Origin: Halomonas sp. 54_146
GTDB taxonomy: Bacteria; Pseudomonadota; Gammaproteobacteria; Pseudomonadales; Halomonadaceae
Direction of reading: 5' to 3'
Length of the DNA: 64,000 nt
NCBI RefSeq assembly: GCF_001507855.1
Contig: NZ_LGEN01000003.1
Span: 1-64,000, forward strand
The position numbers were made by a program, and so were the translations under genes. The notes under the pieces are model-generated. The model was not told the origin of the DNA. It worked only from the letters and a program-made list of their open reading frames with translations, and did no database searches. Of the stretch, positions 1-64,000 are shown piece after piece (position 1 is the first letter of the stretch; every line of letters begins with the position of its first letter).

Positions 1-387
1 GCGTATCCGTCCTATGTTGGTTGTGATCTGGCGAGATCAATCAACAGGATACGCCACCCTCTCTACTGCCCTCCATACACAAGAACTGAGCTTAACTCGC
101 GTCGCTGCTTGCTGGGTGAAACCGTCGTCGTCACTGAGCGCCAGGACGAAGGGGAATGGGCATTTGCACTGCTTGAGGATGAACCCAATAGCGTTGTGAA
201 ACTACATAGCAAGGTCGATGCATTGCCTGAGCAGGGTGAGCGCCGAGTGCTGGTGAAATACTTACCTGACGAAGGGGCTTACCGCAGTGTCTCGGAGCAA
301 GCGTATCTCGAAGCACGTATTCGCTTGAATAAACTGCGGCTAAACCGGAAAAATCGCCACTTCACTGATTACTCTACTTCTCACTAA
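1..387 (+). CDS. C-terminal part of an unidentified protein, cut by the window edge
   Basis: The frame is open from base 1 without a stop, so this is probably the last 128 codons of a longer gene; an internal ATG at 109 is the first ATG in frame. I do not recognise it. After a short Cys/Tyr-rich stretch, the piece from about residue 40 to 100 alternates short beta-like segments (GETVVV, RRVLVKYL) with acidic turns, which would suit a small OB-fold domain such as the cytoplasmic tail of NfeD/YqiJ-type proteins, but this is a guess. The tail is basic (RIRLNKLRLNRKNRH). It overlaps the end of the convergent hydrolase gene by 14 bases. Confidence 0.45.
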   Translation, partial: AYPSYVGCDLARSINRIRHPLYCPPYTRTELNSRRCLLGETVVVTERQDEGEWAFALLEDEPNSVVKLHSKVDALPEQGERRVLVKYLPDEGAYRSVSEQAYLEARIRLNKLRLNRKNRHFTDYSTSH

Positions 388-1321
388 TACGTTTCCACCG
401 CCGCCACTGCTGCGCCAGCCACTGTACTACGTGCTGCCAGCCAGTGGCGGTTTGCGTTTGGTCGCCTGGGGCTAACGGGGGTGGAGCAGGGCGGTTTAGA
501 AAGTGGCGAATGGGGTCGACCTGCGTAGGTTTGTCCAACATGGGAGCATGGCCGCAGTTAGGCACGCTAAGCGTCACAAGCTCGGGGTGTGCTTCCGCCA
601 TTCGCGGCAGCGTTTCTGGGTCTAATAGCGTCGACTCCTCGCCGCGTATCACCATCACCGGGCAGCGAATATTCGCCCATTCAGCCCACATATCACGGGG
701 CGTATCATGTATAAACTGTTCGCCGATGCGTGGATCAAAATGATAGGTCCAGCTGCCATCTGGTAACCGACGGGCGCTGTTGAGCGCTAGTTCGCGCCAT
801 GCACAATCATGGGCGATGCCAAAGCTTGCGTAATGCTGTTTAAGTTCTTGCTGGAGTTCGCTAAATGTTGAAAAACGGTGGGTAACGCCGAAATAGCTAG
901 ACAGTCCAATAAGGCCCTGTGTGTTTAGCTCAGGCCCAACATCGTTAAGCACCAGTCGAGAAATACGCGCGCTATGCGCTGGGCTGGCGGCAATTAACAT
1001 GCCTAATAGGCCACCCATTGAGGTGCCCAGCCAGTCAACGCTTTCAAGTTTGAAGTGATCAAGCAGGGCGATCGCTACCGTGATGTAGTGGCTGTAAAGA
1101 TAGTCGTGAGCAGGAAAGAGTGACCAACTGGAAAGCCCACGGCCAGGGGTGTCAGGGGCAAGAATTCGCCATTCGTTGCCTAATTCCCGTGCCAGTGCAC
1201 TAAAATCACCGCCATGACGAGCAAGGCCATGCCAAGCGATCAATGTACGAGGGGCATTCGGGTTCCAGATGCGAACCGCCACTTCCAGTTCGCGTACGCG
1301 AATAAACTCCAGTGAATCCAT
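374..1321 (-). CDS. alpha/beta hydrolase
   Basis: A 315-residue single-domain alpha/beta hydrolase with no signal peptide, so probably cytoplasmic. The oxyanion region HGLARHGGDF lies near residue 31, and the nucleophile elbow GTSMGG places the catalytic serine at residue 101. An acidic residue after VIRGEE and a histidine in NCGHAPML complete a plausible triad. Substrate unknown: such enzymes hydrolyse esters, lactones or C-C bonds. The C-terminal 40 residues (proline-rich, then WQHVVQWLAQQWRRW) extend past the fold. It stands alone, with the TetR gene upstream on the same strand separated by 120 bases. Confidence 0.85.
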   Translation of the reverse strand: MDSLEFIRVRELEVAVRIWNPNAPRTLIAWHGLARHGGDFSALARELGNEWRILAPDTPGRGLSSWSLFPAHDYLYSHYITVAIALLDHFKLESVDWLGTSMGGLLGMLIAASPAHSARISRLVLNDVGPELNTQGLIGLSSYFGVTHRFSTFSELQQELKQHYASFGIAHDCAWRELALNSARRLPDGSWTYHFDPRIGEQFIHDTPRDMWAEWANIRCPVMVIRGEESTLLDPETLPRMAEAHPELVTLSVPNCGHAPMLDKPTQVDPIRHFLNRPAPPPLAPGDQTQTATGWQHVVQWLAQQWRRWKRISEK

Positions 1322-1441
1322 AGGGTGCTTACACTCTTAGTCAATAACCTGCAGCTAATCTCGGGTAATCATTAACTGCTTGCAATCACATGAGTATACG
1401 CACACTTGCTGCGCTGCAGCAAAAAAAGTGTTGACCCTCTT

Positions 1442-2053
1442 TTAGCGCTGCATCATTCGAATAGAGGCATCAATTAACTCACCGCCCCGCTCACGAATGG
1501 AGTAAGCATCTGGGTTGCGTAACCAGTCATGGAAAAGACCGCCTAGCATAGTTTGCATCATACGCGTGGCAAGAGTGGGACTAAGGTCTTTACGCAGTAA
1601 CTGCTGCTGTTGGGCAAGCTCAAATACCGACAGCATCTCCTCAAAACACTCATTGCCAATTTTGTCCTGCATTTCAAGCGGGTTAATATCGCTGAAGAAC
1701 TCGCAGCGGTGCAGTAAAATCGACAGTATCCGTTGGTACGACGGTTGTTCGAGGCGCACTAAGCCCGCATGGCAGGCAAGACGTATCGCTTCTAACGGTG
1801 ATAGGGCAGTGTCCGTTTTGTCGACTTCATCCATTAGCGACTGGAAAGGCATGCGTACCTGTTCAACGAGTGCCATGAACAGGTCGCCTTTATTTTTAAA
1901 ATGCCAATAAACCGCACCGCGAGTGAGACCCGCATGGCGAGCAATTTGCTCAAGGGACGTGCGAGCCACGCCTTTGGCAAAAAATACCTCCTCAGCGGCA
2001 TTAAGCAGTGCTTCACGAGTAGCAGCAGCTTCCGCTTTCGTCTTTCTTGCCAT
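1442..2053 (-). CDS. TetR-family repressor, AcrR/TtgR-like
   Basis: A 203-residue TetR regulator. The N-terminus (MARKTKAEAAATREALL) and the DNA-binding helix-turn-helix at about residues 27-60 (TSLEQIARHAGLTRGAVYWHF) are very close to AcrR and TtgR, which repress RND multidrug efflux operons. The C-terminal half is the ligand-binding and dimerisation domain. No efflux pump lies next to it; instead it is divergent from an aspartoacylase-family gene. A palindrome at 2111-2140 lies just upstream and is the natural candidate operator. The pump it controls, if any, must be elsewhere, or the gene has a new target. Family call firm; function inferred. Confidence 0.88.
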   Translation of the reverse strand: MARKTKAEAAATREALLNAAEEVFFAKGVARTSLEQIARHAGLTRGAVYWHFKNKGDLFMALVEQVRMPFQSLMDEVDKTDTALSPLEAIRLACHAGLVRLEQPSYQRILSILLHRCEFFSDINPLEMQDKIGNECFEEMLSVFELAQQQQLLRKDLSPTLATRMMQTMLGGLFHDWLRNPDAYSIRERGGELIDASIRMMQR

Positions 2054-2110
2054 GGAAACGCACCCTCCTTATTGACACCATATGGTCACATTTTAACCTA
2101 TGCGCGAGCA

Positions 2111-2140
2111 TATTTACATTCAAAACTGTATGGATAAATA
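2111..2140. promoter_or_regulatory. palindromic candidate operator of the TetR regulator
   Basis: A 30-bp imperfect palindrome, with perfect outer arms TATTTA and TAAATA around a partly symmetric core (cattc ... gtatgg), lies 58 bases upstream of the repressor start. It resembles AcrR/TtgR operators in having arms rich in TA and CAT/ATG steps. It could control both divergent genes. Binding is inferred only. Confidence 0.45.
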
Positions 2141-2268
2141 ACCGGCCTCATAACATGGATTAACAAATTCGTCATTTTGCTACTGAAGGCGTATAAACAG
2201 TCAATGAATCAGCCCACCGCTGCACTGGCGTTGTGAGCATAACGAATTAAAAAAACAGGACATTAAGG

Positions 2269-3300
2269 ATGGCGCGAACTCCTTTTCAACTGGGCGAGCA
2301 TACGATTAAGCCCGGCCAGCGTTTACAAGTGGATGTGCCGGTGGCGCGTTTATATACCCACACGCCTTTGCATATTCCCGTCGAAGTAGTGCATGGCCGC
2401 AAGGATGGCCCGGTGCTGCTGGTATGTGGTGGTATTCATGGCGATGAAATTAACGGGGTGGAAATTGTCCGCCGAGTGCTGCGTTCGAAAGCAATCAACA
2501 GTATTCGTGGCACGCTGATTGCTGTACCGGTGGTGAACGTATTTGGTTTCCTGCAGCAAACCCGCTACTTGCCTGACCGGCGCGATCTGAATCGATGCTT
2601 TCCAGGCAGCGAGTCAGGTTCATTAGGTGGGCGCATCGCAGCCCTGTTTCGCGAACAAATTGTTGATCACGCCACGCATATTATTGACCTGCATACCGGG
2701 GCTATTCATCGCACTAACCTGCCGCAAATTCGAGCCCAGCTTCGCCCTGGTAGTGAAACCGAGCGCATGGCCGATGCTTTCGGTGCGCCTGTTGTATTGA
2801 ACGCAGAACTTCGTGAGGGCAGCTTGCGCCACTACGCCCAGACCCGTGGAATACCGGTGCTCACCTATGAAGCAGGTGAGGCGCTGCGTTTTGATGAGTG
2901 GGCCATTGCCCCCGGCGTTCGCGGTGTACTTCGTGTGATGCGGCGCTTAGGCATGCTGACGGGTGAGCAGCGTCGCCGCACACCAGCACCGGCTGAGCTT
3001 GCTAATGGTTCAAGTTGGGCGCGTGCACCTATCGACGGCATTATGCGTCCCAAGGTGCGTTTGGGCACCCGTGTCGCAAAAGGGGAGGTGCTCGGTAAAG
3101 TGGCCGACCCCTTTGGTAATGACGAAGGCGAAGTTCTCGCGGTTGCGGATGGTATTGTGATTGGCATGAGCCGCTTACCACTCGCCAATGAAGGCGAGGC
3201 GCTATTTCATATCGCTCGGTTTGACGAGATTGAAGAGGCGGAAACGGCTGTCGAAAGCTTTAACTCAAGTTTGGTTCCGCCGCCTGATTCACTTTATTAG
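2269..3300 (+). CDS. succinylglutamate desuccinylase/aspartoacylase family zinc amidohydrolase
   Basis: A 343-residue M14-like zinc enzyme. The metal site is visible as GGIHGDE (His57, Glu60) and the later DLHTG histidine; a conserved YEAGEA segment probably holds the catalytic glutamate. The last 100 residues form a beta-rich, biotinyl/lipoyl-like barrel (GIMRPKVRLGTRVAKGEVLGKV) typical of the AstE/AspA relatives. It would cleave an N-acyl amide bond of an amino-acid-like substrate. From memory, close relatives in marine gammaproteobacteria often sit beside rimK, but rimK is not here. The start has only a weak ribosome site (acaggacattaagg). Divergent from the AcrR-like gene. Confidence 0.82.
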   Translation: MARTPFQLGEHTIKPGQRLQVDVPVARLYTHTPLHIPVEVVHGRKDGPVLLVCGGIHGDEINGVEIVRRVLRSKAINSIRGTLIAVPVVNVFGFLQQTRYLPDRRDLNRCFPGSESGSLGGRIAALFREQIVDHATHIIDLHTGAIHRTNLPQIRAQLRPGSETERMADAFGAPVVLNAELREGSLRHYAQTRGIPVLTYEAGEALRFDEWAIAPGVRGVLRVMRRLGMLTGEQRRRTPAPAELANGSSWARAPIDGIMRPKVRLGTRVAKGEVLGKVADPFGNDEGEVLAVADGIVIGMSRLPLANEGEALFHIARFDEIEEAETAVESFNSSLVPPPDSLY

Positions 3301-3508
3301 CTTTGAGTCTTATCAAAAAAAACTAAAGCTCTGATAGATAATGCCTAACCGCTTTAGATGGCAAGTTGGCGTTGTCTTGACTATACCTATGTGTGGGCTT
3401 TGTTAGCGGCTACTAGAATGAGAAAAATAAAATAAATAGCCAAGCTTTCATCGTACTCGAGCGCGTGGTGCTGAAGCGCCACGTTTACCGTGACATGGAG
3501 GAATAACG

Positions 3509-4978
3509 ATGACGAGCGATAAACCGACGAGTGATAAACCCAAGCACACCACAACGGATGCGGGCATACCGGTCACCAGCGACGAACACTCTCTTACGAT
3601 AGGCCCCAACGGGCCCATTCTGCTTAACGATCATTACTTGATTGAGCAGATGGCGAACTTCAACCGTGAACGCATTCCTGAGCGCCAGCCCCATGCCAAA
3701 GGCGGCGGCGGCTTCGGGCGTTTTGAAGTTACTCACGACGTCAGCCAATACACCAAAGCGGCGGTCTTTCAGCCCGGCACGGTTACCGAAACGCTCATGC
3801 GTTTTTCCACCGTAGCCGGTGAGCGAGGCAGCCCTGACACCTGGCGTGATCCGCGCGGGTTTTCGATCAAGTTCTACACCACAGAAGGCAACTTCGACAT
3901 GGTGGGGAACAACACGCCGGTATTTTTTGTACGTGATCCGATGAAGTTTCAGCACTTTATACGCTCGCAAAAGCGTCGTGCGGATACCAACCTGCGCGAT
4001 CATGACATGCAGTGGGATTTCTGGACGCTGTCGCCCGAGTCCGCTCATCAAGTGGCTTGGCTGATGGGCGACCGGGGTATTCCGAAAACCTGGCGTCATA
4101 TGAACGGCTACTCTAGCCATACCTATATGTGGATCAACGCAGAAGGCGAGCGGTTTTGGGTGAAGTACCACTTTAAAACCGACCAGGGAATTGATTTCCT
4201 CACTCAAGAGGAAGCGGACAAAATGGCCGGTACGGATGCCGATTACCATACCCGTGACCTCTACCATGCCCTCAAGAATGGCGATCACCCTAGCTGGACA
4301 TTGAAAGTGCAGATCATGCCCTTCGATGAAGCCAAAACGTACCGCTATAACCCCTTCGATTTAACCAAGGTGTGGCCCCATGCAGATTACCCGCTGATTG
4401 AAGTGGGTAAGCTCATGCTGGATCGTAACCCGACGGATTATCACACCGAGATCGAGCAGGCAGCATTTGAGCCCAACAACATGGTGCCAGGTACCGGTTT
4501 AAGCCCCGACAAAATGCTGCTGGCGCGTGGATTCTCGTATTCCGATGCCCATCGCGCACGGCTTGGTGTGAACTATCGACAGATCCCCGTCAACTCGCCT
4601 AAATCACCGGTGCACAGCTACTCCAAAGACGGCGCTATGCGCATGCACAATGTGACCGATCCTGTTTATGCGCCCAACTCGAAAGGTGGGCCATCAGCGG
4701 ATGCCGAGCGCTACCCAATAGATAACACGTGGGAAGTCAGCGGCGATTTTGTGCGCACTGCCTACACCCTGCGCCGCGATGACGACGATTGGGGCCAAGC
4801 CCATACGCTGGTGCGAGAAGTAATGGACGACGCCCAGCGCGACCGCTTGGTGTCCAACGTTATCGGCCACCTTTCGGATGGCGTCACTGATCCGGTGCTT
4901 GAGCGTGCGTTTGAGTATTGGCGCAATATCGACCAAGAAGTGGGTGACCGCATTGCCCAAGGCGTGAAGGGCGGTTAA
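3509..4978 (+). CDS. haem catalase, small-subunit monofunctional type
   Basis: A 489-residue catalase that breaks down hydrogen peroxide in the cytoplasm. Essential residues are all present: distal His62 in [12 protein letters not shown], Asn135 in VGNNTPVFF, and the proximal haem ligand Tyr344 in [14 protein letters not shown]. Length fits the small-subunit clade, with no C-terminal flavodoxin-like domain. The start is supported by TGGAGGAATAACG just before the ATG. The first codons carry a 15-bp tandem duplication (3512-3541), giving [10 protein letters not shown], which is outside the conserved fold. Its stop overlaps the end of convergent dusA by 4 bases. Confidence 0.96.
3512..3541 (+). 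repeat. 15-bp tandem duplication at the catalase start
   Basis: ACGAGCGATAAACCG is followed directly by ACGAGTGATAAACCC. The unit is a multiple of three and adds five residues (TSDKP) to the disordered N-terminus. Confidence 0.9.
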
Positions 4979-6018
4979 AGCGTGTCTTGAGCTTCTGGCT
5001 CGCGCACTAAACTTAAGGCTTCATCAAATAGGCGCAATCCTGCGCCTTCTTTATGCGCGTGTTCTGACAAATGACGCCGAAAACGCCTGCCGCCAGGGCA
5101 ACCCTGAAACAAGCCCAGCAGGTGGCGGGTAATGTGATTCAGCTTGGCGCCTTCATCTAAGCGCTGCTGAATGTAGGGGCGAAACGCCTTTGCTGCCTCT
5201 AAACGGCTCGCCGCTGGGCCTGTCTCGCCAAACAGCAGCTCATCAACGCCGGCTAGCAGCCACGGGTTTTGGTAAGCCTCTCGCCCCACCATTACGCTAT
5301 CCACATGGGTAAGCTGCTTTTGGCACTCGGCAAGCGTTTTAATCCCGCCGTTAATGCCGATGTGTAGCTCAGGACGGCTCTGCTTCAAACGATGCACACG
5401 GGGGTAGTTTAGCGGCGGCACATCGCGGTTCTGCTTAGGCGACAAACCCTGCAGCCACGCCTTGCGCGCGTGAACGGTAAATACTTCGCAGCCTGCGTCG
5501 GCCACAATAGCGATAAACCGCTCTAGATCGGCGTCTTCATCCTGGTCATCAATGCCAATACGGCATTTCACCGTGACCGGAATAGACACCGTTGCCTGCA
5601 TGGCACGCACAGCCTCGGCCACTTTTTCGGGGTAGCCCATCAAGCACGCGCCGATCATATTGTTCTGCACCCGGTCGCTGGGGCAACCCACGTTCAGGTT
5701 GACCTCGTCGTAGCCCCACGCCTCGGCAATCGCCGCGCATTCAGCCAACTCACCGGCATCGCTGCCACCTAACTGCAGTGCCAGCGGGTGCTCTACCTCG
5801 TTATAGCCCAAAAAGCGCTCACGGGGCGTTCCGTGCAAAATCGCACCGGTAGTGACCATCTCGGTATACAGCAGCGCCCTCTTGGTTAATGTGCGTGCAA
5901 ATGCTCTGTAGTCTCTGGTCGTCCAGTCCATCATAGGCGCTACGGAGAAAGTTCTATCCAGCGCCGGGCGGGCAATGCCAGACTTCATGCGGGTTTGCGC
6001 GGTTGTGGTATCATTCAT
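4975..6018 (-). CDS. dusA: tRNA-dihydrouridine(20/20a) synthase DusA
   Basis: A 347-residue FMN-dependent enzyme that reduces uridine to dihydrouridine in the D-loop of tRNAs. The N-terminus [17 protein letters not shown] and the active-site cysteine segment [14 protein letters not shown] are diagnostic of the DusA subfamily; GINGGIKTL and [13 protein letters not shown] follow as in the TIM barrel. C-terminal helical tRNA-binding part present. The leader contains a 14-bp repeat array (6047-6116), so regulation by upstream spacing is possible. The start has no good ribosome site; an internal ATG at 5988 is an alternative. Confidence 0.95.
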
Positions 6019-6046
6019 AACTGTTCATATTTACAGTGGTTAGGCC

Positions 6047-6116
6047 ACGTTTTTAGCAATACGTTTTTAGCAATACGGTTTTAGCAGCACGTTTTTAGCA
6101 ATACTTTTTAACAAAT
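6047..6116. repeat. 14-bp tandem repeat array, about 5 copies
   Basis: ACGTTTTTAGCAAT occurs at 6047, 6061 and 6089 as identical copies; 6075 and 6103 are diverged copies. It lies in the leader of dusA (minus strand), downstream of the permease gene. Confidence 0.93.
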
Positions 6117-6262
6117 TAGGTGTCACAAATTTGACGCTTTCATTTGCCATATTTTGGGGCAGGGGCGGCAACGATTGTGCAGTACCCAAAAAGGGCGGCA
6201 GTTTCGCATAAACAGCCAAGCATCGCATTATATGAAAGCGTTGGTTATCTAACGTCCGGGCT

Positions 6263-7075
6263 TTACGCATTAAACACCGTATACACCATCTGCAATGCGA
6301 GCCCCATCAGCATAAAAGCGAATACCCGTTTGAGTAGTTTGACGGGTAGCCTGTGAGCTAGCTTCGCGCCTATGGGGGCGGTAAGAATGCTGAAAGGTGC
6401 CATAAGCAGTAGCGCGGGTAGGTAAACGTAGCCTAGTGCCGCGCTTGGTAGGCCTTGGGTAGGCCAGCCGTTGATAATGTAGCCAAGCGCCCCGGCGACG
6501 GCGATAGGCAGGCCAATGGCCGCTGATGTGCCTATCGCGCGGGGAAGCTTGACGTTGCACCAGGTCAGAAAGGGCACGGTGAGAGAGCCACCGCCAATCG
6601 CAACCAGTGCGGAAATGCCGCCTATGCCAAGACCCACACCGCTTATACCGACAGGGCTTGGTAAGCCGCGGCTCGGTTTGGGTTTGATGTTTGCTAGCAT
6701 CTGCAGTGACATTAAGACCATGAAGCAGGCAAAGAAAATAGCTAGGCCGCGGGTGGGGATAAGTGCCGCGATAAACGTTGCCAAAAAAGTGCCGATGAGT
6801 ATGCCAGGGGTAATAAAACGCACGATGTCCCAGCGCACGGCTCCGTGGCGGTGGTGGGAAAGCAGGCTGGCGGAAGAAGCGGGAATGATAGCTGCCATTG
6901 CAGTACCCAAGGCTAAGTGAGCAAGATGCTCGTGAGGCACGCCTTGAAGCACGAAAAGGGCGGTTAGAATCGGCACCATAATGCCACCACCACCAATACC
7001 CAATAAGCCTGCCATAAGCCCAACAAAACCGCCTAACGCTATATAGGCCAACCACCAAATGATATCCAAAGCCAT
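6263..7075 (-). CDS. sulfite exporter TauE/SafE family permease
   Basis: A 270-residue integral membrane protein of the TauE/SafE (DUF81) family, with about eight hydrophobic segments in two repeats. Each half contains the family glycine-rich signature: GLMAGLLGIGGGGIMVPIL near residue 20 and ISALVAIGGGSLTVPFLTW in the second half. Such proteins export sulfite, sulfoacetate or related organic anions; the substrate here cannot be told from sequence. Start supported by TTTTAGGAGCA before ATG. It is followed by 244 bases, including the 14-bp repeat array, before dusA. Confidence 0.88.
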   Translation of the reverse strand: MALDIIWWLAYIALGGFVGLMAGLLGIGGGGIMVPILTALFVLQGVPHEHLAHLALGTAMAAIIPASSASLLSHHRHGAVRWDIVRFITPGILIGTFLATFIAALIPTRGLAIFFACFMVLMSLQMLANIKPKPSRGLPSPVGISGVGLGIGGISALVAIGGGSLTVPFLTWCNVKLPRAIGTSAAIGLPIAVAGALGYIINGWPTQGLPSAALGYVYLPALLLMAPFSILTAPIGAKLAHRLPVKLLKRVFAFMLMGLALQMVYTVFNA

Positions 7076-7170
7076 TGCTCCTAAAATTTATCGCTCGTTA
7101 AGCGCATTGTACCTGAAGCAAGGCTGTCGGCGGTGGTAAGCTGCAGGTCAGGTAATATTTTGGAGTTTGT

Positions 7171-7800
7171 ATGCGCAATGTAATAAGTAGTGCTGGCGTG
7201 TTGATGGTGTTCGTTGTGCTGCTGGTGGGCTGTGGTGAAACGGAAGAACGGCCGAGTGAATCGGTGTCAACCGTAGAACAAACATCAGCCCCTGAACCGA
7301 CAGTGGCCGAGGGGGATGTTGCTGAGGCGGACGTTGCTGAGGCGGACGTTGCTGAGACGGAAGAGATAACGCCGCTAGTCGTTGAGATATCTGCGCATGT
7401 GTCGCTGCGCAGCGACCGGCGCTTAATGGTGGAGGGCGAAAGCAACCTGCCAGATGGCACCCAGATACGGATTATTGTCGAGCGCGAAATCAGCCGAGTA
7501 CGGTGGCAGGCACGCACGCAGGTAGAAGATGGAGTGTTTACAGCGGGGCCTTTTGGTTCGGGCAGCGGCTTGCCGGATGGCGGCTACGATGTGCGTGTGG
7601 AAGTTTCTGAAGGCAGCGTTCAGCCAAAAGCCGTGCAGGCACGTATTGGCCACGAGGGCCAGCACCTGGCAGGAGAGCTGGTAAGCCAATCCCGCCATGG
7701 GCTGGGCCAGGTGGCCACCTACTCACGGCGTTTCTTGGTGGGGAGTGAGCCAAGGCGAACGCGTGACCAGGTGGAGGTTCTAGAGAGTCCGGGGAGGTAG
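7171..7800 (+). CDS. hypothetical lipoprotein with a short acidic repeat
   Basis: A 209-residue predicted lipoprotein: a hydrophobic signal ends in the lipobox LVGC, putting the acylated cysteine at residue 21. Residues 22-75 are an acidic, Glu/Ala/Val-rich linker containing a 15-bp tandem repeat (DVAEA, three copies). The rest (about 80-180) reads like a beta-sandwich domain (LRSDRRLMVEGESNLPDGTQIRIIV, then DGGYDVRVEVSEG). I do not recognise a named family. It ends 5 bases before the convergent XRE gene. The variable linker suggests a tether between membrane and domain. Confidence 0.72.
   Translation: MRNVISSAGVLMVFVVLLVGCGETEERPSESVSTVEQTSAPEPTVAEGDVAEADVAEADVAETEEITPLVVEISAHVSLRSDRRLMVEGESNLPDGTQIRIIVEREISRVRWQARTQVEDGVFTAGPFGSGSGLPDGGYDVRVEVSEGSVQPKAVQARIGHEGQHLAGELVSQSRHGLGQVATYSRRFLVGSEPRRTRDQVEVLESPGR
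7315..7359 (+). repeat. 15-bp in-frame tandem repeat, 3 copies
   Basis: Units beginning at 7315, 7330 and 7345 follow GACGTTGCTGAGGCG with single changes; they encode DVAEA/DVAEA/DVAET in the lipoprotein linker. Confidence 0.92.
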
Positions 7801-7805
7801 ACGCT

Positions 7806-8330
7806 TTAGGCAGGATGCCAATGGGCTAGCAGTACTGCATGAATATCGGTGTCGCTTGGGGCTTTTGCGAAGTGCTCAATGACGAAGCGATCGTCGCGCT
7901 GCACAATGTAGTGCCCCGCTTTGTGGAACACCTGGGTCGGGCCAAGTAACAGTAAATCGCCAGCGCTAACCGGAGAAAAATCTGTATCTGGGCCTGGTGT
8001 TGCCATGACACACGGTGCTTTCCAGTCAATGTTCAGCGGCAGATGGCTAGGCACTTTGATAGTGGTTGCTTGTACCTTTTCCCAGGGGAGGGGGCCGGTG
8101 TGAGACAACGTTAACAGCTCAGGAGCGCTATCACCTTCTAATAGGGTGGCCAGGGAGCAGTCGAGAGCGTCCGCGAGCGCAACAAGGCGTTCGTGACCGA
8201 TCTGCTTGATTGCCCCAGATTCCCAATAGGAAATAGTGACATCTGACACGCCTACTTTACGCGCAAGGGCAGCCTTATTGAGCTTGGCCCTAAGCCGCAG
8301 TTGCTTGATACGTGAGCCTAGCGATTCCAT
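7806..8330 (-). CDS. XRE-family regulator with an S24/LexA-like C-terminal domain
   Basis: A 174-residue protein with an N-terminal Cro/CI helix-turn-helix at about residues 5-60 (IKQLRLRAKLNKAALARKVGVSDVT, then ISYWESG). The C-terminal part from residue 90 resembles the beta-fold of S24 peptidase-like repressors (FSPVSAGDLLLLGPTQV, HYIVQRDDRFVIEHF), but I see no Ser-Met or Lys of the self-cleaving dyad, so it is probably a non-cleaving dimerisation or sensor domain. Not in an obvious prophage. It is preceded by 288 bases of non-coding DNA shared with divergent gltX. Confidence 0.8.
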   Translation of the reverse strand: MESLGSRIKQLRLRAKLNKAALARKVGVSDVTISYWESGAIKQIGHERLVALADALDCSLATLLEGDSAPELLTLSHTGPLPWEKVQATTIKVPSHLPLNIDWKAPCVMATPGPDTDFSPVSAGDLLLLGPTQVFHKAGHYIVQRDDRFVIEHFAKAPSDTDIHAVLLAHWHPA

Positions 8331-8618
8331 TTCATTTTCCTGATCATGAGCTAATACACGCTCGTTGAATGTCTTCCACTAAAACAGTGGCGCGATGAAC
8401 ATACATTATAAGTCTGACTCTCGCTCTTGAGGTGTTCACTCAAGAGGTTGCTACAGAGCCATACTAAGCGATTGTGCTTTAACGCGCATTAGTGGACAAA
8501 TAACGTTGAGTTAATTTATCTGACGCTTCCTTGCGCTAGTTGTTCCCTGCGCAGCGCTGTTGGTTGCGCTTAAGGTGCGTATAATATCGCCATGCATTTT
8601 TGCCAATAGGACGTTTTC
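8331..8618. other. non-coding region between the XRE gene and gltX
   Basis: No plausible gene. A perfect TATAAT at 8580-8585, 34 bases before gltX, is the likely -10 element of gltX; no convincing -35 hexamer at 17 bp. Nothing else recognised. Confidence 0.5.
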
Positions 8619-10100
8619 ATGACCGTACGTACTCGCATTGCGCCTTCTCCAACAGGGGACCCCCACGTTGGCACGGCTTACATCGCGCTTTTTAACCTTT
8701 GTTTTGCGCGTCAGCATGGCGGCCAGTTTATTTTGCGTATTGAAGATACTGACCGGGTACGCTCTACGCCCGAGTCTGAACAGATGATTCTTGATTCGTT
8801 GCGTTGGCTAGGCCTTGAGTGGGATGAAGGCCCCGATGTTGGCGGGCCATGTGGCCCTTATCGGCAAAGCGAGCGCGGTGATATTTACGCCCAGTACGCC
8901 CAGCAACTGCTAGATGCCGGACACGCATTTAAGTGTTATCGCACCAGTGAAGAGCTAGATGAGCTGCGTGAGGCGCGCAAAGCCGCGGGGCTTCAGCTGG
9001 CATTGAAACCCGCCGATTTGGCGTTAAGCGCCGATGAGCAAGCGCGCCGCGAGCAAGAAAGCTGGCCTTATGTGGTACGCATGAACGTTCCCACTGAAGG
9101 TGTTTGCGTGGTTAATGACATGCTGCGCGGCACTATTGAAGTAGAGTGGGCGCAGGTGGACGCGCAAATTCTGCTCAAATCAGACGGTATGCCTACGTAT
9201 CACTTAGCCAATGTGGTCGATGATCATCTCATGGGCATTACCCATGTTCTGCGTGGGGAAGAGTGGATTAACTCAGCACCAAAGCACCAGTTGCTGTATG
9301 AGTATTTTCATTGGCAAATGCCGCAACTTTGTCACATGCCGCTGCTGCGCAACCCGGATAAATCGAAACTCTCTAAGCGCAAGAACCCAACGTCGATCAA
9401 CTATTACCGCAAAATGGGCTTTTTGCCTCAGGCGGTTACTAATTATTTGGGGCGCATGGGGTGGTCGATGCCCGATGAGCGCGAGAAATTCAGCCTGCAA
9501 GAAATGATGGCAGAATTTGACGTGCAGCGTGTCTCGTTAGGCGGGCCGGTGTTTGATCTGGAAAAGCTGACGTGGTTGAACGGCGTTTATATCCGTGAAG
9601 ATCTGGATGATGACGCGCTGTTGAGCGCCTTACGCGAATGGGCTTTCAATGAAGCCTACGTTAAGCAGATTCTGCCGCAGGTGCGGCCACGGGTAGAGAC
9701 GCTTTCCCAGGTAATGCCGTTGGCAGGGCATTTTTTCTCTGGCCTTCCGGTGCTGACAAAAGAGTCGTTTGATAGCGTCAAGCTTGAGGAAGAAGAGTTA
9801 GTCAAACTGCTCCAGTTCCTTGTTTGGCGGTTCGAGGGTGTTCCTGCTTGGCATAAAGAGGCGCTGCTAGACGAAGTTAAGCTTTTGGCTGAGTGCTTTG
9901 AATTGAAAATGAAAGTGTTCCTGGCACCGGTGTTTATTGCCATTACTGGCAGCACGTCCAGCACGTCAGTGATGGACGCCATGGCGATTTTAGGCTCTGA
10001 CGTTACCCGGGCACGCCTGCGCAGTGCGATAGAGGTGCTAGGCGGTGTCTCGAAAAAACAGGCGAAGCGCTTTGAAAAAGAATTTCGTGAAATCGCCTAA
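8619..10100 (+). CDS. gltX: glutamate--tRNA ligase
   Basis: Charges tRNA-Glu with glutamate. A 493-residue class I synthetase: the HIGH-type signature [14 protein letters not shown] lies at residues 8-21 and the KMSKS-type loop [10 protein letters not shown] near residue 250. The C-terminal anticodon-binding helical domain is intact (final segment [19 protein letters not shown]). Start supported by AATAGGACGTTTTC before the ATG. It is followed by a strong terminator and then a tRNA operon that includes tRNA-Glu, its own substrate. Confidence 0.98.
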
Positions 10101-10121
10101 CCGCGATTGATGTGGTGCTGA

Positions 10122-10156
10122 CGCCAATTTCTTATCTTTCAGAAATTGGCGTTTTT
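10122..10156 (+). terminator. rho-independent terminator of gltX
   Basis: Perfect stem CGCCAATTTC / GAAATTGGCG with a 10-base loop, followed by TTTTT. Confidence 0.93.
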
Positions 10157-10161
10157 CCCTG

Positions 10162-10190
10162 TTGACGAAGGCCTGCATAATCAGTATTAT
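10162..10190 (+). promoter_or_regulatory. promoter of the tRNA-Ala/Glu operon
   Basis: TTGACG and TATTAT separated by exactly 17 bp, 23 bases before tRNA-Ala. The stretch after the -10 (acgctccgtc) is G+C-rich, as in stringently controlled stable-RNA promoters. Confidence 0.8.
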
Positions 10191-10212
10191 ACGCTCCGTC
10201 TTAACGACATGT

Positions 10213-10288
10213 GGGGCCTTAGCTCAGCTGGGAGAGCGCAACACTGGCAGTGTTGAGGTCAGCGGTTCGATCCCGCTAGGCTCCACCA
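10213..10288 (+). tRNA. tRNA-Ala (anticodon GGC)
   Basis: A 76-base cloverleaf: acceptor GGGGCCT pairs with AGGCTCC, anticodon loop CTGGCAG, T-arm AGCGG/CCCGCT type with TTCGATC, encoded CCA end. Confidence 0.97.
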
Positions 10289-10319
10289 ATTAGCACTACC
10301 CTTTGTAAAGCATGTCTAC

Positions 10320-10395
10320 GTCCCATTCGTCTAGTGGTCTAGGACACCGCCCTTTCACGGCGGTAACAGGGGTTCGAACCCCCTATGGGACGCCA
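10320..10395 (+). tRNA. tRNA-Glu (anticodon TTC)
   Basis: A 76-base cloverleaf: acceptor GTCCCAT/ATGGGAC, anticodon stem CCGCC/GGCGG with loop CTTTCAC, T-loop TTCGAACC, encoded GCCA end. Co-transcribed with tRNA-Ala 31 bases upstream. Confidence 0.97.
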
Positions 10396-10493
10396 TCACT
10401 TTACTACTCCCTTCTTGATCATCCTTTCCTAGCAATGAGTTTTCTCATGTGCTGGATATTTGCGTTTCTATCGCTTACAAAATCACCTACAAA

Positions 10494-10515
10494 AAAAGCC
10501 AAAAACGGCTTTTCT
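10494..10515 (+). terminator. probable terminator of the tRNA operon
   Basis: AAAAGCC / GGCTTTT stem with loop AAAAAC, about 100 bases after tRNA-Glu; the 3' arm supplies the U-run. Confidence 0.65.
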
Positions 10516-10985
10516 TGGACGATTTTGTGCTTGACTTGTCCACTTTTGCAATTTGGCTTTCAAGGTTGTGCACAACCCCTTGTTGTTGACGCAAAAAAAC
10601 TTGAACAGAACTTAAACTCTTTAAAAACAATGGCTTATGATAGGTCAAAAAATAACCAATTTAAGGCTGACCCACTGCCCATGGCGATTCTGGGACGTTT
10701 TAAAGTGGTTGTGAACAGGGTTATCCACAGATAGTGTGGAAAACCTTTATCAATGTGCCGCGACTCAAAAGTCAAGTGCTATTAGGGCTAACGTTAGTGT
10801 TTTCATGACAGCAGAATATTCCAATCTTTGCTCATCACAGAAGTCGAGAGGGTGGGCGTTGTTCAATTGCATGCATAGCGATTAATAAGGGGCTGCTGGG
10901 TGGCGTGCTTACACAAGACCATGCTTGGGTTAGCGATAAGCTAGTAAGCGCCTGACAAGGTCTTAGGCTTAAATGCTATCAATGC

Positions 10986-11011
10986 AAAAGGCCACCCGGA
11001 GGTGGCCTTTT
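10986..11011. terminator. terminator of gltA
   Basis: GGCCACC-CGGA-GGTGGCC flanked by A4 and T4, so it can work in both directions; it ends gltA on the minus strand. Confidence 0.9.
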
Positions 11012-11046
11012 AAGTTGCTATAAACTGCGATTATGCATAGTGCAGT

Positions 11047-12333
11047 TTATTTCTTCGGGTAGTCACGCTTGTCATGGCCAATATACAGCTGACGCGGACG
11101 GCCAATTTTATAGCTTTCGCTGAGCATTTCGTGCCAATGGGAGATCCAGCCAATGGTGCGCGATACCGCGAAAATCACGGTGAACATGTTGGTAGGGATG
11201 CCCATCGCTTTCAGAATGATGCCTGAGTAGAAATCAACATTTGGGTACAGCTTGCGCTCGATGAAGTACTCGTCTTCAAGGGCAATCTGTTCAAGACGTT
11301 TGGCGATTTTAAGCTGCGGGTCGTCGGCCATGCCGAGTTCTGCGAGGACTTCGTCACAGGTCTCTTTCATTACCTTGGCGCGCGGGTCAAAGTTGCGATA
11401 AACGCGGTGGCCAAAGCCCATCAGCTTGAACGGGTCATCCTTGTCTTTAGCTTTATCGACAAAGCGCTGGATGTTCTCTTCAGAGTCTTCCCCGATTTCG
11501 TCCAGCATGTTCAGTACCGCTTCGTTGGCACCGCCGTGAGCGGGGCCCCATAGAGCAGCGATGCCGGCACTAATGCACGCAAACGGGTTAGCGCCCGTGG
11601 AGCCTGCAAGGCGCACGGTAGAGGTAGAGGCGTTCTGCTCGTGATCCGCATGCAGCATAAAGATGCGGTCCATGGCTTTCGCGTATACCGGGTTGACCTT
11701 GTACTCTTCGCAAGGGTTGCTGAACATCATGTAGAGGAAGTTCTCTGCATAGCTCAGGTCATTGCGTGGGTAGTTGAAGGGCTGCCCAACGTTATACTTG
11801 TGCGACATCGCCGCCAGTGTCGGCATTTTGGCGATCAAGCGAATAGCGCTAACAATCCGGTCTTCTTCCTGGGTGATATCCATGTGGTCATGGTAGAAGG
11901 CAGCTAGCCCACCTACAACGCCACACAAGATAGACATCGGGTGCGCATCGCGGCGGAACCCTTTGAAGAAGTTGTTGATTTGGTCGTGAACCATGGTGTG
12001 GTTACGAATACGCGATTCAAAATCCGCGTACTGCTCATCATTCGGCAGCTCGCCAAATAGCAGGGTGTAGCACATCTCAACAAAATTAGACTCTTTAGCC
12101 AGCTGGTCAATGGGGTAGCCGCGGTGCAGCAGTACGCCCTTGCCGCCATCAATATAGGTAATGGCAGACTGGCAGGAAGAGGTGGCCATGAAGCCGGGGT
12201 CGTAGGTAAACAGGCCTTCAGCGCCTAAACCGCGTACGTCGATAACGTCGGGGCCAAGTGTGCCGGAGTACATAGGTAGATCGATCGGTTTATCCAGACC
12301 GTCTACCGTCAATGTCGCTTTCCTGTCAGCCAT
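11047..12333 (-). CDS. gltA: citrate synthase, hexameric type II
   Basis: Condenses oxaloacetate and acetyl-CoA to citrate, the entry to the TCA cycle. At 428 residues it has the length and N-terminal beta-domain ([20 protein letters not shown]) of the NADH-regulated gammaproteobacterial type. The catalytic histidine segment [14 protein letters not shown] is near residue 309, and the catalytic aspartate in YPNVDFYSG near 362; [13 protein letters not shown] supplies another active-site histidine. Very strong ribosome site (AAAGGAGG) six bases before ATG. Divergent from the sdh operon across about 550 bases, as in Pseudomonas. Confidence 0.98.
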
Positions 12334-12577
12334 GCTGGCCTCCTTTCGAATTCGGGTTGGGACGTAAAGTCATTGCTGCGCATGCCGCGCCGGCGAAAAG
12401 GCTTGCCTACTATAAAAGTGTGCGACATTTTGTCAATTAGCCTAAGCGCTAGGCATAGGTTGTGCAAATATTATTGCTATGAGTAGTTTTTGTATAATAT
12501 AAAAAAGCCTACAATATAATGAGGTGCCAAAAGCTGAGCAGCAGATAAGTAAGATGCGTCATAGCGCTTGTGACATA

Positions 12578-12628
12578 AGGCTTGTGCAAAAGGCTTATGA
12601 AAAAAGGCTTATGAAAAAAGGCTTATGA
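12578..12628. repeat. 13-14-bp tandem repeat, about 4 copies
   Basis: AGGCTTATGAAAAA starts at 12591, 12605 and 12619, preceded by a diverged copy (AGGCTTGTGCAAA) at 12578. Confidence 0.92.
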
Positions 12629-12728
12629 ATCTGCTCATCGATTGTCACTATAACCATGCTGCAGCGCAAAATCGACTCGGAGTAGGGCATTTTTCTTGCA
12701 CCATAGTCGATTTAGGGCTGCGTTCGGT

Positions 12729-12757
12729 TTGTAAGCGAGGGCGAAGGTTCTTATAAT
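12729..12757 (+). promoter_or_regulatory. sdhCDAB promoter
   Basis: TTGTAA and a perfect TATAAT separated by 17 bp. Transcription would begin near 12764, just before the G+C-rich leader. Confidence 0.72.
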
Positions 12758-12772
12758 CCACGGCGCGCGACC

Positions 12773-12855
12773 GGCAGGTAGGTGGTCGTGCCCGACTTGG
12801 CAACGGCCGAGCCCTTCCAGCAACCACCGCCCGCTCGGGCTATGCCCGACCTGCC
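12773..12855 (+). promoter_or_regulatory. structured 5' leader of sdhC with competing stems
   Basis: The ends pair as GGCAGGT (12773-12779) with ACCTGCC (12849-12855), and GGTGGT (12781-12786) with ACCACC (12823-12828). CGGGC at 12836-12840 can pair either with GCCCG at 12844-12848 (tight hairpin, loop TAT) or with GCCCG at 12790-12794. CCGAGC (12807-12812) can also pair with GCTCGG (12833-12838). Mutually exclusive folds are what a switching leader would show. No family recognised. Confidence 0.5.
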
Positions 12856-12887
12856 ACAGAGTGGGCCAAGAGAGTGTGTATAAAGCC

Positions 12888-13265
12888 GTGAATAGCAAAC
12901 GACCCGTAAACTTAGATCTTTCTACGATACATTTTCCACTACCGGCACTGACGTCAATTACCCACCGCATTACAGGTGTCATCCTGTTCGTTGGCCTGAT
13001 TTTCGCTTTTTGGGCGCTGGGCAAGTCTTTGTCATCTCCGGCGGGTTTTGACGCCGTTAGCAATGTATTGGCCAATAACTTTTTGGCTAAATTGATTGCT
13101 TGGGGACTGTTATCCGCTCTGGCATTCCATTTTGTCGCCGGTATTAAACACCTGCTAATGGATGCTGACATCGGAGTAACCCTTGAGGGAGGCGTACAAA
13201 AAGCGCAGATCACCGTGGTGGTCAGTGCTGTTCTGATTATTCTGGCAGGAGTTTGGGTATGGTAA
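12888..13265 (+). CDS. sdhC: succinate dehydrogenase cytochrome b556 subunit
   Basis: One of two membrane anchors of complex II; binds haem b and ubiquinone. About 125 residues with three hydrophobic helices. The N-terminal signature KRPVNLDLSTIHFPLPALTSITHRITG is diagnostic, and the haem-ligand histidine is likely in SALAFHFVAGIKHLLMD. Three in-frame GTG codons (12861, 12876, 12888) could start it. I chose 12888 because it gives MNSKRPVNLDL as in relatives, though the nearest ribosome site (AAGAGAG) is 13 bases away; the 12861 start adds nine residues. First gene of sdhCDAB. Confidence 0.93.
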   Translation: MNSKRPVNLDLSTIHFPLPALTSITHRITGVILFVGLIFAFWALGKSLSSPAGFDAVSNVLANNFLAKLIAWGLLSALAFHFVAGIKHLLMDADIGVTLEGGVQKAQITVVVSAVLIILAGVWVW

Positions 13266-13606
13266 CTAACATCACAAGTTTTGGCCGTAGTGGGCTGTCT
13301 GATTGGCTGATGCAGCGCGTATCCGCGGTGATTTTGGCTCTTTATACCGTCTTTATCGTTGCCTACCTGCTGTTTAATCCGAACCTTGATTATTACGCTT
13401 GGAGCGGCCTGTTCAATCAAACGTGGATGCGTATCTTCTCGCTACTGGCATTTATCGCCCTAGCAGCACACGCCTGGATCGGTCTGTGGACCGTCACCAC
13501 TGACTATCTCAAGTCCACTCGCCTACGCGTAAGTGCCCAAGCAATCATTATTCTGGGCATTTTCGTGTACTTGGTGTGGGGCATTCAAATTCTGTGGGGA
13601 GCTTGA
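13259..13606 (+). CDS. sdhD: succinate dehydrogenase membrane anchor subunit
   Basis: The second anchor of complex II, 115 residues with three transmembrane helices. [17 protein letters not shown] and the helix [25 protein letters not shown] are typical; the histidine in AAHAWIG is the expected haem or quinone-site residue. The ATG at 13259 overlaps the end of sdhC (ATGGTAA) and has CAGGAG seven bases upstream, which makes it a better start than the GTG at 13253. Overlap implies translational coupling with sdhC. Confidence 0.94.
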
Positions 13607-13610
13607 TTAC

Positions 13611-15383
13611 ATGTCTAATCTGCGTAGCCTGACGTTTGACGCCATTATCATTGGTGGCGGTGGCTCTGGCCTGCGAGCCGCTTTGGAGCTGGCGAAGTCC
13701 GGCAAGAAGACGGCCGTGTTATCGAAAGTTTTCCCGACCCGTTCTCACACTGTTTCTGCACAGGGTGGTATTACTTGCGCGATCGCGTCCGACGACCCGA
13801 ATGACGACTGGCGCTGGCACATGTATGACACCGTTAAAGGCGGTGACTATATCGCTGACCAGGACGCAGCGGAGTATATGTGTTCTGAAGGCCCGAAAGC
13901 CGTATTTGAGCTTGAACACATGGGTCTGCCGTTTTCGCGTTTAGATAATGGTCGCATCTACCAGCGCCCGTTCGGCGGCCAGTCCAAGAATTTTGGTGAA
14001 GGTGGTCAAGCGGCGCGTACCTGTGCGGCAGCTGACCGTACCGGCCATGCACTGCTGCACACGCTTTACCAGAACAACTTGAAGAACAACACCGTGTTCC
14101 TCAATGAGTGGTACGCGGTTGATTTGGTTAAAAATGCTAACGGTGATGTGGTGGGTTGTATCGCCATGTGCATCGAAACGGGTGAAGTCGTTCACGTTAA
14201 ATCCAAGGCCACGGTGCTGGCTACCGGTGGTGCAGGGCGTATTTACGCCTCTACCACTAACGCCTTGATTAACACGGGTGACGGTATCGGCATGGCAATG
14301 CGTGCCGGCTTCCCCATGCAGGACATGGAAATGTGGCAGTTCCACCCGACCGGTATTTACGGTGCGGGCACGCTGGTCACTGAAGGTTGCCGTGGTGAAG
14401 GTGGCTACCTGATCAATAAAGACGGCGAACGCTTCATGGAGCGCTATGCGCCGAACGCCAAAGATTTGGCGGGCCGTGACGTTGTCGCTCGTTCAATGGT
14501 CATGGAAATCCTGGAAGGTCGCGGCTGTGGCGAGAAGGGCGATCACGTCTTCTTGAAGCTTGACCACCTGGGCGAAGAAGTACTTGGCAAGCGCCTGCCT
14601 GGCATCGTTGAGCTTTCCAAGACGTTTGCGCACGTTGACCCGGCGAAAGACCCGATCCCCGTCGTGCCTACCTGCCACTACATGATGGGCGGTATTCCGA
14701 CCAATATTCACGGTCAGGCGATTACCCAGGACGAAAGCGGCAACGATCATATCGTTAACGGCCTGTTTGCCTGTGGTGAAGCGGCGTGTGTATCGGTACA
14801 CGGTGCTAACCGCTTAGGCGGTAACTCGCTGCTAGATTTGGTGGTCTTCGGCCGCGCTGCCGGCATGTTTATCGAAGGCGCATTGAACGAAGGTATCGAA
14901 TACCTGGATGCTTCTGAATCTGACGTTGAGTCAGCCATGAAGCGGATCACGCGCTGGAACGAGTCAGAAGGTGGCGAAAGCATTCCTGAGCTGAAAGCTG
15001 AGCTTCAGCAAATTATGCAGACCTCGTTTGGCGTATTCCGTGAAGAGAAAAACATGCTGGAAGGCGTCGATAAACTAGCGCAACTGCGCGAGCGTATCGG
15101 TAATGCCTACCTGCCTGACAAGTCCAATGCGTTTAACACCGCCCGTGTAGAAGCACTGGAACTTGATAACTTGATGGAAGTGGCAGAAGCAACGGCGATT
15201 GCTGCCCTTGAGCGCAAAGAGAGCCGCGGCGCGCACTCACGTTACGACTATCCAGACCGTGATGATGTCAACTGGCTGAAGCACTCGCTCTATTTCCCGT
15301 TAACCAAGCAGCTGAAACAGCGTGACGTTAACTTCAAGCCGAAAACTGTTGATATGTTCGAGCCTAAGGTTCGTACCTACTAA
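13611..15383 (+). CDS. sdhA: succinate dehydrogenase flavoprotein subunit
   Basis: Catalytic subunit that oxidises succinate to fumarate. 590 residues from the ATG at 13611 (GGGGAGC upstream); longer readings overlap sdhD. Rossmann motif [15 protein letters not shown] at residues 11-25; His46 in [10 protein letters not shown] is the residue that binds FAD covalently. The substrate-site segments [21 protein letters not shown] and [10 protein letters not shown] and the capping-domain arginine near RYDYPDRDD are present. Third gene of the sdh operon; works with SdhB on the cytoplasmic face of the membrane. Confidence 0.98.
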
Positions 15384-15410
15384 ACGCCGCATTGACGAGA
15401 GGGAGTCACT

Positions 15411-16121
15411 ATGTCCAATCTTCAGGTATCCGTATACCGCTACAATCCGGAAACCGACTCCGCACCTTATATGCAGGAGTTTCAGGTCGATACTAAAGGC
15501 CGCGATGTAATGGTGCTGGATGTCCTTCACATGATGAAGGAACAAGACAGCGGTCTGGCGTTTCGTCGCAGCTGCCGTGAAGGCGTTTGCGGTTCAGACG
15601 GCATGAACATGAACGGCAAAAACGGCTTGGCGTGTATTACGCCGCTGTCAGATGTTGTGAAAGACAACAAGCTGGTGCTGCGCCCACTGCCGGGCCTGCC
15701 GGTTATTCGTGATATGGTCGTTGATATGGGTCTGTTCTATAAGCAGTACGAGCGTATCCAGCCGTACCTGCAGAACGATACCCCAGCGCCTGCTATTGAG
15801 CGTCTGCAATCGCCGGAAGAACGCGATAAGCTAGATGGCCTGTACGAGTGTATTCTCTGTGCATGCTGTTCAACGTCTTGCCCGTCGTTCTGGTGGAATC
15901 CAGACAAGTTTGTCGGTCCGGCTGGTTTGCTTCAGTCTTACCGCTTCCTGGCTGATTCCCGTGACACGGCCACCCGTGAGCGTTTGAGCGATTTGGAAGA
16001 TCCGTTCTCGGTATTTCGCTGCCGCGGTATCATGAACTGTGTAGCGGTATGCCCAAAAGGCCTCAATCCTACTCGGGCAATTGGTAAAATCCGTGAAATG
16101 TTACTTGCTGATGCTACCTAA
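15411..16121 (+). CDS. sdhB: succinate dehydrogenase iron-sulfur subunit
   Basis: Carries electrons from FAD to ubiquinone. 236 residues; the plant-type [2Fe-2S] cluster ligands are in SCREGVCGSDGMNMNG and the following LAC (about residues 55-80), and the [4Fe-4S] and [3Fe-4S] ligands in CILCACCSTSCPSFWW (about 147) and CRGIMNCVAVCPKGLNP (about 204). Strong ribosome site GAGAGGGAG. Last gene of sdhCDAB; followed by a 22-base-spaced direct repeat and a terminator, so sucA is probably transcribed separately. Confidence 0.98.
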   Translation: MSNLQVSVYRYNPETDSAPYMQEFQVDTKGRDVMVLDVLHMMKEQDSGLAFRRSCREGVCGSDGMNMNGKNGLACITPLSDVVKDNKLVLRPLPGLPVIRDMVVDMGLFYKQYERIQPYLQNDTPAPAIERLQSPEERDKLDGLYECILCACCSTSCPSFWWNPDKFVGPAGLLQSYRFLADSRDTATRERLSDLEDPFSVFRCRGIMNCVAVCPKGLNPTRAIGKIREMLLADAT

Positions 16122-16259
16122 GCCCATGACAATTTAGGAAAAAAGCGCATGCCACTTAAGTTGGGTAACAATGCCACTTAAATCATGGCGCTTCGCTTGT
16201 TATCATAGGGTTTGTCACGCAGTGCGGCGTCACGTCGCACTGCTGGTTCGACAAGTTTG

Positions 16260-16287
16260 AAAGCCGGTGCCTTGGGTACCGGCTTTT
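16260..16287 (+). terminator. terminator after sdhCDAB
   Basis: AAAGCCGGT / ACCGGCTTTT stem, loop of nine bases, U-run in the 3' arm. Confidence 0.85.
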
Positions 16288-16309
16288 GAGCATGAACTGA
16301 AGACGAAAC

Positions 16310-16379
16310 ACCGTATGGCTAAGACCGTATGATTAAGACCGTACGGCTAAGATAGTAAAGCTAATATAGTAAATGTGGC
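16310..16379. repeat. 14-bp tandem repeat, 4-5 copies
   Basis: ACCGTATGGCTAAG at 16310, ACCGTATGATTAAG at 16324, ACCGTACGGCTAAG at 16338, then diverged copies at 16352 and 16366. Confidence 0.92.
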
Positions 16380-16385
16380 ATGCAG

Positions 16386-16430
16386 TGCTAGATAACGAAT
16401 TGCCAGATGACAAATTGCTAGACGAACAGG
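16386..16430. repeat. 15-bp tandem repeat, 3 copies
   Basis: TGCTAGATAACGAAT at 16386, TGCCAGATGACAAAT at 16401 and TGCTAGACGAACAGG at 16416, directly after a different 14-bp array. Confidence 0.85.
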
Positions 16431-16434
16431 GTTT

Positions 16435-16512
16435 CCGGCCGAAGGTCGGCACCGCCGGCACATGTCCCGCCCCGCCGGCAGGGCAATAGCGATGTCGCCG
16501 CATACTTGCGAC
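16435..16512 (+). promoter_or_regulatory. structured 5' leader of sucA
   Basis: G+C-rich element 40-117 bases before sucA. Hairpin CCGGCC-GAA-GGTCGG (16435-16449), two copies of CCGCCGGCA 20 bases apart (16452, 16472) whose GCCGGC cores can pair, and hairpin GTCGC/GCGAC (16494-16512). Conserved RNA motifs are known before sucA and sucC in Pseudomonadales; membership is not shown here. Confidence 0.45.
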
Positions 16513-16551
16513 GATACCGATACCACCCCATCAGTGTAGGGTGACCGAGAG

Positions 16552-19386
16552 ATGCAACAAGGCATAATGGAGTTGATGTGGCGTTCCTCTCACGTTAGTG
16601 GCGGTAATGCTCACTACGTGGAAGCGCTTTACGAGCAGTACCTCGCAGATCCTGAGTCTGTCCAGGACGAATGGCGCAGCTATTTTGATCAGCTGCCGCG
16701 TCCCGAGGGCAGTGCCTCACACGATGTCCCACTAAGCCCAGTCCGTGATCAGTTCTACCAGTTAGGGCGTGAAAGCCGCTCAAGCCGTGTAGTCGCCGCT
16801 GTCGATAGCGGTGAGAATAAAAAGCAGGTGAAAGTCCTGCAGCTGATTAACGCCTATCGCTTCCGTGGCCATCAAAAGGCCAATATCGACCCGCTAGGGC
16901 TGCGTAATCCCACCCCCGTCCCCGATCTCGATCTGTCGTTTCATCAGCTATCAAAAGCTGATTTGGACACCGAGTTCCAAACCGGTTCTTTCTTTTTAGG
17001 CATCGACAAAGCGCCCCTGCGCGAGATCGTGGATGCGTTGGAGCGCACGTATTGCCGCTCCATCGGCTGCGAGATCATGCATATTGTCGATACGGAAGAA
17101 AAGCGCTGGCTGCAGCGGCGTTTTGAGTCGGTACGCAGTGCGCCGGAATTTAGTGCCGATGTGCGTAAGCACGTACTGGAGCGCTTGACGGCCGCCGAAG
17201 GTTTGGAAAACTACCTGGCCTCTAAATATCCAGGTACCAAGCGCTTTGGTCTTGAAGGCGGCGAGTCTTTTGTACCGATGATGGATGAGCTCATCCAGCG
17301 TGCCGGCGGTTATGGCACCAAAGAAGTGGTCATCGGTATGGCGCACCGTGGGCGGCTTAATCTGTTGGTCAATATTTTGGGTAAAAACCCCGCTGATTTG
17401 ATCGACGAATTCGATGGCAAAAAAGTCATCGAGCGCGGTTCAGGTGATGTGAAGTACCACCAAGGCTTCAGCTCGAACGTCATGTCTCCAGGTGGTGAAG
17501 TTCACTTGGCGATGTCGTTTAACCCATCGCACCTGGAAATCGTTGCTCCTGTTGTAGAAGGTTCGGTGCGTGCCCGCCAGGATCGTCGTAATGACGAAGA
17601 AGGCAGTAAAGTACTGCCGATCAACGTCCATGGTGATGCGGCCTTTGCCGGTCAAGGCGTGGTGATGGAGACATTCCAGATGTCCCAGACCCGAGCCTAT
17701 AAAACCGGTGGTACGATCCACATTGTGATTAATAACCAAGTGGGCTTTACCACCTCGCATCCGCAGGATGCACGCTCCACCGAATACTGCACTGATATTG
17801 CCAAGATGGTTCAAGCGCCTATTTTCCACGTTAATGGCGATGACCCTGACGCAGTGCTGCACGCAACTCAAGTGGCTCTTGACTATCGCCAGCAGTTTAA
17901 AAAAGACGTGGTGATAGATCTGGTTTGCTATCGTCGCCGTGGTCATAACGAAGCTGATGAGCCGTCAGGCACGCAGCCGATGATGTATGCCAAGATCAAA
18001 GACCACCCCTCTGCGCGCACGCTGTATGCCCAGCGCTTAGTTGAACAGGGCGTGCTTTCGGAAGAATCTGCCAAAGAAATGGTGGAAACCTATCGCAATG
18101 ATTTGGTGGCGGGTAATCACGTTGCCAATGCGTTAGTGCAAGAGCCGAATGCGACGCTGTTTGTCGACTGGGCTCCCTACTTGGGGCACGAGTGGACCGG
18201 CGACGCTGATACGACGTTTGATATGAAGCGTCTGCAGCAGCTAGCCGCCCGTATGTGCGAAGTGCCGGATGGCGTCGATGTGCAGCGCCAAGTTGCCAAA
18301 ATTTATGAAGACCGACGCAAGATGCAGGCCGGCGGTTTGGCACTTAACTGGGGCTTTGCGGAAACGCTGGCCTACGCCACGCTGCTTGATCAAGGCCACC
18401 CGATTCGCATTACCGGCCAAGATGTAGGTCGTGGCACTTTCTCCCACCGTCATGCGGTGGTGCATAACCAGAAAGATGGCAGCACCTACGTACCCCTTCA
18501 GAACATGGCCGATGGTCAGCCGCGTTTCACCATTCATGACTCCTTCCTTTCGGAAGAAGCCGTGCTGGCGTTTGAGTATGGCTACTCAACCACCGCACCG
18601 AATGATTTGGTGATCTGGGAAGCCCAGTTTGGTGACTTCTTCAACGGTGCCCAAGTGGTGGTGGACCAGTTCATCTCCTCGGGTGAGACCAAATGGGGGC
18701 GTCTATGTGGTTTAACCATGCTGCTGCCCCATGGTTATGAAGGCCAAGGGCCTGAGCACTCATCAGCCCGTTTAGAGCGCTTCCTGCAGATGTGTGCCGA
18801 GCACAACATGCAGGTATGTGTGCCGACCACACCCGCGCAGATTTACCACTTGCTGCGTCGTCAGGTGATTCGCCCGCTGCGTAAGCCGCTGGTGGTGATG
18901 ACACCTAAATCGCTGCTGCGTCATAAAGAAGCGATTTCGAGCCTAGAAGATTTGGCCCACGGCAAGTTCCACATGGTGCTCGCCGACCAAGCCGATCTTG
19001 CGCCGGAGAAAGTCACTCGCGTTGTGCTGTGTGCTGGCAAGGTCTACTACGACTTAGTCGCGTGGCGCACTGAGAACGAGCGCGATGACACGGCGATTGT
19101 GCGTCTTGAGCAGCTCTACCCCTTCCCGAAAGAAGAGCTTCTGGAAGCGCTCAATGGCTATGCCAACGTGGAAGACATTGTGTGGTGTCAGGAAGAGCCG
19201 TTGAACCAAGGCGCCTGGTACTCCAGTCAGCACCACATGCGTGCAGTGGCCGATATGCTGAAAGATGGCCTCGGACGCGATTTGAAATTTGCAGGACGTC
19301 CTGCCTCTGCTGCACCGGCAGCTGGCTACATGTCCGTCCATACTGAACAGCAGCGCCAGCTGGTGGAAGACGCTTTTAACCTATAA
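16552..19386 (+). CDS. sucA: 2-oxoglutarate dehydrogenase E1 component
   Basis: Thiamine-diphosphate enzyme that decarboxylates 2-oxoglutarate and passes the succinyl group to lipoyl-SucB. 944 residues, full length. The N-terminal segment (SGGNAHYVEALYEQYLADPESVQDEW) is the part that docks E2. The ThDP/Mg site is HGDAAFAGQGVVMETFQMS near residue 360, followed by INNQVGFTT; the transketolase-like C-terminal half includes GQDVGRGTFSHRHAVVH. AGGGTG eight bases before ATG. First gene of sucAB-lpd-sucCD. Confidence 0.98.
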   Translation: MQQGIMELMWRSSHVSGGNAHYVEALYEQYLADPESVQDEWRSYFDQLPRPEGSASHDVPLSPVRDQFYQLGRESRSSRVVAAVDSGENKKQVKVLQLINAYRFRGHQKANIDPLGLRNPTPVPDLDLSFHQLSKADLDTEFQTGSFFLGIDKAPLREIVDALERTYCRSIGCEIMHIVDTEEKRWLQRRFESVRSAPEFSADVRKHVLERLTAAEGLENYLASKYPGTKRFGLEGGESFVPMMDELIQRAGGYGTKEVVIGMAHRGRLNLLVNILGKNPADLIDEFDGKKVIERGSGDVKYHQGFSSNVMSPGGEVHLAMSFNPSHLEIVAPVVEGSVRARQDRRNDEEGSKVLPINVHGDAAFAGQGVVMETFQMSQTRAYKTGGTIHIVINNQVGFTTSHPQDARSTEYCTDIAKMVQAPIFHVNGDDPDAVLHATQVALDYRQQFKKDVVIDLVCYRRRGHNEADEPSGTQPMMYAKIKDHPSARTLYAQRLVEQGVLSEESAKEMVETYRNDLVAGNHVANALVQEPNATLFVDWAPYLGHEWTGDADTTFDMKRLQQLAARMCEVPDGVDVQRQVAKIYEDRRKMQAGGLALNWGFAETLAYATLLDQGHPIRITGQDVGRGTFSHRHAVVHNQKDGSTYVPLQNMADGQPRFTIHDSFLSEEAVLAFEYGYSTTAPNDLVIWEAQFGDFFNGAQVVVDQFISSGETKWGRLCGLTMLLPHGYEGQGPEHSSARLERFLQMCAEHNMQVCVPTTPAQIYHLLRRQVIRPLRKPLVVMTPKSLLRHKEAISSLEDLAHGKFHMVLADQADLAPEKVTRVVLCAGKVYYDLVAWRTENERDDTAIVRLEQLYPFPKEELLEALNGYANVEDIVWCQEEPLNQGAWYSSQHHMRAVADMLKDGLGRDLKFAGRPASAAPAAGYMSVHTEQQRQLVEDAFNL

Positions 19387-19424
19387 GCGGCCGCCGGATT
19401 TAAAGAACATATAAGGGAAACGAC

Positions 19425-20999
19425 ATGGCTACTGAGATCAAAGCGCCAACCTTTCCGGAATCCATTGCCGAAGGCACAGTGGCGGCGTGGCATAAAAAAC
19501 CGGGTGATAGCGTTGAGCGTGACGAGCTGATTGTTGAAATTGAAACCGACAAAGTGGTGCTAGAAGTCGTCGCACCGGAAGCGGGTACCCTGACCGAGGT
19601 AATGGCCGAAGAAGGCGATACCGTTGAGTCCGAGCAGGTGCTGGGCAACATCGGTGAAGGCAGCGCATCAAACAGCAAAAAAGAAGAGAAATCTTCTGGC
19701 GGTGACAGTGCTGCAAAATCCGAGCAGAAATCTGACGCTAAGCAAGAAGACAAAAAAGCCAGCGGTGGTGGCAAAAAGCACGATGTAAAAGCCCCCAGCT
19801 TCCCTGAGTCTATTCAGGAAGGCACCGTGGCTACTTGGCACAAAAAAGTGGGCGAAGCGGTCAAGCGCGATGAAGTGCTGGCCGATATCGAAACCGACAA
19901 AGTGGTGCTGGAAGTTGTCGCACCGGCCGATGGTGCCCTGGCTGAAATTAAAGCCGAAGAGGGTAGCCAGGTAGAATCTGAAGCCGTTCTCGCCATCTTC
20001 ACCGAAGGTGCTGGTGGTGATAGTGCTGGGGATAGCGGCGGCGATTCAGCGGCTAAAGCTGACGCCAGCAGCGACGACGATGGTGCCGATGAGAACGTCG
20101 GTGGCAAAATCCTCGCGCCTGCTGCGCGTAAAATGGTCGCCGAGCACGACCTGGACGTTGCCAAGATTGAGGGCACCGGCAAAGGTGGCCGCATCTTGAA
20201 AGAAGACGTTCAAAAAGCGGTGAAAGACGGCTCTGCCAAGAAAGCAGCAAAATCTGCAGCACCGGCAAAAGCCGCCGCTGCACCGGCTGCTGAAGGTGAG
20301 CGCATCGAGAAGCGCGTACCGATGAGCCGCCTGCGTCAAACCATCGCCAAGCGGTTGGTTCAGGCGCAGCAAACCGCTGCCATGCTGACCACTTACAACG
20401 AAGTGGACATGACCGAAATCATGGCTCTGCGTGCGCAGTACAAAGATACCTTCCTAAAAGCTCACGATATTAAGCTGGGCTTTATGGGCTTCTTTGTAAA
20501 AGCAGCCTCTGAAGCGCTCAAGCGCTACCCGGATGTGAACGCATCTATCGACGGCACCGACATCGTGTATCACGGTTATCAGGATATCGGCGTTGCTGTT
20601 TCCACCGACCGCGGCTTGGTCGTGCCGGTACTGCGCGACACCGACAGCATGAAAATTGCCGACGTTGAGCGCAAGATTGTCGACTTTGGCAAGCGTGGCC
20701 GTGACGGCAAGCTGGGCATGGACGACATGATCGGTGGCACCTTTACCATCACCAATGGCGGCACCTTTGGTTCGTTGATGTCGACCCCGATCATCAACCC
20801 GCCGCAAACCGCCATCCTGGGTATGCACAAAATCCAGGATCGACCAATGGCCGTTAACGGCAAGGTCGAGATCCGCCCGATGATGTATCTGGCGCTCTCC
20901 TATGACCACCGTATGATCGACGGCAAAGACGCCGTGCAATTCTTGGTGACGCTGAAAGAATTGCTGGAAGACCCTGCACGTTTGCTGCTGGATATCTAA
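19425..20999 (+). CDS. sucB: dihydrolipoyl succinyltransferase (E2) with two lipoyl domains
   Basis: Core of the 2-oxoglutarate dehydrogenase complex; moves the succinyl group to CoA. 524 residues, longer than the E. coli enzyme (about 405), because there are two lipoyl domains: residues 1-80 and 122-200, each with the lipoylated lysine in [11 protein letters not shown] Lys/Ser/Gly-rich linker separates them. Then come the E3-binding domain ([21 protein letters not shown]), an Ala-rich linker and the catalytic domain ending with the active-site [13 protein letters not shown]. Both lipoyl domains look functional. A 17-bp tandem duplication overlaps its stop codon. Confidence 0.97.
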
Positions 21000-21018
21000 C
21001 ACTGCTGGATATCTACTA
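20985..21018 (+). repeat. 17-bp tandem duplication across the sucB stop
   Basis: CTGCTGGATATCTA at 20985-20998 recurs at 21002-21015. The copy carries sucB's final codons and stop into the intergenic DNA. Confidence 0.88.
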
Positions 21019-21031
21019 CTGGGTACTAAAA

Positions 21032-21069
21032 AAGTATAAGCGTCATCTTCATTCATTACGCTAATACTT
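21032..21069. other. hairpin between sucB and lpd
   Basis: AAGTATAAGCG pairs with CGCTAATACTT apart from one mismatch, loop 16 bases. No U-run, so a processing or stability element is more likely than a terminator. Confidence 0.4.
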
Positions 21070-21081
21070 GACCAGGATTGA

Positions 21082-22593
<1,512 letters not shown>

Positions 22594-22612
22594 TTCAGTA
22601 AGCAACAACGAA

Positions 22613-22632
22613 GCGCCACCGTTAGGTGGCGC
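22613..22632 (+). terminator. hairpin after lpd, weak terminator
   Basis: GCGCCACC-GTTA-GGTGGCGC, a perfect 8-bp stem, but followed by AACACTTT rather than a U-run. It may only attenuate read-through into sucCD. Confidence 0.5.
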
Positions 22633-22682
22633 AACACTTTCGGCTTTGTCTTAACCCACAAAGATCGAAAGAACGGGGATGA

Positions 22683-22766
22683 CCAGTGCTTTTAAGACCG
22701 TTCTTGTAAGGCAGTTCTTGTAAGGCAGTTCTTGTAAGACAGTTCTTGTAAGAAAGTGCTTAAAAG
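22683..22766. repeat. 14-bp tandem repeat array, 6 copies
   Basis: Copies begin at 22683, 22697, 22711, 22725, 22739 and 22753; GCAGTTCTTGTAAG is the commonest form. The outer copies are more diverged (CCAGTGCTTTTAAG, AAAGTGCTTAAAAG). It ends 46 bases before the sucC start. Confidence 0.95.
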
Positions 22767-22812
22767 AAAACGGGTCATCGTTCGAGTCACATGCAACCAA
22801 TGGCATGAATCG

Positions 22813-23979
22813 ATGAATCTTCACGAGTATCAAGGTAAACAGCTGTTTGCCGACTATGGTCTACCGGTGTCTAAAGGCTTTGCAGTCGACACTCCCGAAG
22901 AAGCGGAAGAAGCTTGCAAAAAAATCGGTGGTGACATGTGGGTGGTTAAAGCCCAGGTGCACGCCGGTGGCCGTGGTAAAGCGGGTGGCGTTAAGCTGAT
23001 TAAAGACCCGGCTGAAGCAAAAGCGTTTGCTGAGCAATGGTTGGGCAAGAACTTAGTGACTTTCCAGACTGACGAAAAAGGTCAGCCGGTTGCTAAGATT
23101 TTGGTTGAAACCTGCACCAACATCGCCGACGAGCTTTACCTCGGTGCTGTGGTTGACCGTACTACCCGTCGCGTGGTCTTCATGGCCTCTACCGAAGGTG
23201 GTGTGGAAATTGAGACGGTTGCAGAAGAAACACCAGAGAAAATTCTTAAAGCCGAAATCGATCCGCTGGTAGGTGCACAGCCTTACCAAGCGCGTGAGCT
23301 TGCGTTTGCGCTGGGCCTGAAAGGCGACCAGATCAAGCAGTTCACTAAGATTTTCCTGGGTCTTTCCCAGCTGTTTCATGACAAAGACCTGGCGCTGTTA
23401 GAAATTAACCCGCTGGTAGTGACCGACGAAGGCAACCTGCACTGCCTCGACGCCAAACTAGGCCTGGACAGCAACGCGCTGTACCGTCACCCGGACCTGC
23501 AGGCAATGCGCGATCCTTCGCAAGAAGATCAGCGTGAAGCCGACGCAGCGAAGTGGGAACTTAACTATGTAGCGCTTGATGGCAACATCGGCTGCATGGT
23601 TAACGGCGCAGGCTTGGCCATGGGCACCATGGACATCGTTAACCTGAGCGGCGGCAAGCCGGCTAACTTCTTGGACGTTGGCGGCGGCGCGACCAAAGAG
23701 CGCGTGGCAGAAGCGTTCAAAATTATCCTCTCTGACGACAATGTTAAAGCCGTATTGGTTAACATCTTCGGCGGTATCGTGCGCTGTGACATGATTGCTG
23801 AAGGCATTATCGGTGCCGTTGAGCAGGTAGGTGTTAACGTACCGGTTGTTGTACGTTTGGAAGGTAACAACGCCGAACTGGGTGCTGAAAAATTAGCGTC
23901 TAGCGGTCTGAACATCATCGCGGCTACTAGTCTGACCGACGCGGCTCAGCAGGTCGTTAAAGCGGCGGAGGGCAAGTAA
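22813..23979 (+). CDS. sucC: succinyl-CoA synthetase beta subunit
   Basis: Converts succinyl-CoA to succinate with formation of ATP or GTP, together with SucD. From the ATG at 22813 the product is 388 residues and begins [22 protein letters not shown], the expected full-length start; upstream in-frame codons are not conserved. ATP-grasp segments [17 protein letters not shown] and the C-terminal [17 protein letters not shown] and [12 protein letters not shown] are present. There is no clear ribosome site, and the upstream DNA is a six-copy 14-bp repeat. Overlaps sucD by one base. Confidence 0.96.
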
Positions 23980-24851
23980 TGAGCATCCTGATCGATAAGA
24001 ACACCAAGGTCATCTGCCAGGGCTTTACCGGTGGCCAAGGCACGTTCCACTCCGAGCAGGCGATTGCCTACGGTACGCAAATGGTCGGCGGTGTTACGCC
24101 GGGCAAAGGCGGCCAAACGCACTTAGGCCTGCCCGTTTTCAACACCGTGAAAGAAGCGGTTGAGAAAACCGGCGCGGAAGCCAGCGTGATCTACGTTCCG
24201 GCACCGTTCTGTAAAGACTCGATTCTTGAAGCCGCTAATTCAGGCATCAAGTTAATCGTGTGCATCACTGAAGGCATCGCCACGCTAGACATGCTTGACG
24301 CTAAAGTGAAGTGCGACGAGCTGGGCGTACGCCTGATTGGCCCGAACTGCCCGGGTGTTATCACGCCAGGCGAATGCAAAATCGGCATCATGCCGGGTCA
24401 CATTCACCAGCCGGGCCGCGTAGGTATCGTTTCCCGCTCTGGTACCCTGACCTATGAAGCCGTTAAGCAGACCACTGATCACGGTTTCGGTCAGTCTACT
24501 TGCGTAGGTATCGGCGGCGACCCGATTCCGGGCTCTAACTTCATCGACATCCTTGAGATGTTCGAGAATGACCCGAAAACCGAAGCCATCGTTATGATCG
24601 GTGAAATTGGTGGTACGGCTGAAGAAGAAGCCGCGGCTTACATCAAAGCCAACGTTTCCAAGCCAGTGGTTTCCTACATTGCCGGTGTTACTGCACCTCC
24701 TGGCAAGCGTATGGGCCACGCGGGCGCGATTATCTCTGGCGGTAAAGGCACCGCTGACGAGAAGTTTGCTGCCCTGGAAGACGCCGGTGTTAAAACCGTG
24801 CGCTCTTTGGCTGAGATTGGCGATGCGCTGAAAGAAGTCACTGGCTGGTAA
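23979..24851 (+). CDS. sucD: succinyl-CoA synthetase alpha subunit
   Basis: Carries the phosphohistidine intermediate and binds CoA. 290 residues. The CoA-binding Rossmann segment [20 protein letters not shown] is near residue 14; His247 in [19 protein letters not shown] is the phosphorylated histidine; [14 protein letters not shown] is the family signature. The ATG overlaps the sucC stop (TAATG), so translation is coupled. Last gene of the cluster, followed by a strong terminator. Confidence 0.98.
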
Positions 24852-24877
24852 GCCGCTGACGTTTAGCTGCACGCTAT

Positions 24878-24907
24878 AAGGGCACCCCGAGGGGTGCCCT
24901 TATTTAT
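24878..24907. terminator. terminator after sucCD
   Basis: AAGGGCACCCC pairs with GGGGTGCCCTT almost without loop, followed by ATTTATTT. It ends the TCA cluster. Confidence 0.9.
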
Positions 24908-24918
24908 TTCTGCTGTAT

Positions 24919-24943
24919 GCATTTGTGCTATGTGCATTTGTGC
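24919..24943. repeat. 15-bp tandem duplication at the flippase stop
   Basis: GCATTTGTGC occurs at 24919 and 24934, period 15, on both sides of the stop codon (24928-24930) of the minus-strand gene. Confidence 0.8.
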
Positions 24944-25968
24944 GATCGCGCCGGTGAGCGCCGCAGCATTCGATAGCTATATAAAATAAATAACGGGGCA
25001 CCAGCCGCCAAGTAAAGGTGGTAGCTGACTAATCGCCACACCAATACTGCCGCTGCGGCCTGCTCGCGTTCCATCAAGGGTAGCAGCAGGCTGCCAACGC
25101 CTACTTCCGCAGCGCCCGCACCGCCGGGTAAAAAGCTAAGCTGGCTGGCCGCCATGGCCAGCATTTGGGTTAGAAAGGTCCATATCCAATCCGCCTGGCC
25201 GCCTACCCCCAGCACCGCTAAATACAGCAAGCTATAGCGCATCAGCCAATGCGCGGTGGTCAGCAGCAGCATCGCGAATAGCGTGGTACGTGGAAGCGCA
25301 AGCGTGACCTTCAGCGCCTGTCGGCATTTTAATAGACGCCGCGCAAGCCAGCGACGCCGATAACGGCTGGGCCATGGCGTGTTCACTCCGGTTGAGCGCA
25401 ATAGGCTCGGCAAATAGCGCATTACCACGCTCACCAGCATGGCCATCAACGCTAAACCGACCAGCGCCCACTGCACGAGTGATTGGTGGGGCCACTGGGT
25501 GTCGCTTAGCAGCGAAAAAAGCACTAAGCCGCTCAGCATAGCCAGGAAAAACAGCAAGTCACAGCCTTGGTCAATCAGAAACACCGCCGCGCCTTTGGCA
25601 GGCGGAAAACCGCGCTGGGCGAGTAGCAACAGCAGGGTGGCTGGGCCGCCACTGCCGCCTGGGGTGGCGCATAGTGCAAACTTCGATGCCAATTCAATAC
25701 CCAGTGCACCACGTTGGCCAAGCTTGCCTGCACGGCCGCCCAGCATCAAACGCAGCCTCGCCGCATTAAGGTTCCAGCACACAAAAGCCACCGCCAGCAT
25801 TAACAGCAATAAACTCAGCGGGAAGTGTTTGACGCGCTGCAGTGCTTCAGCGCCGCCTAGCCACGCGGTGAGCACCAGCGGTGCAAGCAGCGCCAGGGCG
25901 ATCATCACGCCGTGGAGTGGCCGCCACTTCAGCAGCTGGCGACGGCTAGTGGTGTTGGTGGAGGGCAT
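24928..25968 (-). CDS. flippase-like membrane protein (lysylphosphatidylglycerol synthetase TM / UPF0104 family)
   Basis: A polytopic membrane protein of about 346 residues with seven or eight hydrophobic segments. The segments NAARLRLML, ALCATPGGSGGPATLLLLL and the late SFLPGGAGAAEVGVG match the AglD/MprF transmembrane family, which moves lipid-linked intermediates across membranes. The frame runs open to 26184, but that part is the other strand of reading inside the glycosyltransferase; I place the start at the ATG at 25968 (MPSTNTTSRRQLLKW), overlapping the glycosyltransferase end by 23 bases. The pairing suggests a shared glycolipid or surface polysaccharide task. Confidence 0.82.
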   Translation of the reverse strand: MPSTNTTSRRQLLKWRPLHGVMIALALLAPLVLTAWLGGAEALQRVKHFPLSLLLLMLAVAFVCWNLNAARLRLMLGGRAGKLGQRGALGIELASKFALCATPGGSGGPATLLLLLAQRGFPPAKGAAVFLIDQGCDLLFFLAMLSGLVLFSLLSDTQWPHQSLVQWALVGLALMAMLVSVVMRYLPSLLRSTGVNTPWPSRYRRRWLARRLLKCRQALKVTLALPRTTLFAMLLLTTAHWLMRYSLLYLAVLGVGGQADWIWTFLTQMLAMAASQLSFLPGGAGAAEVGVGSLLLPLMEREQAAAAVLVWRLVSYHLYLAAGAPLFILYSYRMLRRSPARSHKCT

Positions 25969-27064
25969 GGGGTTGGCTGCCGTGGCAAAGCTGCTGATAA
26001 TGCTCCAGCAGTGAGTGCATAACGCCATCCCAGTTGAAATGGCGCTCCACATGACGACGGGCGTAGCGCCCGCTTGCGGCGAGATCATTACTGAACAGCG
26101 CCTCGCATGCCGTGGCCATGGCCGCTGGGTCGAGCGGTTTGCATAAAATTCCCGCCCCCAGCGGCACGTTTTCTGCCAACGCACCTGTGTTTGCCGCTAT
26201 TACCGGGATACCACTCGCCATCGCTTCCTGGGCAATTAAGCCAAACGTTTCACGGGTACCCGCGTGTAGCAGGGCATCGCTACTGGCCAAGGCGGTCGCT
26301 ACCTCGTACACGCCGCAGCAGCGGTCAATAACCGTGACATTACTGGGCACGTGATGCGGCATGCCAGGCCCCATCAGCAGCAAATGATAATCGCGCCCTA
26401 GCGCTCGCATCGTCGCCAGCAGTACATCAATATTTTTCTCGCGAGAGTTGCGCCCGACAAAGATCAGCAGCTTTTTGTCGTTGGGTATGCCCATAGCCTG
26501 GCGGAACGCCGGGTCACGATGCTGGGGATTAAATTGCGTTAAATCGACGCCCAGTGGTTGCACGCGAACGTTCTCAATACCCCAGTCACGCAGTCGATTA
26601 GCCATCGCGTTACAGGGTGTCAGCACGCTATCAAACTGGCGATAAAGCTCTGTGACATAGCGCGTTAAGCGCTTTTCAATATAGCGGCCAAAGCGGTCCC
26701 CCATTAAACGCGGAAGGTCCGAGTGATAAAAGCCCACCACCGGCACGCCCAACCGCTGACCGGCGGCCAACGCTGCCCAGGCGGTTACATAAGGGTCGCC
26801 AGCCTCAATAAGGTCAGGCTTTAGATCAATCAACGCATCGCGCCAGGGTGAGCCCCTCAGTGGAAAACGATAGCCTTGACCCAACGGGAGGTGCAGCGCC
26901 GGTAAGGTGTGATGATCGCCAAGGCTATCGCGCTCTGCCCCCGGCACCAGCAGGCTGGTGCGCAACTGTGGAATGCGCGAGAAAACGCGATGCTTGGCCT
27001 GCAAATAGGTACGCACGCCGCCGCTGGCGGGTGCATAAAACATCGTTACATCTGCAATGTGCAA
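25946..27064 (-). CDS. glycosyltransferase, GT4 family (GT-B fold)
   Basis: 372 residues. The N-terminal half contains APASGGVRTYL (acceptor-side glycine-rich loop); the C-terminal half contains LLIFVGRNSREKNIDVLLATM and the retaining GT4 signature ETFGLIAQEAMASGIPVIAANTGALAE, with Glu residues that hold the sugar nucleotide. Probably transfers a hexose to a lipid or glycan at the cytoplasmic membrane face. The start is TTG at 27064, supported by AGGAGG five bases upstream (MHIADVTMFY). Coupled to the downstream flippase-like gene. Donor and acceptor unknown. Confidence 0.88.
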   Translation of the reverse strand: MHIADVTMFYAPASGGVRTYLQAKHRVFSRIPQLRTSLLVPGAERDSLGDHHTLPALHLPLGQGYRFPLRGSPWRDALIDLKPDLIEAGDPYVTAWAALAAGQRLGVPVVGFYHSDLPRLMGDRFGRYIEKRLTRYVTELYRQFDSVLTPCNAMANRLRDWGIENVRVQPLGVDLTQFNPQHRDPAFRQAMGIPNDKKLLIFVGRNSREKNIDVLLATMRALGRDYHLLLMGPGMPHHVPSNVTVIDRCCGVYEVATALASSDALLHAGTRETFGLIAQEAMASGIPVIAANTGALAENVPLGAGILCKPLDPAAMATACEALFSNDLAASGRYARRHVERHFNWDGVMHSLLEHYQQLCHGSQPHALHQHH

Positions 27065-27182
27065 GCTAACCTCCTAGCTCTCCTTGGTACTCAGGGCCGC
27101 AAAAACTGTCATCGTTTCACCATAAAGGAGAAATAAGTCAGTTCAACGACAGCTGAGCCGAGGCGTTTGTTTTGCTTATTTG

Positions 27183-27210
27183 TTGACTATTGGCTGAGCT
27201 AGGCTAATAT
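27183..27210 (+). promoter_or_regulatory. promoter of the ribbon-helix-helix gene
   Basis: TTGACT and TAATAT separated by 16 bp. The -10 overlaps the left end of the palindrome at 27207-27232, so a bound repressor would block polymerase. Confidence 0.6.
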
Positions 27211-27232
27211 ACCATCCATATGGATGGTATAT
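27207..27232. promoter_or_regulatory. 26-bp perfect palindrome, candidate operator
   Basis: Perfect inverted repeat centred at 27219/27220 with half-site ATATACCATCCAT. A related ATCCA...GATGG pair follows at 27236-27249. The size and position suit autoregulation by the ribbon-helix-helix protein encoded 92 bases downstream. Confidence 0.65.
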
Positions 27233-27323
27233 GGAATCCAATTAGATGGTTTTGGTGTGGGCTTGATGTTAGTACGCAGCATCAAAAAGCCGTCCGGTTA
27301 CTTAGCACAACAAGGAATAACAC

Positions 27324-27740
27324 ATGAGCGTGCATGAACTTCGCCGTAAGAGCGGTGACTCCAGCGAAAAAATCACCATCAACCTTGGGGTGGTTGATCT
27401 GGGGCAGATCGATTTATTGGTTCAGGAAGGTTTTTACTCCAATCGAACCGATTTGATTCGTACCGCTATTCGTAATCAGTTGGCGACCCATGCTGACGTT
27501 GTCAAAGAGACCGTGACCCGCAAGGCGTTTGTGCTGGGGCTTGAGCACTATAGCCGTGCAGATTTAGAAGCCCTGCAGTCGGCGGGCGAGATGCTGCAGA
27601 TTCAAGTGTTGGGCATGGCCAGCATTGCCGACGACGTAACGCCAGAACTTGCCCGCGCCACCATCGAGTCGGTGGTGGTGCTGGGTGCCTTGAATGCCAG
27701 TAAAGCGGTTAAGGCCGCTTTGGCGGATCGAATCCACTGA
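27324..27740 (+). CDS. ribbon-helix-helix (CopG-like) transcriptional regulator
   Basis: 138 residues. An N-terminal MetJ/Arc/CopG fold is suggested by a beta strand (EKITINLGVVDLGQIDLL) followed by helices (FYSNRTDLIRTAIRNQL) at about residues 14-55. The remaining 80 residues (FVLGLEHYSRADLEALQSAG, then a long helix) probably serve oligomerisation or sensing, with no family I can name. Start backed by CAAGGAATAACAC. A perfect palindrome sits on its promoter, and the esterase gene follows 73 bases later, so both may be one autoregulated unit. Target metabolite unknown. Confidence 0.78.
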   Translation: MSVHELRRKSGDSSEKITINLGVVDLGQIDLLVQEGFYSNRTDLIRTAIRNQLATHADVVKETVTRKAFVLGLEHYSRADLEALQSAGEMLQIQVLGMASIADDVTPELARATIESVVVLGALNASKAVKAALADRIH

Positions 27741-27785
27741 ATCACTCATTCAAGCACTCACTTAATCACTACGTAATCACTCACC
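27738..27785. repeat. 12-bp tandem repeat, 4 copies
   Basis: TGAATCACTCAT, TCAAGCACTCAC, TTAATCACTACG and TAATCACTCACC follow each other from 27738. The first copy begins inside the regulator's stop codon. Confidence 0.85.
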
Positions 27786-27813
27786 ACGCCATCATTGAAT
27801 AAGGATATTGAAG

Positions 27814-29076
27814 ATGATCGATGCCACGATGACAAAGCGAATGGAAGAAGCAACGCGGCTAACCCGCGCGGGGAAACTGCACGAGGCTATGGCCTTGCTT
27901 CAGGGCGGCGTGCCCGAAGCGAGAAGCGCGGCAACACCTAATACACCTTATCAATCATACCAGGGCGGCAATACCTTCGACGGAACCTGCGAAGTCATTG
28001 ACGGAACCTGCGAGGTCATCGACGAAGAAGCCACAGTATCGAAGCCAGATCCTGCTGAAGCGCCAACGGGAGCATTTTCACCCGACGATATTAAGGTACC
28101 TGCCGCATGGCGGGAAAAGTGGATGAAGTTTCGTGGCGGCATGGCGCATTTCGAGCAAGCTCAACCCGAGCAGGCGCGGAGCGCTGTCGAGGAGCCACAG
28201 CCTGGCGCGTTCACTGCCGGTCGTTTTACCAACCAAATCGGCACGCGTGATTACAAGCTGTATATCCCCACTGGCTATAGCGGGCAAGCGCTGCCGCTGG
28301 TGGTTATGCTGCATGGCTGCACGCAAAACCCTGATGATTTTGCCGCCGGAACCGAGATGAACCGGCTGGCCGAAGAGCAACTGTGCTGCGTGCTCTACCC
28401 AGCCCAGCCGATGACCGCCAATACCTCGAAATGCTGGAACTGGTTTAAAGCCGAAGACCAGCAGCGCGAAGGCGGTGAGCCGGCGATTCTGGCGGGCATG
28501 ACCCGCCAGATCATCGACACCCACGGCCTTGATGAAAATCGGGTCTATGTGGCAGGGCTTTCGGCAGGCGCGGCCATGGCGACCACTCTGGCGATGACCT
28601 ACCCGGACCTGTTTGCGGCCGTGGGCGTGCACTCCGGGTTGCCCCACGGCGTGGCCCAGAGTCTTCCCGATGCGCTGGGTGCAATGCAAGGGGGTACGGG
28701 GCCTCTTGGCGGTGGTAAACCGAAAGGAGCCGGTTGGGCATCAGAAGTACCGGCGATTATCTTTCATGGCGACCGTGACACCACCGTGCACCCCAGCAAT
28801 GCGGAACGTGTTGCTGCTCAGTACCGCGCATCGGGTGCTTCCAATGTGGGCAAAGCCGGGGCGAAGGTAGAGCAGGGAAAGGTGGCTAATGGCCATGCCT
28901 ATACGCGTACCACGCATCACGATGAAAAAGGCAAACCACGCCTGGAGCAGTGGCGCATTCAAGGGGCGGGTCATGCCTGGTCGGGTGGCAGCAGCAAAGG
29001 CAGCTATACCGACCCGAAAGGCCCCGATGCCACGAAAGAAATGCTGCGCTTCTTCTTGCTTCATCAGCAGGCTTGA
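27814..29076 (+). CDS. PHB depolymerase family esterase
   Basis: A 420-residue alpha/beta hydrolase of the polyhydroxybutyrate depolymerase (Esterase_phd) family. The N-terminal 140 residues are a variable, possibly helical extension without signal peptide, so the enzyme is likely intracellular. The catalytic domain shows the oxyanion-side VVMLHGCTQNPDDFAAGTEMN, the nucleophile Ser250 in GLSAGAAMA, an aspartate after FHGDRD and His387 in GAGHAWSGG. It may act on stored polyester or short esters. I chose ATG 27814 (AAGGA eight bases upstream) over TTG 27808. A 21-bp duplication gives DGTCEVI twice. Confidence 0.85.
   Translation: MIDATMTKRMEEATRLTRAGKLHEAMALLQGGVPEARSAATPNTPYQSYQGGNTFDGTCEVIDGTCEVIDEEATVSKPDPAEAPTGAFSPDDIKVPAAWREKWMKFRGGMAHFEQAQPEQARSAVEEPQPGAFTAGRFTNQIGTRDYKLYIPTGYSGQALPLVVMLHGCTQNPDDFAAGTEMNRLAEEQLCCVLYPAQPMTANTSKCWNWFKAEDQQREGGEPAILAGMTRQIIDTHGLDENRVYVAGLSAGAAMATTLAMTYPDLFAAVGVHSGLPHGVAQSLPDALGAMQGGTGPLGGGKPKGAGWASEVPAIIFHGDRDTTVHPSNAERVAAQYRASGASNVGKAGAKVEQGKVANGHAYTRTTHHDEKGKPRLEQWRIQGAGHAWSGGSSKGSYTDPKGPDATKEMLRFFLLHQQA
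27979..28020 (+). repeat. 21-bp in-frame tandem duplication
   Basis: Two copies starting at 27979 and 28000 with few differences; they encode DGTCEVI twice in the variable N-terminal part of the esterase. Confidence 0.92.
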
Positions 29077-29097
29077 TAAAGGCTAGCTACACGACAG

Positions 29098-29133
29098 AAA
29101 CAGCAACGGCGCCAGTAGGCACCGTTGCTGTTT
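29098..29133. terminator. bidirectional terminator between esterase and rnb
   Basis: AACAGCAACGG / CCGTTGCTGTT-type stem (one internal mismatch) with flanking A and T runs, between two convergent genes. Confidence 0.88.
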
Positions 29134-29162
29134 GTTGCTAGATGTTTGTGCTAAGCGCCGAT

Positions 29163-31103
29163 TTACTCGACGGGCTTTGCCACCAGCGAGCGTGTTTCTT
29201 CGCGGGCTTCGGTGAGCGCCACGCGAAGCGGGTCGCCAAGCTTGTAACGCTCTTCGCCTTCGATCTGAATCCGACCCTCTTTATCATCAATCACCACTTT
29301 GCTGCGGTCACTGTGCATTAAGGGCGCGGGCACAAACGCAGTCGCACCATTTTCCAGCAGGCGAACGCGCATACCGCCACGGTTGATGGCCATGATTTCG
29401 GCCTCAAAGGTGTCCTGGTTTTGCGCGGCAGGCGTTAGGTAACGCACGTAGAGCCAATCTTTCACATCGCGTTCGGCCATACGGTTCAGGCGGCGGCGCT
29501 CTGTTAACTGCTCGGTGAGCTGCTGGGTAGCCTCGGCGGGTGCCTGTTCGCCTTTAAGCACGCGTTTGATCAAGCGGTGGTTGACCATGTCGCCATACTT
29601 ACGAATCGGCGATGTCCATGTGGCGTAGGCAGCCAGGCCCAGGCCGAAGTGCGGGCCAGGCTGGGCAGACATGCTGGTAAACCCTTGGAAGCGGCGCAGG
29701 CGCGCATCCAGCCAGGCGTCATCGCGGCTTTCCAGGGCGCGCTTAAGCTCGGTGTAGCGGGCAAGCTCGGTCAGCGCTTCGCGTTCAACCACAATCTCTT
29801 GGCCTGCCAAAAACTCCTGGGCGGCTTCGGCTTTCTCAGGCTCGAACGCGCGGTGTACGTTAAAGATACCGTGACCGATATGTTTCGCCAGGAAGTCCGC
29901 GCAGCAAGCGTTGGCCACAATCATCGACTCTTCGATCATGCGGTTAGCAATGCGGCGCTCTTCGGTGCGCACAGCCAGCACGTTGCCTGCGGGGTCTAGG
30001 TCAAACACGTAGTCGGGGCGGTCTTTAAACACCAGGGCGTGTTCGTTGCGCCAAGCGGTACGCGCTTCGGTCAAATCGCGCAGGGCGGTGAGCTGCTCGG
30101 CAATCCCATCCGCCGGTGCCCAATCGCCTTGACCTTCGATCCAGTCAGATACGCGGTCGTAAGCAAGCTTGGCGTGGGATTTGACGTTCGCCGCAAAGAA
30201 GCGGTAATCGCCGAGGCTGCCATCGGCATTGATATCTAGCGTACAGGCGAGGGCGGGGCGCTCCTGGCCTTCCCACAGCGAGCAGAGATCATCCGCTAGC
30301 TGCTCCGGCAGCATGGTCACGTTCTGGCCGGGCAGGTAAACGGTAAAGGCGCGCGTGCGGGCTTCTAAATCAGCCGCATGGCCTTCTTCCACGTAAGCGG
30401 TGGGGTCGGCAATCGCTACGCTCAACCGCCAGCCGCCTTCGGCGCGAGGTGCGATGTGCAGTGCATCATCCATGTCGCGCGTTTTCTCACCATCAATGGT
30501 GAAGAAGGGCGTTGCGGTTAAGTCTTCGCGGGTGAGGCCTTCGTCCATCAGCGGCCATTCGGTGCCCGCATCGGGGCACTCTTGCTCCAGCGCGTGGCGG
30601 GCAAGCGTGACGCGCCATGGCACCGTCGGGTCATCGCTTTTAGCGACCAATTCATCAATCTGGGCAAAGAAGGCGCGGTCGTCGGCTTTCAGCGGGTGGC
30701 GCACCAGGCGGGCTACCACCCAGTCGCCGTCGGCAATGCTGTCTTCATCCAGGCTGCGCTTAATGCGCGCCTTGAGCACATTTTTAATCGAAGGATGGTC
30801 GGGTACTACAGCAAGGCGGCCTTCGCGCTTTTGAACACGGGCAACAAACCGATCCAGCCCCGCTTCAATCAGTTTTTCAGGCTCAACGGATTTTTTGTCA
30901 CCGTTCTCGTGGATAACTGCTTCCACGCGGTCACCGTGAAGCACTTGCTTCATGGCGGGCGGCGGCACGAAATAGGATTCACCGTCGTCGGTTTCGAGAA
31001 ACCCGAAACCTTTGTCGGTGGCTTTGATCACCCCTTCAGCACGGGGGGTGGTTTGACGAATCTGTTGCTTGAGCTGGGCAAGCATGGCGTTATTCTGAAG
31101 CAT
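29163..31103 (-). CDS. rnb: exoribonuclease II
   Basis: Processive 3'-5' RNA exonuclease for single-stranded RNA. 646 residues, the length of RNase II and not of the longer RNase R. The N-terminus LAQLKQQIRQTTPRAEGVIKATDKGFGFLE aligns with E. coli Rnb from the first residues, so I keep this start. Cold-shock-like domains are followed by the RNB catalytic core: TRDMDDALHI near residue 208 holds metal-binding aspartates. The C-terminal S1 domain contains RGGMRVRLLENGATAFVPAPL. Stands alone. Confidence 0.95.
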   Translation of the reverse strand: MLQNNAMLAQLKQQIRQTTPRAEGVIKATDKGFGFLETDDGESYFVPPPAMKQVLHGDRVEAVIHENGDKKSVEPEKLIEAGLDRFVARVQKREGRLAVVPDHPSIKNVLKARIKRSLDEDSIADGDWVVARLVRHPLKADDRAFFAQIDELVAKSDDPTVPWRVTLARHALEQECPDAGTEWPLMDEGLTREDLTATPFFTIDGEKTRDMDDALHIAPRAEGGWRLSVAIADPTAYVEEGHAADLEARTRAFTVYLPGQNVTMLPEQLADDLCSLWEGQERPALACTLDINADGSLGDYRFFAANVKSHAKLAYDRVSDWIEGQGDWAPADGIAEQLTALRDLTEARTAWRNEHALVFKDRPDYVFDLDPAGNVLAVRTEERRIANRMIEESMIVANACCADFLAKHIGHGIFNVHRAFEPEKAEAAQEFLAGQEIVVEREALTELARYTELKRALESRDDAWLDARLRRFQGFTSMSAQPGPHFGLGLAAYATWTSPIRKYGDMVNHRLIKRVLKGEQAPAEATQQLTEQLTERRRLNRMAERDVKDWLYVRYLTPAAQNQDTFEAEIMAINRGGMRVRLLENGATAFVPAPLMHSDRSKVVIDDKEGRIQIEGEERYKLGDPLRVALTEAREETRSLVAKPVE

Positions 31104-31264
31104 GAGCTCAATCAGTTGGCGAGAGTTAGGGTGCCACTATACGGATTCCCGCAGGCTGCGCCAATTGTCGCCATGCGAAGTTGGCGTTGATGACGGTGAG
31201 TCAAAGGCTTACAAGCGTTCAAAGGAATCGGTTAAGCTGAATGCCCATGCCGATGGAGCGCGCT

Positions 31265-32062
31265 ATGACCCCCCGCCTGATTGTTTCTGACCTTGACGGT
31301 ACGCTGTTAGGCCGCCACCACACCCTGCACGAAAGTACCGTTGAAGTGCTGCGAGCACTGGTGAAACAGGGCCATCATGTCGCGCTGGCATCCGGTCGCC
31401 ACTATCACGATATGAAGGTGTTTCGCGATGAGCTGGATATTCCCGCACACCTGATCAGCACCAATGGTGCCTATGTTCACGACCCGAAAGGCATCTTGCT
31501 AGCCGCTAATCACGTAGATCCTGAGCATGCCAAAACGTTAATTGGGCTTGCGCGCCCGCCTCAGGTACGGCTCAGCTTATATCGTGAAAGCGGCTGGCAT
31601 ATAGATGCAGAAGCCCCTCAATTACTGTCCCTTCACGCCTCTACCGGTTTTCGCTACACCGTCGTGCCCCCAGCGCAGATGGACACTAACGGCGTAGGCA
31701 AAGTGCTTTATCTAGGCGACCCAACGGCACTGAAACAGCTAGAAGCACATGCCCGGGCGGCTCACGGCGAAGGGCTGCATATTACCTATTCAACGGCGAA
31801 TGCTTTAGAAATCATGGCCGGCGGGGTCAACAAAGGCGTGGCGCTGGCGGCGCTACTTGAGCGGCTGGGCTTAACGCCCGCAGAGTGCCTAGCGTTTGGC
31901 GATAATCTTAACGATACCGAAATGCTTAATTTAGCAGGCGAGGCTCAGGTAATGGCTAACGCACACCCTGAGCTATTCGACCGTATAAAAGGCGCTGAGC
32001 GCATCGGCCAGCACGATGAGGCCGCCGTTGCCGAGTGGTTGAAAAAGCGCTTTGGGCTGTAG
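31265..32062 (+). CDS. HAD-IIB (Cof-type) phosphatase
   Basis: 265 residues. Motif I is DLDGT (Asp9 nucleophile, Asp11 acid), motif II is in ALASGRHYHDM, and motif III/IV is the lysine in NKGVAL plus FGDNLNDTEML. The large type IIB cap lies between. Such enzymes dephosphorylate sugar phosphates, flavin nucleotides or pyridoxal phosphate; the substrate cannot be fixed. An upstream in-frame ATG at 31241 exists, but the ATG at 31265 has GGAG six bases before it and starts at the conserved strand. Convergent with ycjF. Confidence 0.9.
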   Translation: MTPRLIVSDLDGTLLGRHHTLHESTVEVLRALVKQGHHVALASGRHYHDMKVFRDELDIPAHLISTNGAYVHDPKGILLAANHVDPEHAKTLIGLARPPQVRLSLYRESGWHIDAEAPQLLSLHASTGFRYTVVPPAQMDTNGVGKVLYLGDPTALKQLEAHARAAHGEGLHITYSTANALEIMAGGVNKGVALAALLERLGLTPAECLAFGDNLNDTEMLNLAGEAQVMANAHPELFDRIKGAERIGQHDEAAVAEWLKKRFGL

Positions 32063-32088
32063 AGCTTCAACAGTTACTTAAGCCACTA

Positions 32089-33132
32089 TCACTCTTTGCG
32101 CTGCGCAGGCACGGGCTCTTTATCTAAGCGCTTGATCTGTCGCCACAGGTCTTGGCGAAGATCGGCAAGCTTAGGTTGCTCATCGGCCGTGAAAGGTACC
32201 GGGCGGCACAGGCGTTGGGCGCGAAGGCCTAAGCGTGCACTGAGTAGCCCGGTGGCGAGGCCTTGGCCCGCCCGGGCGGAGAGCCTGCCTGCCAAGTCGA
32301 GTGAGAGCATATCCATGCTGGCATCGGTGGCCAATTCGCTGGCACCGGCAAACGCCATGTTGTGCAGCACGTTGCGAAACAGCCGCAGGCGGCTGGCGTA
32401 GCCTAACTCAAGCCCGTAAAGGCGACATAACCGATCTACCATTGCCAAACTGCGCCAGGCTACCAATGCCATATCCACTAGGGTCAGCGGGCTAATGGCG
32501 ACCATAATGGCGGTTTCACCGGACATACGGGTAATCAAGCGCTGGGCTTCGCGGTCGCGCGGTGCCAGCAGGTGGTAACGCAGCAGGGTTTGGAGCTCTT
32601 CGCCGCTATGGTGAGGCTGGCTGGCGCGCTGAAAGGCCAGCCAGTGCGGGTCATCATCGGCCAGTTTTAGCTGGTGCCTAAGCTGCTCGGCCATGGCGCG
32701 AGCCTGCTGCGGCGAGCGCAGCGGTAGTTCGGCAAGGTCGGCGCGCAGTTTGTCGTGGCGTTTCAGGCGGCGCAAACGTCCCAGCTCTTTAAGCAGCGAG
32801 ATTCCGCCTAAGCCAATCAGGCTAATACCAAACAGCTGCCAGGCAATGGCCAGCCATTGCGATTGCGCGAGTGCATCGGGTATGCCGGTGACGAGTTCGG
32901 CGGTGCCTAGTGCAGCGCCGCCGCCCAGGGCAAATAGCAGCCCCCAGCGGCGCTTGCGCGGTGCGCCTAAGCTGGCGGCAGGCAGGGCTTTCTCTTCTGC
33001 CAGCGGTGCCAGGGGGTGATGCTCGCTGGTGTCGGCAAAGGCTTCACGTTGGCGCAACGCCGAAGCTGCTTCGGCGGCCTCTTCTGGCGTGTCATCCAGC
33101 GTAAAGTGACGGCGTGGCTGTGGGGTAGTCAT
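32089..33132 (-). CDS. ycjF: YcjF family membrane protein (TIGR01620/DUF697)
   Basis: 347 residues with two hydrophobic helices near residues 65-115 (FALGGGAALGTAELV and WLAIAWQLFGISLIGLGGIS) and a helical DUF697 C-terminal half (YHLLAPRDREAQRLITRMSGETAIMVAISPLTLVDM). Function unknown; in enterobacteria ycjX and ycjF are linked to the phage-shock genes. It overlaps the ycjX stop by four bases (ATGA), so the two are translated together. Confidence 0.9.
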   Translation of the reverse strand: MTTPQPRRHFTLDDTPEEAAEAASALRQREAFADTSEHHPLAPLAEEKALPAASLGAPRKRRWGLLFALGGGAALGTAELVTGIPDALAQSQWLAIAWQLFGISLIGLGGISLLKELGRLRRLKRHDKLRADLAELPLRSPQQARAMAEQLRHQLKLADDDPHWLAFQRASQPHHSGEELQTLLRYHLLAPRDREAQRLITRMSGETAIMVAISPLTLVDMALVAWRSLAMVDRLCRLYGLELGYASRLRLFRNVLHNMAFAGASELATDASMDMLSLDLAGRLSARAGQGLATGLLSARLGLRAQRLCRPVPFTADEQPKLADLRQDLWRQIKRLDKEPVPAQRKE

Positions 33133-34517
33133 GACAGTTTATCTCCAATCAGCCAGTCGATGGCGGCGTCCATGCGGATATGATCCAGCGCTTCTGAGCT
33201 GGTGGGCATTGGCCGAAAACTGGGGAAGTCGAACCCTTGCTGCTGCCAAAAATCGGCAGCGGGTAGCCGGGCGGGCACATCGCCGGGGTAAACCAATACC
33301 TCTTCACCCTCTAAGGTAGTGCCGCGCAGAGCAGGTGAGCGCTTACCCTCGTGGGTGACCTCGCGGGCTTCAGTGGCGCGAATAGCCGCTAGCGAAAGTG
33401 CTTTAACCGGCACGTTAGCAAAGCGTAGGTCTTTGAGGGGCTCTGCCAGTAAGGCTTCTAATAGCTGTACCACGTTGCCGTGTTGGTCAGGGGTAACGTG
33501 ATCCGCTTTGGTAGCGGCAATGGCTAAGCGGTCGATTTTGGGCGCGAATAGGCGCGTGAGCAGGCTGCGTTTGCCGTAGTCAAAGCTGTGCATTAACTGT
33601 TGCAGCGCGTGGGAAAGATCTTCAAAGCGTTCAGGCCCGGCATTAAGCGCGCCCAGCACATCCACCAGCACGATTTGGCGGTCAAAGCGGCGGAAGTGGT
33701 CGCGGTAAAAGGGTTTAACCACCTGCTGCTGATAGTAGCGAAAGCGTGCCGCCAGGGTGGCATAAAGGCTATTGGTGGGCAGTGCTTCCAGGGTCTCTTT
33801 GGGGGTGCGAAGCGCCGGTAACGGAAAAAACTGTAGCACCGGCGCGCCTTCCAGCTCACCTGGCAGCAAAAAGCGCCCTGGCTGCAGGTCAGAAAAGCCG
33901 GCTTGTTTGGCGCGGCGCAGGCCTTGGGCATACTCCTCGGCCAGGGTCGCAAGCTGGGCTTCATCTGCTTCGCTGGCAGGGTCGAGTTGTTCCACCGCTG
34001 CCAACCACTCGCTAAACAGGCCACGGCGCTGTTCGCCTTCGTGTAGCGCTTGTGCTTGGCTCCAGCTGTAAAAGTCGTGCTGCAGCAGCGGTAAGTCGAG
34101 CAGCCACTCGCCGGGGTAGTCGAACAGATCCAGGGTGAGGTGGGCTATTTCAGGCGTTAGCCAGCCGCTGCGGGCAGGGCGGTAGCGTAGCTGTAACCGT
34201 AGTTCGCTGATGCCGCGGGTCGGTGCTGGCCAGCGCGGCGGCGTATCACGCAGCGCAGCCATGCCAGGGTCATAGGGAAAACGCGGTACGCCCAAATCAG
34301 GTTGATTAAGCCGCTGAGCACCGAGCAGGCGGCCTTCCCGTGCCGCAGGTAATAAATCAAGCCGTGCCTCAACGCCCGCGTGGCGCAGTTGATTAACCAG
34401 CGAGGTCAAAAAAGCGGTTTTACCTGCTTGAGAGAGGCCGGTGACCGCTAAGCGCAATTGGCGATCTCGCCCGCGCTCTAACAAATTGCTCAGTTCGCGA
34501 CTTAACGGCTGGCGCAT
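33129..34517 (-). CDS. ycjX: YcjX family P-loop NTPase
   Basis: 462 residues from ATG 34517 (MRQPLSRELSNLLERG), which matches the E. coli start and length; the frame extends upstream to 34598, but into non-conserved sequence and the hairpin near the TnpB element. The Walker A motif GLSQAGKT is at residues 27-34; IVLVDVLGALNAG is the likely Walker B; AATKADHV resembles a base-recognition motif of GTPases. Stress-linked GTPase-like protein of unknown substrate that pairs with YcjF. The TnpB element lies right behind its promoter region. Confidence 0.92.
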   Translation of the reverse strand: MRQPLSRELSNLLERGRDRQLRLAVTGLSQAGKTAFLTSLVNQLRHAGVEARLDLLPAAREGRLLGAQRLNQPDLGVPRFPYDPGMAALRDTPPRWPAPTRGISELRLQLRYRPARSGWLTPEIAHLTLDLFDYPGEWLLDLPLLQHDFYSWSQAQALHEGEQRRGLFSEWLAAVEQLDPASEADEAQLATLAEEYAQGLRRAKQAGFSDLQPGRFLLPGELEGAPVLQFFPLPALRTPKETLEALPTNSLYATLAARFRYYQQQVVKPFYRDHFRRFDRQIVLVDVLGALNAGPERFEDLSHALQQLMHSFDYGKRSLLTRLFAPKIDRLAIAATKADHVTPDQHGNVVQLLEALLAEPLKDLRFANVPVKALSLAAIRATEAREVTHEGKRSPALRGTTLEGEEVLVYPGDVPARLPAADFWQQQGFDFPSFRPMPTSSEALDHIRMDAAIDWLIGDKLS

Positions 34518-34682
34518 CCTATCGACCCCTTTGTGGTTCTTGGCTACTTTTAGCGAAAATCCGCGTAAACCCTCGCCCGATTGAGGGCGGGGATACAAGC
34601 GGGCAGCGCGCTAGCGCTGCGGGGTTGTAGTGTAGCATTCATCTGGTACTATACATTCATACAGTCAACGAGTTGAAGCGCC

Positions 34683-35855
34683 GTGCTGAAAGCCACCAAA
34701 GTACGCATTTACCCCACCCCCGAACAGGCTGATTTCTTGAATCAGCAATTCGGCGCGGTGCGGTTTACGTACAATAAGGCACTGCACATTATCAGCTCGC
34801 AGTACAAACGGCATGGCACTAAGCTGCGCGCTAAGAAAGACCTCAAGCCGTTGTTGGCGGTGGCGAAGAAGTCTCACAAATACCACTGGCTCAAAGCGTT
34901 TGATTCTATCGCACTGCAACAGGCGTGCATTAACTTGGATCGCGCCTTCCAAAACTTCTTTAACCCTCAGCTTAACGCCCGCTACCCTCGCTTTAAACGC
35001 AAGCATGGCAAGCAATCGAGCTATCACTGCACCAGCGTTAAGGTCGGTGATGACTGGATCAAAGTGCCGAAACTCACGCCGATTAAGGCACGACTTCACC
35101 GTGAAATAACCGGCACGCTAAAAAGCATCACCTTAACCCGCACCCCCACGGGCAAGTATTTTGCCTCACTCCTGGTGGAGGATGGTATAGAGGCACCGAT
35201 ACCCCTGCAAACGGTGGAGACCGTGCTGGGGGTCGATATGGGCTTGACGCATCTGGCCATCGACTCCACGGGCCGCAAGGTCGCCAACCCTCGCTTTTTA
35301 AAGCTGGCGCGTGCCAACCTACGCCGCAAACAGAAAGCGCTCTCACGCTGCCAAAAAGGCAGCAAGCGTCGTGCGAAAGCGCGGCTAACGCTGGCCAAGG
35401 CGCATGAGCGGCTGGCGAATGCGCGTGCTGACTTCCAGCACAAACTGTCTCGACAACTCATTGACGACAACCAAGCGGTGGTGGTCGAGACCCTAAACGT
35501 CAACAACCTGCTGAAAAACCGTAAGCTGGCCAAGCATATTGCGGATGCCAGTTGGCACAGCTTGATCCAAAAACTGGACTACAAGGCGAAGCAGCAAGGT
35601 AAGCATCTGATTAAAATCGACCCGTGGTTCGCCAGCTCCAAAACCTGTGCAGGCTGCGGGCATAAGGTCGAACAAATGCCGCTAAAGGTTCGCACCTGGG
35701 ATTGCCCAGGCTGCGGCACCCAAGGCATCGACCGTGACGTGAACGCCGCGATCAATATTCGCCAGCAAGGCATCTTGCAACTAAAGGCCGAAGGACTGTC
35801 GGTCTCTGCCCATCGAGGCCTGTGTAAGACCGGTCACGCACCGGCTGCGGCCTAA
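34683..35855 (+). CDS. tnpB: RNA-guided endonuclease TnpB
   Basis: 390 residues, complete. N-terminal MLKATKVRIYPTPEQADFLNQQFGA and the lysine-rich wedge region are typical. The RuvC core has Asp185 in VLGVDMGLTH, Glu269 in VVVETLNVNNLL and the DRDVNAA motif (Asp350/Asp352). A zinc ribbon, CAGC...CPGC, lies between the last two. TnpB proteins cut DNA guided by an RNA made from the element's right end; all catalytic residues are intact, so this copy may be active. No transposase neighbour, so movement would need TnpA in trans. The start is GTG at 34683. Confidence 0.93.
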   Translation: MLKATKVRIYPTPEQADFLNQQFGAVRFTYNKALHIISSQYKRHGTKLRAKKDLKPLLAVAKKSHKYHWLKAFDSIALQQACINLDRAFQNFFNPQLNARYPRFKRKHGKQSSYHCTSVKVGDDWIKVPKLTPIKARLHREITGTLKSITLTRTPTGKYFASLLVEDGIEAPIPLQTVETVLGVDMGLTHLAIDSTGRKVANPRFLKLARANLRRKQKALSRCQKGSKRRAKARLTLAKAHERLANARADFQHKLSRQLIDDNQAVVVETLNVNNLLKNRKLAKHIADASWHSLIQKLDYKAKQQGKHLIKIDPWFASSKTCAGCGHKVEQMPLKVRTWDCPGCGTQGIDRDVNAAINIRQQGILQLKAEGLSVSAHRGLCKTGHAPAAA

Positions 35856-35909
35856 GACGTGGTAAGCCTCACCTGTGGTCGCGTAGCGACATAGGGTGGG
35901 GAGCAGTCA
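35856..35909 (+). ncRNA. candidate right-end guide RNA (omega/reRNA) scaffold
   Basis: The right end directly after tnpB folds into a two-level hairpin (outer CCTCACC/GGTGGGG, inner GTCGC/GCGAC). In this family the guide RNA overlaps the 3' end of tnpB and the right end; the guide would then read the flanking bases from about 35910 (ccgaaacagtagcag). The RNA's 5' end inside tnpB cannot be placed. Confidence 0.5.
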
Positions 35910-36095
35910 CCGAAACAGTAGCAGTAGCTGTGACAGCATCGGCAGGGTGGCGATCAAAAAGCCAACCCCCGCCAGGGTGTAGCCAGGCCAGCGGCGGGTC
36001 ATCTTTTGCGCCAGAGTGAGGCCGACTAAGCACACCACCATACCGATTAAATTGAAGGCTAGCGTGGCGGCCTCTAACCATTGCTGCGGATCCAT
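35907..36095 (-). CDS. small two-helix membrane protein, possibly cut short by the TnpB element
   Basis: 62 residues with two hydrophobic helices (AFNLIGMVVCLVGLTLA and YTLAGVGFLIATLPMLSQLLLL). No family recognised. GGGAGATCCG before the ATG supports translation. Its stop codon (35907-35909) is formed by the last bases of the TnpB right end, so the original C-terminus may have been replaced by the insertion. Alternatively, the element landed just at the natural stop. Confidence 0.55.
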   Translation of the reverse strand: MDPQQWLEAATLAFNLIGMVVCLVGLTLAQKMTRRWPGYTLAGVGFLIATLPMLSQLLLLFR

Positions 36096-36130
36096 CGGAT
36101 CTCCCTAGCTCAACGCGTAGTGAGCGTATA

Positions 36131-36168
36131 AACGTATGTTGAAGGTGCAAACGTATGCTGAAAATATA
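36131..36168. repeat. 19-bp tandem duplication
   Basis: AACGTATG at 36131 and 36150 within similar 19-base units (aacgtatgttgaaggtgca / aacgtatgctgaaaatata), between two minus-strand genes. Confidence 0.65.
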
Positions 36169-36194
36169 ATAACAACGTGTTAATGAACCGAAGG

Positions 36195-37064
36195 TTAACC
36201 GCGGCTGAGGGTGGTGCCGAGCAGGTGCTGGGCGCCGGGCACTAGCCACACTGGGTCTAGGCGGGTATTGGCGGCTTCAACACAAATAAAGTGGCGCGCT
36301 GCCTCGGCGGGGGTGTCGCTGGGGAGGTCGCTATCGGGGTGCCACACTACCGTGGAATCACTCGATTGCTTACCGATGCGTAGGCTGCGCTGGCCATCAT
36401 TGAGCAGCACGGCTTCATTGGTATGATAAATGCGGTCAACGGCACCGTGAACGGCCAGCGTGCCCTGCTGCTCGCTTTCCGCAAAGCCACGCAGTTTATC
36501 GAGGTAGCGCGCACCGGAAAGGCCTTCCAAGCGGCACTGGTGAACATCCGCAACGGCAAGGTAGGTGTGCAGCGCGCCGCTGGTTTTCACCGGCGTTTCG
36601 CCGATGTTTTCGCTAATCAACTCAACGTTTAAGCGCTGGGCGTTGGCTTGCACTACCAAGCGGGCGGTGAGCTGGGTATGCAGCGGGTGTTCCGGTGAAA
36701 GGTGGACTTCAATGCCTTCGGCGTGTTCATCAACAGCATCTAGACGCCAGGCGGCATGGCGGGCGAGGCCATGGAACGGGCCGTCGCGGTTGGGGCTTTC
36801 ATCGGCATAACGCTCGTCAGCAAACCACGGCCAGCACAGTGGAATGCCGCCGCGGATAGCGCCTGGCAGCGCTTGGGGCGTAGGCGTCAGCCATAGCCAG
36901 CCGGTATCCCCCGCGGGGCAGAAGTGCAGCACTTGAGCCCCCTGCAAGCTGATCACCAGCTCCCCCCACGGCATATTGAAAAGCACCACATCGCGGCCTT
37001 CCCAACGGGCCGTTTGCTGCCCTTGGGTATGGTTAACCAGTTGTGTGAGCGAGTCGGGGGTCAT
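36195..37064 (-). CDS. D-hexose-6-phosphate mutarotase (aldose 1-epimerase family)
   Basis: 289 residues. Interconverts alpha and beta anomers of glucose 6-phosphate or related hexose phosphates in the cytoplasm. The segments GGIPLCWPWFAD, GLARHAAWRL with the catalytic histidine, SGALHTYLAVADV and the late FICVEAAN (catalytic glutamate) match the YeaD family. I start at ATG 37064, which has AAAGGAAAAG upstream; the frame runs open to 37133, but that part is unlike the family. Stands alone. Confidence 0.92.
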   Translation of the reverse strand: MTPDSLTQLVNHTQGQQTARWEGRDVVLFNMPWGELVISLQGAQVLHFCPAGDTGWLWLTPTPQALPGAIRGGIPLCWPWFADERYADESPNRDGPFHGLARHAAWRLDAVDEHAEGIEVHLSPEHPLHTQLTARLVVQANAQRLNVELISENIGETPVKTSGALHTYLAVADVHQCRLEGLSGARYLDKLRGFAESEQQGTLAVHGAVDRIYHTNEAVLLNDGQRSLRIGKQSSDSTVVWHPDSDLPSDTPAEAARHFICVEAANTRLDPVWLVPGAQHLLGTTLSRG

Positions 37065-37256
37065 GACTTTTCCTTTAAGAGTTGCCAGGTATCTATACTG
37101 AGAGGCTGCGAACAACCGATAGGCATCGAACACTAACGCTGTGTGCTATGGTAGAACAAGCGTGACGGCTAGGTAAAACGCGTATACGTAAAACTAAAAC
37201 CCGTCACTTTAAACCGTAAATTTTAAAACGTTAATAAATGATAGTAAGGAGACTAT

Positions 37257-37499
37257 ATGGGCTTTATTGCATGGTTGATCATTGGTGGCTTGGCTGGTTG
37301 GATTGCCGGCAACATCATGCGCGGCGGCGGTTTTGGCATTTTGGGTAACATCGGTGTTGGGGTCGTTGGTGCGGTCATTGGCGGTTTTTTGTTCAGCCTT
37401 TTAGGCCTCTCATCCGGTGGCTTTATTGGCTCGTTAGTCACCGCGATTGTAGGTGCCGTGGTGCTCTTGTGGGTGATTAGCAAGGTGAGACAAGCGTAG
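37257..37499 (+). CDS. GlsB/YeaQ/YmgE family stress-response membrane protein
   Basis: 80 residues, three hydrophobic segments rich in glycine: FIAWLIIGGLAGWIAGNIM, FGILGNIGVGVVGAVIGGFLF and VTAIVGAVVLLWVISKV. This is the transglycosylase-associated (GlsB/YeaQ) family of small inner membrane proteins often induced by stress. Function not known in detail. TAAGGAGACTAT before the ATG is a strong ribosome site. Single-gene unit with its own terminator. Confidence 0.93.
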   Translation: MGFIAWLIIGGLAGWIAGNIMRGGGFGILGNIGVGVVGAVIGGFLFSLLGLSSGGFIGSLVTAIVGAVVLLWVISKVRQA

Positions 37500-37538
37500 C
37501 GGATCAAATAGCGACTGAATTAACCAACTGGTATGACA

Positions 37539-37570
37539 ACCGCCCGGCCTTGTGCTGGGCGGTGTTATTT
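37539..37570 (+). terminator. terminator of the YeaQ-family gene
   Basis: ACCGCCC / GGGCGGT stem, 11-base loop, followed by GTTATTTTG. Confidence 0.85.
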
Positions 37571-37712
37571 TGTATCTACCGATATCTATTAATGCCTATC
37601 AGCGCCTAATTAGTACCTACGGCTGTCGGTGTTCTCGCCACTTTCCGTTACACTAGGCGGCTTTATTCCGGCGTTTGGCTGGTGATGACATTGTGCTTTT
37701 TCGAGGTGCCTC

Positions 37713-40178
37713 TTGATCGATGCGTTAAATGCCTGGTGGGCCCAACAGCTAGTGCTGTGTGATTGGGCGTTTACTCCTCATCCGCTGGCGGTCGATGCAG
37801 GGGCAGCCGAGCAGCGTCTGCTGCAGCTGGGAATTACCGACCGGGGAGAGCTTGCCGAGCAGCTATTCCACGGGTTGGGAGCACCCGCAGGCCATGCCGA
37901 CCGTTTGCTCTGTGCGCTTGAGTGGGCGGCGCTGGCCGGTGCCGCGGGCTGGTTAGAGACTGAGCAGGCGCGAACCTGGGCGCATCATTTAACCCGCCGC
38001 ATCACCAGTGATTATAGCGATTTACGCGCTTGGCTGGCCGATTTACGCCGCGCGCTAGGTGCGCGGGGCTGGGAAGTAGGCGCTGATGATCGCTTTATTG
38101 ACGCTTGCCAAGCGTTGGCCAATCTTGAATCAGACGGCGAGGGCGTTACCTGGGAGACCCTTGAAAACGCGCTGAATGAACTTCCCGCCCCCGCTTCGCT
38201 CTGGCCCCAGCAGCCCCAGGCGCAAAGCTGGCGGCTATGCGCGCTATTTCGGCCGATTATTGTCTATCCTGCTAGCCAAACCGATTGGCCTGACGCCGCC
38301 GAATGGCTGGCCCACGTGTGGGATGTCCACGACCGTGATGCGCTACTGGGGGTGATGCTCTGGTTAGGCGCTCAGGGCGAGCGCCAGCGCTGGGATATCG
38401 AAGCCCGCGAGCTATTGAGCATGGATAACGCTCAACGCATGGAGTGGCAGCGCAGCGTGGTGGAAGAGTCGCCCTATGCGCCGGTGCTGAATAAGTTCGT
38501 AAGCCAGGGGGAACCTCTAGAATGGGCGGCGTGGGATTGGCTGCGTATAGTCGAGCTTGCCTGGGCCGGGGCGTGCTGTGGCTGGCTAAACCAGGAGGAG
38601 GCCGATGACTTGGCGGGGCACGCCGCCGACTTGATCAGCCGCCGTTATCATGATTGGTACGCGGTGCTTAACGCCTATGGGCGTGGGCAGAGCCTGTTTG
38701 ACGGCATTGACCGGCGGGGTAAAACGCCCAGCGAGCGGCATCAGCTACTGCTGCACAGTGCCCATAGCCCCTGGAAGCGTTCTCCCGGTGAGCTTTTAGA
38801 TGAGCCTACCCGCAAGGCCTCTCAGGCGCGTATTCGGCAATGGCGTAATACACCCCATCACTGGCTGTTGGCACTGGCAAGCGTGCGCGAACCGGATGCC
38901 ATGCTGCGCCAGATCGACCCCTCAGCGGCGCTGCCTGAAGAGCAACGTGCCGACGCCGCGCTGTACCTACAGGAGTCACTAGGCCTGCATGCCGATGAGG
39001 GCGCGGGGGCGTTGGCGCGTTACTGGTTGCCCGCCCAGGCGCACCATCTTAATCAGCTGGCGGCTGACGCTGTACACGGCGTTTTACCGCCCTCGCAAAG
39101 CTGGTTTGGCCAGCCAACACCCGAAGAGCTGAAGCAGCGCAACGCTCTTAAAGGCGTCAGCAGGCACGCGGCCACTATTCATATGGCTGAAAAGTTTGCT
39201 TTCTACTTACATATGTCGTTAGACAGCGGCCTGTTAGCGCATGACCCATTAATGGAATACGCTAGTGCCCTGCGCAGCTGCCTATGTCGATTTTACCCTA
39301 ATGCCAAGCGCTTATTAGAAGCGTGGTTTGCCTGGGAAAGCTGCCTGCCCGAGCCTGAGCATGCCTCGCTGGTGAATGAAGTTATTTGGCACATGGAAGA
39401 TCCTGGCAGCCTGTTTCACTGGCTGGACTGGCGCCACGATGCCTGGCGCGAGCCGGGTTGCCGTCCTACCTTGAGCCACTTCACCGCGATGTCGCTGGTG
39501 GGGCCATTGAACAGTGCGGTGTGGAGTGAACCACAGCCCGAGAGTGCCCGTGAGTGCGCTGAGATTCGCGAGTGGGTGGATAGCCACTACCATTTGAACA
39601 GTGCCGAGGATATGCAGGAGTTCTTGGCTTATATGCTTGAGTCAGGAGATCGCCAGGAGTATCAGATTAACTACGCCCCCTATACGCTGAACCCTGAACG
39701 GCTGGACGCTGAAATCGCCATTATGGAGTCTGGCGACTGCGCTGAAGAGGATCGCCAGCATCTCCTACGCTTGTGCCGCGTGCGCGACAATGAAGATGGC
39801 TGCAATGAGGTGGATATGGCGGCCTGGGATATTGCCCAGCTGGTGGATTTAGCCATTGCGGCGCGTCAGCTAGGCTGGCTCGATAGCGCTGCCTTTGCCA
39901 AGGTGTTGGATAGCGCTTATCAATTGGCAGCGGATCATTACGCCGGATGGCAGGAGTACGCCATGGGAATGTATGCAGGCTTCTCGTTTTTTATGGGCGA
40001 AACGCCTGAGCGGGAAAGTTTTTTAGCGGGTTTTCGCCAGGCGCTAGTGGCTTGGGTATGCGGTGCGCCGGTGTTGGCTGGCCCGTGGGTGAGCCTCGAT
40101 TTTCCAGGCAATAAACCGCGCCATTTCGCGCCATTGCATATCGATACCCTTCCGGGGGATCAGCGCACCTTACATTGA
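37713..40178 (+). CDS. large cytoplasmic protein with three DUF1266-like repeats
   Basis: 821 residues, no signal peptide or membrane helix. Three related helical segments stand out: about residues 65-117 (ALEWAALAGAAGWLETEQA), 273-332 (WDWLRIVELAWAGACCGWLNQEEA) and 705-765 (WDIAQLVDLAIAARQLGWLDSAAF). Each has the pattern Trp, helix with Ala/Gly, Gly-Trp-Leu, acidic turn, then YxxWxxxxxxYxxG. This fits the DUF1266 domain (YbeU/YbeR type), of unknown function. Very rich in Trp, Ala and Leu. Start TTG 37713 with GAGG six bases before it. No partner gene nearby. Confidence 0.7.
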   Translation: MIDALNAWWAQQLVLCDWAFTPHPLAVDAGAAEQRLLQLGITDRGELAEQLFHGLGAPAGHADRLLCALEWAALAGAAGWLETEQARTWAHHLTRRITSDYSDLRAWLADLRRALGARGWEVGADDRFIDACQALANLESDGEGVTWETLENALNELPAPASLWPQQPQAQSWRLCALFRPIIVYPASQTDWPDAAEWLAHVWDVHDRDALLGVMLWLGAQGERQRWDIEARELLSMDNAQRMEWQRSVVEESPYAPVLNKFVSQGEPLEWAAWDWLRIVELAWAGACCGWLNQEEADDLAGHAADLISRRYHDWYAVLNAYGRGQSLFDGIDRRGKTPSERHQLLLHSAHSPWKRSPGELLDEPTRKASQARIRQWRNTPHHWLLALASVREPDAMLRQIDPSAALPEEQRADAALYLQESLGLHADEGAGALARYWLPAQAHHLNQLAADAVHGVLPPSQSWFGQPTPEELKQRNALKGVSRHAATIHMAEKFAFYLHMSLDSGLLAHDPLMEYASALRSCLCRFYPNAKRLLEAWFAWESCLPEPEHASLVNEVIWHMEDPGSLFHWLDWRHDAWREPGCRPTLSHFTAMSLVGPLNSAVWSEPQPESARECAEIREWVDSHYHLNSAEDMQEFLAYMLESGDRQEYQINYAPYTLNPERLDAEIAIMESGDCAEEDRQHLLRLCRVRDNEDGCNEVDMAAWDIAQLVDLAIAARQLGWLDSAAFAKVLDSAYQLAADHYAGWQEYAMGMYAGFSFFMGETPERESFLAGFRQALVAWVCGAPVLAGPWVSLDFPGNKPRHFAPLHIDTLPGDQRTLH

Positions 40179-40247
40179 CGCTCGCCAAACCTATGAGAAC
40201 TAGCTTATAGTCGTGAGCGTAAATAATTGGTTTAGGCATACCTTGCC

Positions 40248-40271
40248 CTTATCAATATTCTTATCAATGTC
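40248..40271. repeat. 12-bp tandem duplication before the NlpC gene
   Basis: CTTATCAATATT at 40248 and CTTATCAATGTC at 40260, 14 bases before the start codon, so it lies in the translation initiation region. Confidence 0.75.
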
Positions 40272-40285
40272 ATGAGGTTAATCGC

Positions 40286-40918
40286 ATGGTTGCGCTGCCA
40301 CGCCCCGCTGTGACCGCTGTCCGTGTTGTAAGTGTTTGTTTTTTAGTTACGTTGTTTGCTGGGTGTGCAGGCTCTGCGCGGCAGAGCAATATGCAGGCTC
40401 CAGATAATTATTTTTCGATGTCGTTGCCAGGCATGGGGGCAAACCCGCAGATGTCGCCGGTTGACCCCATCAACGCCCAGTTGCGTAGCCTGCAAGTACC
40501 GCCGCCAACGGCGGTGCGCGAGGCGCTACTGGCACAGCACCAGCGCTGGGCAGGAACGCCGTATCGAATTGGTGGCACCTCAGAACGAGGGATTGACTGT
40601 TCTGCCTTGGTTCGCAATGTTTATCGAGACACTTTTAATTTAGAGCTTCCGCGTTCCACCCGTGGCCAAGTACACGAGGGACGCCCGATCGACCGCCAAG
40701 AGCTGCAGGCGGGCGATCTGGTGTTCTTCAATCCTCCGGGGCGCTATAACCACGTGGGAATCTATGTGGGTGATGGCTATTTCCTCCATGCCTCGACCTC
40801 TAAAGGGGTGATTATTTCCAGCCTGGACAATAGTTACTGGCGTCGCCATTACTGGCAGTCACGCCGTGCCCTGGAGCCCGCTCATTTGGCCCAGCTAAGC
40901 GGTAGTGTTTTCCAGTAG
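40286..40918 (+). CDS. NlpC/P60 family peptidoglycan hydrolase lipoprotein
   Basis: 210 residues. A signal peptide ends in the lipobox LFAGC, so Cys27 is probably acylated and the protein anchored to the outer membrane. The C40 peptidase domain (about 78-200) has Cys105 in GIDCSALVRNVY, His156 in YNHVGIYVGDG and His168 in FLHASTS as its catalytic set. It resembles Spr/MepS, which cuts peptide cross-links in peptidoglycan. Followed 26 bases later by the MFS gene, perhaps without functional link. Confidence 0.92.
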   Translation: MVALPRPAVTAVRVVSVCFLVTLFAGCAGSARQSNMQAPDNYFSMSLPGMGANPQMSPVDPINAQLRSLQVPPPTAVREALLAQHQRWAGTPYRIGGTSERGIDCSALVRNVYRDTFNLELPRSTRGQVHEGRPIDRQELQAGDLVFFNPPGRYNHVGIYVGDGYFLHASTSKGVIISSLDNSYWRRHYWQSRRALEPAHLAQLSGSVFQ

Positions 40919-40944
40919 TCAGACCTTTCACTGTTAGGAATGGC

Positions 40945-42135
40945 ATGATTGAAGCCAAAACGCGCGCCTGGTGGCGCGCCACCTTGGCGCTTTGCCTTGG
41001 TTCATTTCTTGTTTTTATTAATCTGTATGCGCCGCAACCGCTGTTACCCGGGTTAAAAGAGGCTTACGACGTCTCGACCCTGGGCGTTGGCCTGTTGATG
41101 TCGGTATCGACGCTCTCTCTGGCTCTAGCATTATTAGTATTTGGGCCGCTCTCGGATGCCATCGGTCGCGAAGGCATCATGCGCATTACTCTACTGCTTG
41201 CCGGTGCCTGTTCCATTGCCTTGGCATTCGCGCCCACCTTTGAAAGCTTATTGCTGTTGCGCCTTGTGCAGGGGTTTGTGTTGGGTGGGTTGCCGGCGGT
41301 CGCTATTGCCTGGATGGGCGATGAGTTCGAGAAGCCCGCTCTATTAAGCGCTGTGGGGCTATATATCGGCGCTAACTCACTCGGTGGAATCAGTGGGCGT
41401 ATCGTCGGTGGTGCCGCGGCAGAGGTGGGCGGCCCCTCCGCGGCGTTTCTTGCCGTAGGGGTAATGACTCTGGTCGGCTGCGTGGTGTTTTGGCGCCTGT
41501 TGCCCAATAGCCGCGCCTTCACTCCCCAGCGCTTTGAACTGCGCAAAGCAGCAAGAGATCTGCTCGGCCATTTACGCAGCCCGGTGCTACTCGCCGCTTA
41601 TTGCTTGGGTGGTATCAATTTTTTGATCTTTATTAACCAATACAGTTACATCACCTTTCGATTGGCGGCAGCGCCGTATCAGCTAGCCGCTAGTGGGCTG
41701 GGGCTGATTTTTTTGACCTACCTCGGCGGCACCTTCGGCTCGATGATTTCCGGGCGTTTAGCCGCGCGGTTTTCGCCTGCCGCCTGCATGATGGTGGGCG
41801 TGATGATTATCATGCTGGGCACGGCGATCACCTTATCGAATTCGCTAGTGATGATTATTGTCGGCTTAAGCGTTAATGCCTTTGGCTTTTTCCTGGCGCA
41901 TTCGCTGGCTTCAAGCTGGGTAGGGCGTTATGCCCAGGGCGCTCGGGGCAGCGCTTCTGCGCTCTATCTGGTGTTTTACTATGTAGGGGCGAGCTTAGGA
42001 GGGTTCTGGCTGGAGCCGTTCTGGCGCTGGGCCGGTTGGCCGGGGGTGAGCGTAGGTTCGTGGCTGCTGCTCAGCATTACGCTGATGATCGCTTTCGGCC
42101 TATGGCGTTTTGAGCGTCGCCAAACGGTTAGCTAG
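40945..42135 (+). CDS. MFS transporter
   Basis: 396 residues, twelve predicted helices. FINLYAPQPLLPGLKEAYDVS and GPLSDAIGREGIMRITLLLAGA (the conserved loop 2-3 motif) place it in the YnfM/YdhP-like drug-efflux branch of the major facilitator superfamily. Substrate unknown. AGGA seven bases before ATG. It shares a bidirectional terminator with the convergent slyD gene. Confidence 0.9.
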   Translation: MIEAKTRAWWRATLALCLGSFLVFINLYAPQPLLPGLKEAYDVSTLGVGLLMSVSTLSLALALLVFGPLSDAIGREGIMRITLLLAGACSIALAFAPTFESLLLLRLVQGFVLGGLPAVAIAWMGDEFEKPALLSAVGLYIGANSLGGISGRIVGGAAAEVGGPSAAFLAVGVMTLVGCVVFWRLLPNSRAFTPQRFELRKAARDLLGHLRSPVLLAAYCLGGINFLIFINQYSYITFRLAAAPYQLAASGLGLIFLTYLGGTFGSMISGRLAARFSPAACMMVGVMIIMLGTAITLSNSLVMIIVGLSVNAFGFFLAHSLASSWVGRYAQGARGSASALYLVFYYVGASLGGFWLEPFWRWAGWPGVSVGSWLLLSITLMIAFGLWRFERRQTVS

Positions 42136-42164
42136 CGTTGTGTTAGTTAAGTTTTAAAGCAATA

Positions 42165-42213
42165 GGCATAAAAAAGGTGACCCGCAGGAGGCATAAAAAA
42201 GGTGACCCGCAGG
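42165..42213. repeat. 25-bp tandem duplication of a terminator arm
   Basis: Units start at 42165 and 42190: ggcat, A6, GGTGACCCGCAGG. Only the second has the matching GGTCACC arm, so the first is an idle copy of half a terminator. Confidence 0.93.
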
Positions 42214-42224
42214 TCACCTTTTTT
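42195..42224. terminator. bidirectional terminator between MFS gene and slyD
   Basis: A6-GGTGACC-CGCA-GGTCACC-T6, a near-ideal two-way terminator. Confidence 0.93.
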
Positions 42225-42257
42225 GAACGCTTTCTTCAGAACAAGCGCGCGGGCGTT

Positions 42258-42740
42258 TTAGTGCTCAACGCCGCCTTCACCGTGCACGTGGCCGTGCTCA
42301 ACTTCTTCAGCACTCGCTTCACGTACTTCAGCGATCTCAACGTCAAAGTTGAGCTGCTGGCCTGCCAGCGGGTGGTTGCCATCAACAACGACCGTGTCGC
42401 CTTCAACTTTCTTGACGGTAACCATCAACGGGCCGCCTTGAGTCTGGGCTTGGAACTGCATGCCCGGCTCAATGCTCTCAACGCCCTGGAAGGCATCGCG
42501 AGGTACTTCTTGCATCAGCTGCTCTTGTAGCTCGCCGTAGCCTTCTTCGGGAGATACAGTGACGTTTAGCTTGTCACCTGCTACACGGCCTTCTAAACCT
42601 TTTTCAAGGCCCGGAATAATGTTGCCAGCGCCGTGCAGGTAAGTGAGCGGCTCACGGCCTTCAGAACTGTCTAGCACTTCACCTGCATCGTTGGTCAGGG
42701 TGTAGTGAAACGCGACAACCGAGTTTTGCGCAATTTGCAT
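42258..42740 (-). CDS. slyD: FKBP-type peptidyl-prolyl isomerase, SlyD type
   Basis: 160 residues from ATG 42740 (AAAGGTTATTCC upstream). The FKBP domain is split by an insert-in-flap chaperone domain: VVAFHYTLTNDAGEVLDSS and YLHGAGNIIPGLEKGLEG, then the flap insert, then PLAGQQLNFDVEI. The C-terminal tail EHGHVHGEGGVEH is a short His-rich metal-binding tail. SlyD helps folding and nickel handling in the cytoplasm; the short tail suggests weaker metal binding than in E. coli. Confidence 0.93.
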   Translation of the reverse strand: MQIAQNSVVAFHYTLTNDAGEVLDSSEGREPLTYLHGAGNIIPGLEKGLEGRVAGDKLNVTVSPEEGYGELQEQLMQEVPRDAFQGVESIEPGMQFQAQTQGGPLMVTVKKVEGDTVVVDGNHPLAGQQLNFDVEIAEVREASAEEVEHGHVHGEGGVEH

Positions 42741-42916
42741 GGAATAACCTTTCGGTGAGTGCATGTCCCAACATGGTAACGCGTGTGGGTCGGCTTGTCA
42801 GGGGGTAAGCCGGGTTTTTCCACCCTCAAGCCTTTAGCGGTATTGCGCCTGGGAGGGTCCGAGGATACCCTACAGCAACCACTTTTCCACCTGACATACA
42901 CTCACTGGAGTCCGTT

Positions 42917-43198
42917 ATGACCATTTTCTTGATTTGGGTTGTTGCCTTTGTCCTGATTGCTTATTTTGCTAATAAGCGTTGGGAAAGCGGCTTTAGCCAA
43001 GGGCTAGACAAAATGTTGCCTAGCGTGATGAAAAGCCACGGCGACAACCGCTATATGTGGGTAGCTGCCGTTGCAGTGCTGGGCGCGACGACATTGATCC
43101 GCCCCGTTGATGTGCTGCTGGTGGTCATTTTGCTGGCATTGATTGGGTTGGCGGTGTTCAAACTGGCCAACTGGGCGAGCAGCAAAGCCACTCATTAA
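42917..43198 (+). CDS. small membrane protein, unknown function
   Basis: 93 residues: an N-terminal helix (MTIFLIWVVAFVLIAYFA), a basic loop, then two close helices (WVAAVAVLGATTLI and VLLVVILLALIGLAVF). No family recognised. CTGGAGTCCGTT before ATG and a following terminator support a real gene. A 13-bp duplication copies its stop codon downstream. Confidence 0.72.
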   Translation: MTIFLIWVVAFVLIAYFANKRWESGFSQGLDKMLPSVMKSHGDNRYMWVAAVAVLGATTLIRPVDVLLVVILLALIGLAVFKLANWASSKATH

Positions 43199-43211
43199 AG
43201 CGACTCATTAA
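43190..43211 (+). repeat. 13-bp tandem duplication containing a stop codon
   Basis: ACTCATTAA at 43190 (with the gene's TAA) and at 43203. Confidence 0.82.
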
Positions 43212-43230
43212 GAGCCCCGCTTTAAAAGCA

Positions 43231-43268
43231 AAACAGCCCGGCCATGTTGATGGTCGGGCTGTTTTTTT
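43231..43268. terminator. terminator after the small membrane protein
   Basis: AACAGCCCG / CGGGCTGTT stem with an inner CCA/TGG, followed by T7. Confidence 0.92.
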
Positions 43269-43298
43269 ATGGTGTTACTTAATATTTCATGGTGTAAG

Positions 43299-43769
43299 TT
43301 AATAGGGCGCAACGCTCATGCTGGCCCCGCTACCAATCAAGCGTACTCGCTGGCCGGCCTGGAACTGACGGTCTGCACGTTGAACAACGACAACATCGGT
43401 ACCGTCATCACGACGAATTTCCATTTCCAATGCGTTAACGCGGTTAGTCGCATCTTCAGCGGCCGTACCCGCTACTGCACCGCCTAGGGCACCTGCAACC
43501 GTTGCCAGCTGACGACCCGAGCCGCCGCCTACCTGATTGCCCAGAAGCCCACCGATAACCGCGCCACCACCGCTGCCTAACAGACCGCCTGCGCGGCTTT
43601 CAGCCTGAATCTGTACCGGACGAACCGCCACGATGGTGCCATAAGTGACGCTTTGCCCCGTTTGCGCTTGGCTGCCGCGATAAACATCGCCAGAGTAGCC
43701 AGCCGTGTTGGCGCAGCCTGCTAGCGTGAGAATACTTAGTGCGGCAACAGGTAAGAGAAGACGTTTCAT
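43299..43769 (-). CDS. SlyB-like outer membrane lipoprotein with glycine zipper
   Basis: 156 residues; lipobox LAGC gives acylated Cys19. The middle (about 60-105) is a glycine-zipper 2TM domain: GGLLGSGGGAVIGGLLGNQVGGGSG and VAGALGGAVAGTAAED. The tail (VVVVQRADRQFQAGQRVRLIGSG) is a small beta domain. This is the SlyB/Pcp family, which supports outer membrane integrity. GGAGGTTTTA before ATG. Confidence 0.9.
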   Translation of the reverse strand: MKRLLLPVAALSILTLAGCANTAGYSGDVYRGSQAQTGQSVTYGTIVAVRPVQIQAESRAGGLLGSGGGAVIGGLLGNQVGGGSGRQLATVAGALGGAVAGTAAEDATNRVNALEMEIRRDDGTDVVVVQRADRQFQAGQRVRLIGSGASMSVAPY

Positions 43770-43810
43770 TAAAACCTCCGTGGCATATCTATTCGTATAA
43801 CCATCATAGG

Positions 43811-43844
43811 ATTGATAGTAGTTTAAAATTGATAGCAGTTATAG
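43811..43844. repeat. 17-bp tandem duplication
   Basis: ATTGATAGTAGTTTAAA at 43811 and ATTGATAGCAGTTATAG at 43828, in the upstream region of the minus-strand SlyB-like gene. Confidence 0.8.
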
Positions 43845-44009
43845 AACGGTGTTCGTTAATAGTAACCGATGCTAATACTTTTGACCAGCAAGCGGCAGAA
43901 AAGATCAAAGCTGAATACTGAAAACGGTAGCTAAAAAAGTAGCCAATAAAAATAGCATAGACGAGAGTGTAACAGCGTAATAAGAAAACAGTGTGTAAAT
44001 AGCGGTAGG

Positions 44010-44057
44010 TAACCAACAGGCAACCTGGCCAACAGGCAACCTAACCAACAGGCAATC
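44010..44057. repeat. 16-bp tandem repeat, 3 copies
   Basis: TAACCAACAGGCAACC at 44010, TGGCCAACAGGCAACC at 44026, TAACCAACAGGCAATC at 44042. Confidence 0.95.
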
Positions 44058-44062
44058 AAAAA

Positions 44063-44085
44063 CAGGAGACCCGGAGGCCTCCTGC
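44063..44085 (-). terminator. terminator of aceA
   Basis: On the minus strand, CAGGAGGCC / GGTCTCCTG-type stem followed by TTTTTG. Confidence 0.75.
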
Positions 44086-44089
44086 TGCA

Positions 44090-44117
44090 GATTTTACAAA
44101 GTGGATTTTACAAAGTG
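44090..44117. repeat. exact 14-bp tandem duplication
   Basis: GATTTTACAAAGTG at 44090 and 44104, identical, between aceA and its terminator. Confidence 0.95.
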
Positions 44118-44139
44118 AGAAGGCGTTAACGCCTGCTCA

Positions 44140-45738
44140 TTAGCCAAACTGGTTCATGGTGTTGTCTTTACCGCCGGCTTTGAGTGCTGCATCGCCGTGG
44201 AAGAACTCTTTGTGGTCATCACCGATATTGGAGCCAGCCATATCCTGGTGGCGAACCGTGGCGATTCCCTGGCGAATTTCCTGGCGCTGTACGCCTTTCA
44301 CGTAAGCCAGCATACCTTCGTCGCCGAAGTAGCCTTTTGCCAGGTTGTCGGTAGACAGCGCCGCCGTGTGGTAAGTCGGCAGAGTGATTAAGTGGTGGAA
44401 GATACCCGCTTCGCGAGAAGAGTCGCGTTGGAAGTTGCGTGTCCACTCATCGGCTAACTGGCCAAGCTCGGTGTTGTCGTATTCAACGCTCATCAGCTGG
44501 TCACGCTGGTAAGCGGAAACGTCTTTACCTTCTTTCTCCCATGCATCAAACACTTGCTGACGGAAGTTGAGCGTCCAGTTGAAAGACGGTGAGTTGTTGT
44601 AGACCAGTTTTGCGTCAGGGCAAACTTCGCGAATGCGGTTAACCATGCTCGCAATCTGGCCAACGTGAGGCTTCTCGGTTTCGATCCACAGAAGGTCAGC
44701 GCCGTTTTGCAGGCTGGTGATGCAGTCAAGAATAACGCGGTCTTCGCCGGTGCCTGCTTTGAACTGGTACAGGCCTGATGCCAAACGCTTGGGTTTAACC
44801 AGTTTACCGTTTTGCTTAATCACCACGTCGCCGTTGTTGATGTCGTCAGCGTTCTCAATAATATCGCCATCGAGGAAGCTGTTGTACTGGTCGCCCAGAT
44901 CGCCTGGCTCGTTGGTGACGGCAATTTTCTGCGTCAGGCCAGCGCCGAGTGAGTCGGTACGCGCAACGATAACGCCATCTTCAATGCCGAGTTCCAAAAA
45001 GGCGTAACGCACGGCGTTGATTTTGGCCAGGAAGTCTTCATGGGGAACGGTGACTTTGCCATCCTGGTGACCGCACTGCTTCTCATCAGAGACCTGGTTT
45101 TCCAGCTGGATGCAGCAGGCGCCTGCTTCAATAAACTTCTTGGCTAGCAGGTATGTGGCTTCTGCGTTACCAAAGCCTGCATCAATATCGGCAATGATCG
45201 GTACGATATGGGTTTCGTAGTTATCAATTTTGCTGATCAGTTCTTGCTCTTTCGTTTTGTCACCCGCCTCTTTAGCATCATCCAGCGCGCGGAACAGGTG
45301 GTTAAGTTCCCAAGCATCGGCTTGTTTTAGGAAGGTGTAGAGCTCTTCGATCAGATCCGCAACGGAGGTCTTTTCATGCATGGATTGGTCGGGCAGCGGG
45401 CCAAACTCGGAGCGCAGCGCGGCGACCATCCAGCCAGACAGGTACAGGTAGCTACGTTTGGTGGTGCCAAAGTGCTTTTTGATTGAGATTAGCTTCTGTT
45501 GACCAATAAAGCCGTGCCAGCAGCCCAGTGACTGGGTGTACTTTGCGGTATCGGCATCATAGGCGGCCATATCTTCGCGCATGATTTTGGCGGTGTAGCG
45601 AGCGATGTCCAGGCCGGTGTGAAAGCGGTTTTGAGCACGCATACGGGCGGCGTACTCAGGTTTGATGGCTTCCCATTTGCCGCCTTGTGCTTCGCGTAGT
45701 TGGGCCATGGCTTTGATATCGTCGAGTAGTCCTGACAT
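44140..45738 (-). CDS. aceA: isocitrate lyase, long form
   Basis: Splits isocitrate into glyoxylate and succinate, the first step of the glyoxylate shunt, needed for growth on acetate or fatty acids. 532 residues, the longer form as in Pseudomonas rather than the 434-residue E. coli type. Active-site cysteine in DEKQCGHQDGK near residue 223; metal and substrate segments IVPIIADIDAGFGNAEATYLL and VYNNSPSFNWTLNF are present. GAGGG before the start. Its own promoter region carries a 16-bp repeat block. Confidence 0.97.
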   Translation of the reverse strand: MSGLLDDIKAMAQLREAQGGKWEAIKPEYAARMRAQNRFHTGLDIARYTAKIMREDMAAYDADTAKYTQSLGCWHGFIGQQKLISIKKHFGTTKRSYLYLSGWMVAALRSEFGPLPDQSMHEKTSVADLIEELYTFLKQADAWELNHLFRALDDAKEAGDKTKEQELISKIDNYETHIVPIIADIDAGFGNAEATYLLAKKFIEAGACCIQLENQVSDEKQCGHQDGKVTVPHEDFLAKINAVRYAFLELGIEDGVIVARTDSLGAGLTQKIAVTNEPGDLGDQYNSFLDGDIIENADDINNGDVVIKQNGKLVKPKRLASGLYQFKAGTGEDRVILDCITSLQNGADLLWIETEKPHVGQIASMVNRIREVCPDAKLVYNNSPSFNWTLNFRQQVFDAWEKEGKDVSAYQRDQLMSVEYDNTELGQLADEWTRNFQRDSSREAGIFHHLITLPTYHTAALSTDNLAKGYFGDEGMLAYVKGVQRQEIRQGIATVRHQDMAGSNIGDDHKEFFHGDAALKAGGKDNTMNQFG

Positions 45739-45756
45739 GAGCTAACCCTCTTTTTT

Positions 45757-45804
45757 GGTCGTGATGGTGTTTGGACGTAGTAGTGTTTGGTCGTGATAAC
45801 GTTT
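45757..45804. repeat. 16-bp tandem repeat, 3 copies
   Basis: GGTCGTGATGGTGTTT at 45757, GGACGTAGTAGTGTTT at 45773, GGTCGTGATAACGTTT at 45789; about 20 bases upstream of the aceA start codon. Confidence 0.9.
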
Positions 45805-46097
45805 TTAATATCAGTGTTTGTTTATGTTGCACCTGCGAAGTTGCACTCAGCATCATCGAATTTCGCGTTTTTGTCTTTACGCCAATCGTCTCTAATCCAA
45901 TCGTCTTAGGAGTAGAGCCCGCAGTGTTAAAGGCATCAACCGCTTCGCTATGACGCTGCAATGCAATAACTATCCACTAGGTTGGCTCATTCAACAATTG
46001 ACACTTGGGGGCACAGGGCGTTGTAACCTGACTACAGCGGGGTAGCAAAGGGGTGGGTTTGTGTAGTGGTTTTTCGTCAGGTGGGCGTCAAGAGAGC

Positions 46098-46125
46098 ATA
46101 AAAAAGCACTGCCGGAGCAGTGCTA
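46098..46125 (-). terminator. terminator of the roxA-GNAT unit
   Basis: On the minus strand AGCACTGC-TCCG-GCAGTGCT followed by T6. Confidence 0.93.
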
Positions 46126-46146
46126 GAGATTCATCAAGCTAGTTAA

Positions 46147-46572
46147 TTACGCGAGCGAAAGCGTCATTTCCCGGTGGGGGATGCCCGCATCCAGAAACTC
46201 ATCGCCGTGGGCGACGAAGCCGAGACGTTGATAAAATGCCAAGGCATGAACCTGCGAACTTAGCGCTGCTTGAGCGTGGCCCGCATGGCGAGCCGCCTCA
46301 ATTGCCGACCGCATCAGCAGTGCGCCAATGCCCGTGCTGCGGGCACCTGCAAGCACCGCGACACGGCCAATATGCCCATCAGGCAGCAGGCGGGCCGTGC
46401 CTACCGGTTGCCCGTCAAGCATGGCCAGAAAGTGCTGGCACTCAGGGTCCAGGCCATCCCACTCTTCCTCCTGAGGCACGTTCTGCTCGTCGATAAAGAC
46501 TGCTCGCCGAATCTCACTGGCCGCCGAGCCAAGGGTGTCCCAGTCGCCGGTGCTAATGCTTGCCACTGCCAT
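46147..46572 (-). CDS. GNAT family N-acetyltransferase
   Basis: 141 residues. Acetyl-CoA binding motif A is GRVAVLAGARSTGIGALLMRSAI with the Q/R-x-x-G-x-G/A pattern; motif B is ALAFYQRLGFVAHGDEFLDAGIPH. The N-terminal IRRAVFIDEQNVPQEEEWDG is typical of the ElaA/YjcF-like group. Substrate unknown. It follows roxA by three bases and so is translated from the same message. Confidence 0.88.
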   Translation of the reverse strand: MAVASISTGDWDTLGSAASEIRRAVFIDEQNVPQEEEWDGLDPECQHFLAMLDGQPVGTARLLPDGHIGRVAVLAGARSTGIGALLMRSAIEAARHAGHAQAALSSQVHALAFYQRLGFVAHGDEFLDAGIPHREMTLSLA

Positions 46573-46575
46573 TAA

Positions 46576-47769
46576 TTAATATTCCTCGTCGTCATCACCT
46601 TCATCATCACTCATAAAGCCGAGGCTGCCGGAGTTAACCAGCTGTGTAAGCAGTGCCGCTGCGCCCTCAAGCTCAAGGTCATCGGCGTAAAGCGGCGTGG
46701 TGTCGGCTAGGCGCTTGGCTAACTCTGCCGGGCAAGCATGGCCGTCGCCATCCACAAACAGCGTGGTGCCGCTGGCATCACTACGCCAGGCGAAGCGCGA
46801 ACCGGGCATATGATAGAGCGGATCACCATCTTGTAGTTGAGCAACAAGCGCCGCTTCGTCCAACGGCGTTTCTAGTGGTACTACTTGATCGACATATTTT
46901 GGCTGAGTCATTACTCGGCCAAACCACTGAGCGACCTGGGTAGGATTATCCAGCGTTGAGATAATCAGCTGGCGCATACGCTCGACCGCAGTGTCATCCA
47001 GTTCACCTGCCTGCTGAGCAGGCGCCATGCCCGCATCGCTGTAACGCTGGGAAGCAGGCAGCTGCTCGCCCAGGTAGTCAGCGTAGGAGGTGATGGCCTC
47101 ATCGGCGGAAGGTGCGCGAAAACCAATCGAGATGGTCATGCAGTCATCGCTCTGGCTAACGCCGTGGTGCGCCCAGCCAGGAGGAAGATAAAGCATGTCG
47201 CCGGGTTCAAGCACCCAGTCAGAGTCTGTCTCTACGGTGAATTCCTGCAAAATGCGCAGGTCGATACCTTGGATAATGGGGGCATCGTCGGTCAGTTTGC
47301 CGCCCAGCTGCCAGCGGCGGTGGCCACTGGCTTGGAGTAAAAAGACATCGTATTGGTCAATGTGCGCGCCCACATTGCCGCCAGGAGGCGCGTAGCTGAT
47401 CATTACGTCATCGAGCCGCCAGCGGGGCAGGAAGTCAAACTCATCCAGCAGCGCCGCCACCGAGGGCACGTAGTGGTCAACTGCCTGAACCAGCAGGCTC
47501 CAGTTAGTTTCTGGCAGCCGCTCAAAAGTGGCTTCATCGAAAGGGCCATGGGAGACCTGCCATGGGCCATCGGGCCCATCCTCTTCAACCAGGCGCGCCT
47601 CAATGCCTGGCTCGCAGGCGAGCCCCGCTAGTTCATCGGCCTCAATGGGGCTAATGAAATCGGGCATCGCGCCGCGGATCAGCAGCGGCTTTTGCTGCCA
47701 ATAATTGGCCAAGAAGTCTGCGGCAGTAAGGTCGCCCAGCAGGGTGAGAGGCTTATCGTGATGGCTCAT
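46576..47769 (-). CDS. roxA: ribosomal protein uL16 3-arginine hydroxylase (JmjC-type oxygenase)
   Basis: 397 residues, homologue of YcfD/RoxA, a 2-oxoglutarate and Fe(II) dependent oxygenase that hydroxylates an arginine of ribosomal protein L16. The iron motif HxD is in NVGAHIDQYDVFLLQASGHRRW, and the distal histidine in PGWAHHGVSQSDDCMTISIGFRAP. N-terminal LLGDLTAADFLANYWQQKPLLIRG is characteristic. The C-terminal tail is very acidic (DDEGDDDEEY). AGGA upstream of the start. Lies beside purB, as in Pseudomonas from memory. Confidence 0.92.
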   Translation of the reverse strand: MSHHDKPLTLLGDLTAADFLANYWQQKPLLIRGAMPDFISPIEADELAGLACEPGIEARLVEEDGPDGPWQVSHGPFDEATFERLPETNWSLLVQAVDHYVPSVAALLDEFDFLPRWRLDDVMISYAPPGGNVGAHIDQYDVFLLQASGHRRWQLGGKLTDDAPIIQGIDLRILQEFTVETDSDWVLEPGDMLYLPPGWAHHGVSQSDDCMTISIGFRAPSADEAITSYADYLGEQLPASQRYSDAGMAPAQQAGELDDTAVERMRQLIISTLDNPTQVAQWFGRVMTQPKYVDQVVPLETPLDEAALVAQLQDGDPLYHMPGSRFAWRSDASGTTLFVDGDGHACPAELAKRLADTTPLYADDLELEGAAALLTQLVNSGSLGFMSDDEGDDDEEY

Positions 47770-47803
47770 GGCTGTTCCTGGCGTTAGTAAGATGGCGTAA
47801 TGA

Positions 47804-49275
<1,472 letters not shown>

Positions 49276-49307
49276 TCAAGCGCAAGACGTTTAAATAGAT
49301 GAGCGGA

Positions 49308-49949
49308 CTAGCTGAGGCTGTCTAGCGCACGACGAAGCGCTTTGCGCTGGAAGACCAGCTTCCAGCGTCGCCCGCCTTGCTGGTGCCACAATAGCCCAAA
49401 GCGAATGCCCGCCATTAAGCAGGCGCGCACCCGCTCGGGCATCATGCGGCTTTGCAGTAGCGAAGGGTCGCCTTGCACCACAATGCGGGTTTTGAAGGTG
49501 GAAATGGTCTCTTGGTAGGCTTCACCTAGGCTTGCAATCACGTTTTCATGGGTGGTGCCGAAGTGCTCGGCTTGCCCTTGAATGCGGGTAAGCTTCTGGC
49601 CGAGTGAATCCATCATAGCGGTGTTGGTGCGCAGCTTATTCATTAGCAGCAGCAGCGAAAAGCCGTAGCGCAGCACCACTGGGTTCGCCTGCTTGCGACC
49701 CACCAACGCTTCCAGCGTATCCAGGCCGCGGCGAAGGTTGTTGGGGTGCCCGCCGTAAATGGCTTCAAAGCTTGGCGGGTTGGTATCCACGGTGGCCTGA
49801 ATCAGCGTTTCCCAGGCGCGAGTGTCGACCTGGCCGGTGCGGGCGAGCTCGTCGACTAGGCTGGCGGCTTGAAACACGCCAGCCAAGGCAAGCGCCTGGC
49901 GGGCGGCCGGGGAATCTGGGGCGCGATGAATCGGCGTGGTGGGATTCAT
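49308..49949 (-). CDS. hflD: high-frequency lysogenization protein HflD
   Basis: 213 residues, all-helical, peripheral to the inner membrane. [22 protein letters not shown] and [26 protein letters not shown] are diagnostic. In E. coli HflD affects the lysis-lysogeny choice of lambda by acting on CII; its host role is less clear. The ATG at 49949 overlaps the mnmA stop by four bases; the longer open frame up to 50054 lies inside mnmA and is not conserved. Confidence 0.93.
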
Positions 49950-51091
49950 GCAGCAGCCTCCGTGGGTTTTTTCCAGGTAGCGCGGATAACGCCGCCGCCC
50001 AAGCAAATGTCGCCATCGTAAAGAACCAGCGATTGGCCAGGGGTGACCGCCCACTGCGGGTCGTCGAAGGTGACCTCTACACCGCCGTCGGGCAGCACGC
50101 GCATTTCGCAGCCACAGTCGCTTTGCCGGTAGCGGGTCTTGGCAGTAAAGCGGCCCTGTTGAACCGGCGGCTCGCCCGCTACCCAGTCCATGGCTTCTGT
50201 CGCCAATATGTCCGAGAAGAGCAGCGGGTCATGCTTACCCTGCACGGCGATCAAAACGTTCCGATCAAGGTCTTTGGCCGCCACGTACCAGGGCTCTTCT
50301 GAGTAGTTGGCAAGCCCGCCAATGCCCAGACCCTGGCGCTGGCCTAAGGTGTAGTACATCAACCCCATATGTTCGCCAATTACATCGCCATCGGGCGTTT
50401 CGATGTTGCCAGGCTGTGCGGGTAGGTATTGCTGCAGGAAATCGCGAAAACGCCGCTCGCCGATAAAGCAGATACCGGTGGAGTCTTTTTTCTTGGCGGT
50501 AATTAACCCGTGCTGTTCAGCTAAGGCACGCACGGCGGGTTTTTCCAGCTCACCCACGGGGAACAGCGTGCGGGCAATGGCGGCTTCTGGCACCGCGTGC
50601 AGGAAGTAGCTTTGATCTTTGTTGCCATCCAGGCCTTTTAGCAGGCGCGGGCGTCCTTCACGCACGCCTTGCCGCACATAGTGGCCGGTAGCGATTTTCT
50701 CAGCCCCCAGCATTTCGGCGTACTCAAGGAACACCTTAAACTTGATTTCCCGGTTGCACAGAATGTCCGGGTTGGGCGTTCGGCCGGCCTTGTATTCGGC
50801 TAAAAAGTGCTCGAAGACGTTATCCCAATACTCTGCGGCAAAGTTGGCGGTATGCAGTTTGATACCCAGCTTTTCGCAGACGGCTTCGGCGTCGGCGAGA
50901 TCTTCTTTAGCTGTGCAGTACTCGGTGCCGTCGTCTTCATCCCAGTTTTTCATAAACAAACCTTCCACCTCATAGCCTTGCTGCATGAGGAGAAGGGCAG
51001 AAACGGACGAATCGACGCCGCCAGACATCCCGACAATCACTTTGCCGTTAGTGGAGGGCTTAGCGGTGGATGACATAGCAGTGGATGGCAT
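49946..51091 (-). CDS. mnmA: tRNA 2-thiouridylase
   Basis: Thiolates U34 of tRNA-Lys, -Glu and -Gln. 381 residues. PP-loop [13 protein letters not shown]; the nucleophile cysteine is in [13 protein letters not shown] and the persulfide cysteine in [12 protein letters not shown]. The N-terminus [14 protein letters not shown] is a duplicated sequence with three possible ATG starts (51097, 51091, 51076); I choose 51091 because AGGA lies five bases upstream. Couples to hflD (ATGA). Confidence 0.95.
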
Positions 51092-51095
51092 AGGC
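51066..51095. repeat. 15-bp tandem duplication covering the mnmA start
   Basis: GTGGATGACATAGCA at 51066 and GTGGATGGCATAGGC at 51081; on the minus strand each copy contains an ATG. Confidence 0.85.
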
Positions 51096-51173
51096 ATCCT
51101 CAGTAAAAAGTGTGCAAGAGATTGGGCGACGATTATACACGATGGGGGGTGGCCTTGCGTACTGCGCTCGGCT

Positions 51174-51614
51174 TCACTCCCGAATCACCGCCAGTGGATA
51201 ACAAAGCCCGCTGAGCGCATCTTCAATACGTTTGAGTACCAGCGGGCTGCGTAGGCGAGCCTGTTGATCTAGCGCGCGTATTTGCGCCAGCGTTAACCAA
51301 TGGGTGGCGGTAATATCAGGGTCAAGAGCGAGATCGAGCTGATTAAGCGGCTCGGCAATAAAGCCATGGCTGTGGAAGGTCTGCCCATCGTCGGTATGAA
51401 ATACATACAGCCCCAGATAACCGGTGAGCGACACGCGCCAGGCGGTTTCTTCCTGCACTTCGCGCAGAATAGCGGCCATGGGGCCTTCGCCGGGTTCGAT
51501 ATGCCCGGCGGGCTGGTTAAACACGCTGTATGGGCCGCCGCGCTGTTCTTCTACCAGCAAATAGCGCTCACCCTGCTGAATCACGCAGGCTGCCGTGCTG
51601 CGAATTAGGCTCAT
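51174..51614 (-). CDS. nudJ: phosphatase NudJ (Nudix hydrolase)
   Basis: 146 residues. The Nudix box is [23 protein letters not shown], beginning near residue 37. From synteny with E. coli (rluE-nudJ-mnmA) it is NudJ, which hydrolyses thiamine pyrophosphates and nucleoside di- or triphosphates. Overlaps the rluE stop by four bases, with AGGAAG upstream. Confidence 0.92.
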
Positions 51615-52249
51615 GATGGCTTCCTGCGTTTTGTGGTGGGCCGCGCTCGTTGATCTTTTAGCTTCTTGGCTATTCGCTGATTAGGCGGCGGATTAGTCGG
51701 CTGGGGTGCGTGTAAAATTTCTTTGCGCCATTGGCCGGGGGCTAAGCCATCCAGCCGCCAGGGGCCAATCGCTACGCGAATCAAACGCAGCGTTGGAAAA
51801 CCGACATGGGCGGTCATACGGCGCACTTGGCGGTTGCGCCCTTCATTGATGGTTAGCTCTAACCAGCTGGTTGAAGGGTGGCGTTTGGGGTCGATAGCGG
51901 GCTGGCGCGGCGCGGTAATGGGGGGCGCTATTTGGCGTGCCTTGGCGGGCAGAGTAGGGCCATCTTTTAGCGTAATGCCCTGGCGCAGCGCTTTTAACGC
52001 CGCCTCATCAATGTGCCCCTCGACCTGAGCCCAGTACGTTTTGGGCTGTTTGTGACGGGGGTGGGCAATACGGTGAATGAGGCTGCCGTCATCGCTTAAT
52101 AGCAGCAGGCCTTCCGAATCATAATCAAGCCGCCCGGCGGCATACACGCCCGGCACCGTAATGACATCGGCTAATGTGTCTCGGCCTTGCTTATCGGTAA
52201 ACTGAGAGAGCATACGGTAGGGTTTATGCAGTAAATATAAAGTGCTCAT
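51611..52249 (-). CDS. rluE: 23S rRNA pseudouridine(2457) synthase
   Basis: Makes a pseudouridine in 23S rRNA. 212 residues of the RsuA/RluE type without an S4 domain. Catalytic aspartate in GRLDYDSEGLLLLSDDG; the signature INEGRNRQVRRMTAHVGFPTLRLIRV follows. The C-terminal 30 residues are very basic and proline-rich, probably RNA-binding. Divergent from icd, as in E. coli. Confidence 0.93.
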   Translation of the reverse strand: MSTLYLLHKPYRMLSQFTDKQGRDTLADVITVPGVYAAGRLDYDSEGLLLLSDDGSLIHRIAHPRHKQPKTYWAQVEGHIDEAALKALRQGITLKDGPTLPAKARQIAPPITAPRQPAIDPKRHPSTSWLELTINEGRNRQVRRMTAHVGFPTLRLIRVAIGPWRLDGLAPGQWRKEILHAPQPTNPPPNQRIAKKLKDQRARPTTKRRKPS

Positions 52250-52526
52250 GATCTCTTTAGGGGTTGCCCTTGATTTGTCGACAATCTCTCATGTGATTAA
52301 AATGCAGCGCTGGTATACTTTTCAAAACGGTCTCAATAACCAGTTCAGCAATCAGCGCAACAGCCAACGATCGATCATTGAGAAAGCTAGAAAAGCTAGA
52401 TTAGAAAAGCTAGATAAAGCCAAATAAAACGGCCCCGCCTGCTTCGCGGCATGGTCTCTCGTTGAATAAGTCGCGTCGCTCAGGGTCTTTATAATCACAG
52501 CGATAGAAAAAAGAGGTTAACGCAAA
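52250..52526. other. rluE-icd intergenic region
   Basis: 277 bases without a supported gene. AAAGCTAG recurs at 52383, 52392 and 52406 (periods 9 and 14), a degenerate short tandem repeat. Otherwise nothing recognised. Confidence 0.55.
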
Positions 52527-54764
52527 ATGTCGAAAACGCCGAAGATCATTTACACGCTCACCGACGAGGCACCTGCGCTCGCAACATATTCTTTGCTACC
52601 GATTATTGACGCCTTCACCGACGCTGCGGGTATCGAAGTGGAAACCCGGGATATCTCCCTGGCGGCGCGCGTTCTTTCTTTATTTCCCGACTATTTGACC
52701 GAAGAACAGCGTATTGAAGACCACCTGGCCGAGCTGGGTGCACTGGCCAAGGTTCCCGAAGCCAATATTATCAAGTTACCGAATATCAGTGCTTCCATGC
52801 CGCAGCTGCGCGCCGTCATCAAAGAGCTGCAGGAGCAGGGCTACGCACTGCCTGAATACCCTGACGACCCAAGCAGCGATGAAGAAAAAGATATCAAAGC
52901 GCGCTACGACAAAGTGAAAGGCAGCGCGGTTAACCCCGTATTGCGTGAAGGTAACTCCGACCGCCGTGCACCAAAGGCCGTCAAAGAGTACGCCCGCAAG
53001 TACCCGCATTCCATGGGGGAGTGGAGTCAGGCATCGCGTACCCACGTTTCGCACATGCACAGTGGCGACTTCTACCACGGCGAGAAGTCGATCACCCTGG
53101 ACCGCGCCCGCAACGTCAAGATGGAGCTGATCACTGCCAGCGGTGAAACCAAAGTGCTCAAGCCGCGGGTCGAACTGCTGGAAGGCGAAATCATCGACAG
53201 CATGTTTATGAGCAAGAAAGCACTGCTGGACTTTTACGAGCGTGAAATCGAGGATGCCCGCAAGACCGGCGTGATGTTCTCACTGCACGTAAAAGCAACG
53301 ATGATGAAAGTCTCGCACCCGATTGTGTTCGGTCACTGCGTTAAAATTTTCTACAAAGACGCTTTTGAGAAGCACGGTGAGCTGTTCAAAGAGCTGGGTG
53401 TCGATGTTAATAACGGTATCGCTAACCTTTACGACAAGATTGCGACCTTGCCAGAATCCCAGCGTGATGAAGTCATCAGTGACCTGCATGCCTGCCATGA
53501 CAAGCGCCCTGAACTGGCGATGGTTGATTCGGCGCGCGGCATCACCAACTTCCACTCGCCCAGCGATGTGATTGTCGATGCTTCGATGCCCGCGATGATT
53601 CGTGCCGGCGGCAAGATGTACGGTGCTGACGGTCGTCTCAAAGACGTCAAGGCAGTGATGCCAGAGTCGACATTCGCGCGTATTTACCAGGAAATGATCA
53701 ATTTCTGTAAATGGCACGGTGCGTTTGATCCGGCCACGATGGGCACCGTGCCCAACGTTGGTTTGATGGCGCAAAAAGCCGAAGAGTACGGCTCTCACGA
53801 CAAAACCTTTGAAATTTCGGAAGACGGTGTTGCTAACATCACCGACCTGGACACGGGCGAAGTGCTGCTGTCGCAAAACGTGGAGCAGGGCGATATTTGG
53901 CGGATGTGCCAGGTTAAAGACGCACCGATTCGCGACTGGGTGAAGTTGGCCGTGGAGCGCTGCCGTGATTCGGGTATGCCGACAGTATTCTGGCTCGACC
54001 CTTACCGCCCGCACGAGAACGAGCTGATCAAAAAGGTCAAAACGTACCTCAAGGATCACGACACCGAAGGGCTTGAAATCCATATCATGTCCCAGGTGCG
54101 GGCAATGCGTTACACCCTGGAGCGTGTGATTCGTGGCCTGGATACTATCTCGGTGACGGGCAACATTCTCCGTGATTACCTGACCGACCTCTTCCCAATT
54201 CTTGAGCTGGGCACCAGTGCCAAAATGCTGTCTATCGTTCCCTTGATGGATGGCGGCGGCCTGTTTGAAACGGGTGCCGGTGGTTCCGCACCGAAGCACG
54301 TTCAGCAGCTGCTGGAAGAGAACCACCTGCGTTGGGACAGCCTGGGCGAGTTTTTGGCGCTGGTGGCCTCTTTGGAACACCTTGCCAAACGCTTTGGCAA
54401 CGACCGTGCTAAGCTGCTGGCGAAAGCGCTGGATGAAGCGAACGGCAAGTTCCTTGAAAGCAACAAATCACCGTCACGCAAAGTGGGTGAGCTAGACAAC
54501 CGCGGCAGCCATTTCTATTTAGCGCTTTACTGGGCTGAAGCCTTGGCGGCTCAGGATCAAGACGCGGATCTGAAAGCACGCTTTGCCCGCCTTGCCGAAA
54601 CGCTGAAAGCCAATGAAACTAAAATCATTGACGAGCTTAATAGCGTTCAAGGGCAGCCCGTTGACCTTAAAGGCTATTATCACCCCAGCGGAGAGTTGGC
54701 CGGCCAGGTCATGCGTCCGAGCAAAACGCTCAACGAAGCGCTTGCTATGGTGGCAAACGGCTAA
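52527..54764 (+). CDS. icd: NADP-dependent isocitrate dehydrogenase, monomeric type
   Basis: Oxidises isocitrate to 2-oxoglutarate with NADP+. At 745 residues it is the monomeric type (IDH-II), unrelated in overall architecture to the 416-residue dimeric enzyme of E. coli. Typical blocks: [51 protein letters not shown] (catalytic lysine), and [14 protein letters not shown]. It competes with aceA for isocitrate. It lies where E. coli has its dimeric icd next to rluE. A 15-bp repeat starts at its last codon. Confidence 0.97.
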
Positions 54765-54834
54765 GGTTTTAAAAGCTAAGGTTTTAAAAGCTAAGGTTTC
54801 AAAAACCAAGGTTTCATAAACCAACGTTTCACAA
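54760..54834 (+). repeat. 15-bp tandem repeat, 5 copies, starting at the icd stop
   Basis: GCTAAGGTTTTAAAA at 54760 (with the TAA stop) and 54775, GCTAAGGTTTCAAAA at 54790, then diverged copies at 54805 and 54820. Confidence 0.95.
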
Positions 54835-54881
54835 GCAGTTTGCGCGGCCACTGGGTCGAGCGCATGAAAACGCTGCAATAT

Positions 54882-54913
54882 CCCTCGCCCGCCTTAGTGG
54901 GCGAGGGTTTTTT
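54882..54913 (+). terminator. terminator of icd
   Basis: CCCTCGCCC / GGGCGAGGG perfect stem, 8-base loop, followed by T6. Confidence 0.95.
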
Positions 54914-55000
54914 GTCTTACTAGTTTTTGCCTTGCTGGGTAGCGCTACGCCCTAGTGAGTATGCTAATTTTGTATTTTCCATGAACCCTTGCTGATCGGC

Positions 55001-55038
55001 AGCGTCTGAAGGGTAACCAACACCCTTCAGACGCTTTC
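55001..55038 (+). promoter_or_regulatory. stable hairpin just before clpS
   Basis: A perfect 14-bp stem (arms 55001-55014 and 55022-55035, AGCGTCTGAAGGGT and its complement) with a 7-base loop, followed by only TTTC. It may be a second terminator or part of the clpS leader. Confidence 0.6.
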
Positions 55039-55073
55039 ATCGGTCAGTGCCGAGATAACCAACCGTGCTGCTT

Positions 55074-55508
55074 ATGTCCAACCTAGAGAGTTCATCTTTG
55101 GCTACTTTTTCCATGCAAGCAGGAATGACGCGGCCGATTATGTCTAGTAACACTGTGTCTAGTAAAACTGTGTCTAGTAAAACGGTGTCTAGTCACACCA
55201 TGCCCGATGAAGAGGGTGATCTGGCGGTGCAGTCAGCAGAGCCAGCGCTGGCGCAACCGCCGCTTTACAAAGTGGTGCTTCACAATGACGATTACACGCC
55301 GATGGAATTTGTCATTGAAGTGCTGCAAGATTTTTTCAACATGGACAGCGAGACGGCCGTTCAGGTCATGCTCGCGGTACATACTCAAGGAAAGGGCACC
55401 TGTGGTGTGTTTACGCGTGATATAGCGGAAACCAAAAGCTACCAGGTAAACGAGTACGCCCGGGAGTGTGAGCATCCGTTGATAAGTGATATTGAGGCCG
55501 CCAATTAA
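55074..55508 (+). CDS. clpS: ATP-dependent Clp protease adaptor ClpS
   Basis: Recognises proteins with N-terminal Leu, Phe, Tyr or Trp and hands them to ClpA. The conserved core begins at [23 protein letters not shown]; it has the N-degron pocket residues (NDDYTPM) and [19 protein letters not shown]. The core needs only about 100 residues, so the first 42 codons are extra. They include a 15-bp repeat, [20 protein letters not shown]. Starts at 55065, 55074, 55140 or 55200 are all possible; none has a good ribosome site, and 55200 gives a typical ClpS length. Upstream of clpA, as usual. Confidence 0.9.
55140..55199 (+). repeat. 15-bp tandem repeat, 4 copies, at the clpS start
   Basis: Copies at 55140, 55155, 55170 and 55185 follow GTGTCTAGTAAAACT; the first begins with ATG and the others with GTG, so each carries an in-frame start codon. 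Confidence 0.95.
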
Positions 55509-55647
55509 AAACGTTGAGAAAAAATTGGTGGTGAGGCTTGCAACCGTGCCATTTGTACCCGATGTTGAGAATGCCGGTCGATTAAACTGATCCGACGCAA
55601 GCCCTAGGTGGCGATACGCCCTAGGTAGTAGCGAAAAGGGGACTGCC

Positions 55648-57924
55648 ATGCTGAGCAAAGAACTTGAAATGACCCTGAACACGGCCTTTACCGTGGCGCG
55701 TTCCAAGCGCCATGAGTTTATGACCGTTGAGCACCTGCTGCTCGCGTTGCTGGATAATGCTTCAGCGGCTGACGTGTTGAAGGCTTGTGGGGCGAATCTC
55801 GACAAGCTGCGGTCCGATCTGCAGGATTTTATTAACTCGACCACGCCGCTGATCCCTGAAGGTCATGGCGATCGTGAAACGCAACCTACGCTCGGTTTTC
55901 AACGTGTTTTACAGCGTGCGGTATTCCACGTTCAATCCTCTGGCAAGAGTGAAGTAACCGGTGCCAATGTACTGGTCGCTATTTTCTCAGAGCAAGAGAG
56001 CCAGGCGGTTTACTTCCTGAAGCAGCAGAGCGTTGCGCGTGTTGATGCGGTTAACTATATCGCTCACGGCATCTCTAAAGTGGCCGGCCACGGCCCTTCA
56101 CCTTCGCCTTCTTCCTCAGACAGCGAAGAGGCGGAAGAGGGTAGCAATGAGGGGGCTGCGCACCCGCTCACCGGCTATGCCACCAACCTGAACGAGCAGG
56201 CGCGGCTGGGTAAGATTGACCCGCTGATTGGCCGTGACCATGAGCTTGAGCGCGTCGTGCAAATTCTGGCGCGTCGGCGTAAGAATAACCCGCTACTGGT
56301 AGGTGAAGCCGGTGTAGGTAAAACCGCGATTGCCGAAGGCTTGGCCAAGCGCATCGTTGAAGAAGACGTGCCGGATGTTATTGCTGACGCCGTGGTCTAC
56401 TCGCTGGATATGGGCGCGCTGCTAGCGGGCACCAAATACCGCGGTGATTTCGAAAAACGCCTCAAAAGCCTGCTGACCGAGCTGCGCAAGCAGCCTAACG
56501 CCGTGCTGTTTATTGATGAGATTCACACGGTGATCGGTGCCGGTGCGGCGTCTGGTGGCGTGATGGATGCGTCTAACCTGCTCAAGCCGCTGCTTTCCTC
56601 GGGCGAGCTGCGCTGCATTGGTTCGACCACGTTCCAAGAGTTCCGCGGTATCTTTGAGAAAGATCGCGCTCTGGCACGACGCTTCCAGAAAGTGGATGTG
56701 ATGGCACCCTCTGTGGATGACACCATTAAAATCCTCAAAGGGCTGCGTTCGCGCTTTGAAGAACACCACGAACTGAAATACACCGACGGTGCGCTGGAAA
56801 GTGCGGCGCGCTTGGCGGATCGCTACATCAACGATCGTTACCTGCCTGACAAAGCCATTGATGTGATCGATGAAGCGGGTGCGCACCAGCGCCTGCTGCC
56901 GCCGGAAGTGCGGGCTAAGACGATTGATGTTGAGCAGGTGGAAGCCGTGGTTGCGTCAATTGCGCGTATTCCGCCGAAAAGCGTTTCAAGCTCCGACCGC
57001 AAGCTGCTTGAGAAGCTGGACCGTGACTTGAAAATGCTGGTGTTTGGCCAGGATGAAGCGATTGATAGCCTCTCTGCTGCCATTAAGCTGTCGCGTGCCG
57101 GGCTTAAATCGCCCGACAAGCCTGTTGGTAGCTTCCTGTTTGCAGGGCCCACCGGGGTGGGTAAAACCGAAGTGGCTAAACAGCTTGCGCATATCATGGG
57201 CATTGAGCTGGTGCGCTTTGATATGTCCGAATACATGGAACGCCACACCGTTTCACGCTTGATTGGTGCGCCTCCAGGGTATGTGGGTTACGACCAGGGT
57301 GGCCTGTTAACCGAAGCCGTGACCAAACAGCCCCACTGCGTGCTGCTGTTAGATGAAATTGAAAAAGCGCACCCTGAAGTCTTTAACCTGCTGCTGCAGG
57401 TCATGGATCACGGGCGTTTAACGGATAACAACGGGCGCGAAGCCGATTTCCGCCACGTTATCCTGATCATGACCTCTAACGCAGGGGCTGAGCAGTCGTC
57501 ACGCCGCTCGATGGGCTTCCAGCATCAAGACCATTCAACCGATGCGATGGAAGTGATTCGGCGTACCTTCTCACCTGAGTTCCGCAACCGCTTGGATGGC
57601 ATCATTCAGTTCCATGCGCTGCCGGTTTCTGTGGTGCGCAACGTCGTCGACAAGTTCCTGATCGAACTGCAGGCGCAGCTAGACGAGAAGCGTGTGCAGA
57701 TGGACGTGGACGATATGGCGCGGGATTGGCTAGCGGATAAAGGCTACGATCCTGATATGGGCGCACGCCCAATGGCGCGCCTCATTCAAGAGAAGCTGAA
57801 GAAGCCATTAGCCGAGATGATTCTGTTTGGCGAGCTGGCTGATAACGGCGGGATCGTTCACGTTAGCCTGGAAGACGGCGAGCTGCACCTTTCCACCGAG
57901 GCTGAAATGGCCGATGCGCCCTGA
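55648..57924 (+). CDS. clpA: ATP-dependent Clp protease ATP-binding subunit ClpA
   Basis: AAA+ unfoldase that feeds substrates to ClpP. 758 residues: Clp N-domain (1-145), an acidic Ser-rich linker, D1 with Walker A GEAGVGKT near residue 217 and Walker [11 protein letters not shown]2 with Walker A GPTGVGKT near residue 499 and [23 protein letters not shown]. No ClpB-type middle domain. AAAAGGGGACTGCC before the ATG. Works with ClpS upstream and with the two aminoacyl transferases downstream. Confidence 0.98.
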
Positions 57925-57949
57925 AAAGGGCGCTAAGCCACTCACTAGC

Positions 57950-57990
57950 AAAAGCAGTATGTTAAAAAAGCAGTATGCGTAAAAGCACAG
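57950..57990. repeat. 15-16-bp tandem repeat after clpA
   Basis: AAAAGCAGTATG at 57950 and 57966, then a partial copy AAAAGCACAG at 57981. Confidence 0.85.
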
Positions 57991-58015
57991 CGCCCTGTCA
58001 TTGACGGGGCGTTGT
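57987..58015. terminator. hairpin between convergent clpA and infA
   Basis: ACAGCGCCC / GGGCGTTGT stem with one wobble, 11-base loop, weak U-runs. Probably a shared terminator. Confidence 0.6.
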
Positions 58016-58016
58016 C

Positions 58017-58065
58017 GTTTACAGCGACAGGGTGTTTACAGCAGCTTATGTTTACAGCAGCTTAG
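58017..58065. repeat. 16-17-bp tandem repeat containing the infA stop
   Basis: GTTTACAGC starts copies at 58017, 58034 and 58050; the last two share GTTTACAGCAGCTTA, where TTA is the infA stop on the minus strand. Confidence 0.92.
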
Positions 58066-58280
58066 CGTGAACGGTAAACGATACGGCCTTTGGAAAGATC
58101 GTAAGGTGTCAGCTCAACTTTTACCTTATCGCCCGTCAGAATGCGGATGTAGTTTTTGCGCATTTTGCCGGAGATGTGAGCGGTAACAACGTGACCGTTT
58201 TCCAGTTCAACACGAAACATGGTATTCGGAAGGGTATCGACGATAACGCCTTCCATTTCAATATGATCTTCGCGTGCCAT
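58062..58280 (-). CDS. infA: translation initiation factor IF-1
   Basis: 72 residues, a single S1/OB-fold domain: [39 protein letters not shown], read here in two parts of the fold, then [18 protein letters not shown]. Binds the ribosomal A site during initiation. The ATG at 58280 gives the exact family length; the longer open frame to 58376 is not conserved. On the minus strand with bpt and aat upstream. Confidence 0.98.
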
Positions 58281-58454
58281 ATAGGCATTTCCCCACTTAT
58301 GAGTTAGTAAACTGTCGTTAGTAATGTACGGTTGGCAATGGCCGATTTGGTGCGCTAACCCTACATCAGAATTCAAGTGTCGCTAGGCGAGCGCTTAAGA
58401 AACAGCGCTATATTGTGCCGTAAGCCCGCCGCCAAGGCAAAAAAGCTCGCGTGT

Positions 58455-59189
58455 TTAGCGAATTAATGGCCGCCAATAGCGCCCATCAAGTATTTCCAGC
58501 GGTTCAAAAGCCTGCTTGTAGCGCATTTTACGGCACTCTGCGATCCAATACCCTAAATATAGATGCGGCAGCGCTTTTTCTCGGCTTAGCTCAACTAACT
58601 GGAGAATAGCAAAGGTTCCCAGCGAGCGCTTATCAAATGCCTCATTAACGGCAAAGAAGGTGTAAATCGCGGATAGCCCATGCTCTAGTTGATCAAAGGC
58701 GGCCACGCCTACCAGTTCGTCATCAAGAAACATTTCCATTAAGTGCGCGTAGGGCTCATCTGAGGTGAGAAACGTTTGGTACTGCTCGCGGGTAGGCGGA
58801 TACATATCGCCGTCGGCATGGCGCAAACGAATATACTCCGCGTAGAGCGCGTAGTGTTGAGAAGAAAAGCGCGCGGGTACCACGCGAACGGTAATATCAG
58901 CATTACGGCGCCAAATTTTACGCTGCGTGCGGTTAGCTGCAAACGTGTCAACGGGGATACGCACCGAGCAGCACGCGTTACAACCCTCACAGTGAGGGCG
59001 GTAAAGGTGGCGTCCACTGCGGCGAAACCCTAATAGCGCCAGCGAGTCATAGACGCCTGGGATGGGCGATTCTTGAGGGTCGAGAAATAGCGTCGTCGCT
59101 TCTCTGTCAGGTAAATAGCTGCAGGCATGTGGCACAGTAAGGAAGAAGCGCAAATCGCGCACCGGTCGACGCGGTGTGTTACTACTCAC
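58455..59189 (-). CDS. bpt: aspartate/glutamate leucyltransferase (N-degron pathway)
   Basis: Transfers leucine from Leu-tRNA to proteins with N-terminal Asp or Glu, making them ClpS targets. 244 residues of the ATE/Bpt family. The cysteine-rich segment HCEGCNACCSVRIPV near residue 66 is diagnostic, as is YLGYWIAECRKMRYKQAFEPLE. The start is GTG 59189 with AAGGAGGAGAACC upstream. It lies 33 bases after aat. Confidence 0.94.
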   Translation of the reverse strand: MSSNTPRRPVRDLRFFLTVPHACSYLPDREATTLFLDPQESPIPGVYDSLALLGFRRSGRHLYRPHCEGCNACCSVRIPVDTFAANRTQRKIWRRNADITVRVVPARFSSQHYALYAEYIRLRHADGDMYPPTREQYQTFLTSDEPYAHLMEMFLDDELVGVAAFDQLEHGLSAIYTFFAVNEAFDKRSLGTFAILQLVELSREKALPHLYLGYWIAECRKMRYKQAFEPLEILDGRYWRPLIR

Positions 59190-59222
59190 GGTTCTCCTCC
59201 TTGGTAAAACAGCATGATGTTG

Positions 59223-59972
59223 TCAATATGCGTTACGCTCAGCGGCAATCGCATTCAGCCAGGGTGACGCGGGCACAGACGGTGGTTGCTCGTCTGATAA
59301 GGCTATCGTAAATGCCTTATCAGGCAACCAATTATTAAGATAGTTGATGAATGACGCACGAGCGACTGTAATAGCGCCCAGGCTTTCGAGGTGAGGGGTA
59401 TGCATTTGGCAGTCGATGAGTTTACCGCCATACTCGCGCATTGCCCTGGCTAGGTGTGCTAAAGCCACTTTGGAGGCATCCGGGGTGCGGGAAAACATCG
59501 ATTCACCGAAGAACACCGGCCCCATGGCTAGGCCATAGAGGCCGCCGACTAATTGCCCGTCTTGGTGAACTTCAATGCTGTGGGCAATGCCTTGGGTGTG
59601 CAAAAGGCAGTAGGCGTCGTGCATCTCAGCGGTAATCCACGTGCCTGTTTCTTCGCCCCTTGGGGCGGCGCAGGCGTGAATCACCTGGTCGAAGTGTTGA
59701 TCCAGCGTGACATGAAAGCCACCATGGCGTAATCGTTTGGTTAAGCTACGACGCTGCTTAAATTGCTCAGGTAGGAGTATCATGCGCGGGTCTGGGCTCC
59801 ACCACAAAATAGGGTCGTCGTCGCTGTACCACGGAAAAATGCCGCGTCGATAAGCCTCGACCAGCCAAGCAGGGGATAGCTCGCCGCCAGCAGCCAGCAG
59901 GCCGTTGGGTGAATCCAGTGCTGTATCAGTAGAAGGAAAGCTAGGATGTGGCGAGGAAAGCCAAGGTAGCAT
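59223..59972 (-). CDS. aat: leucyl/phenylalanyl-tRNA--protein transferase
   Basis: Adds Leu or Phe to proteins with N-terminal Lys or Arg, the entry to ClpS/ClpA degradation. 249 residues. Signatures: FPWYSDDDPILWWSPDPRMIL and GESMFSRTPDASKVALAHLAR. The ATG at 59972 has GGAG six bases before it; a TTG at 59984 would add four residues. It is divergent from ftsK. Confidence 0.96.
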   Translation of the reverse strand: MLPWLSSPHPSFPSTDTALDSPNGLLAAGGELSPAWLVEAYRRGIFPWYSDDDPILWWSPDPRMILLPEQFKQRRSLTKRLRHGGFHVTLDQHFDQVIHACAAPRGEETGTWITAEMHDAYCLLHTQGIAHSIEVHQDGQLVGGLYGLAMGPVFFGESMFSRTPDASKVALAHLARAMREYGGKLIDCQMHTPHLESLGAITVARASFINYLNNWLPDKAFTIALSDEQPPSVPASPWLNAIAAERNAY

Positions 59973-60118
59973 TGCGTGCTCCAATTGTTGCTACGTTCTT
60001 TACGACGTCCTTGCGCTGAGCGCTTAGCGACAGGCGCTGTGACGGCGAAAGGATGCTCGGTATGATGCAAACTCGCAAGTGGATTAAAGACGCCATTAAG
60101 GTGTAAAGGGAGAGTCGC

Positions 60119-63100
60119 TTGAAAGTGAATAAAGCAGTCAACAAGCGAACGCAGCGTAACGCGCGTCAAACACCATCATCGACTTCTTCAGCGCGCGTTA
60201 ATGCCGCGAAAGACAAAGCTCGTCGTTTTGGGCTGCGTCTGCAAGGCTCGGTGCGCGAAGGCGTGGTCGTGGTACTGCTGGCGCTGTGTGTTTTCTTATT
60301 ATTAGCACTATTTAGTTATCATCCATCTGACCCCGGCTGGTCATACCAGGGGCCTGAAACCGATGTTCGTAACTGGATGGGGCAAGTAGGTGCCTGGTTA
60401 GCCGATGTGCTCTATTCACTGTTAGGTGCCAGTGCGCTGTGGTGGCCAGGTATGTTTGGCTTTGCCGCCTGGTGGCTTATTCGCTCGCGCCAAGTACGTT
60501 TTGAGCTAGACCCGGTGGCCATCGCCGTGCACGCGGGTGGCTTATTGCTGCTTATTTTTGGCACTACCATGCTGGGGGCGCTGCATTTCTATCACCCTGA
60601 AAGCATGTTGCCCTATGCCTCTGGCGGTATTTTAGGCGAAGGCTTGGTCGGTGCGCTTAGGCCGTTGGTGGGCAGCGGCGGCGTGGGGTTAATCGCTGCG
60701 GCGTTAATTTTAAGCGGCTTTCCGCTGTTTAGCGGTATGTCATGGCTGCAGGTGGCGGATGAACTCGGCAAACGGGTATGTCGCCTGGGTAACTGGTTAT
60801 CGGCACGTAGGGAATCGCGCCGCCTGCGTGCTGCCCAGCGTGCGGCTGCTAAACCTGCGCCCGCGCCGAAGCCTCACGTTAAGCCACAGGTAGCGCCTGA
60901 CGTTAAACCTGAAGCCGCACCCGCTGAGGTGAAGCCCGCTGCAGAACCGGTAAGCAAAAGCCCCAGTGGTCGCGAACGCCGTGAGCCAGGCTTTTCTGTG
61001 CCGTTTTCCACCAGCGCTTCAGAGAACGGTTCTTCCGAGATCAGTACTTCAGAAAATAGCCCTTCAAATAACCGCGAGACCACGGATACCTCTATTCCCT
61101 GGGAAGCCGCAGCGTTTTCAAGCAATAAGCATGTTCCCGCTCAAACAGCCATAGCCGCCACGGAATCGCCGTTGAACGTGGCTGAAGAAGCTGAATATGA
61201 GACTGAATATAAAGCGCCTCAATCTTTCGAGCCCCAATCTTTCGAGCCCATAGCACCGCGTGAAAATGCGTTTGTGCAGGCTGAAGCAGCGTCACCTGTC
61301 GTTGAGGAAAGTGTTGAGGAACGGCTTGAAGAGCGGTCTGAAGAACGCATTCAAGAACGCACTCAAGAACAGGTTAAGCCGCCGATTAATGCGCAAGCCG
61401 ATGTGCAAAGGGAAGAAGCGGCTTCTTTCCCGCTGCGTGCGTCGCGTCAAGAACAAGCCCCGGTGCCTGCACGACAACCTGAACGTGTCGCTGAGGTGGT
61501 TCCAGAGCCCGTCTGGGGCGATGAGGAAATGAGCGACGATACGGGCTACGAGGATGAGGGCGACGAGGACACGGGCGACAAAAATGTGAGTGATAAGCCC
61601 TCAGGCAATGAGAATGTGCGCAGCGAGTCGCCTGCCGTCGCAGCGCCTACGCCGCCCGCGTCACCTGTGCAGCCCGCAGCGCGCCAAGAGCCCACCTTCG
61701 CGCCCGATGAAAGCACGCCAGAGGCCGACGAAGGCCCCGCGCTATGGACCGTTGAGCATTTGCAGAGCCAGCGGCCTGCCTTTGAAACCCTTGACGAGCC
61801 CGAGGGCGATGTGCCGAGCCTGCAGCTATTAACGCCGGCAGAGCCGCACCAGCCCAATTACAGCGACGAGCAGCTGGCTGATATGGCCGAGCTGCTTGAA
61901 GTGCGGCTGCGCGAGTACGGTGTTAAAGCAGAAGTGGTGGATACCTGGCCTGGGCCGGTGATTACCCGCTTTGAGATCAAGCCTGCCGCGGGCGTCAAAG
62001 TGTCTAAAATCAGTAACCTTGCCAAAGACCTGGCGCGCTCACTGATGGTGAAAAGCGTGCGGGTGGTAGAGGTGATTCCAGGGCGCCCCACGGTGGGGAT
62101 TGAAATACCTAACCCCAATCGTGCCATGATCCGCCTGCGCGAAGTTATCGATTCCGACCGTTATCAGCAGGAGACCTCGCCGCTGACCATGGCGCTAGGC
62201 CAGGACATTGGCGGCAGCCCGGTGGTGGCTAACCTGGGCAAGATGCCCCACCTGTTAGTGGCGGGCACTACCGGTTCGGGTAAGTCGGTGGGCGTTAACG
62301 CCATGCTGATCTCGATGCTGCTCAAGGCCAAGCCTAACGAGCTAAAGCTGATCATGGTTGACCCGAAAATGTTGGAGCTGTCGGTGTATGACGGCATCCC
62401 GCACCTGCTGGCACCCGTGGTTACTGATATGAAAGAAGCGGCTAACAGCCTGCGTTGGTGCGTTGCAGAGATGGAGCGCCGCTACAAGCTGATGGCCGCC
62501 ATGGGGGTGCGTAATATCGCCGGCTTCAATGGCCGCTTGGATGAAGCCGAGCGCGCCGGTGCCCAAGTGGCCGACCCGCTTTGGGAACCGCAGCCGTGGG
62601 AGATTCATCAGCCGCATCCGGTGCTTGAGAAGCTGCCCTACATCGTCGTGGTGATCGACGAATTTGCCGATATGTTTATGATCGTCGGCAAAAAAGTCGA
62701 AGAGCTGATTGCACGCCTTGCGCAAAAGGCGCGCGCCGCGGGTATCCATTTAATTCTGGCAACCCAGCGCCCCTCGGTCGATGTGGTAACGGGCCTGATC
62801 AAAGCCAACATCCCGTCACGGATGGCGTTTCAGGTCTCCTCAAGAATTGATTCGCGCACCATTCTTGACCAGGGCGGCGCTGAAAGCCTGCTGGGGCATG
62901 GCGATATGCTGTATCTGCCCGCAGGCTCTGGGCCGCCTAACCGCATCCACGGTGCCTTTGTGGATGATGACGAAGTGCACCGGGTGGTCGATGATTGGAA
63001 GCGCCGCGGCGCACCGGAGTATATCGAAGAGATTCTCTCTGGCGGTGTATCGGCGGATGCCTTAACCGGCCTTGAGGCCGACGGTGCCGATGGCGACGAT

Positions 63101-63307
63101 GCCGAGCAGGACGCGCTTTACGATGAAGCTATTCAGTTTGTCACTGAAACGCGCAAAGCCTCGATTTCTGCCGTGCAGCGCCGCTTTAAGATCGGCTATA
63201 ACCGGGCGGCACGTTTGGTTGAGGCAATGGAAGGTGCCGGTGTAGTAACGGCGATGGGGTCGAATGGCGCACGTGAAGTACTTGCGCCACCCCCAGTGGG
63301 CCACTAA
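60119..63307 (+). CDS. ftsK: DNA translocase FtsK
   Basis: Septal DNA pump that helps chromosome dimer resolution. 1062 residues. The N-terminal membrane domain has about four helices (residues 45-210, from [21 protein letters not shown]). A disordered, Pro/Glu/Gln-rich linker (about 240-570) contains small repeats, [10 protein letters not shown] and a 12-bp EER-type repeat. The motor has Walker [11 protein letters not shown] near residue 716 and [18 protein letters not shown]. The C-terminal winged-helix gamma domain (from about 995) would bind KOPS sites. TTG start with GGGAG six bases upstream; GTG 60125 is possible. Confidence 0.96.
61220..61249 (+). repeat. exact 15-bp tandem duplication in the ftsK linker
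   Basis: CAATCTTTCGAGCCC twice, at 61220 and 61235; encodes QSFEP twice. Confidence 0.95.
61316..61375 (+). repeat. 12-bp tandem repeat in the ftsK linker, 5 copies
   Basis: Units from 61316 read GAGGAACGGCTT, GAAGAGCGGTCT, GAAGAACGCATT, CAAGAACGCACT, CAAGAACAGGTT; charged four-residue repeat. Confidence 0.88.
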
Positions 63308-63349
63308 CCGCTTGGTGTTAGTCACAATTATGCAATAAGCGTGGAAGTC

Positions 63350-63380
63350 GCGCCGCTGGTGAAACCCAGCGGCGCTTTTT
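63350..63380 (+). terminator. terminator after ftsK
   Basis: GCGCCGCTGG / CCAGCGGCGC perfect 10-bp stem, 6-base loop, then TTTTT. Confidence 0.95.
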
Positions 63381-63390
63381 ACGTCTGAGA

Positions 63391-63440
63391 ACGTAGCTGA
63401 GAAAAAAGTACTTGGGAAAGAACGTACTTGAGAAAGCATC
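63391..63440. repeat. 15-16-bp diverged tandem repeat before lolA
   Basis: ACGTAGCTGAGAAAAA, AGTACTTGGGAAAGA, ACGTACTTGAGAAAG and a partial copy follow each other from 63391. Confidence 0.7.
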
Positions 63441-63480
63441 TGGGAATAATTATTTGGCAACGGTTGCCTTGGGAGATCAC

Positions 63481-64000
63481 ATGCGCGATACGCAAACACG
63501 ACGAGCTTCATCACTGGCATTAGCAGCAAGCGCCTTGGGCTTAACGTTTGGTGCCCCAGTGTGGGCGGATGACGCCGCCGAACGACTGACTGAGCGTCTG
63601 GATCCCTTGGTGAGCTACCAAGCTACTTTTGAGCAGCAGATTCTTGATGGCAGTGGCGACCGTCTGCAAAGTGCCCGCGGTGAGATGTGGCTTTCGCGCC
63701 CTGGCCTGCTGCGCTGGGAAGTGGATGCACCTTATTCCCAAACCGTCGTTTCAGACGGCGACGATGTATATATGTATGACCCCGATCTTGAGCAAGTCAC
63801 CGTTCAAGCCATGGATGACCGGGTAACGCACACCCCCGCACTGCTGTTATCAGGCAGCGTGAGCGAATTAACCGAGAGCTACGAGGTTTTTTACGAGCAG
63901 GACGGCGGTGACGATGTCTTCACCCTGGTGCCTATCTCTGCCGATACGCTGTTTGAAGAGTTGAGCATGGTGTTCGATAACGAAACGTTAACCGAACTAT
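63481..64000 (+). CDS. lolA: outer membrane lipoprotein carrier protein LolA, 3' end beyond the window
   Basis: The first 173 codons. A cleavable Sec signal (about residues 1-29, ending PVWA-DD) sends it to the periplasm, where it carries lipoproteins from LolCDE to LolB. The mature start LTERLDPLVSYQATFEQQILDGSGDRLQSARGEMWLSRPGLLRWEV, seen in the strand pattern of the LolA barrel, and PYSQTVVSDGDDVYMYDPDLEQVTVQ are typical. TTGGGAGATCAC before ATG. Follows ftsK as in E. coli and Pseudomonas. Confidence 0.93.
   Translation, partial: MRDTQTRRASSLALAASALGLTFGAPVWADDAAERLTERLDPLVSYQATFEQQILDGSGDRLQSARGEMWLSRPGLLRWEVDAPYSQTVVSDGDDVYMYDPDLEQVTVQAMDDRVTHTPALLLSGSVSELTESYEVFYEQDGGDDVFTLVPISADTLFEELSMVFDNETLTEL

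Follow-up and report, generated by a model that had tools for sequence, protein, structure and literature searches.

The 64-kb stretch of DNA analyzed here (the window) comes from the 90-contig draft genome of Halomonas sp. 54_146 (Vreelandella/Halomonas; 54_146 below) and is rich in short tandem duplications. What produces these arrays, and how far are they particular to 54_146? A first-pass annotation had listed about 30 sites with tandem units of 12 to 25 bp and had ascribed them to one local duplication mechanism that acted repeatedly, with later drift.

Short tandem arrays in the window

Tandem Repeats Finder (score of at least 30) returned 55 rows in the window, 40 of them with periods of 12 to 25 (two overlap at 54760), so the roughly 30 sites are real. 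Each of the 11 arrays named earlier as examples was matched by a row offset by at most 16 bases; the example at 58017, for instance, corresponds to the row at 58033-58064. With a stricter scorer, 21 arrays had periods of at least 12, compared to 0 in one shuffle. We also scanned the window by period, allowing at most 15% mismatch across one unit and using 20 block-wise dinucleotide shuffles as the control. Periods of 14, 15, and 16 occurred at 8, 8, and 3 sites, compared to 0.35, 0.05, and 0.0 in the shuffles. Periods of 10 to 11 occurred at 3 sites (2.15 in the shuffles) and periods of 17 to 60 at 6 sites, two of which represent a doubled period of 14. According to the ORF list, 8 of the 21 arrays were genic, with periods of 12, 15, or 21 bp, and the seven window arrays in Pfam-matched genes all lay outside the matched domains.

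Table 1 Tandem arrays in the window, with context and comparison to relatives (terminator hairpins judged by eye; for 16386..16422, 44090..44117, and 55141..55193, the Tandem Repeats Finder row has the coordinates under Position)
Position	Strand	Unit (bp)	Copies	Context and comparison	Tandem Repeats Finder row
3511..3540	+	15	2.0	catalase N-terminus, TSDKP doubled	
6047..6100	.	14	3.9	intergenic; about one copy in G064	6047-6114
7309..7361	+	15	3.5	in 209-aa ORF without Pfam match; +30 bp vs 6 relatives	
12588..12629	.	14	3.0	intergenic	12566-12629
16310..16373	.	14	4.6	spacer upstream of sucA	16310-16352
16386..16422	.	15	2.5	spacer upstream of sucA; +1 unit vs 4 relatives	
22689..22769	.	14	5.8	before sucC	22684-22761
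24906..24943	.	15	2.5	intergenic, 3' of apparent terminator hairpin	
27979..28024	+	21	2.2	before domain of Esterase_PHB-family gene; +21 vs 10 relatives	
42164..42213	.	25	exact duplication	covers left arm and loop of apparent terminator hairpin	
43184..43211	.	13	2.2	end of small predicted gene	
43265..43304	.	20	2.0	adjoins apparent terminator hairpin	
44013..44055	.	16	2.7	intergenic; +43 bp vs 7 relatives	44010-44055
44090..44117	.	14	exact duplication	roughly single copy in relatives shown; no microhomology	
45754..45798				75% matches; missed by stricter scorer	45754-45798
51051..51093	-	15	2.9	N-terminus of tRNA_Me_trans (MnmA-like) gene	
52388..52415	.	14	exact duplication	no microhomology	
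54760..54831	.	15	4.8	begins at last bases of ORF, rest intergenic	54760-54814
55141..55193	+	15	3.5	ClpS N-terminus, approximately VSSKT repeats; missing in G010 (sole relative aligned)	
58033..58064	.	16	exact duplication	no microhomology	58033-58064
61216..61249	+	15	2.3	ftsK linker	
61301..61344	+	12	3.7	ftsK linker	
61341..61370	+	12	2.5	ftsK linker	

Array density in 54_146 and its congeners

Beyond the window, 737,359 bp of 54_146 held 170 arrays, compared to 118 in 1,597,934 bp sampled from 24 of the 81 other genomes of the genus (ratio, 3.1; p = 1.3e-21). All seven 54_146 contig groups sampled showed 16.6 to 32.8 arrays per 100 kb, against 0 to 15 in the 24 congeners, and in a region-matched comparison the 21 arrays of the 64-kb window stood against 0 to 8 in the 58 to 60 kb of each of 20 congeners. 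Densities per 100 kb were higher both in intergenic DNA (102.5 in 54_146 versus 33.2 in congeners) and in genes (8.5 versus 2.5). Escherichia coli K-12 carried 1 array in 200 kb, or 2.5 per 100 kb of intergenic DNA, and genic arrays in Pseudomonas (30 loci from one region) were denser than in 54_146, at 13.4 per 100 kb of coding DNA. On a sucA tree, the branch leading to 54_146 (0.072) was shorter than those of G006 (0.11) and G004 (0.13), which had 7.0 and 11.7 arrays per 100 kb, respectively.

The excess of 54_146 over its relatives was thus present among the genomes sampled. Such duplication is not private to 54_146: congeners, single-contig genomes included, carry the same size class at about one-third of the density. 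As part of the mutational reading developed below, we think it probable that the process is present across the genus at a lower rate and is about 3-fold higher in the 54_146 lineage.

Size, placement, and composition of the arrays

Exact intergenic copies in 54_146 numbered 0 at 11 to 12 bp, 4 at 13 bp, and 8 at 14 bp, the mode; periods of 9 to 12 bp yielded 2 in all, compared to 0.6 in shuffles. When congeners were included, the counts were 12, 9, 6, 3, and 3 at 13, 14, 15, 16, and 17 bp, with 4 in all at 10 to 12 bp. Of the size range proposed initially, 12 to 17 bp, the narrow class stood while its limits shifted, since exact intergenic copies begin at 13 bp and copies with mismatches extend to about 20 bp.

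The view that arrays within genes are in frame held over the 737 kb of 54_146, where 50 of 53 genic arrays were multiples of three. Most arrays (117 of 170) were intergenic or straddled gene ends. Spacers between divergent genes had fewer, with 15 of 111 arrays in 20.3 of the 87.1 kb of spacer. Two copies were present in 110 of the 170 arrays and three or more in 60, ranging up to 11, and many array copies differ by substitutions.

Units were poorer in GC (0.395) than spacers (0.492) or flanks (0.48). We found no dispersed repeat family, in keeping with the original rejection of REP or MITE elements, but the units do share some sequence: 53 of 5,050 unit pairs reached a rounded score of at least 10, compared to 12 in shuffles. 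Part of this similarity comes from neighboring arrays and part from short A/T-rich words (AGCTA, TTTAAA, and ACAG, for example). A functional repeat family was rejected on the same grounds, because all-against-all comparison of units and word enrichment yielded weak, partly A/T-rich sharing. We likewise set aside a sequence-specific nuclease, as no border motif was seen by eye in 50 events from 54_146 and 44 from other genomes; in these same events, a CTG/CAG tendency at unit ends suggested by a short list was not upheld.

Births of arrays by insertion

In alignments to relatives, insertions of at least 12 bp were more numerous in 54_146 in 23 of 25 comparisons, the exceptions being G009 (0:1, 54_146:relative) and G008 (8:8). 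Pairwise counts were 190:64, from pairs that are nonindependent and unpolarized, and the insertions occupied 53 distinct 60-bp bins in 54_146 versus 26 in any relative. Insertions of 4 to 11 bp stood at 54:42. At a 5% shuffle level, 36 of 51 insertion loci of 12 to 45 bp in 54_146 were tandem-like, versus 6 of 26 at 4 to 11 bp; 23 of 53 insertions of 12 to 45 bp in relatives were tandem-like too. An earlier test, which we judged too strict, had called 12 insertions in 54_146 and 7 in relatives tandem.

Relatives often have no array at the orthologous place. Where 54_146 has an array, only 15 of 126 orthologous spacers carried one, compared to 19 of 289 where it has none; as a test for hot spots, this count, uncorrected for spacer length, is weak. 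Neither this comparison nor that of densities, the two checks proposed in the first-pass annotation, refuted repeated local duplication in the sequences covered. At individual loci, the 3511 array is single copy in both relatives shown and represents a clean +15 event without microhomology. The 22689 array has a decayed form in most aligned relatives, and 54_146 is longer there by 42 bp, or 3 units, than 16 of 23. The spacer upstream of sucA bears an array in 10 of 23 relatives, with another period (20, 15, or 12) in 8 listed, and at the 51051 site G010 carries a longer array of its own.

Among single-event exact duplications that passed our filter in 54_146, 10 of 17 had no microhomology (9.4 expected by chance) and 4 of 17 had at least three matching bases (∼1.1 expected). 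Across all exact duplications in 54_146, 11 of 38 lacked microhomology where 20.8 were expected, an excess of microhomology. A comparison set of congeners, other Halomonadaceae, and neighbors gave 7 of 19 without microhomology (10.4 expected) and 7 of 19 with at least three matching bases (∼1.2 expected). Homology at births is therefore mixed, and duplications of both kinds occur. Repeated local duplication with later drift, as first proposed, agrees with these results; they do not establish a single mechanism, given births with and without microhomology.

A probable mutational process raised in one lineage

We consider it probable that a mutational process raised in this lineage generates the arrays and that they are not a functional element. 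Repeated local duplication is supported by the presence of arrays in all seven contig groups, by the ∼3-fold elevation in both genic and intergenic DNA, and by the lack of a dispersed repeat. In such a process, a segment of 13 to 20 bp, preferentially AT rich, would be duplicated in tandem, a pattern visible in the arrays themselves, with roughly half of the traceable duplications lacking microhomology. The enzymatic step may begin with two opposite-strand nicks 13 to 20 bp apart, or with displacement of a strand of similar length, after which the gap is filled and sealed. Slippage would then add units to existing copies; 60 of 170 arrays hold three or more copies, as such slippage predicts. 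Copies are blurred by substitutions, as many arrays display, and those in genes are filtered by reading frame. The window arrays in Pfam-matched genes avoid the matched domains, and divergent-gene spacers hold fewer arrays.

A bolder version, which we advance tentatively and regard as rather unlikely, is that 54_146 bears an undescribed signature: a largely homology-free tandem duplication of 13 to 20 bp whose hard floor at 13 bp reflects the footprint of one enzyme on AT-rich segments, low across Vreelandella and heritably raised here, where it builds much new spacer DNA and N-terminal peptide repeats (e.g., in ClpS). If the floor and the homology-free births hold, they would be the fingerprint of a specific replication or repair step, one not predicted by standard models of slippage. 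The responsible gene could then be traced along a gradient that the genus itself provides, running from low-rate species up to high-rate 54_146. Spacers and disordered protein ends could in this way grow through lineage-specific mutation bias instead of selection.

Alternative explanations and candidate genes

Plain replication slippage, in which chance direct repeats 13 to 20 bp apart mispair and 54_146 simply slips more, is possible but doubtful. Some arrays do expand older, decayed repeats, as in the lpd-sucC spacer, and slippage would explain both the excess of microhomology over all 38 exact events and the surplus of births with at least three matching bases in 54_146 and in the comparison set. 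However, slippage should favor short units, whereas exact intergenic copies in 54_146 are scarce at 9 to 12 bp and start sharply at 13, and more than half of its filtered events have no microhomology.

Altered Okazaki-fragment or flap processing, through the balance of the PolA 5'-nuclease, RNase H, and ligase, could seal in flaps of 13 to 20 nt that are then copied; we consider this unlikely. AT-rich segments suit strand displacement, microhomology in part of the events would fit, and duplications also arise in flap-endonuclease mutants. A short second 5'-nuclease match, obtained in the PolA search, was absent from all 25 genus genomes, whereas other families had it in 6 of the 13 genomes examined (one with stops), but it is equally missing in low-density congeners. 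Many events lack microhomology, and the PolA of 54_146, which matches positions 1 to 890 of the 890-position profile with no stop, appears intact, although a point defect would be compatible with such a match. RecJ, the ExoI C-terminal domain, SbcC, UvrD, and the ExoVII large subunit likewise gave near-full profile matches without stops in 54_146; matches to RecJ, SbcC, and UvrD fell under the NCBI curated cutoff in every genome searched, relatives too. Judged by these matches, loss of PolA, RecJ, ExoI, SbcC, UvrD, or ExoVII is an improbable cause, and profile searches for these proteins and Ku revealed no causal gene.

Mobile-element footprints, that is, target-site duplications remaining after clean excision, are very unlikely. 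Their length range resembles the long target-site duplications of some elements, but sizes here are spread across 13 to 20 bp, arrays reach 3 to 11 copies, and borders show no motif. Lengths of 12 to 25 bp and directly adjacent copies in the 17 exact filtered events do not match target-site duplications, and the one dispersed element of ∼100 bp examined had no flanking direct repeat of 12 or more bases.

Staggered double-strand breaks with fill-in and Ku/LigD end joining would yield stagger-length duplications without homology, as in 10 of the 17 filtered events, but Ku had no match in 54_146, and the search of 38 genomes turned it up in just 1. This explanation is highly improbable; classical Ku-based joining is close to refuted, and a Ku-independent joiner is conceivable. 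We give as little credence to functional arrays (protein-binding sites or regulatory RNA) under selection. Their preference for intergenic DNA and gene ends and a few recurring A/T-rich words would suit such a role, but units vary from site to site, arrays are rarer in divergent-gene spacers, genic arrays are equally raised, most orthologous spacers have none, and Rfam matched two tRNAs and nothing else in the window. An assembly artifact is scarcely credible: the genome is a draft, but many copies differ by substitutions, flanks align to relatives, and arrays of this size class also occur, less densely, in congeners assembled as a single contig.

Relation to known tandem duplications

The phenomenon in 54_146 is a strong variant of bacterial minisatellite/VNTR formation. 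Bacterial minisatellites and VNTR loci are used in MLVA typing. Like them, the arrays consist of short, mostly unrelated tandem units, largely intergenic or in frame within genes. Copies lie head to tail with units in the range of roughly 9 to 100 bp, and copy number varies by lineage, differing between 54_146 and congeners at, for example, 22689 (+3 units), 3511, and 27979. Unlike them, arrays in 54_146 reach a density of ∼100 per 100 kb of intergenic DNA and fall in a narrow class of 13 to 20 bp; two-copy births are frequent, and about half of them lack microhomology.

In eukaryote genomes, short tandem duplications are a main insertion class, with lengths down to one base. They too insert an adjacent copy, often with ends lacking repeats, but 54_146 has a floor near 13 bp, and a single lineage is raised. 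Duplications in flap-endonuclease mutants (RAD27 in yeast, polA in E. coli) are flanked by short direct repeats. These insertions are also tandem copies of a short stretch; in 54_146, PolA looks intact, and 10 of 17 filtered events have no microhomology, while the 38 exact duplications taken together show an excess of it. Unlike REP or MITE families, no single sequence recurs at many places in 54_146. Finally, an apparent filler between copies at C1 79285 in 54_146 is explained, on inspection by eye, by drift: the upstream copy has diverged next to a probable ribosome-binding site.

Tandem arrays in the window and across the genome

A first-pass annotation had described tandem duplications of 12 to 25 bp in the window, and every place it named was matched by a Tandem Repeats Finder row (score of at least 30), at the position itself or no more than 16 bases away. 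By our own count, 40 of the 55 rows returned for the window had a period (unit length) of 12 to 25. In a simple full-unit test, periods of 14, 15, and 16 occurred at 8, 8, and 3 sites, respectively, compared to 0.35, 0.05, and 0.0 in shuffles, and a more stringent scorer (match, +1; mismatch, −2; score, at least 11) found 21 arrays in the window compared to none in one shuffle. The observation is real in the window, and it extends genome-wide in Halomonas sp. 54_146, with 170 arrays in 737,359 bp (genome, 3,564,665 bp in 90 contigs; the window's contig, C52, 155,224 bp).

Array density in relatives

Beyond the window, we sampled 673 kb of this genome and 58 to 100 kb from each of 24 congeners (genus, 82 genomes), the orthologous region being used for 20 of them. 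For periods of at least 12, which excluded one period 10 to 11 array here and three in the congeners, the 170 arrays compare with 118 in 1,597,934 bp of congener DNA (ratio, 3.1; P = 1.3e-21). The excess is genome-wide and the strongest among the genomes sampled: the seven contig groups sampled here carried 16.6 to 32.8 arrays per 100 kb, compared to 0 to 15 over the 24 congeners. Relative to the 21 arrays in our 64 kb, the orthologous region held 0 to 8 in each of 20 congeners (94 in 1,197,934 bp altogether). With genes called by a simple codon-usage caller of our own, and arrays counted as intergenic if they lay between genes or crossed a gene end, densities per 100 kb were 102.5 compared to 33.2 in intergenic DNA and 8.5 compared to 2.5 within genes, where the period was a multiple of three in 50 of 53 arrays (congeners, 32 of 33). 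The nearest named sucA loci were from Halomonas and Vreelandella (93 to 97% protein identity), and in a sucA tree of 20 rows (7 of 27 candidates were dropped because the match was too short) the branch leading to our genome was not unusually long.

Outside these genomes, the identical scorer was applied to loci that, except for Escherichia coli, came from the sdh-suc region alone, so that the same places were counted repeatedly. Intergenic DNA carried 12.4 arrays per 100 kb in the 11 named loci from Vreelandella and 15.1 in those from other Halomonadaceae; the value was 19.7 for six Oceanospirillales-type loci (from three arrays only), 8.7 for 30 loci, mostly Pseudomonas, and 2.5 for E. coli K-12, of which 200 kb was scanned. 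Within genes of the same sdh-suc set, the Pseudomonas loci had 13.4 arrays for every 100 kb of coding DNA, a higher density than in our genome.

Insertions and ancestral state

Our genome was compared with its relatives in 25 gapped alignments, each gap being bounded on both sides by 20 bases of 70% identity. In these pairwise counts, which are nonindependent and unpolarized, insertions of at least 12 bp numbered 190 in our genome compared to 64 in the relatives. It was ahead in 23 of the 25, the exceptions being G009 (0:1) and G008 (8:8), and its insertions occupied 53 distinct 60-bp bins compared to 26 for all relatives pooled. Insertions of 4 to 11 bp, by our sums, numbered 54 and 42. Judged against 100 shuffles per site at the 5% level, tandem-like loci made up 36 of 51 at 12 to 45 bp and 6 of 26 at 4 to 11 bp in our genome (relatives, 23 of 53 and 3 of 42); some of our genome's insertions, such as those at 28838 and 42232, showed no visible tandem structure. 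For 19 of the 42 arrays on C52, an alignment spanning both flanks was obtained with one or more relatives, and individual sites are listed below.

Individual arrays and duplications (window coordinates unless stated; own, Halomonas sp. 54_146)
Feature	Position	Observation
Catalase N-terminus	3511	+15 in own; clean case, relatives shown have about one copy or less
Array	6047	Clean case, relatives shown have about one copy or less
Array	22689	Decayed array common to relatives; own has three additional 14-bp units
Esterase_PHB-family gene	27979	+21 in own; clean case, relatives shown have about one copy or less
Apparent terminator hairpin	42164-42213	Exact 25-bp duplication spans left arm and loop, hence an extra half hairpin in the spacer
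Array	44090	Clean case, relatives shown have about one copy or less
ClpS N-terminus	55125-55200	VSSKT-type repeats; about 60 bp (four 15-bp units) longer than in G010, the only relative aligned, which is without them
sdhB-sucA spacer		14-bp units in own; 20-bp units from the same neighborhood in several relatives
Array on C52 (locus L013)	109881-110087 of C52	18-bp unit, 11.5 copies, the most of any sampled array

Size spectrum

Exact intergenic copies at periods 10, 11, and 12 numbered 1, 0, and 0, followed by 4, 8, 3, 2, and 1 at periods 13 to 17 and one event each at 19, 20, 25, and 26. The congeners gave 0, 2, and 1 and then 8, 1, 3, 1, and 2 over the same periods to 17, and shuffles gave no more than 0.4 at each. 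With mismatches allowed, where the scorer is itself biased against diverged copies at periods 12 and 13, the intergenic counts for periods 12 to 20 were 3, 15, 27, 16, 12, 12, 11, 6, and 8, with 7 above 20. The 13-bp floor, present among the exact copies, is therefore no product of the scorer. Five exact intergenic copies at period 8 in our genome (shuffles, 0.2) were runs of short words.

Birth of the first copy

No sign of a third copy was seen in 17 of 49 exact duplications in our genome, nor in 19 of 51 in a comparison set of the 24 congeners and named loci (L031 to L079), mostly Halomonadaceae. Microhomology was absent from 10 of these 17 (9.4 expected for random ends) and reached at least 3 bases in 4 (about 1.1 expected); the corresponding counts among the 19 were 7 (10.4 expected) and 7 (about 1.2 expected). 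Without the filter, 11 of 38 duplications in our genome lacked microhomology, compared to 20.8 expected. Together, the filtered and unfiltered counts imply births of mixed kinds, about half of them consistent with random ends that share no homology and a minority of them involving microhomology. Inspection of the duplication ends in 50 events here and 44 elsewhere revealed no border motif, and the duplicated segments were AT rich (GC, 0.395, compared to 0.492 in spacers and 0.48 in the sequence flanking these segments; 90 intergenic arrays).

The arrays are best described as a short-tandem-duplication process raised in this lineage, a strong variant of the way in which bacterial minisatellites are born. 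The process would be more than such a variant if the 13-bp floor and the homology-free births, a pair resting on few events, both hold.

Candidate genes

Ku was not found in our genome and was present in 1 of 38 searched, G002, which carries Ku-family matches (L243 and L244), two of them lying about 0.3 kb from each other. In profile searches, our PolA match covered the entire profile, and RecJ, the ExoI C-terminal domain, SbcC, UvrD, and the ExoVII large subunit gave nearly full-profile matches with no stops, the RecJ, SbcC, and UvrD matches falling below NCBI's curated cutoff in every genome of those searches. A second, short PolA-type 5′-nuclease match occurred in none of 25 genus genomes, low-density congeners included, and in 6 of 13 genomes from other families, with stops in one of the six.

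A dispersed intergenic element

An intergenic element of about 100 bp (L115, 6136 to 6236; contig C1 near 106.1 kb) is dispersed in our genome and in all seven congeners searched with it. By eye it contains short hairpin-like inverted repeats, the repeat finder listing none of 12 bases or more, and at the syntenic place in three other genomes (G068, G017, and G064) it lies in inverted orientation.
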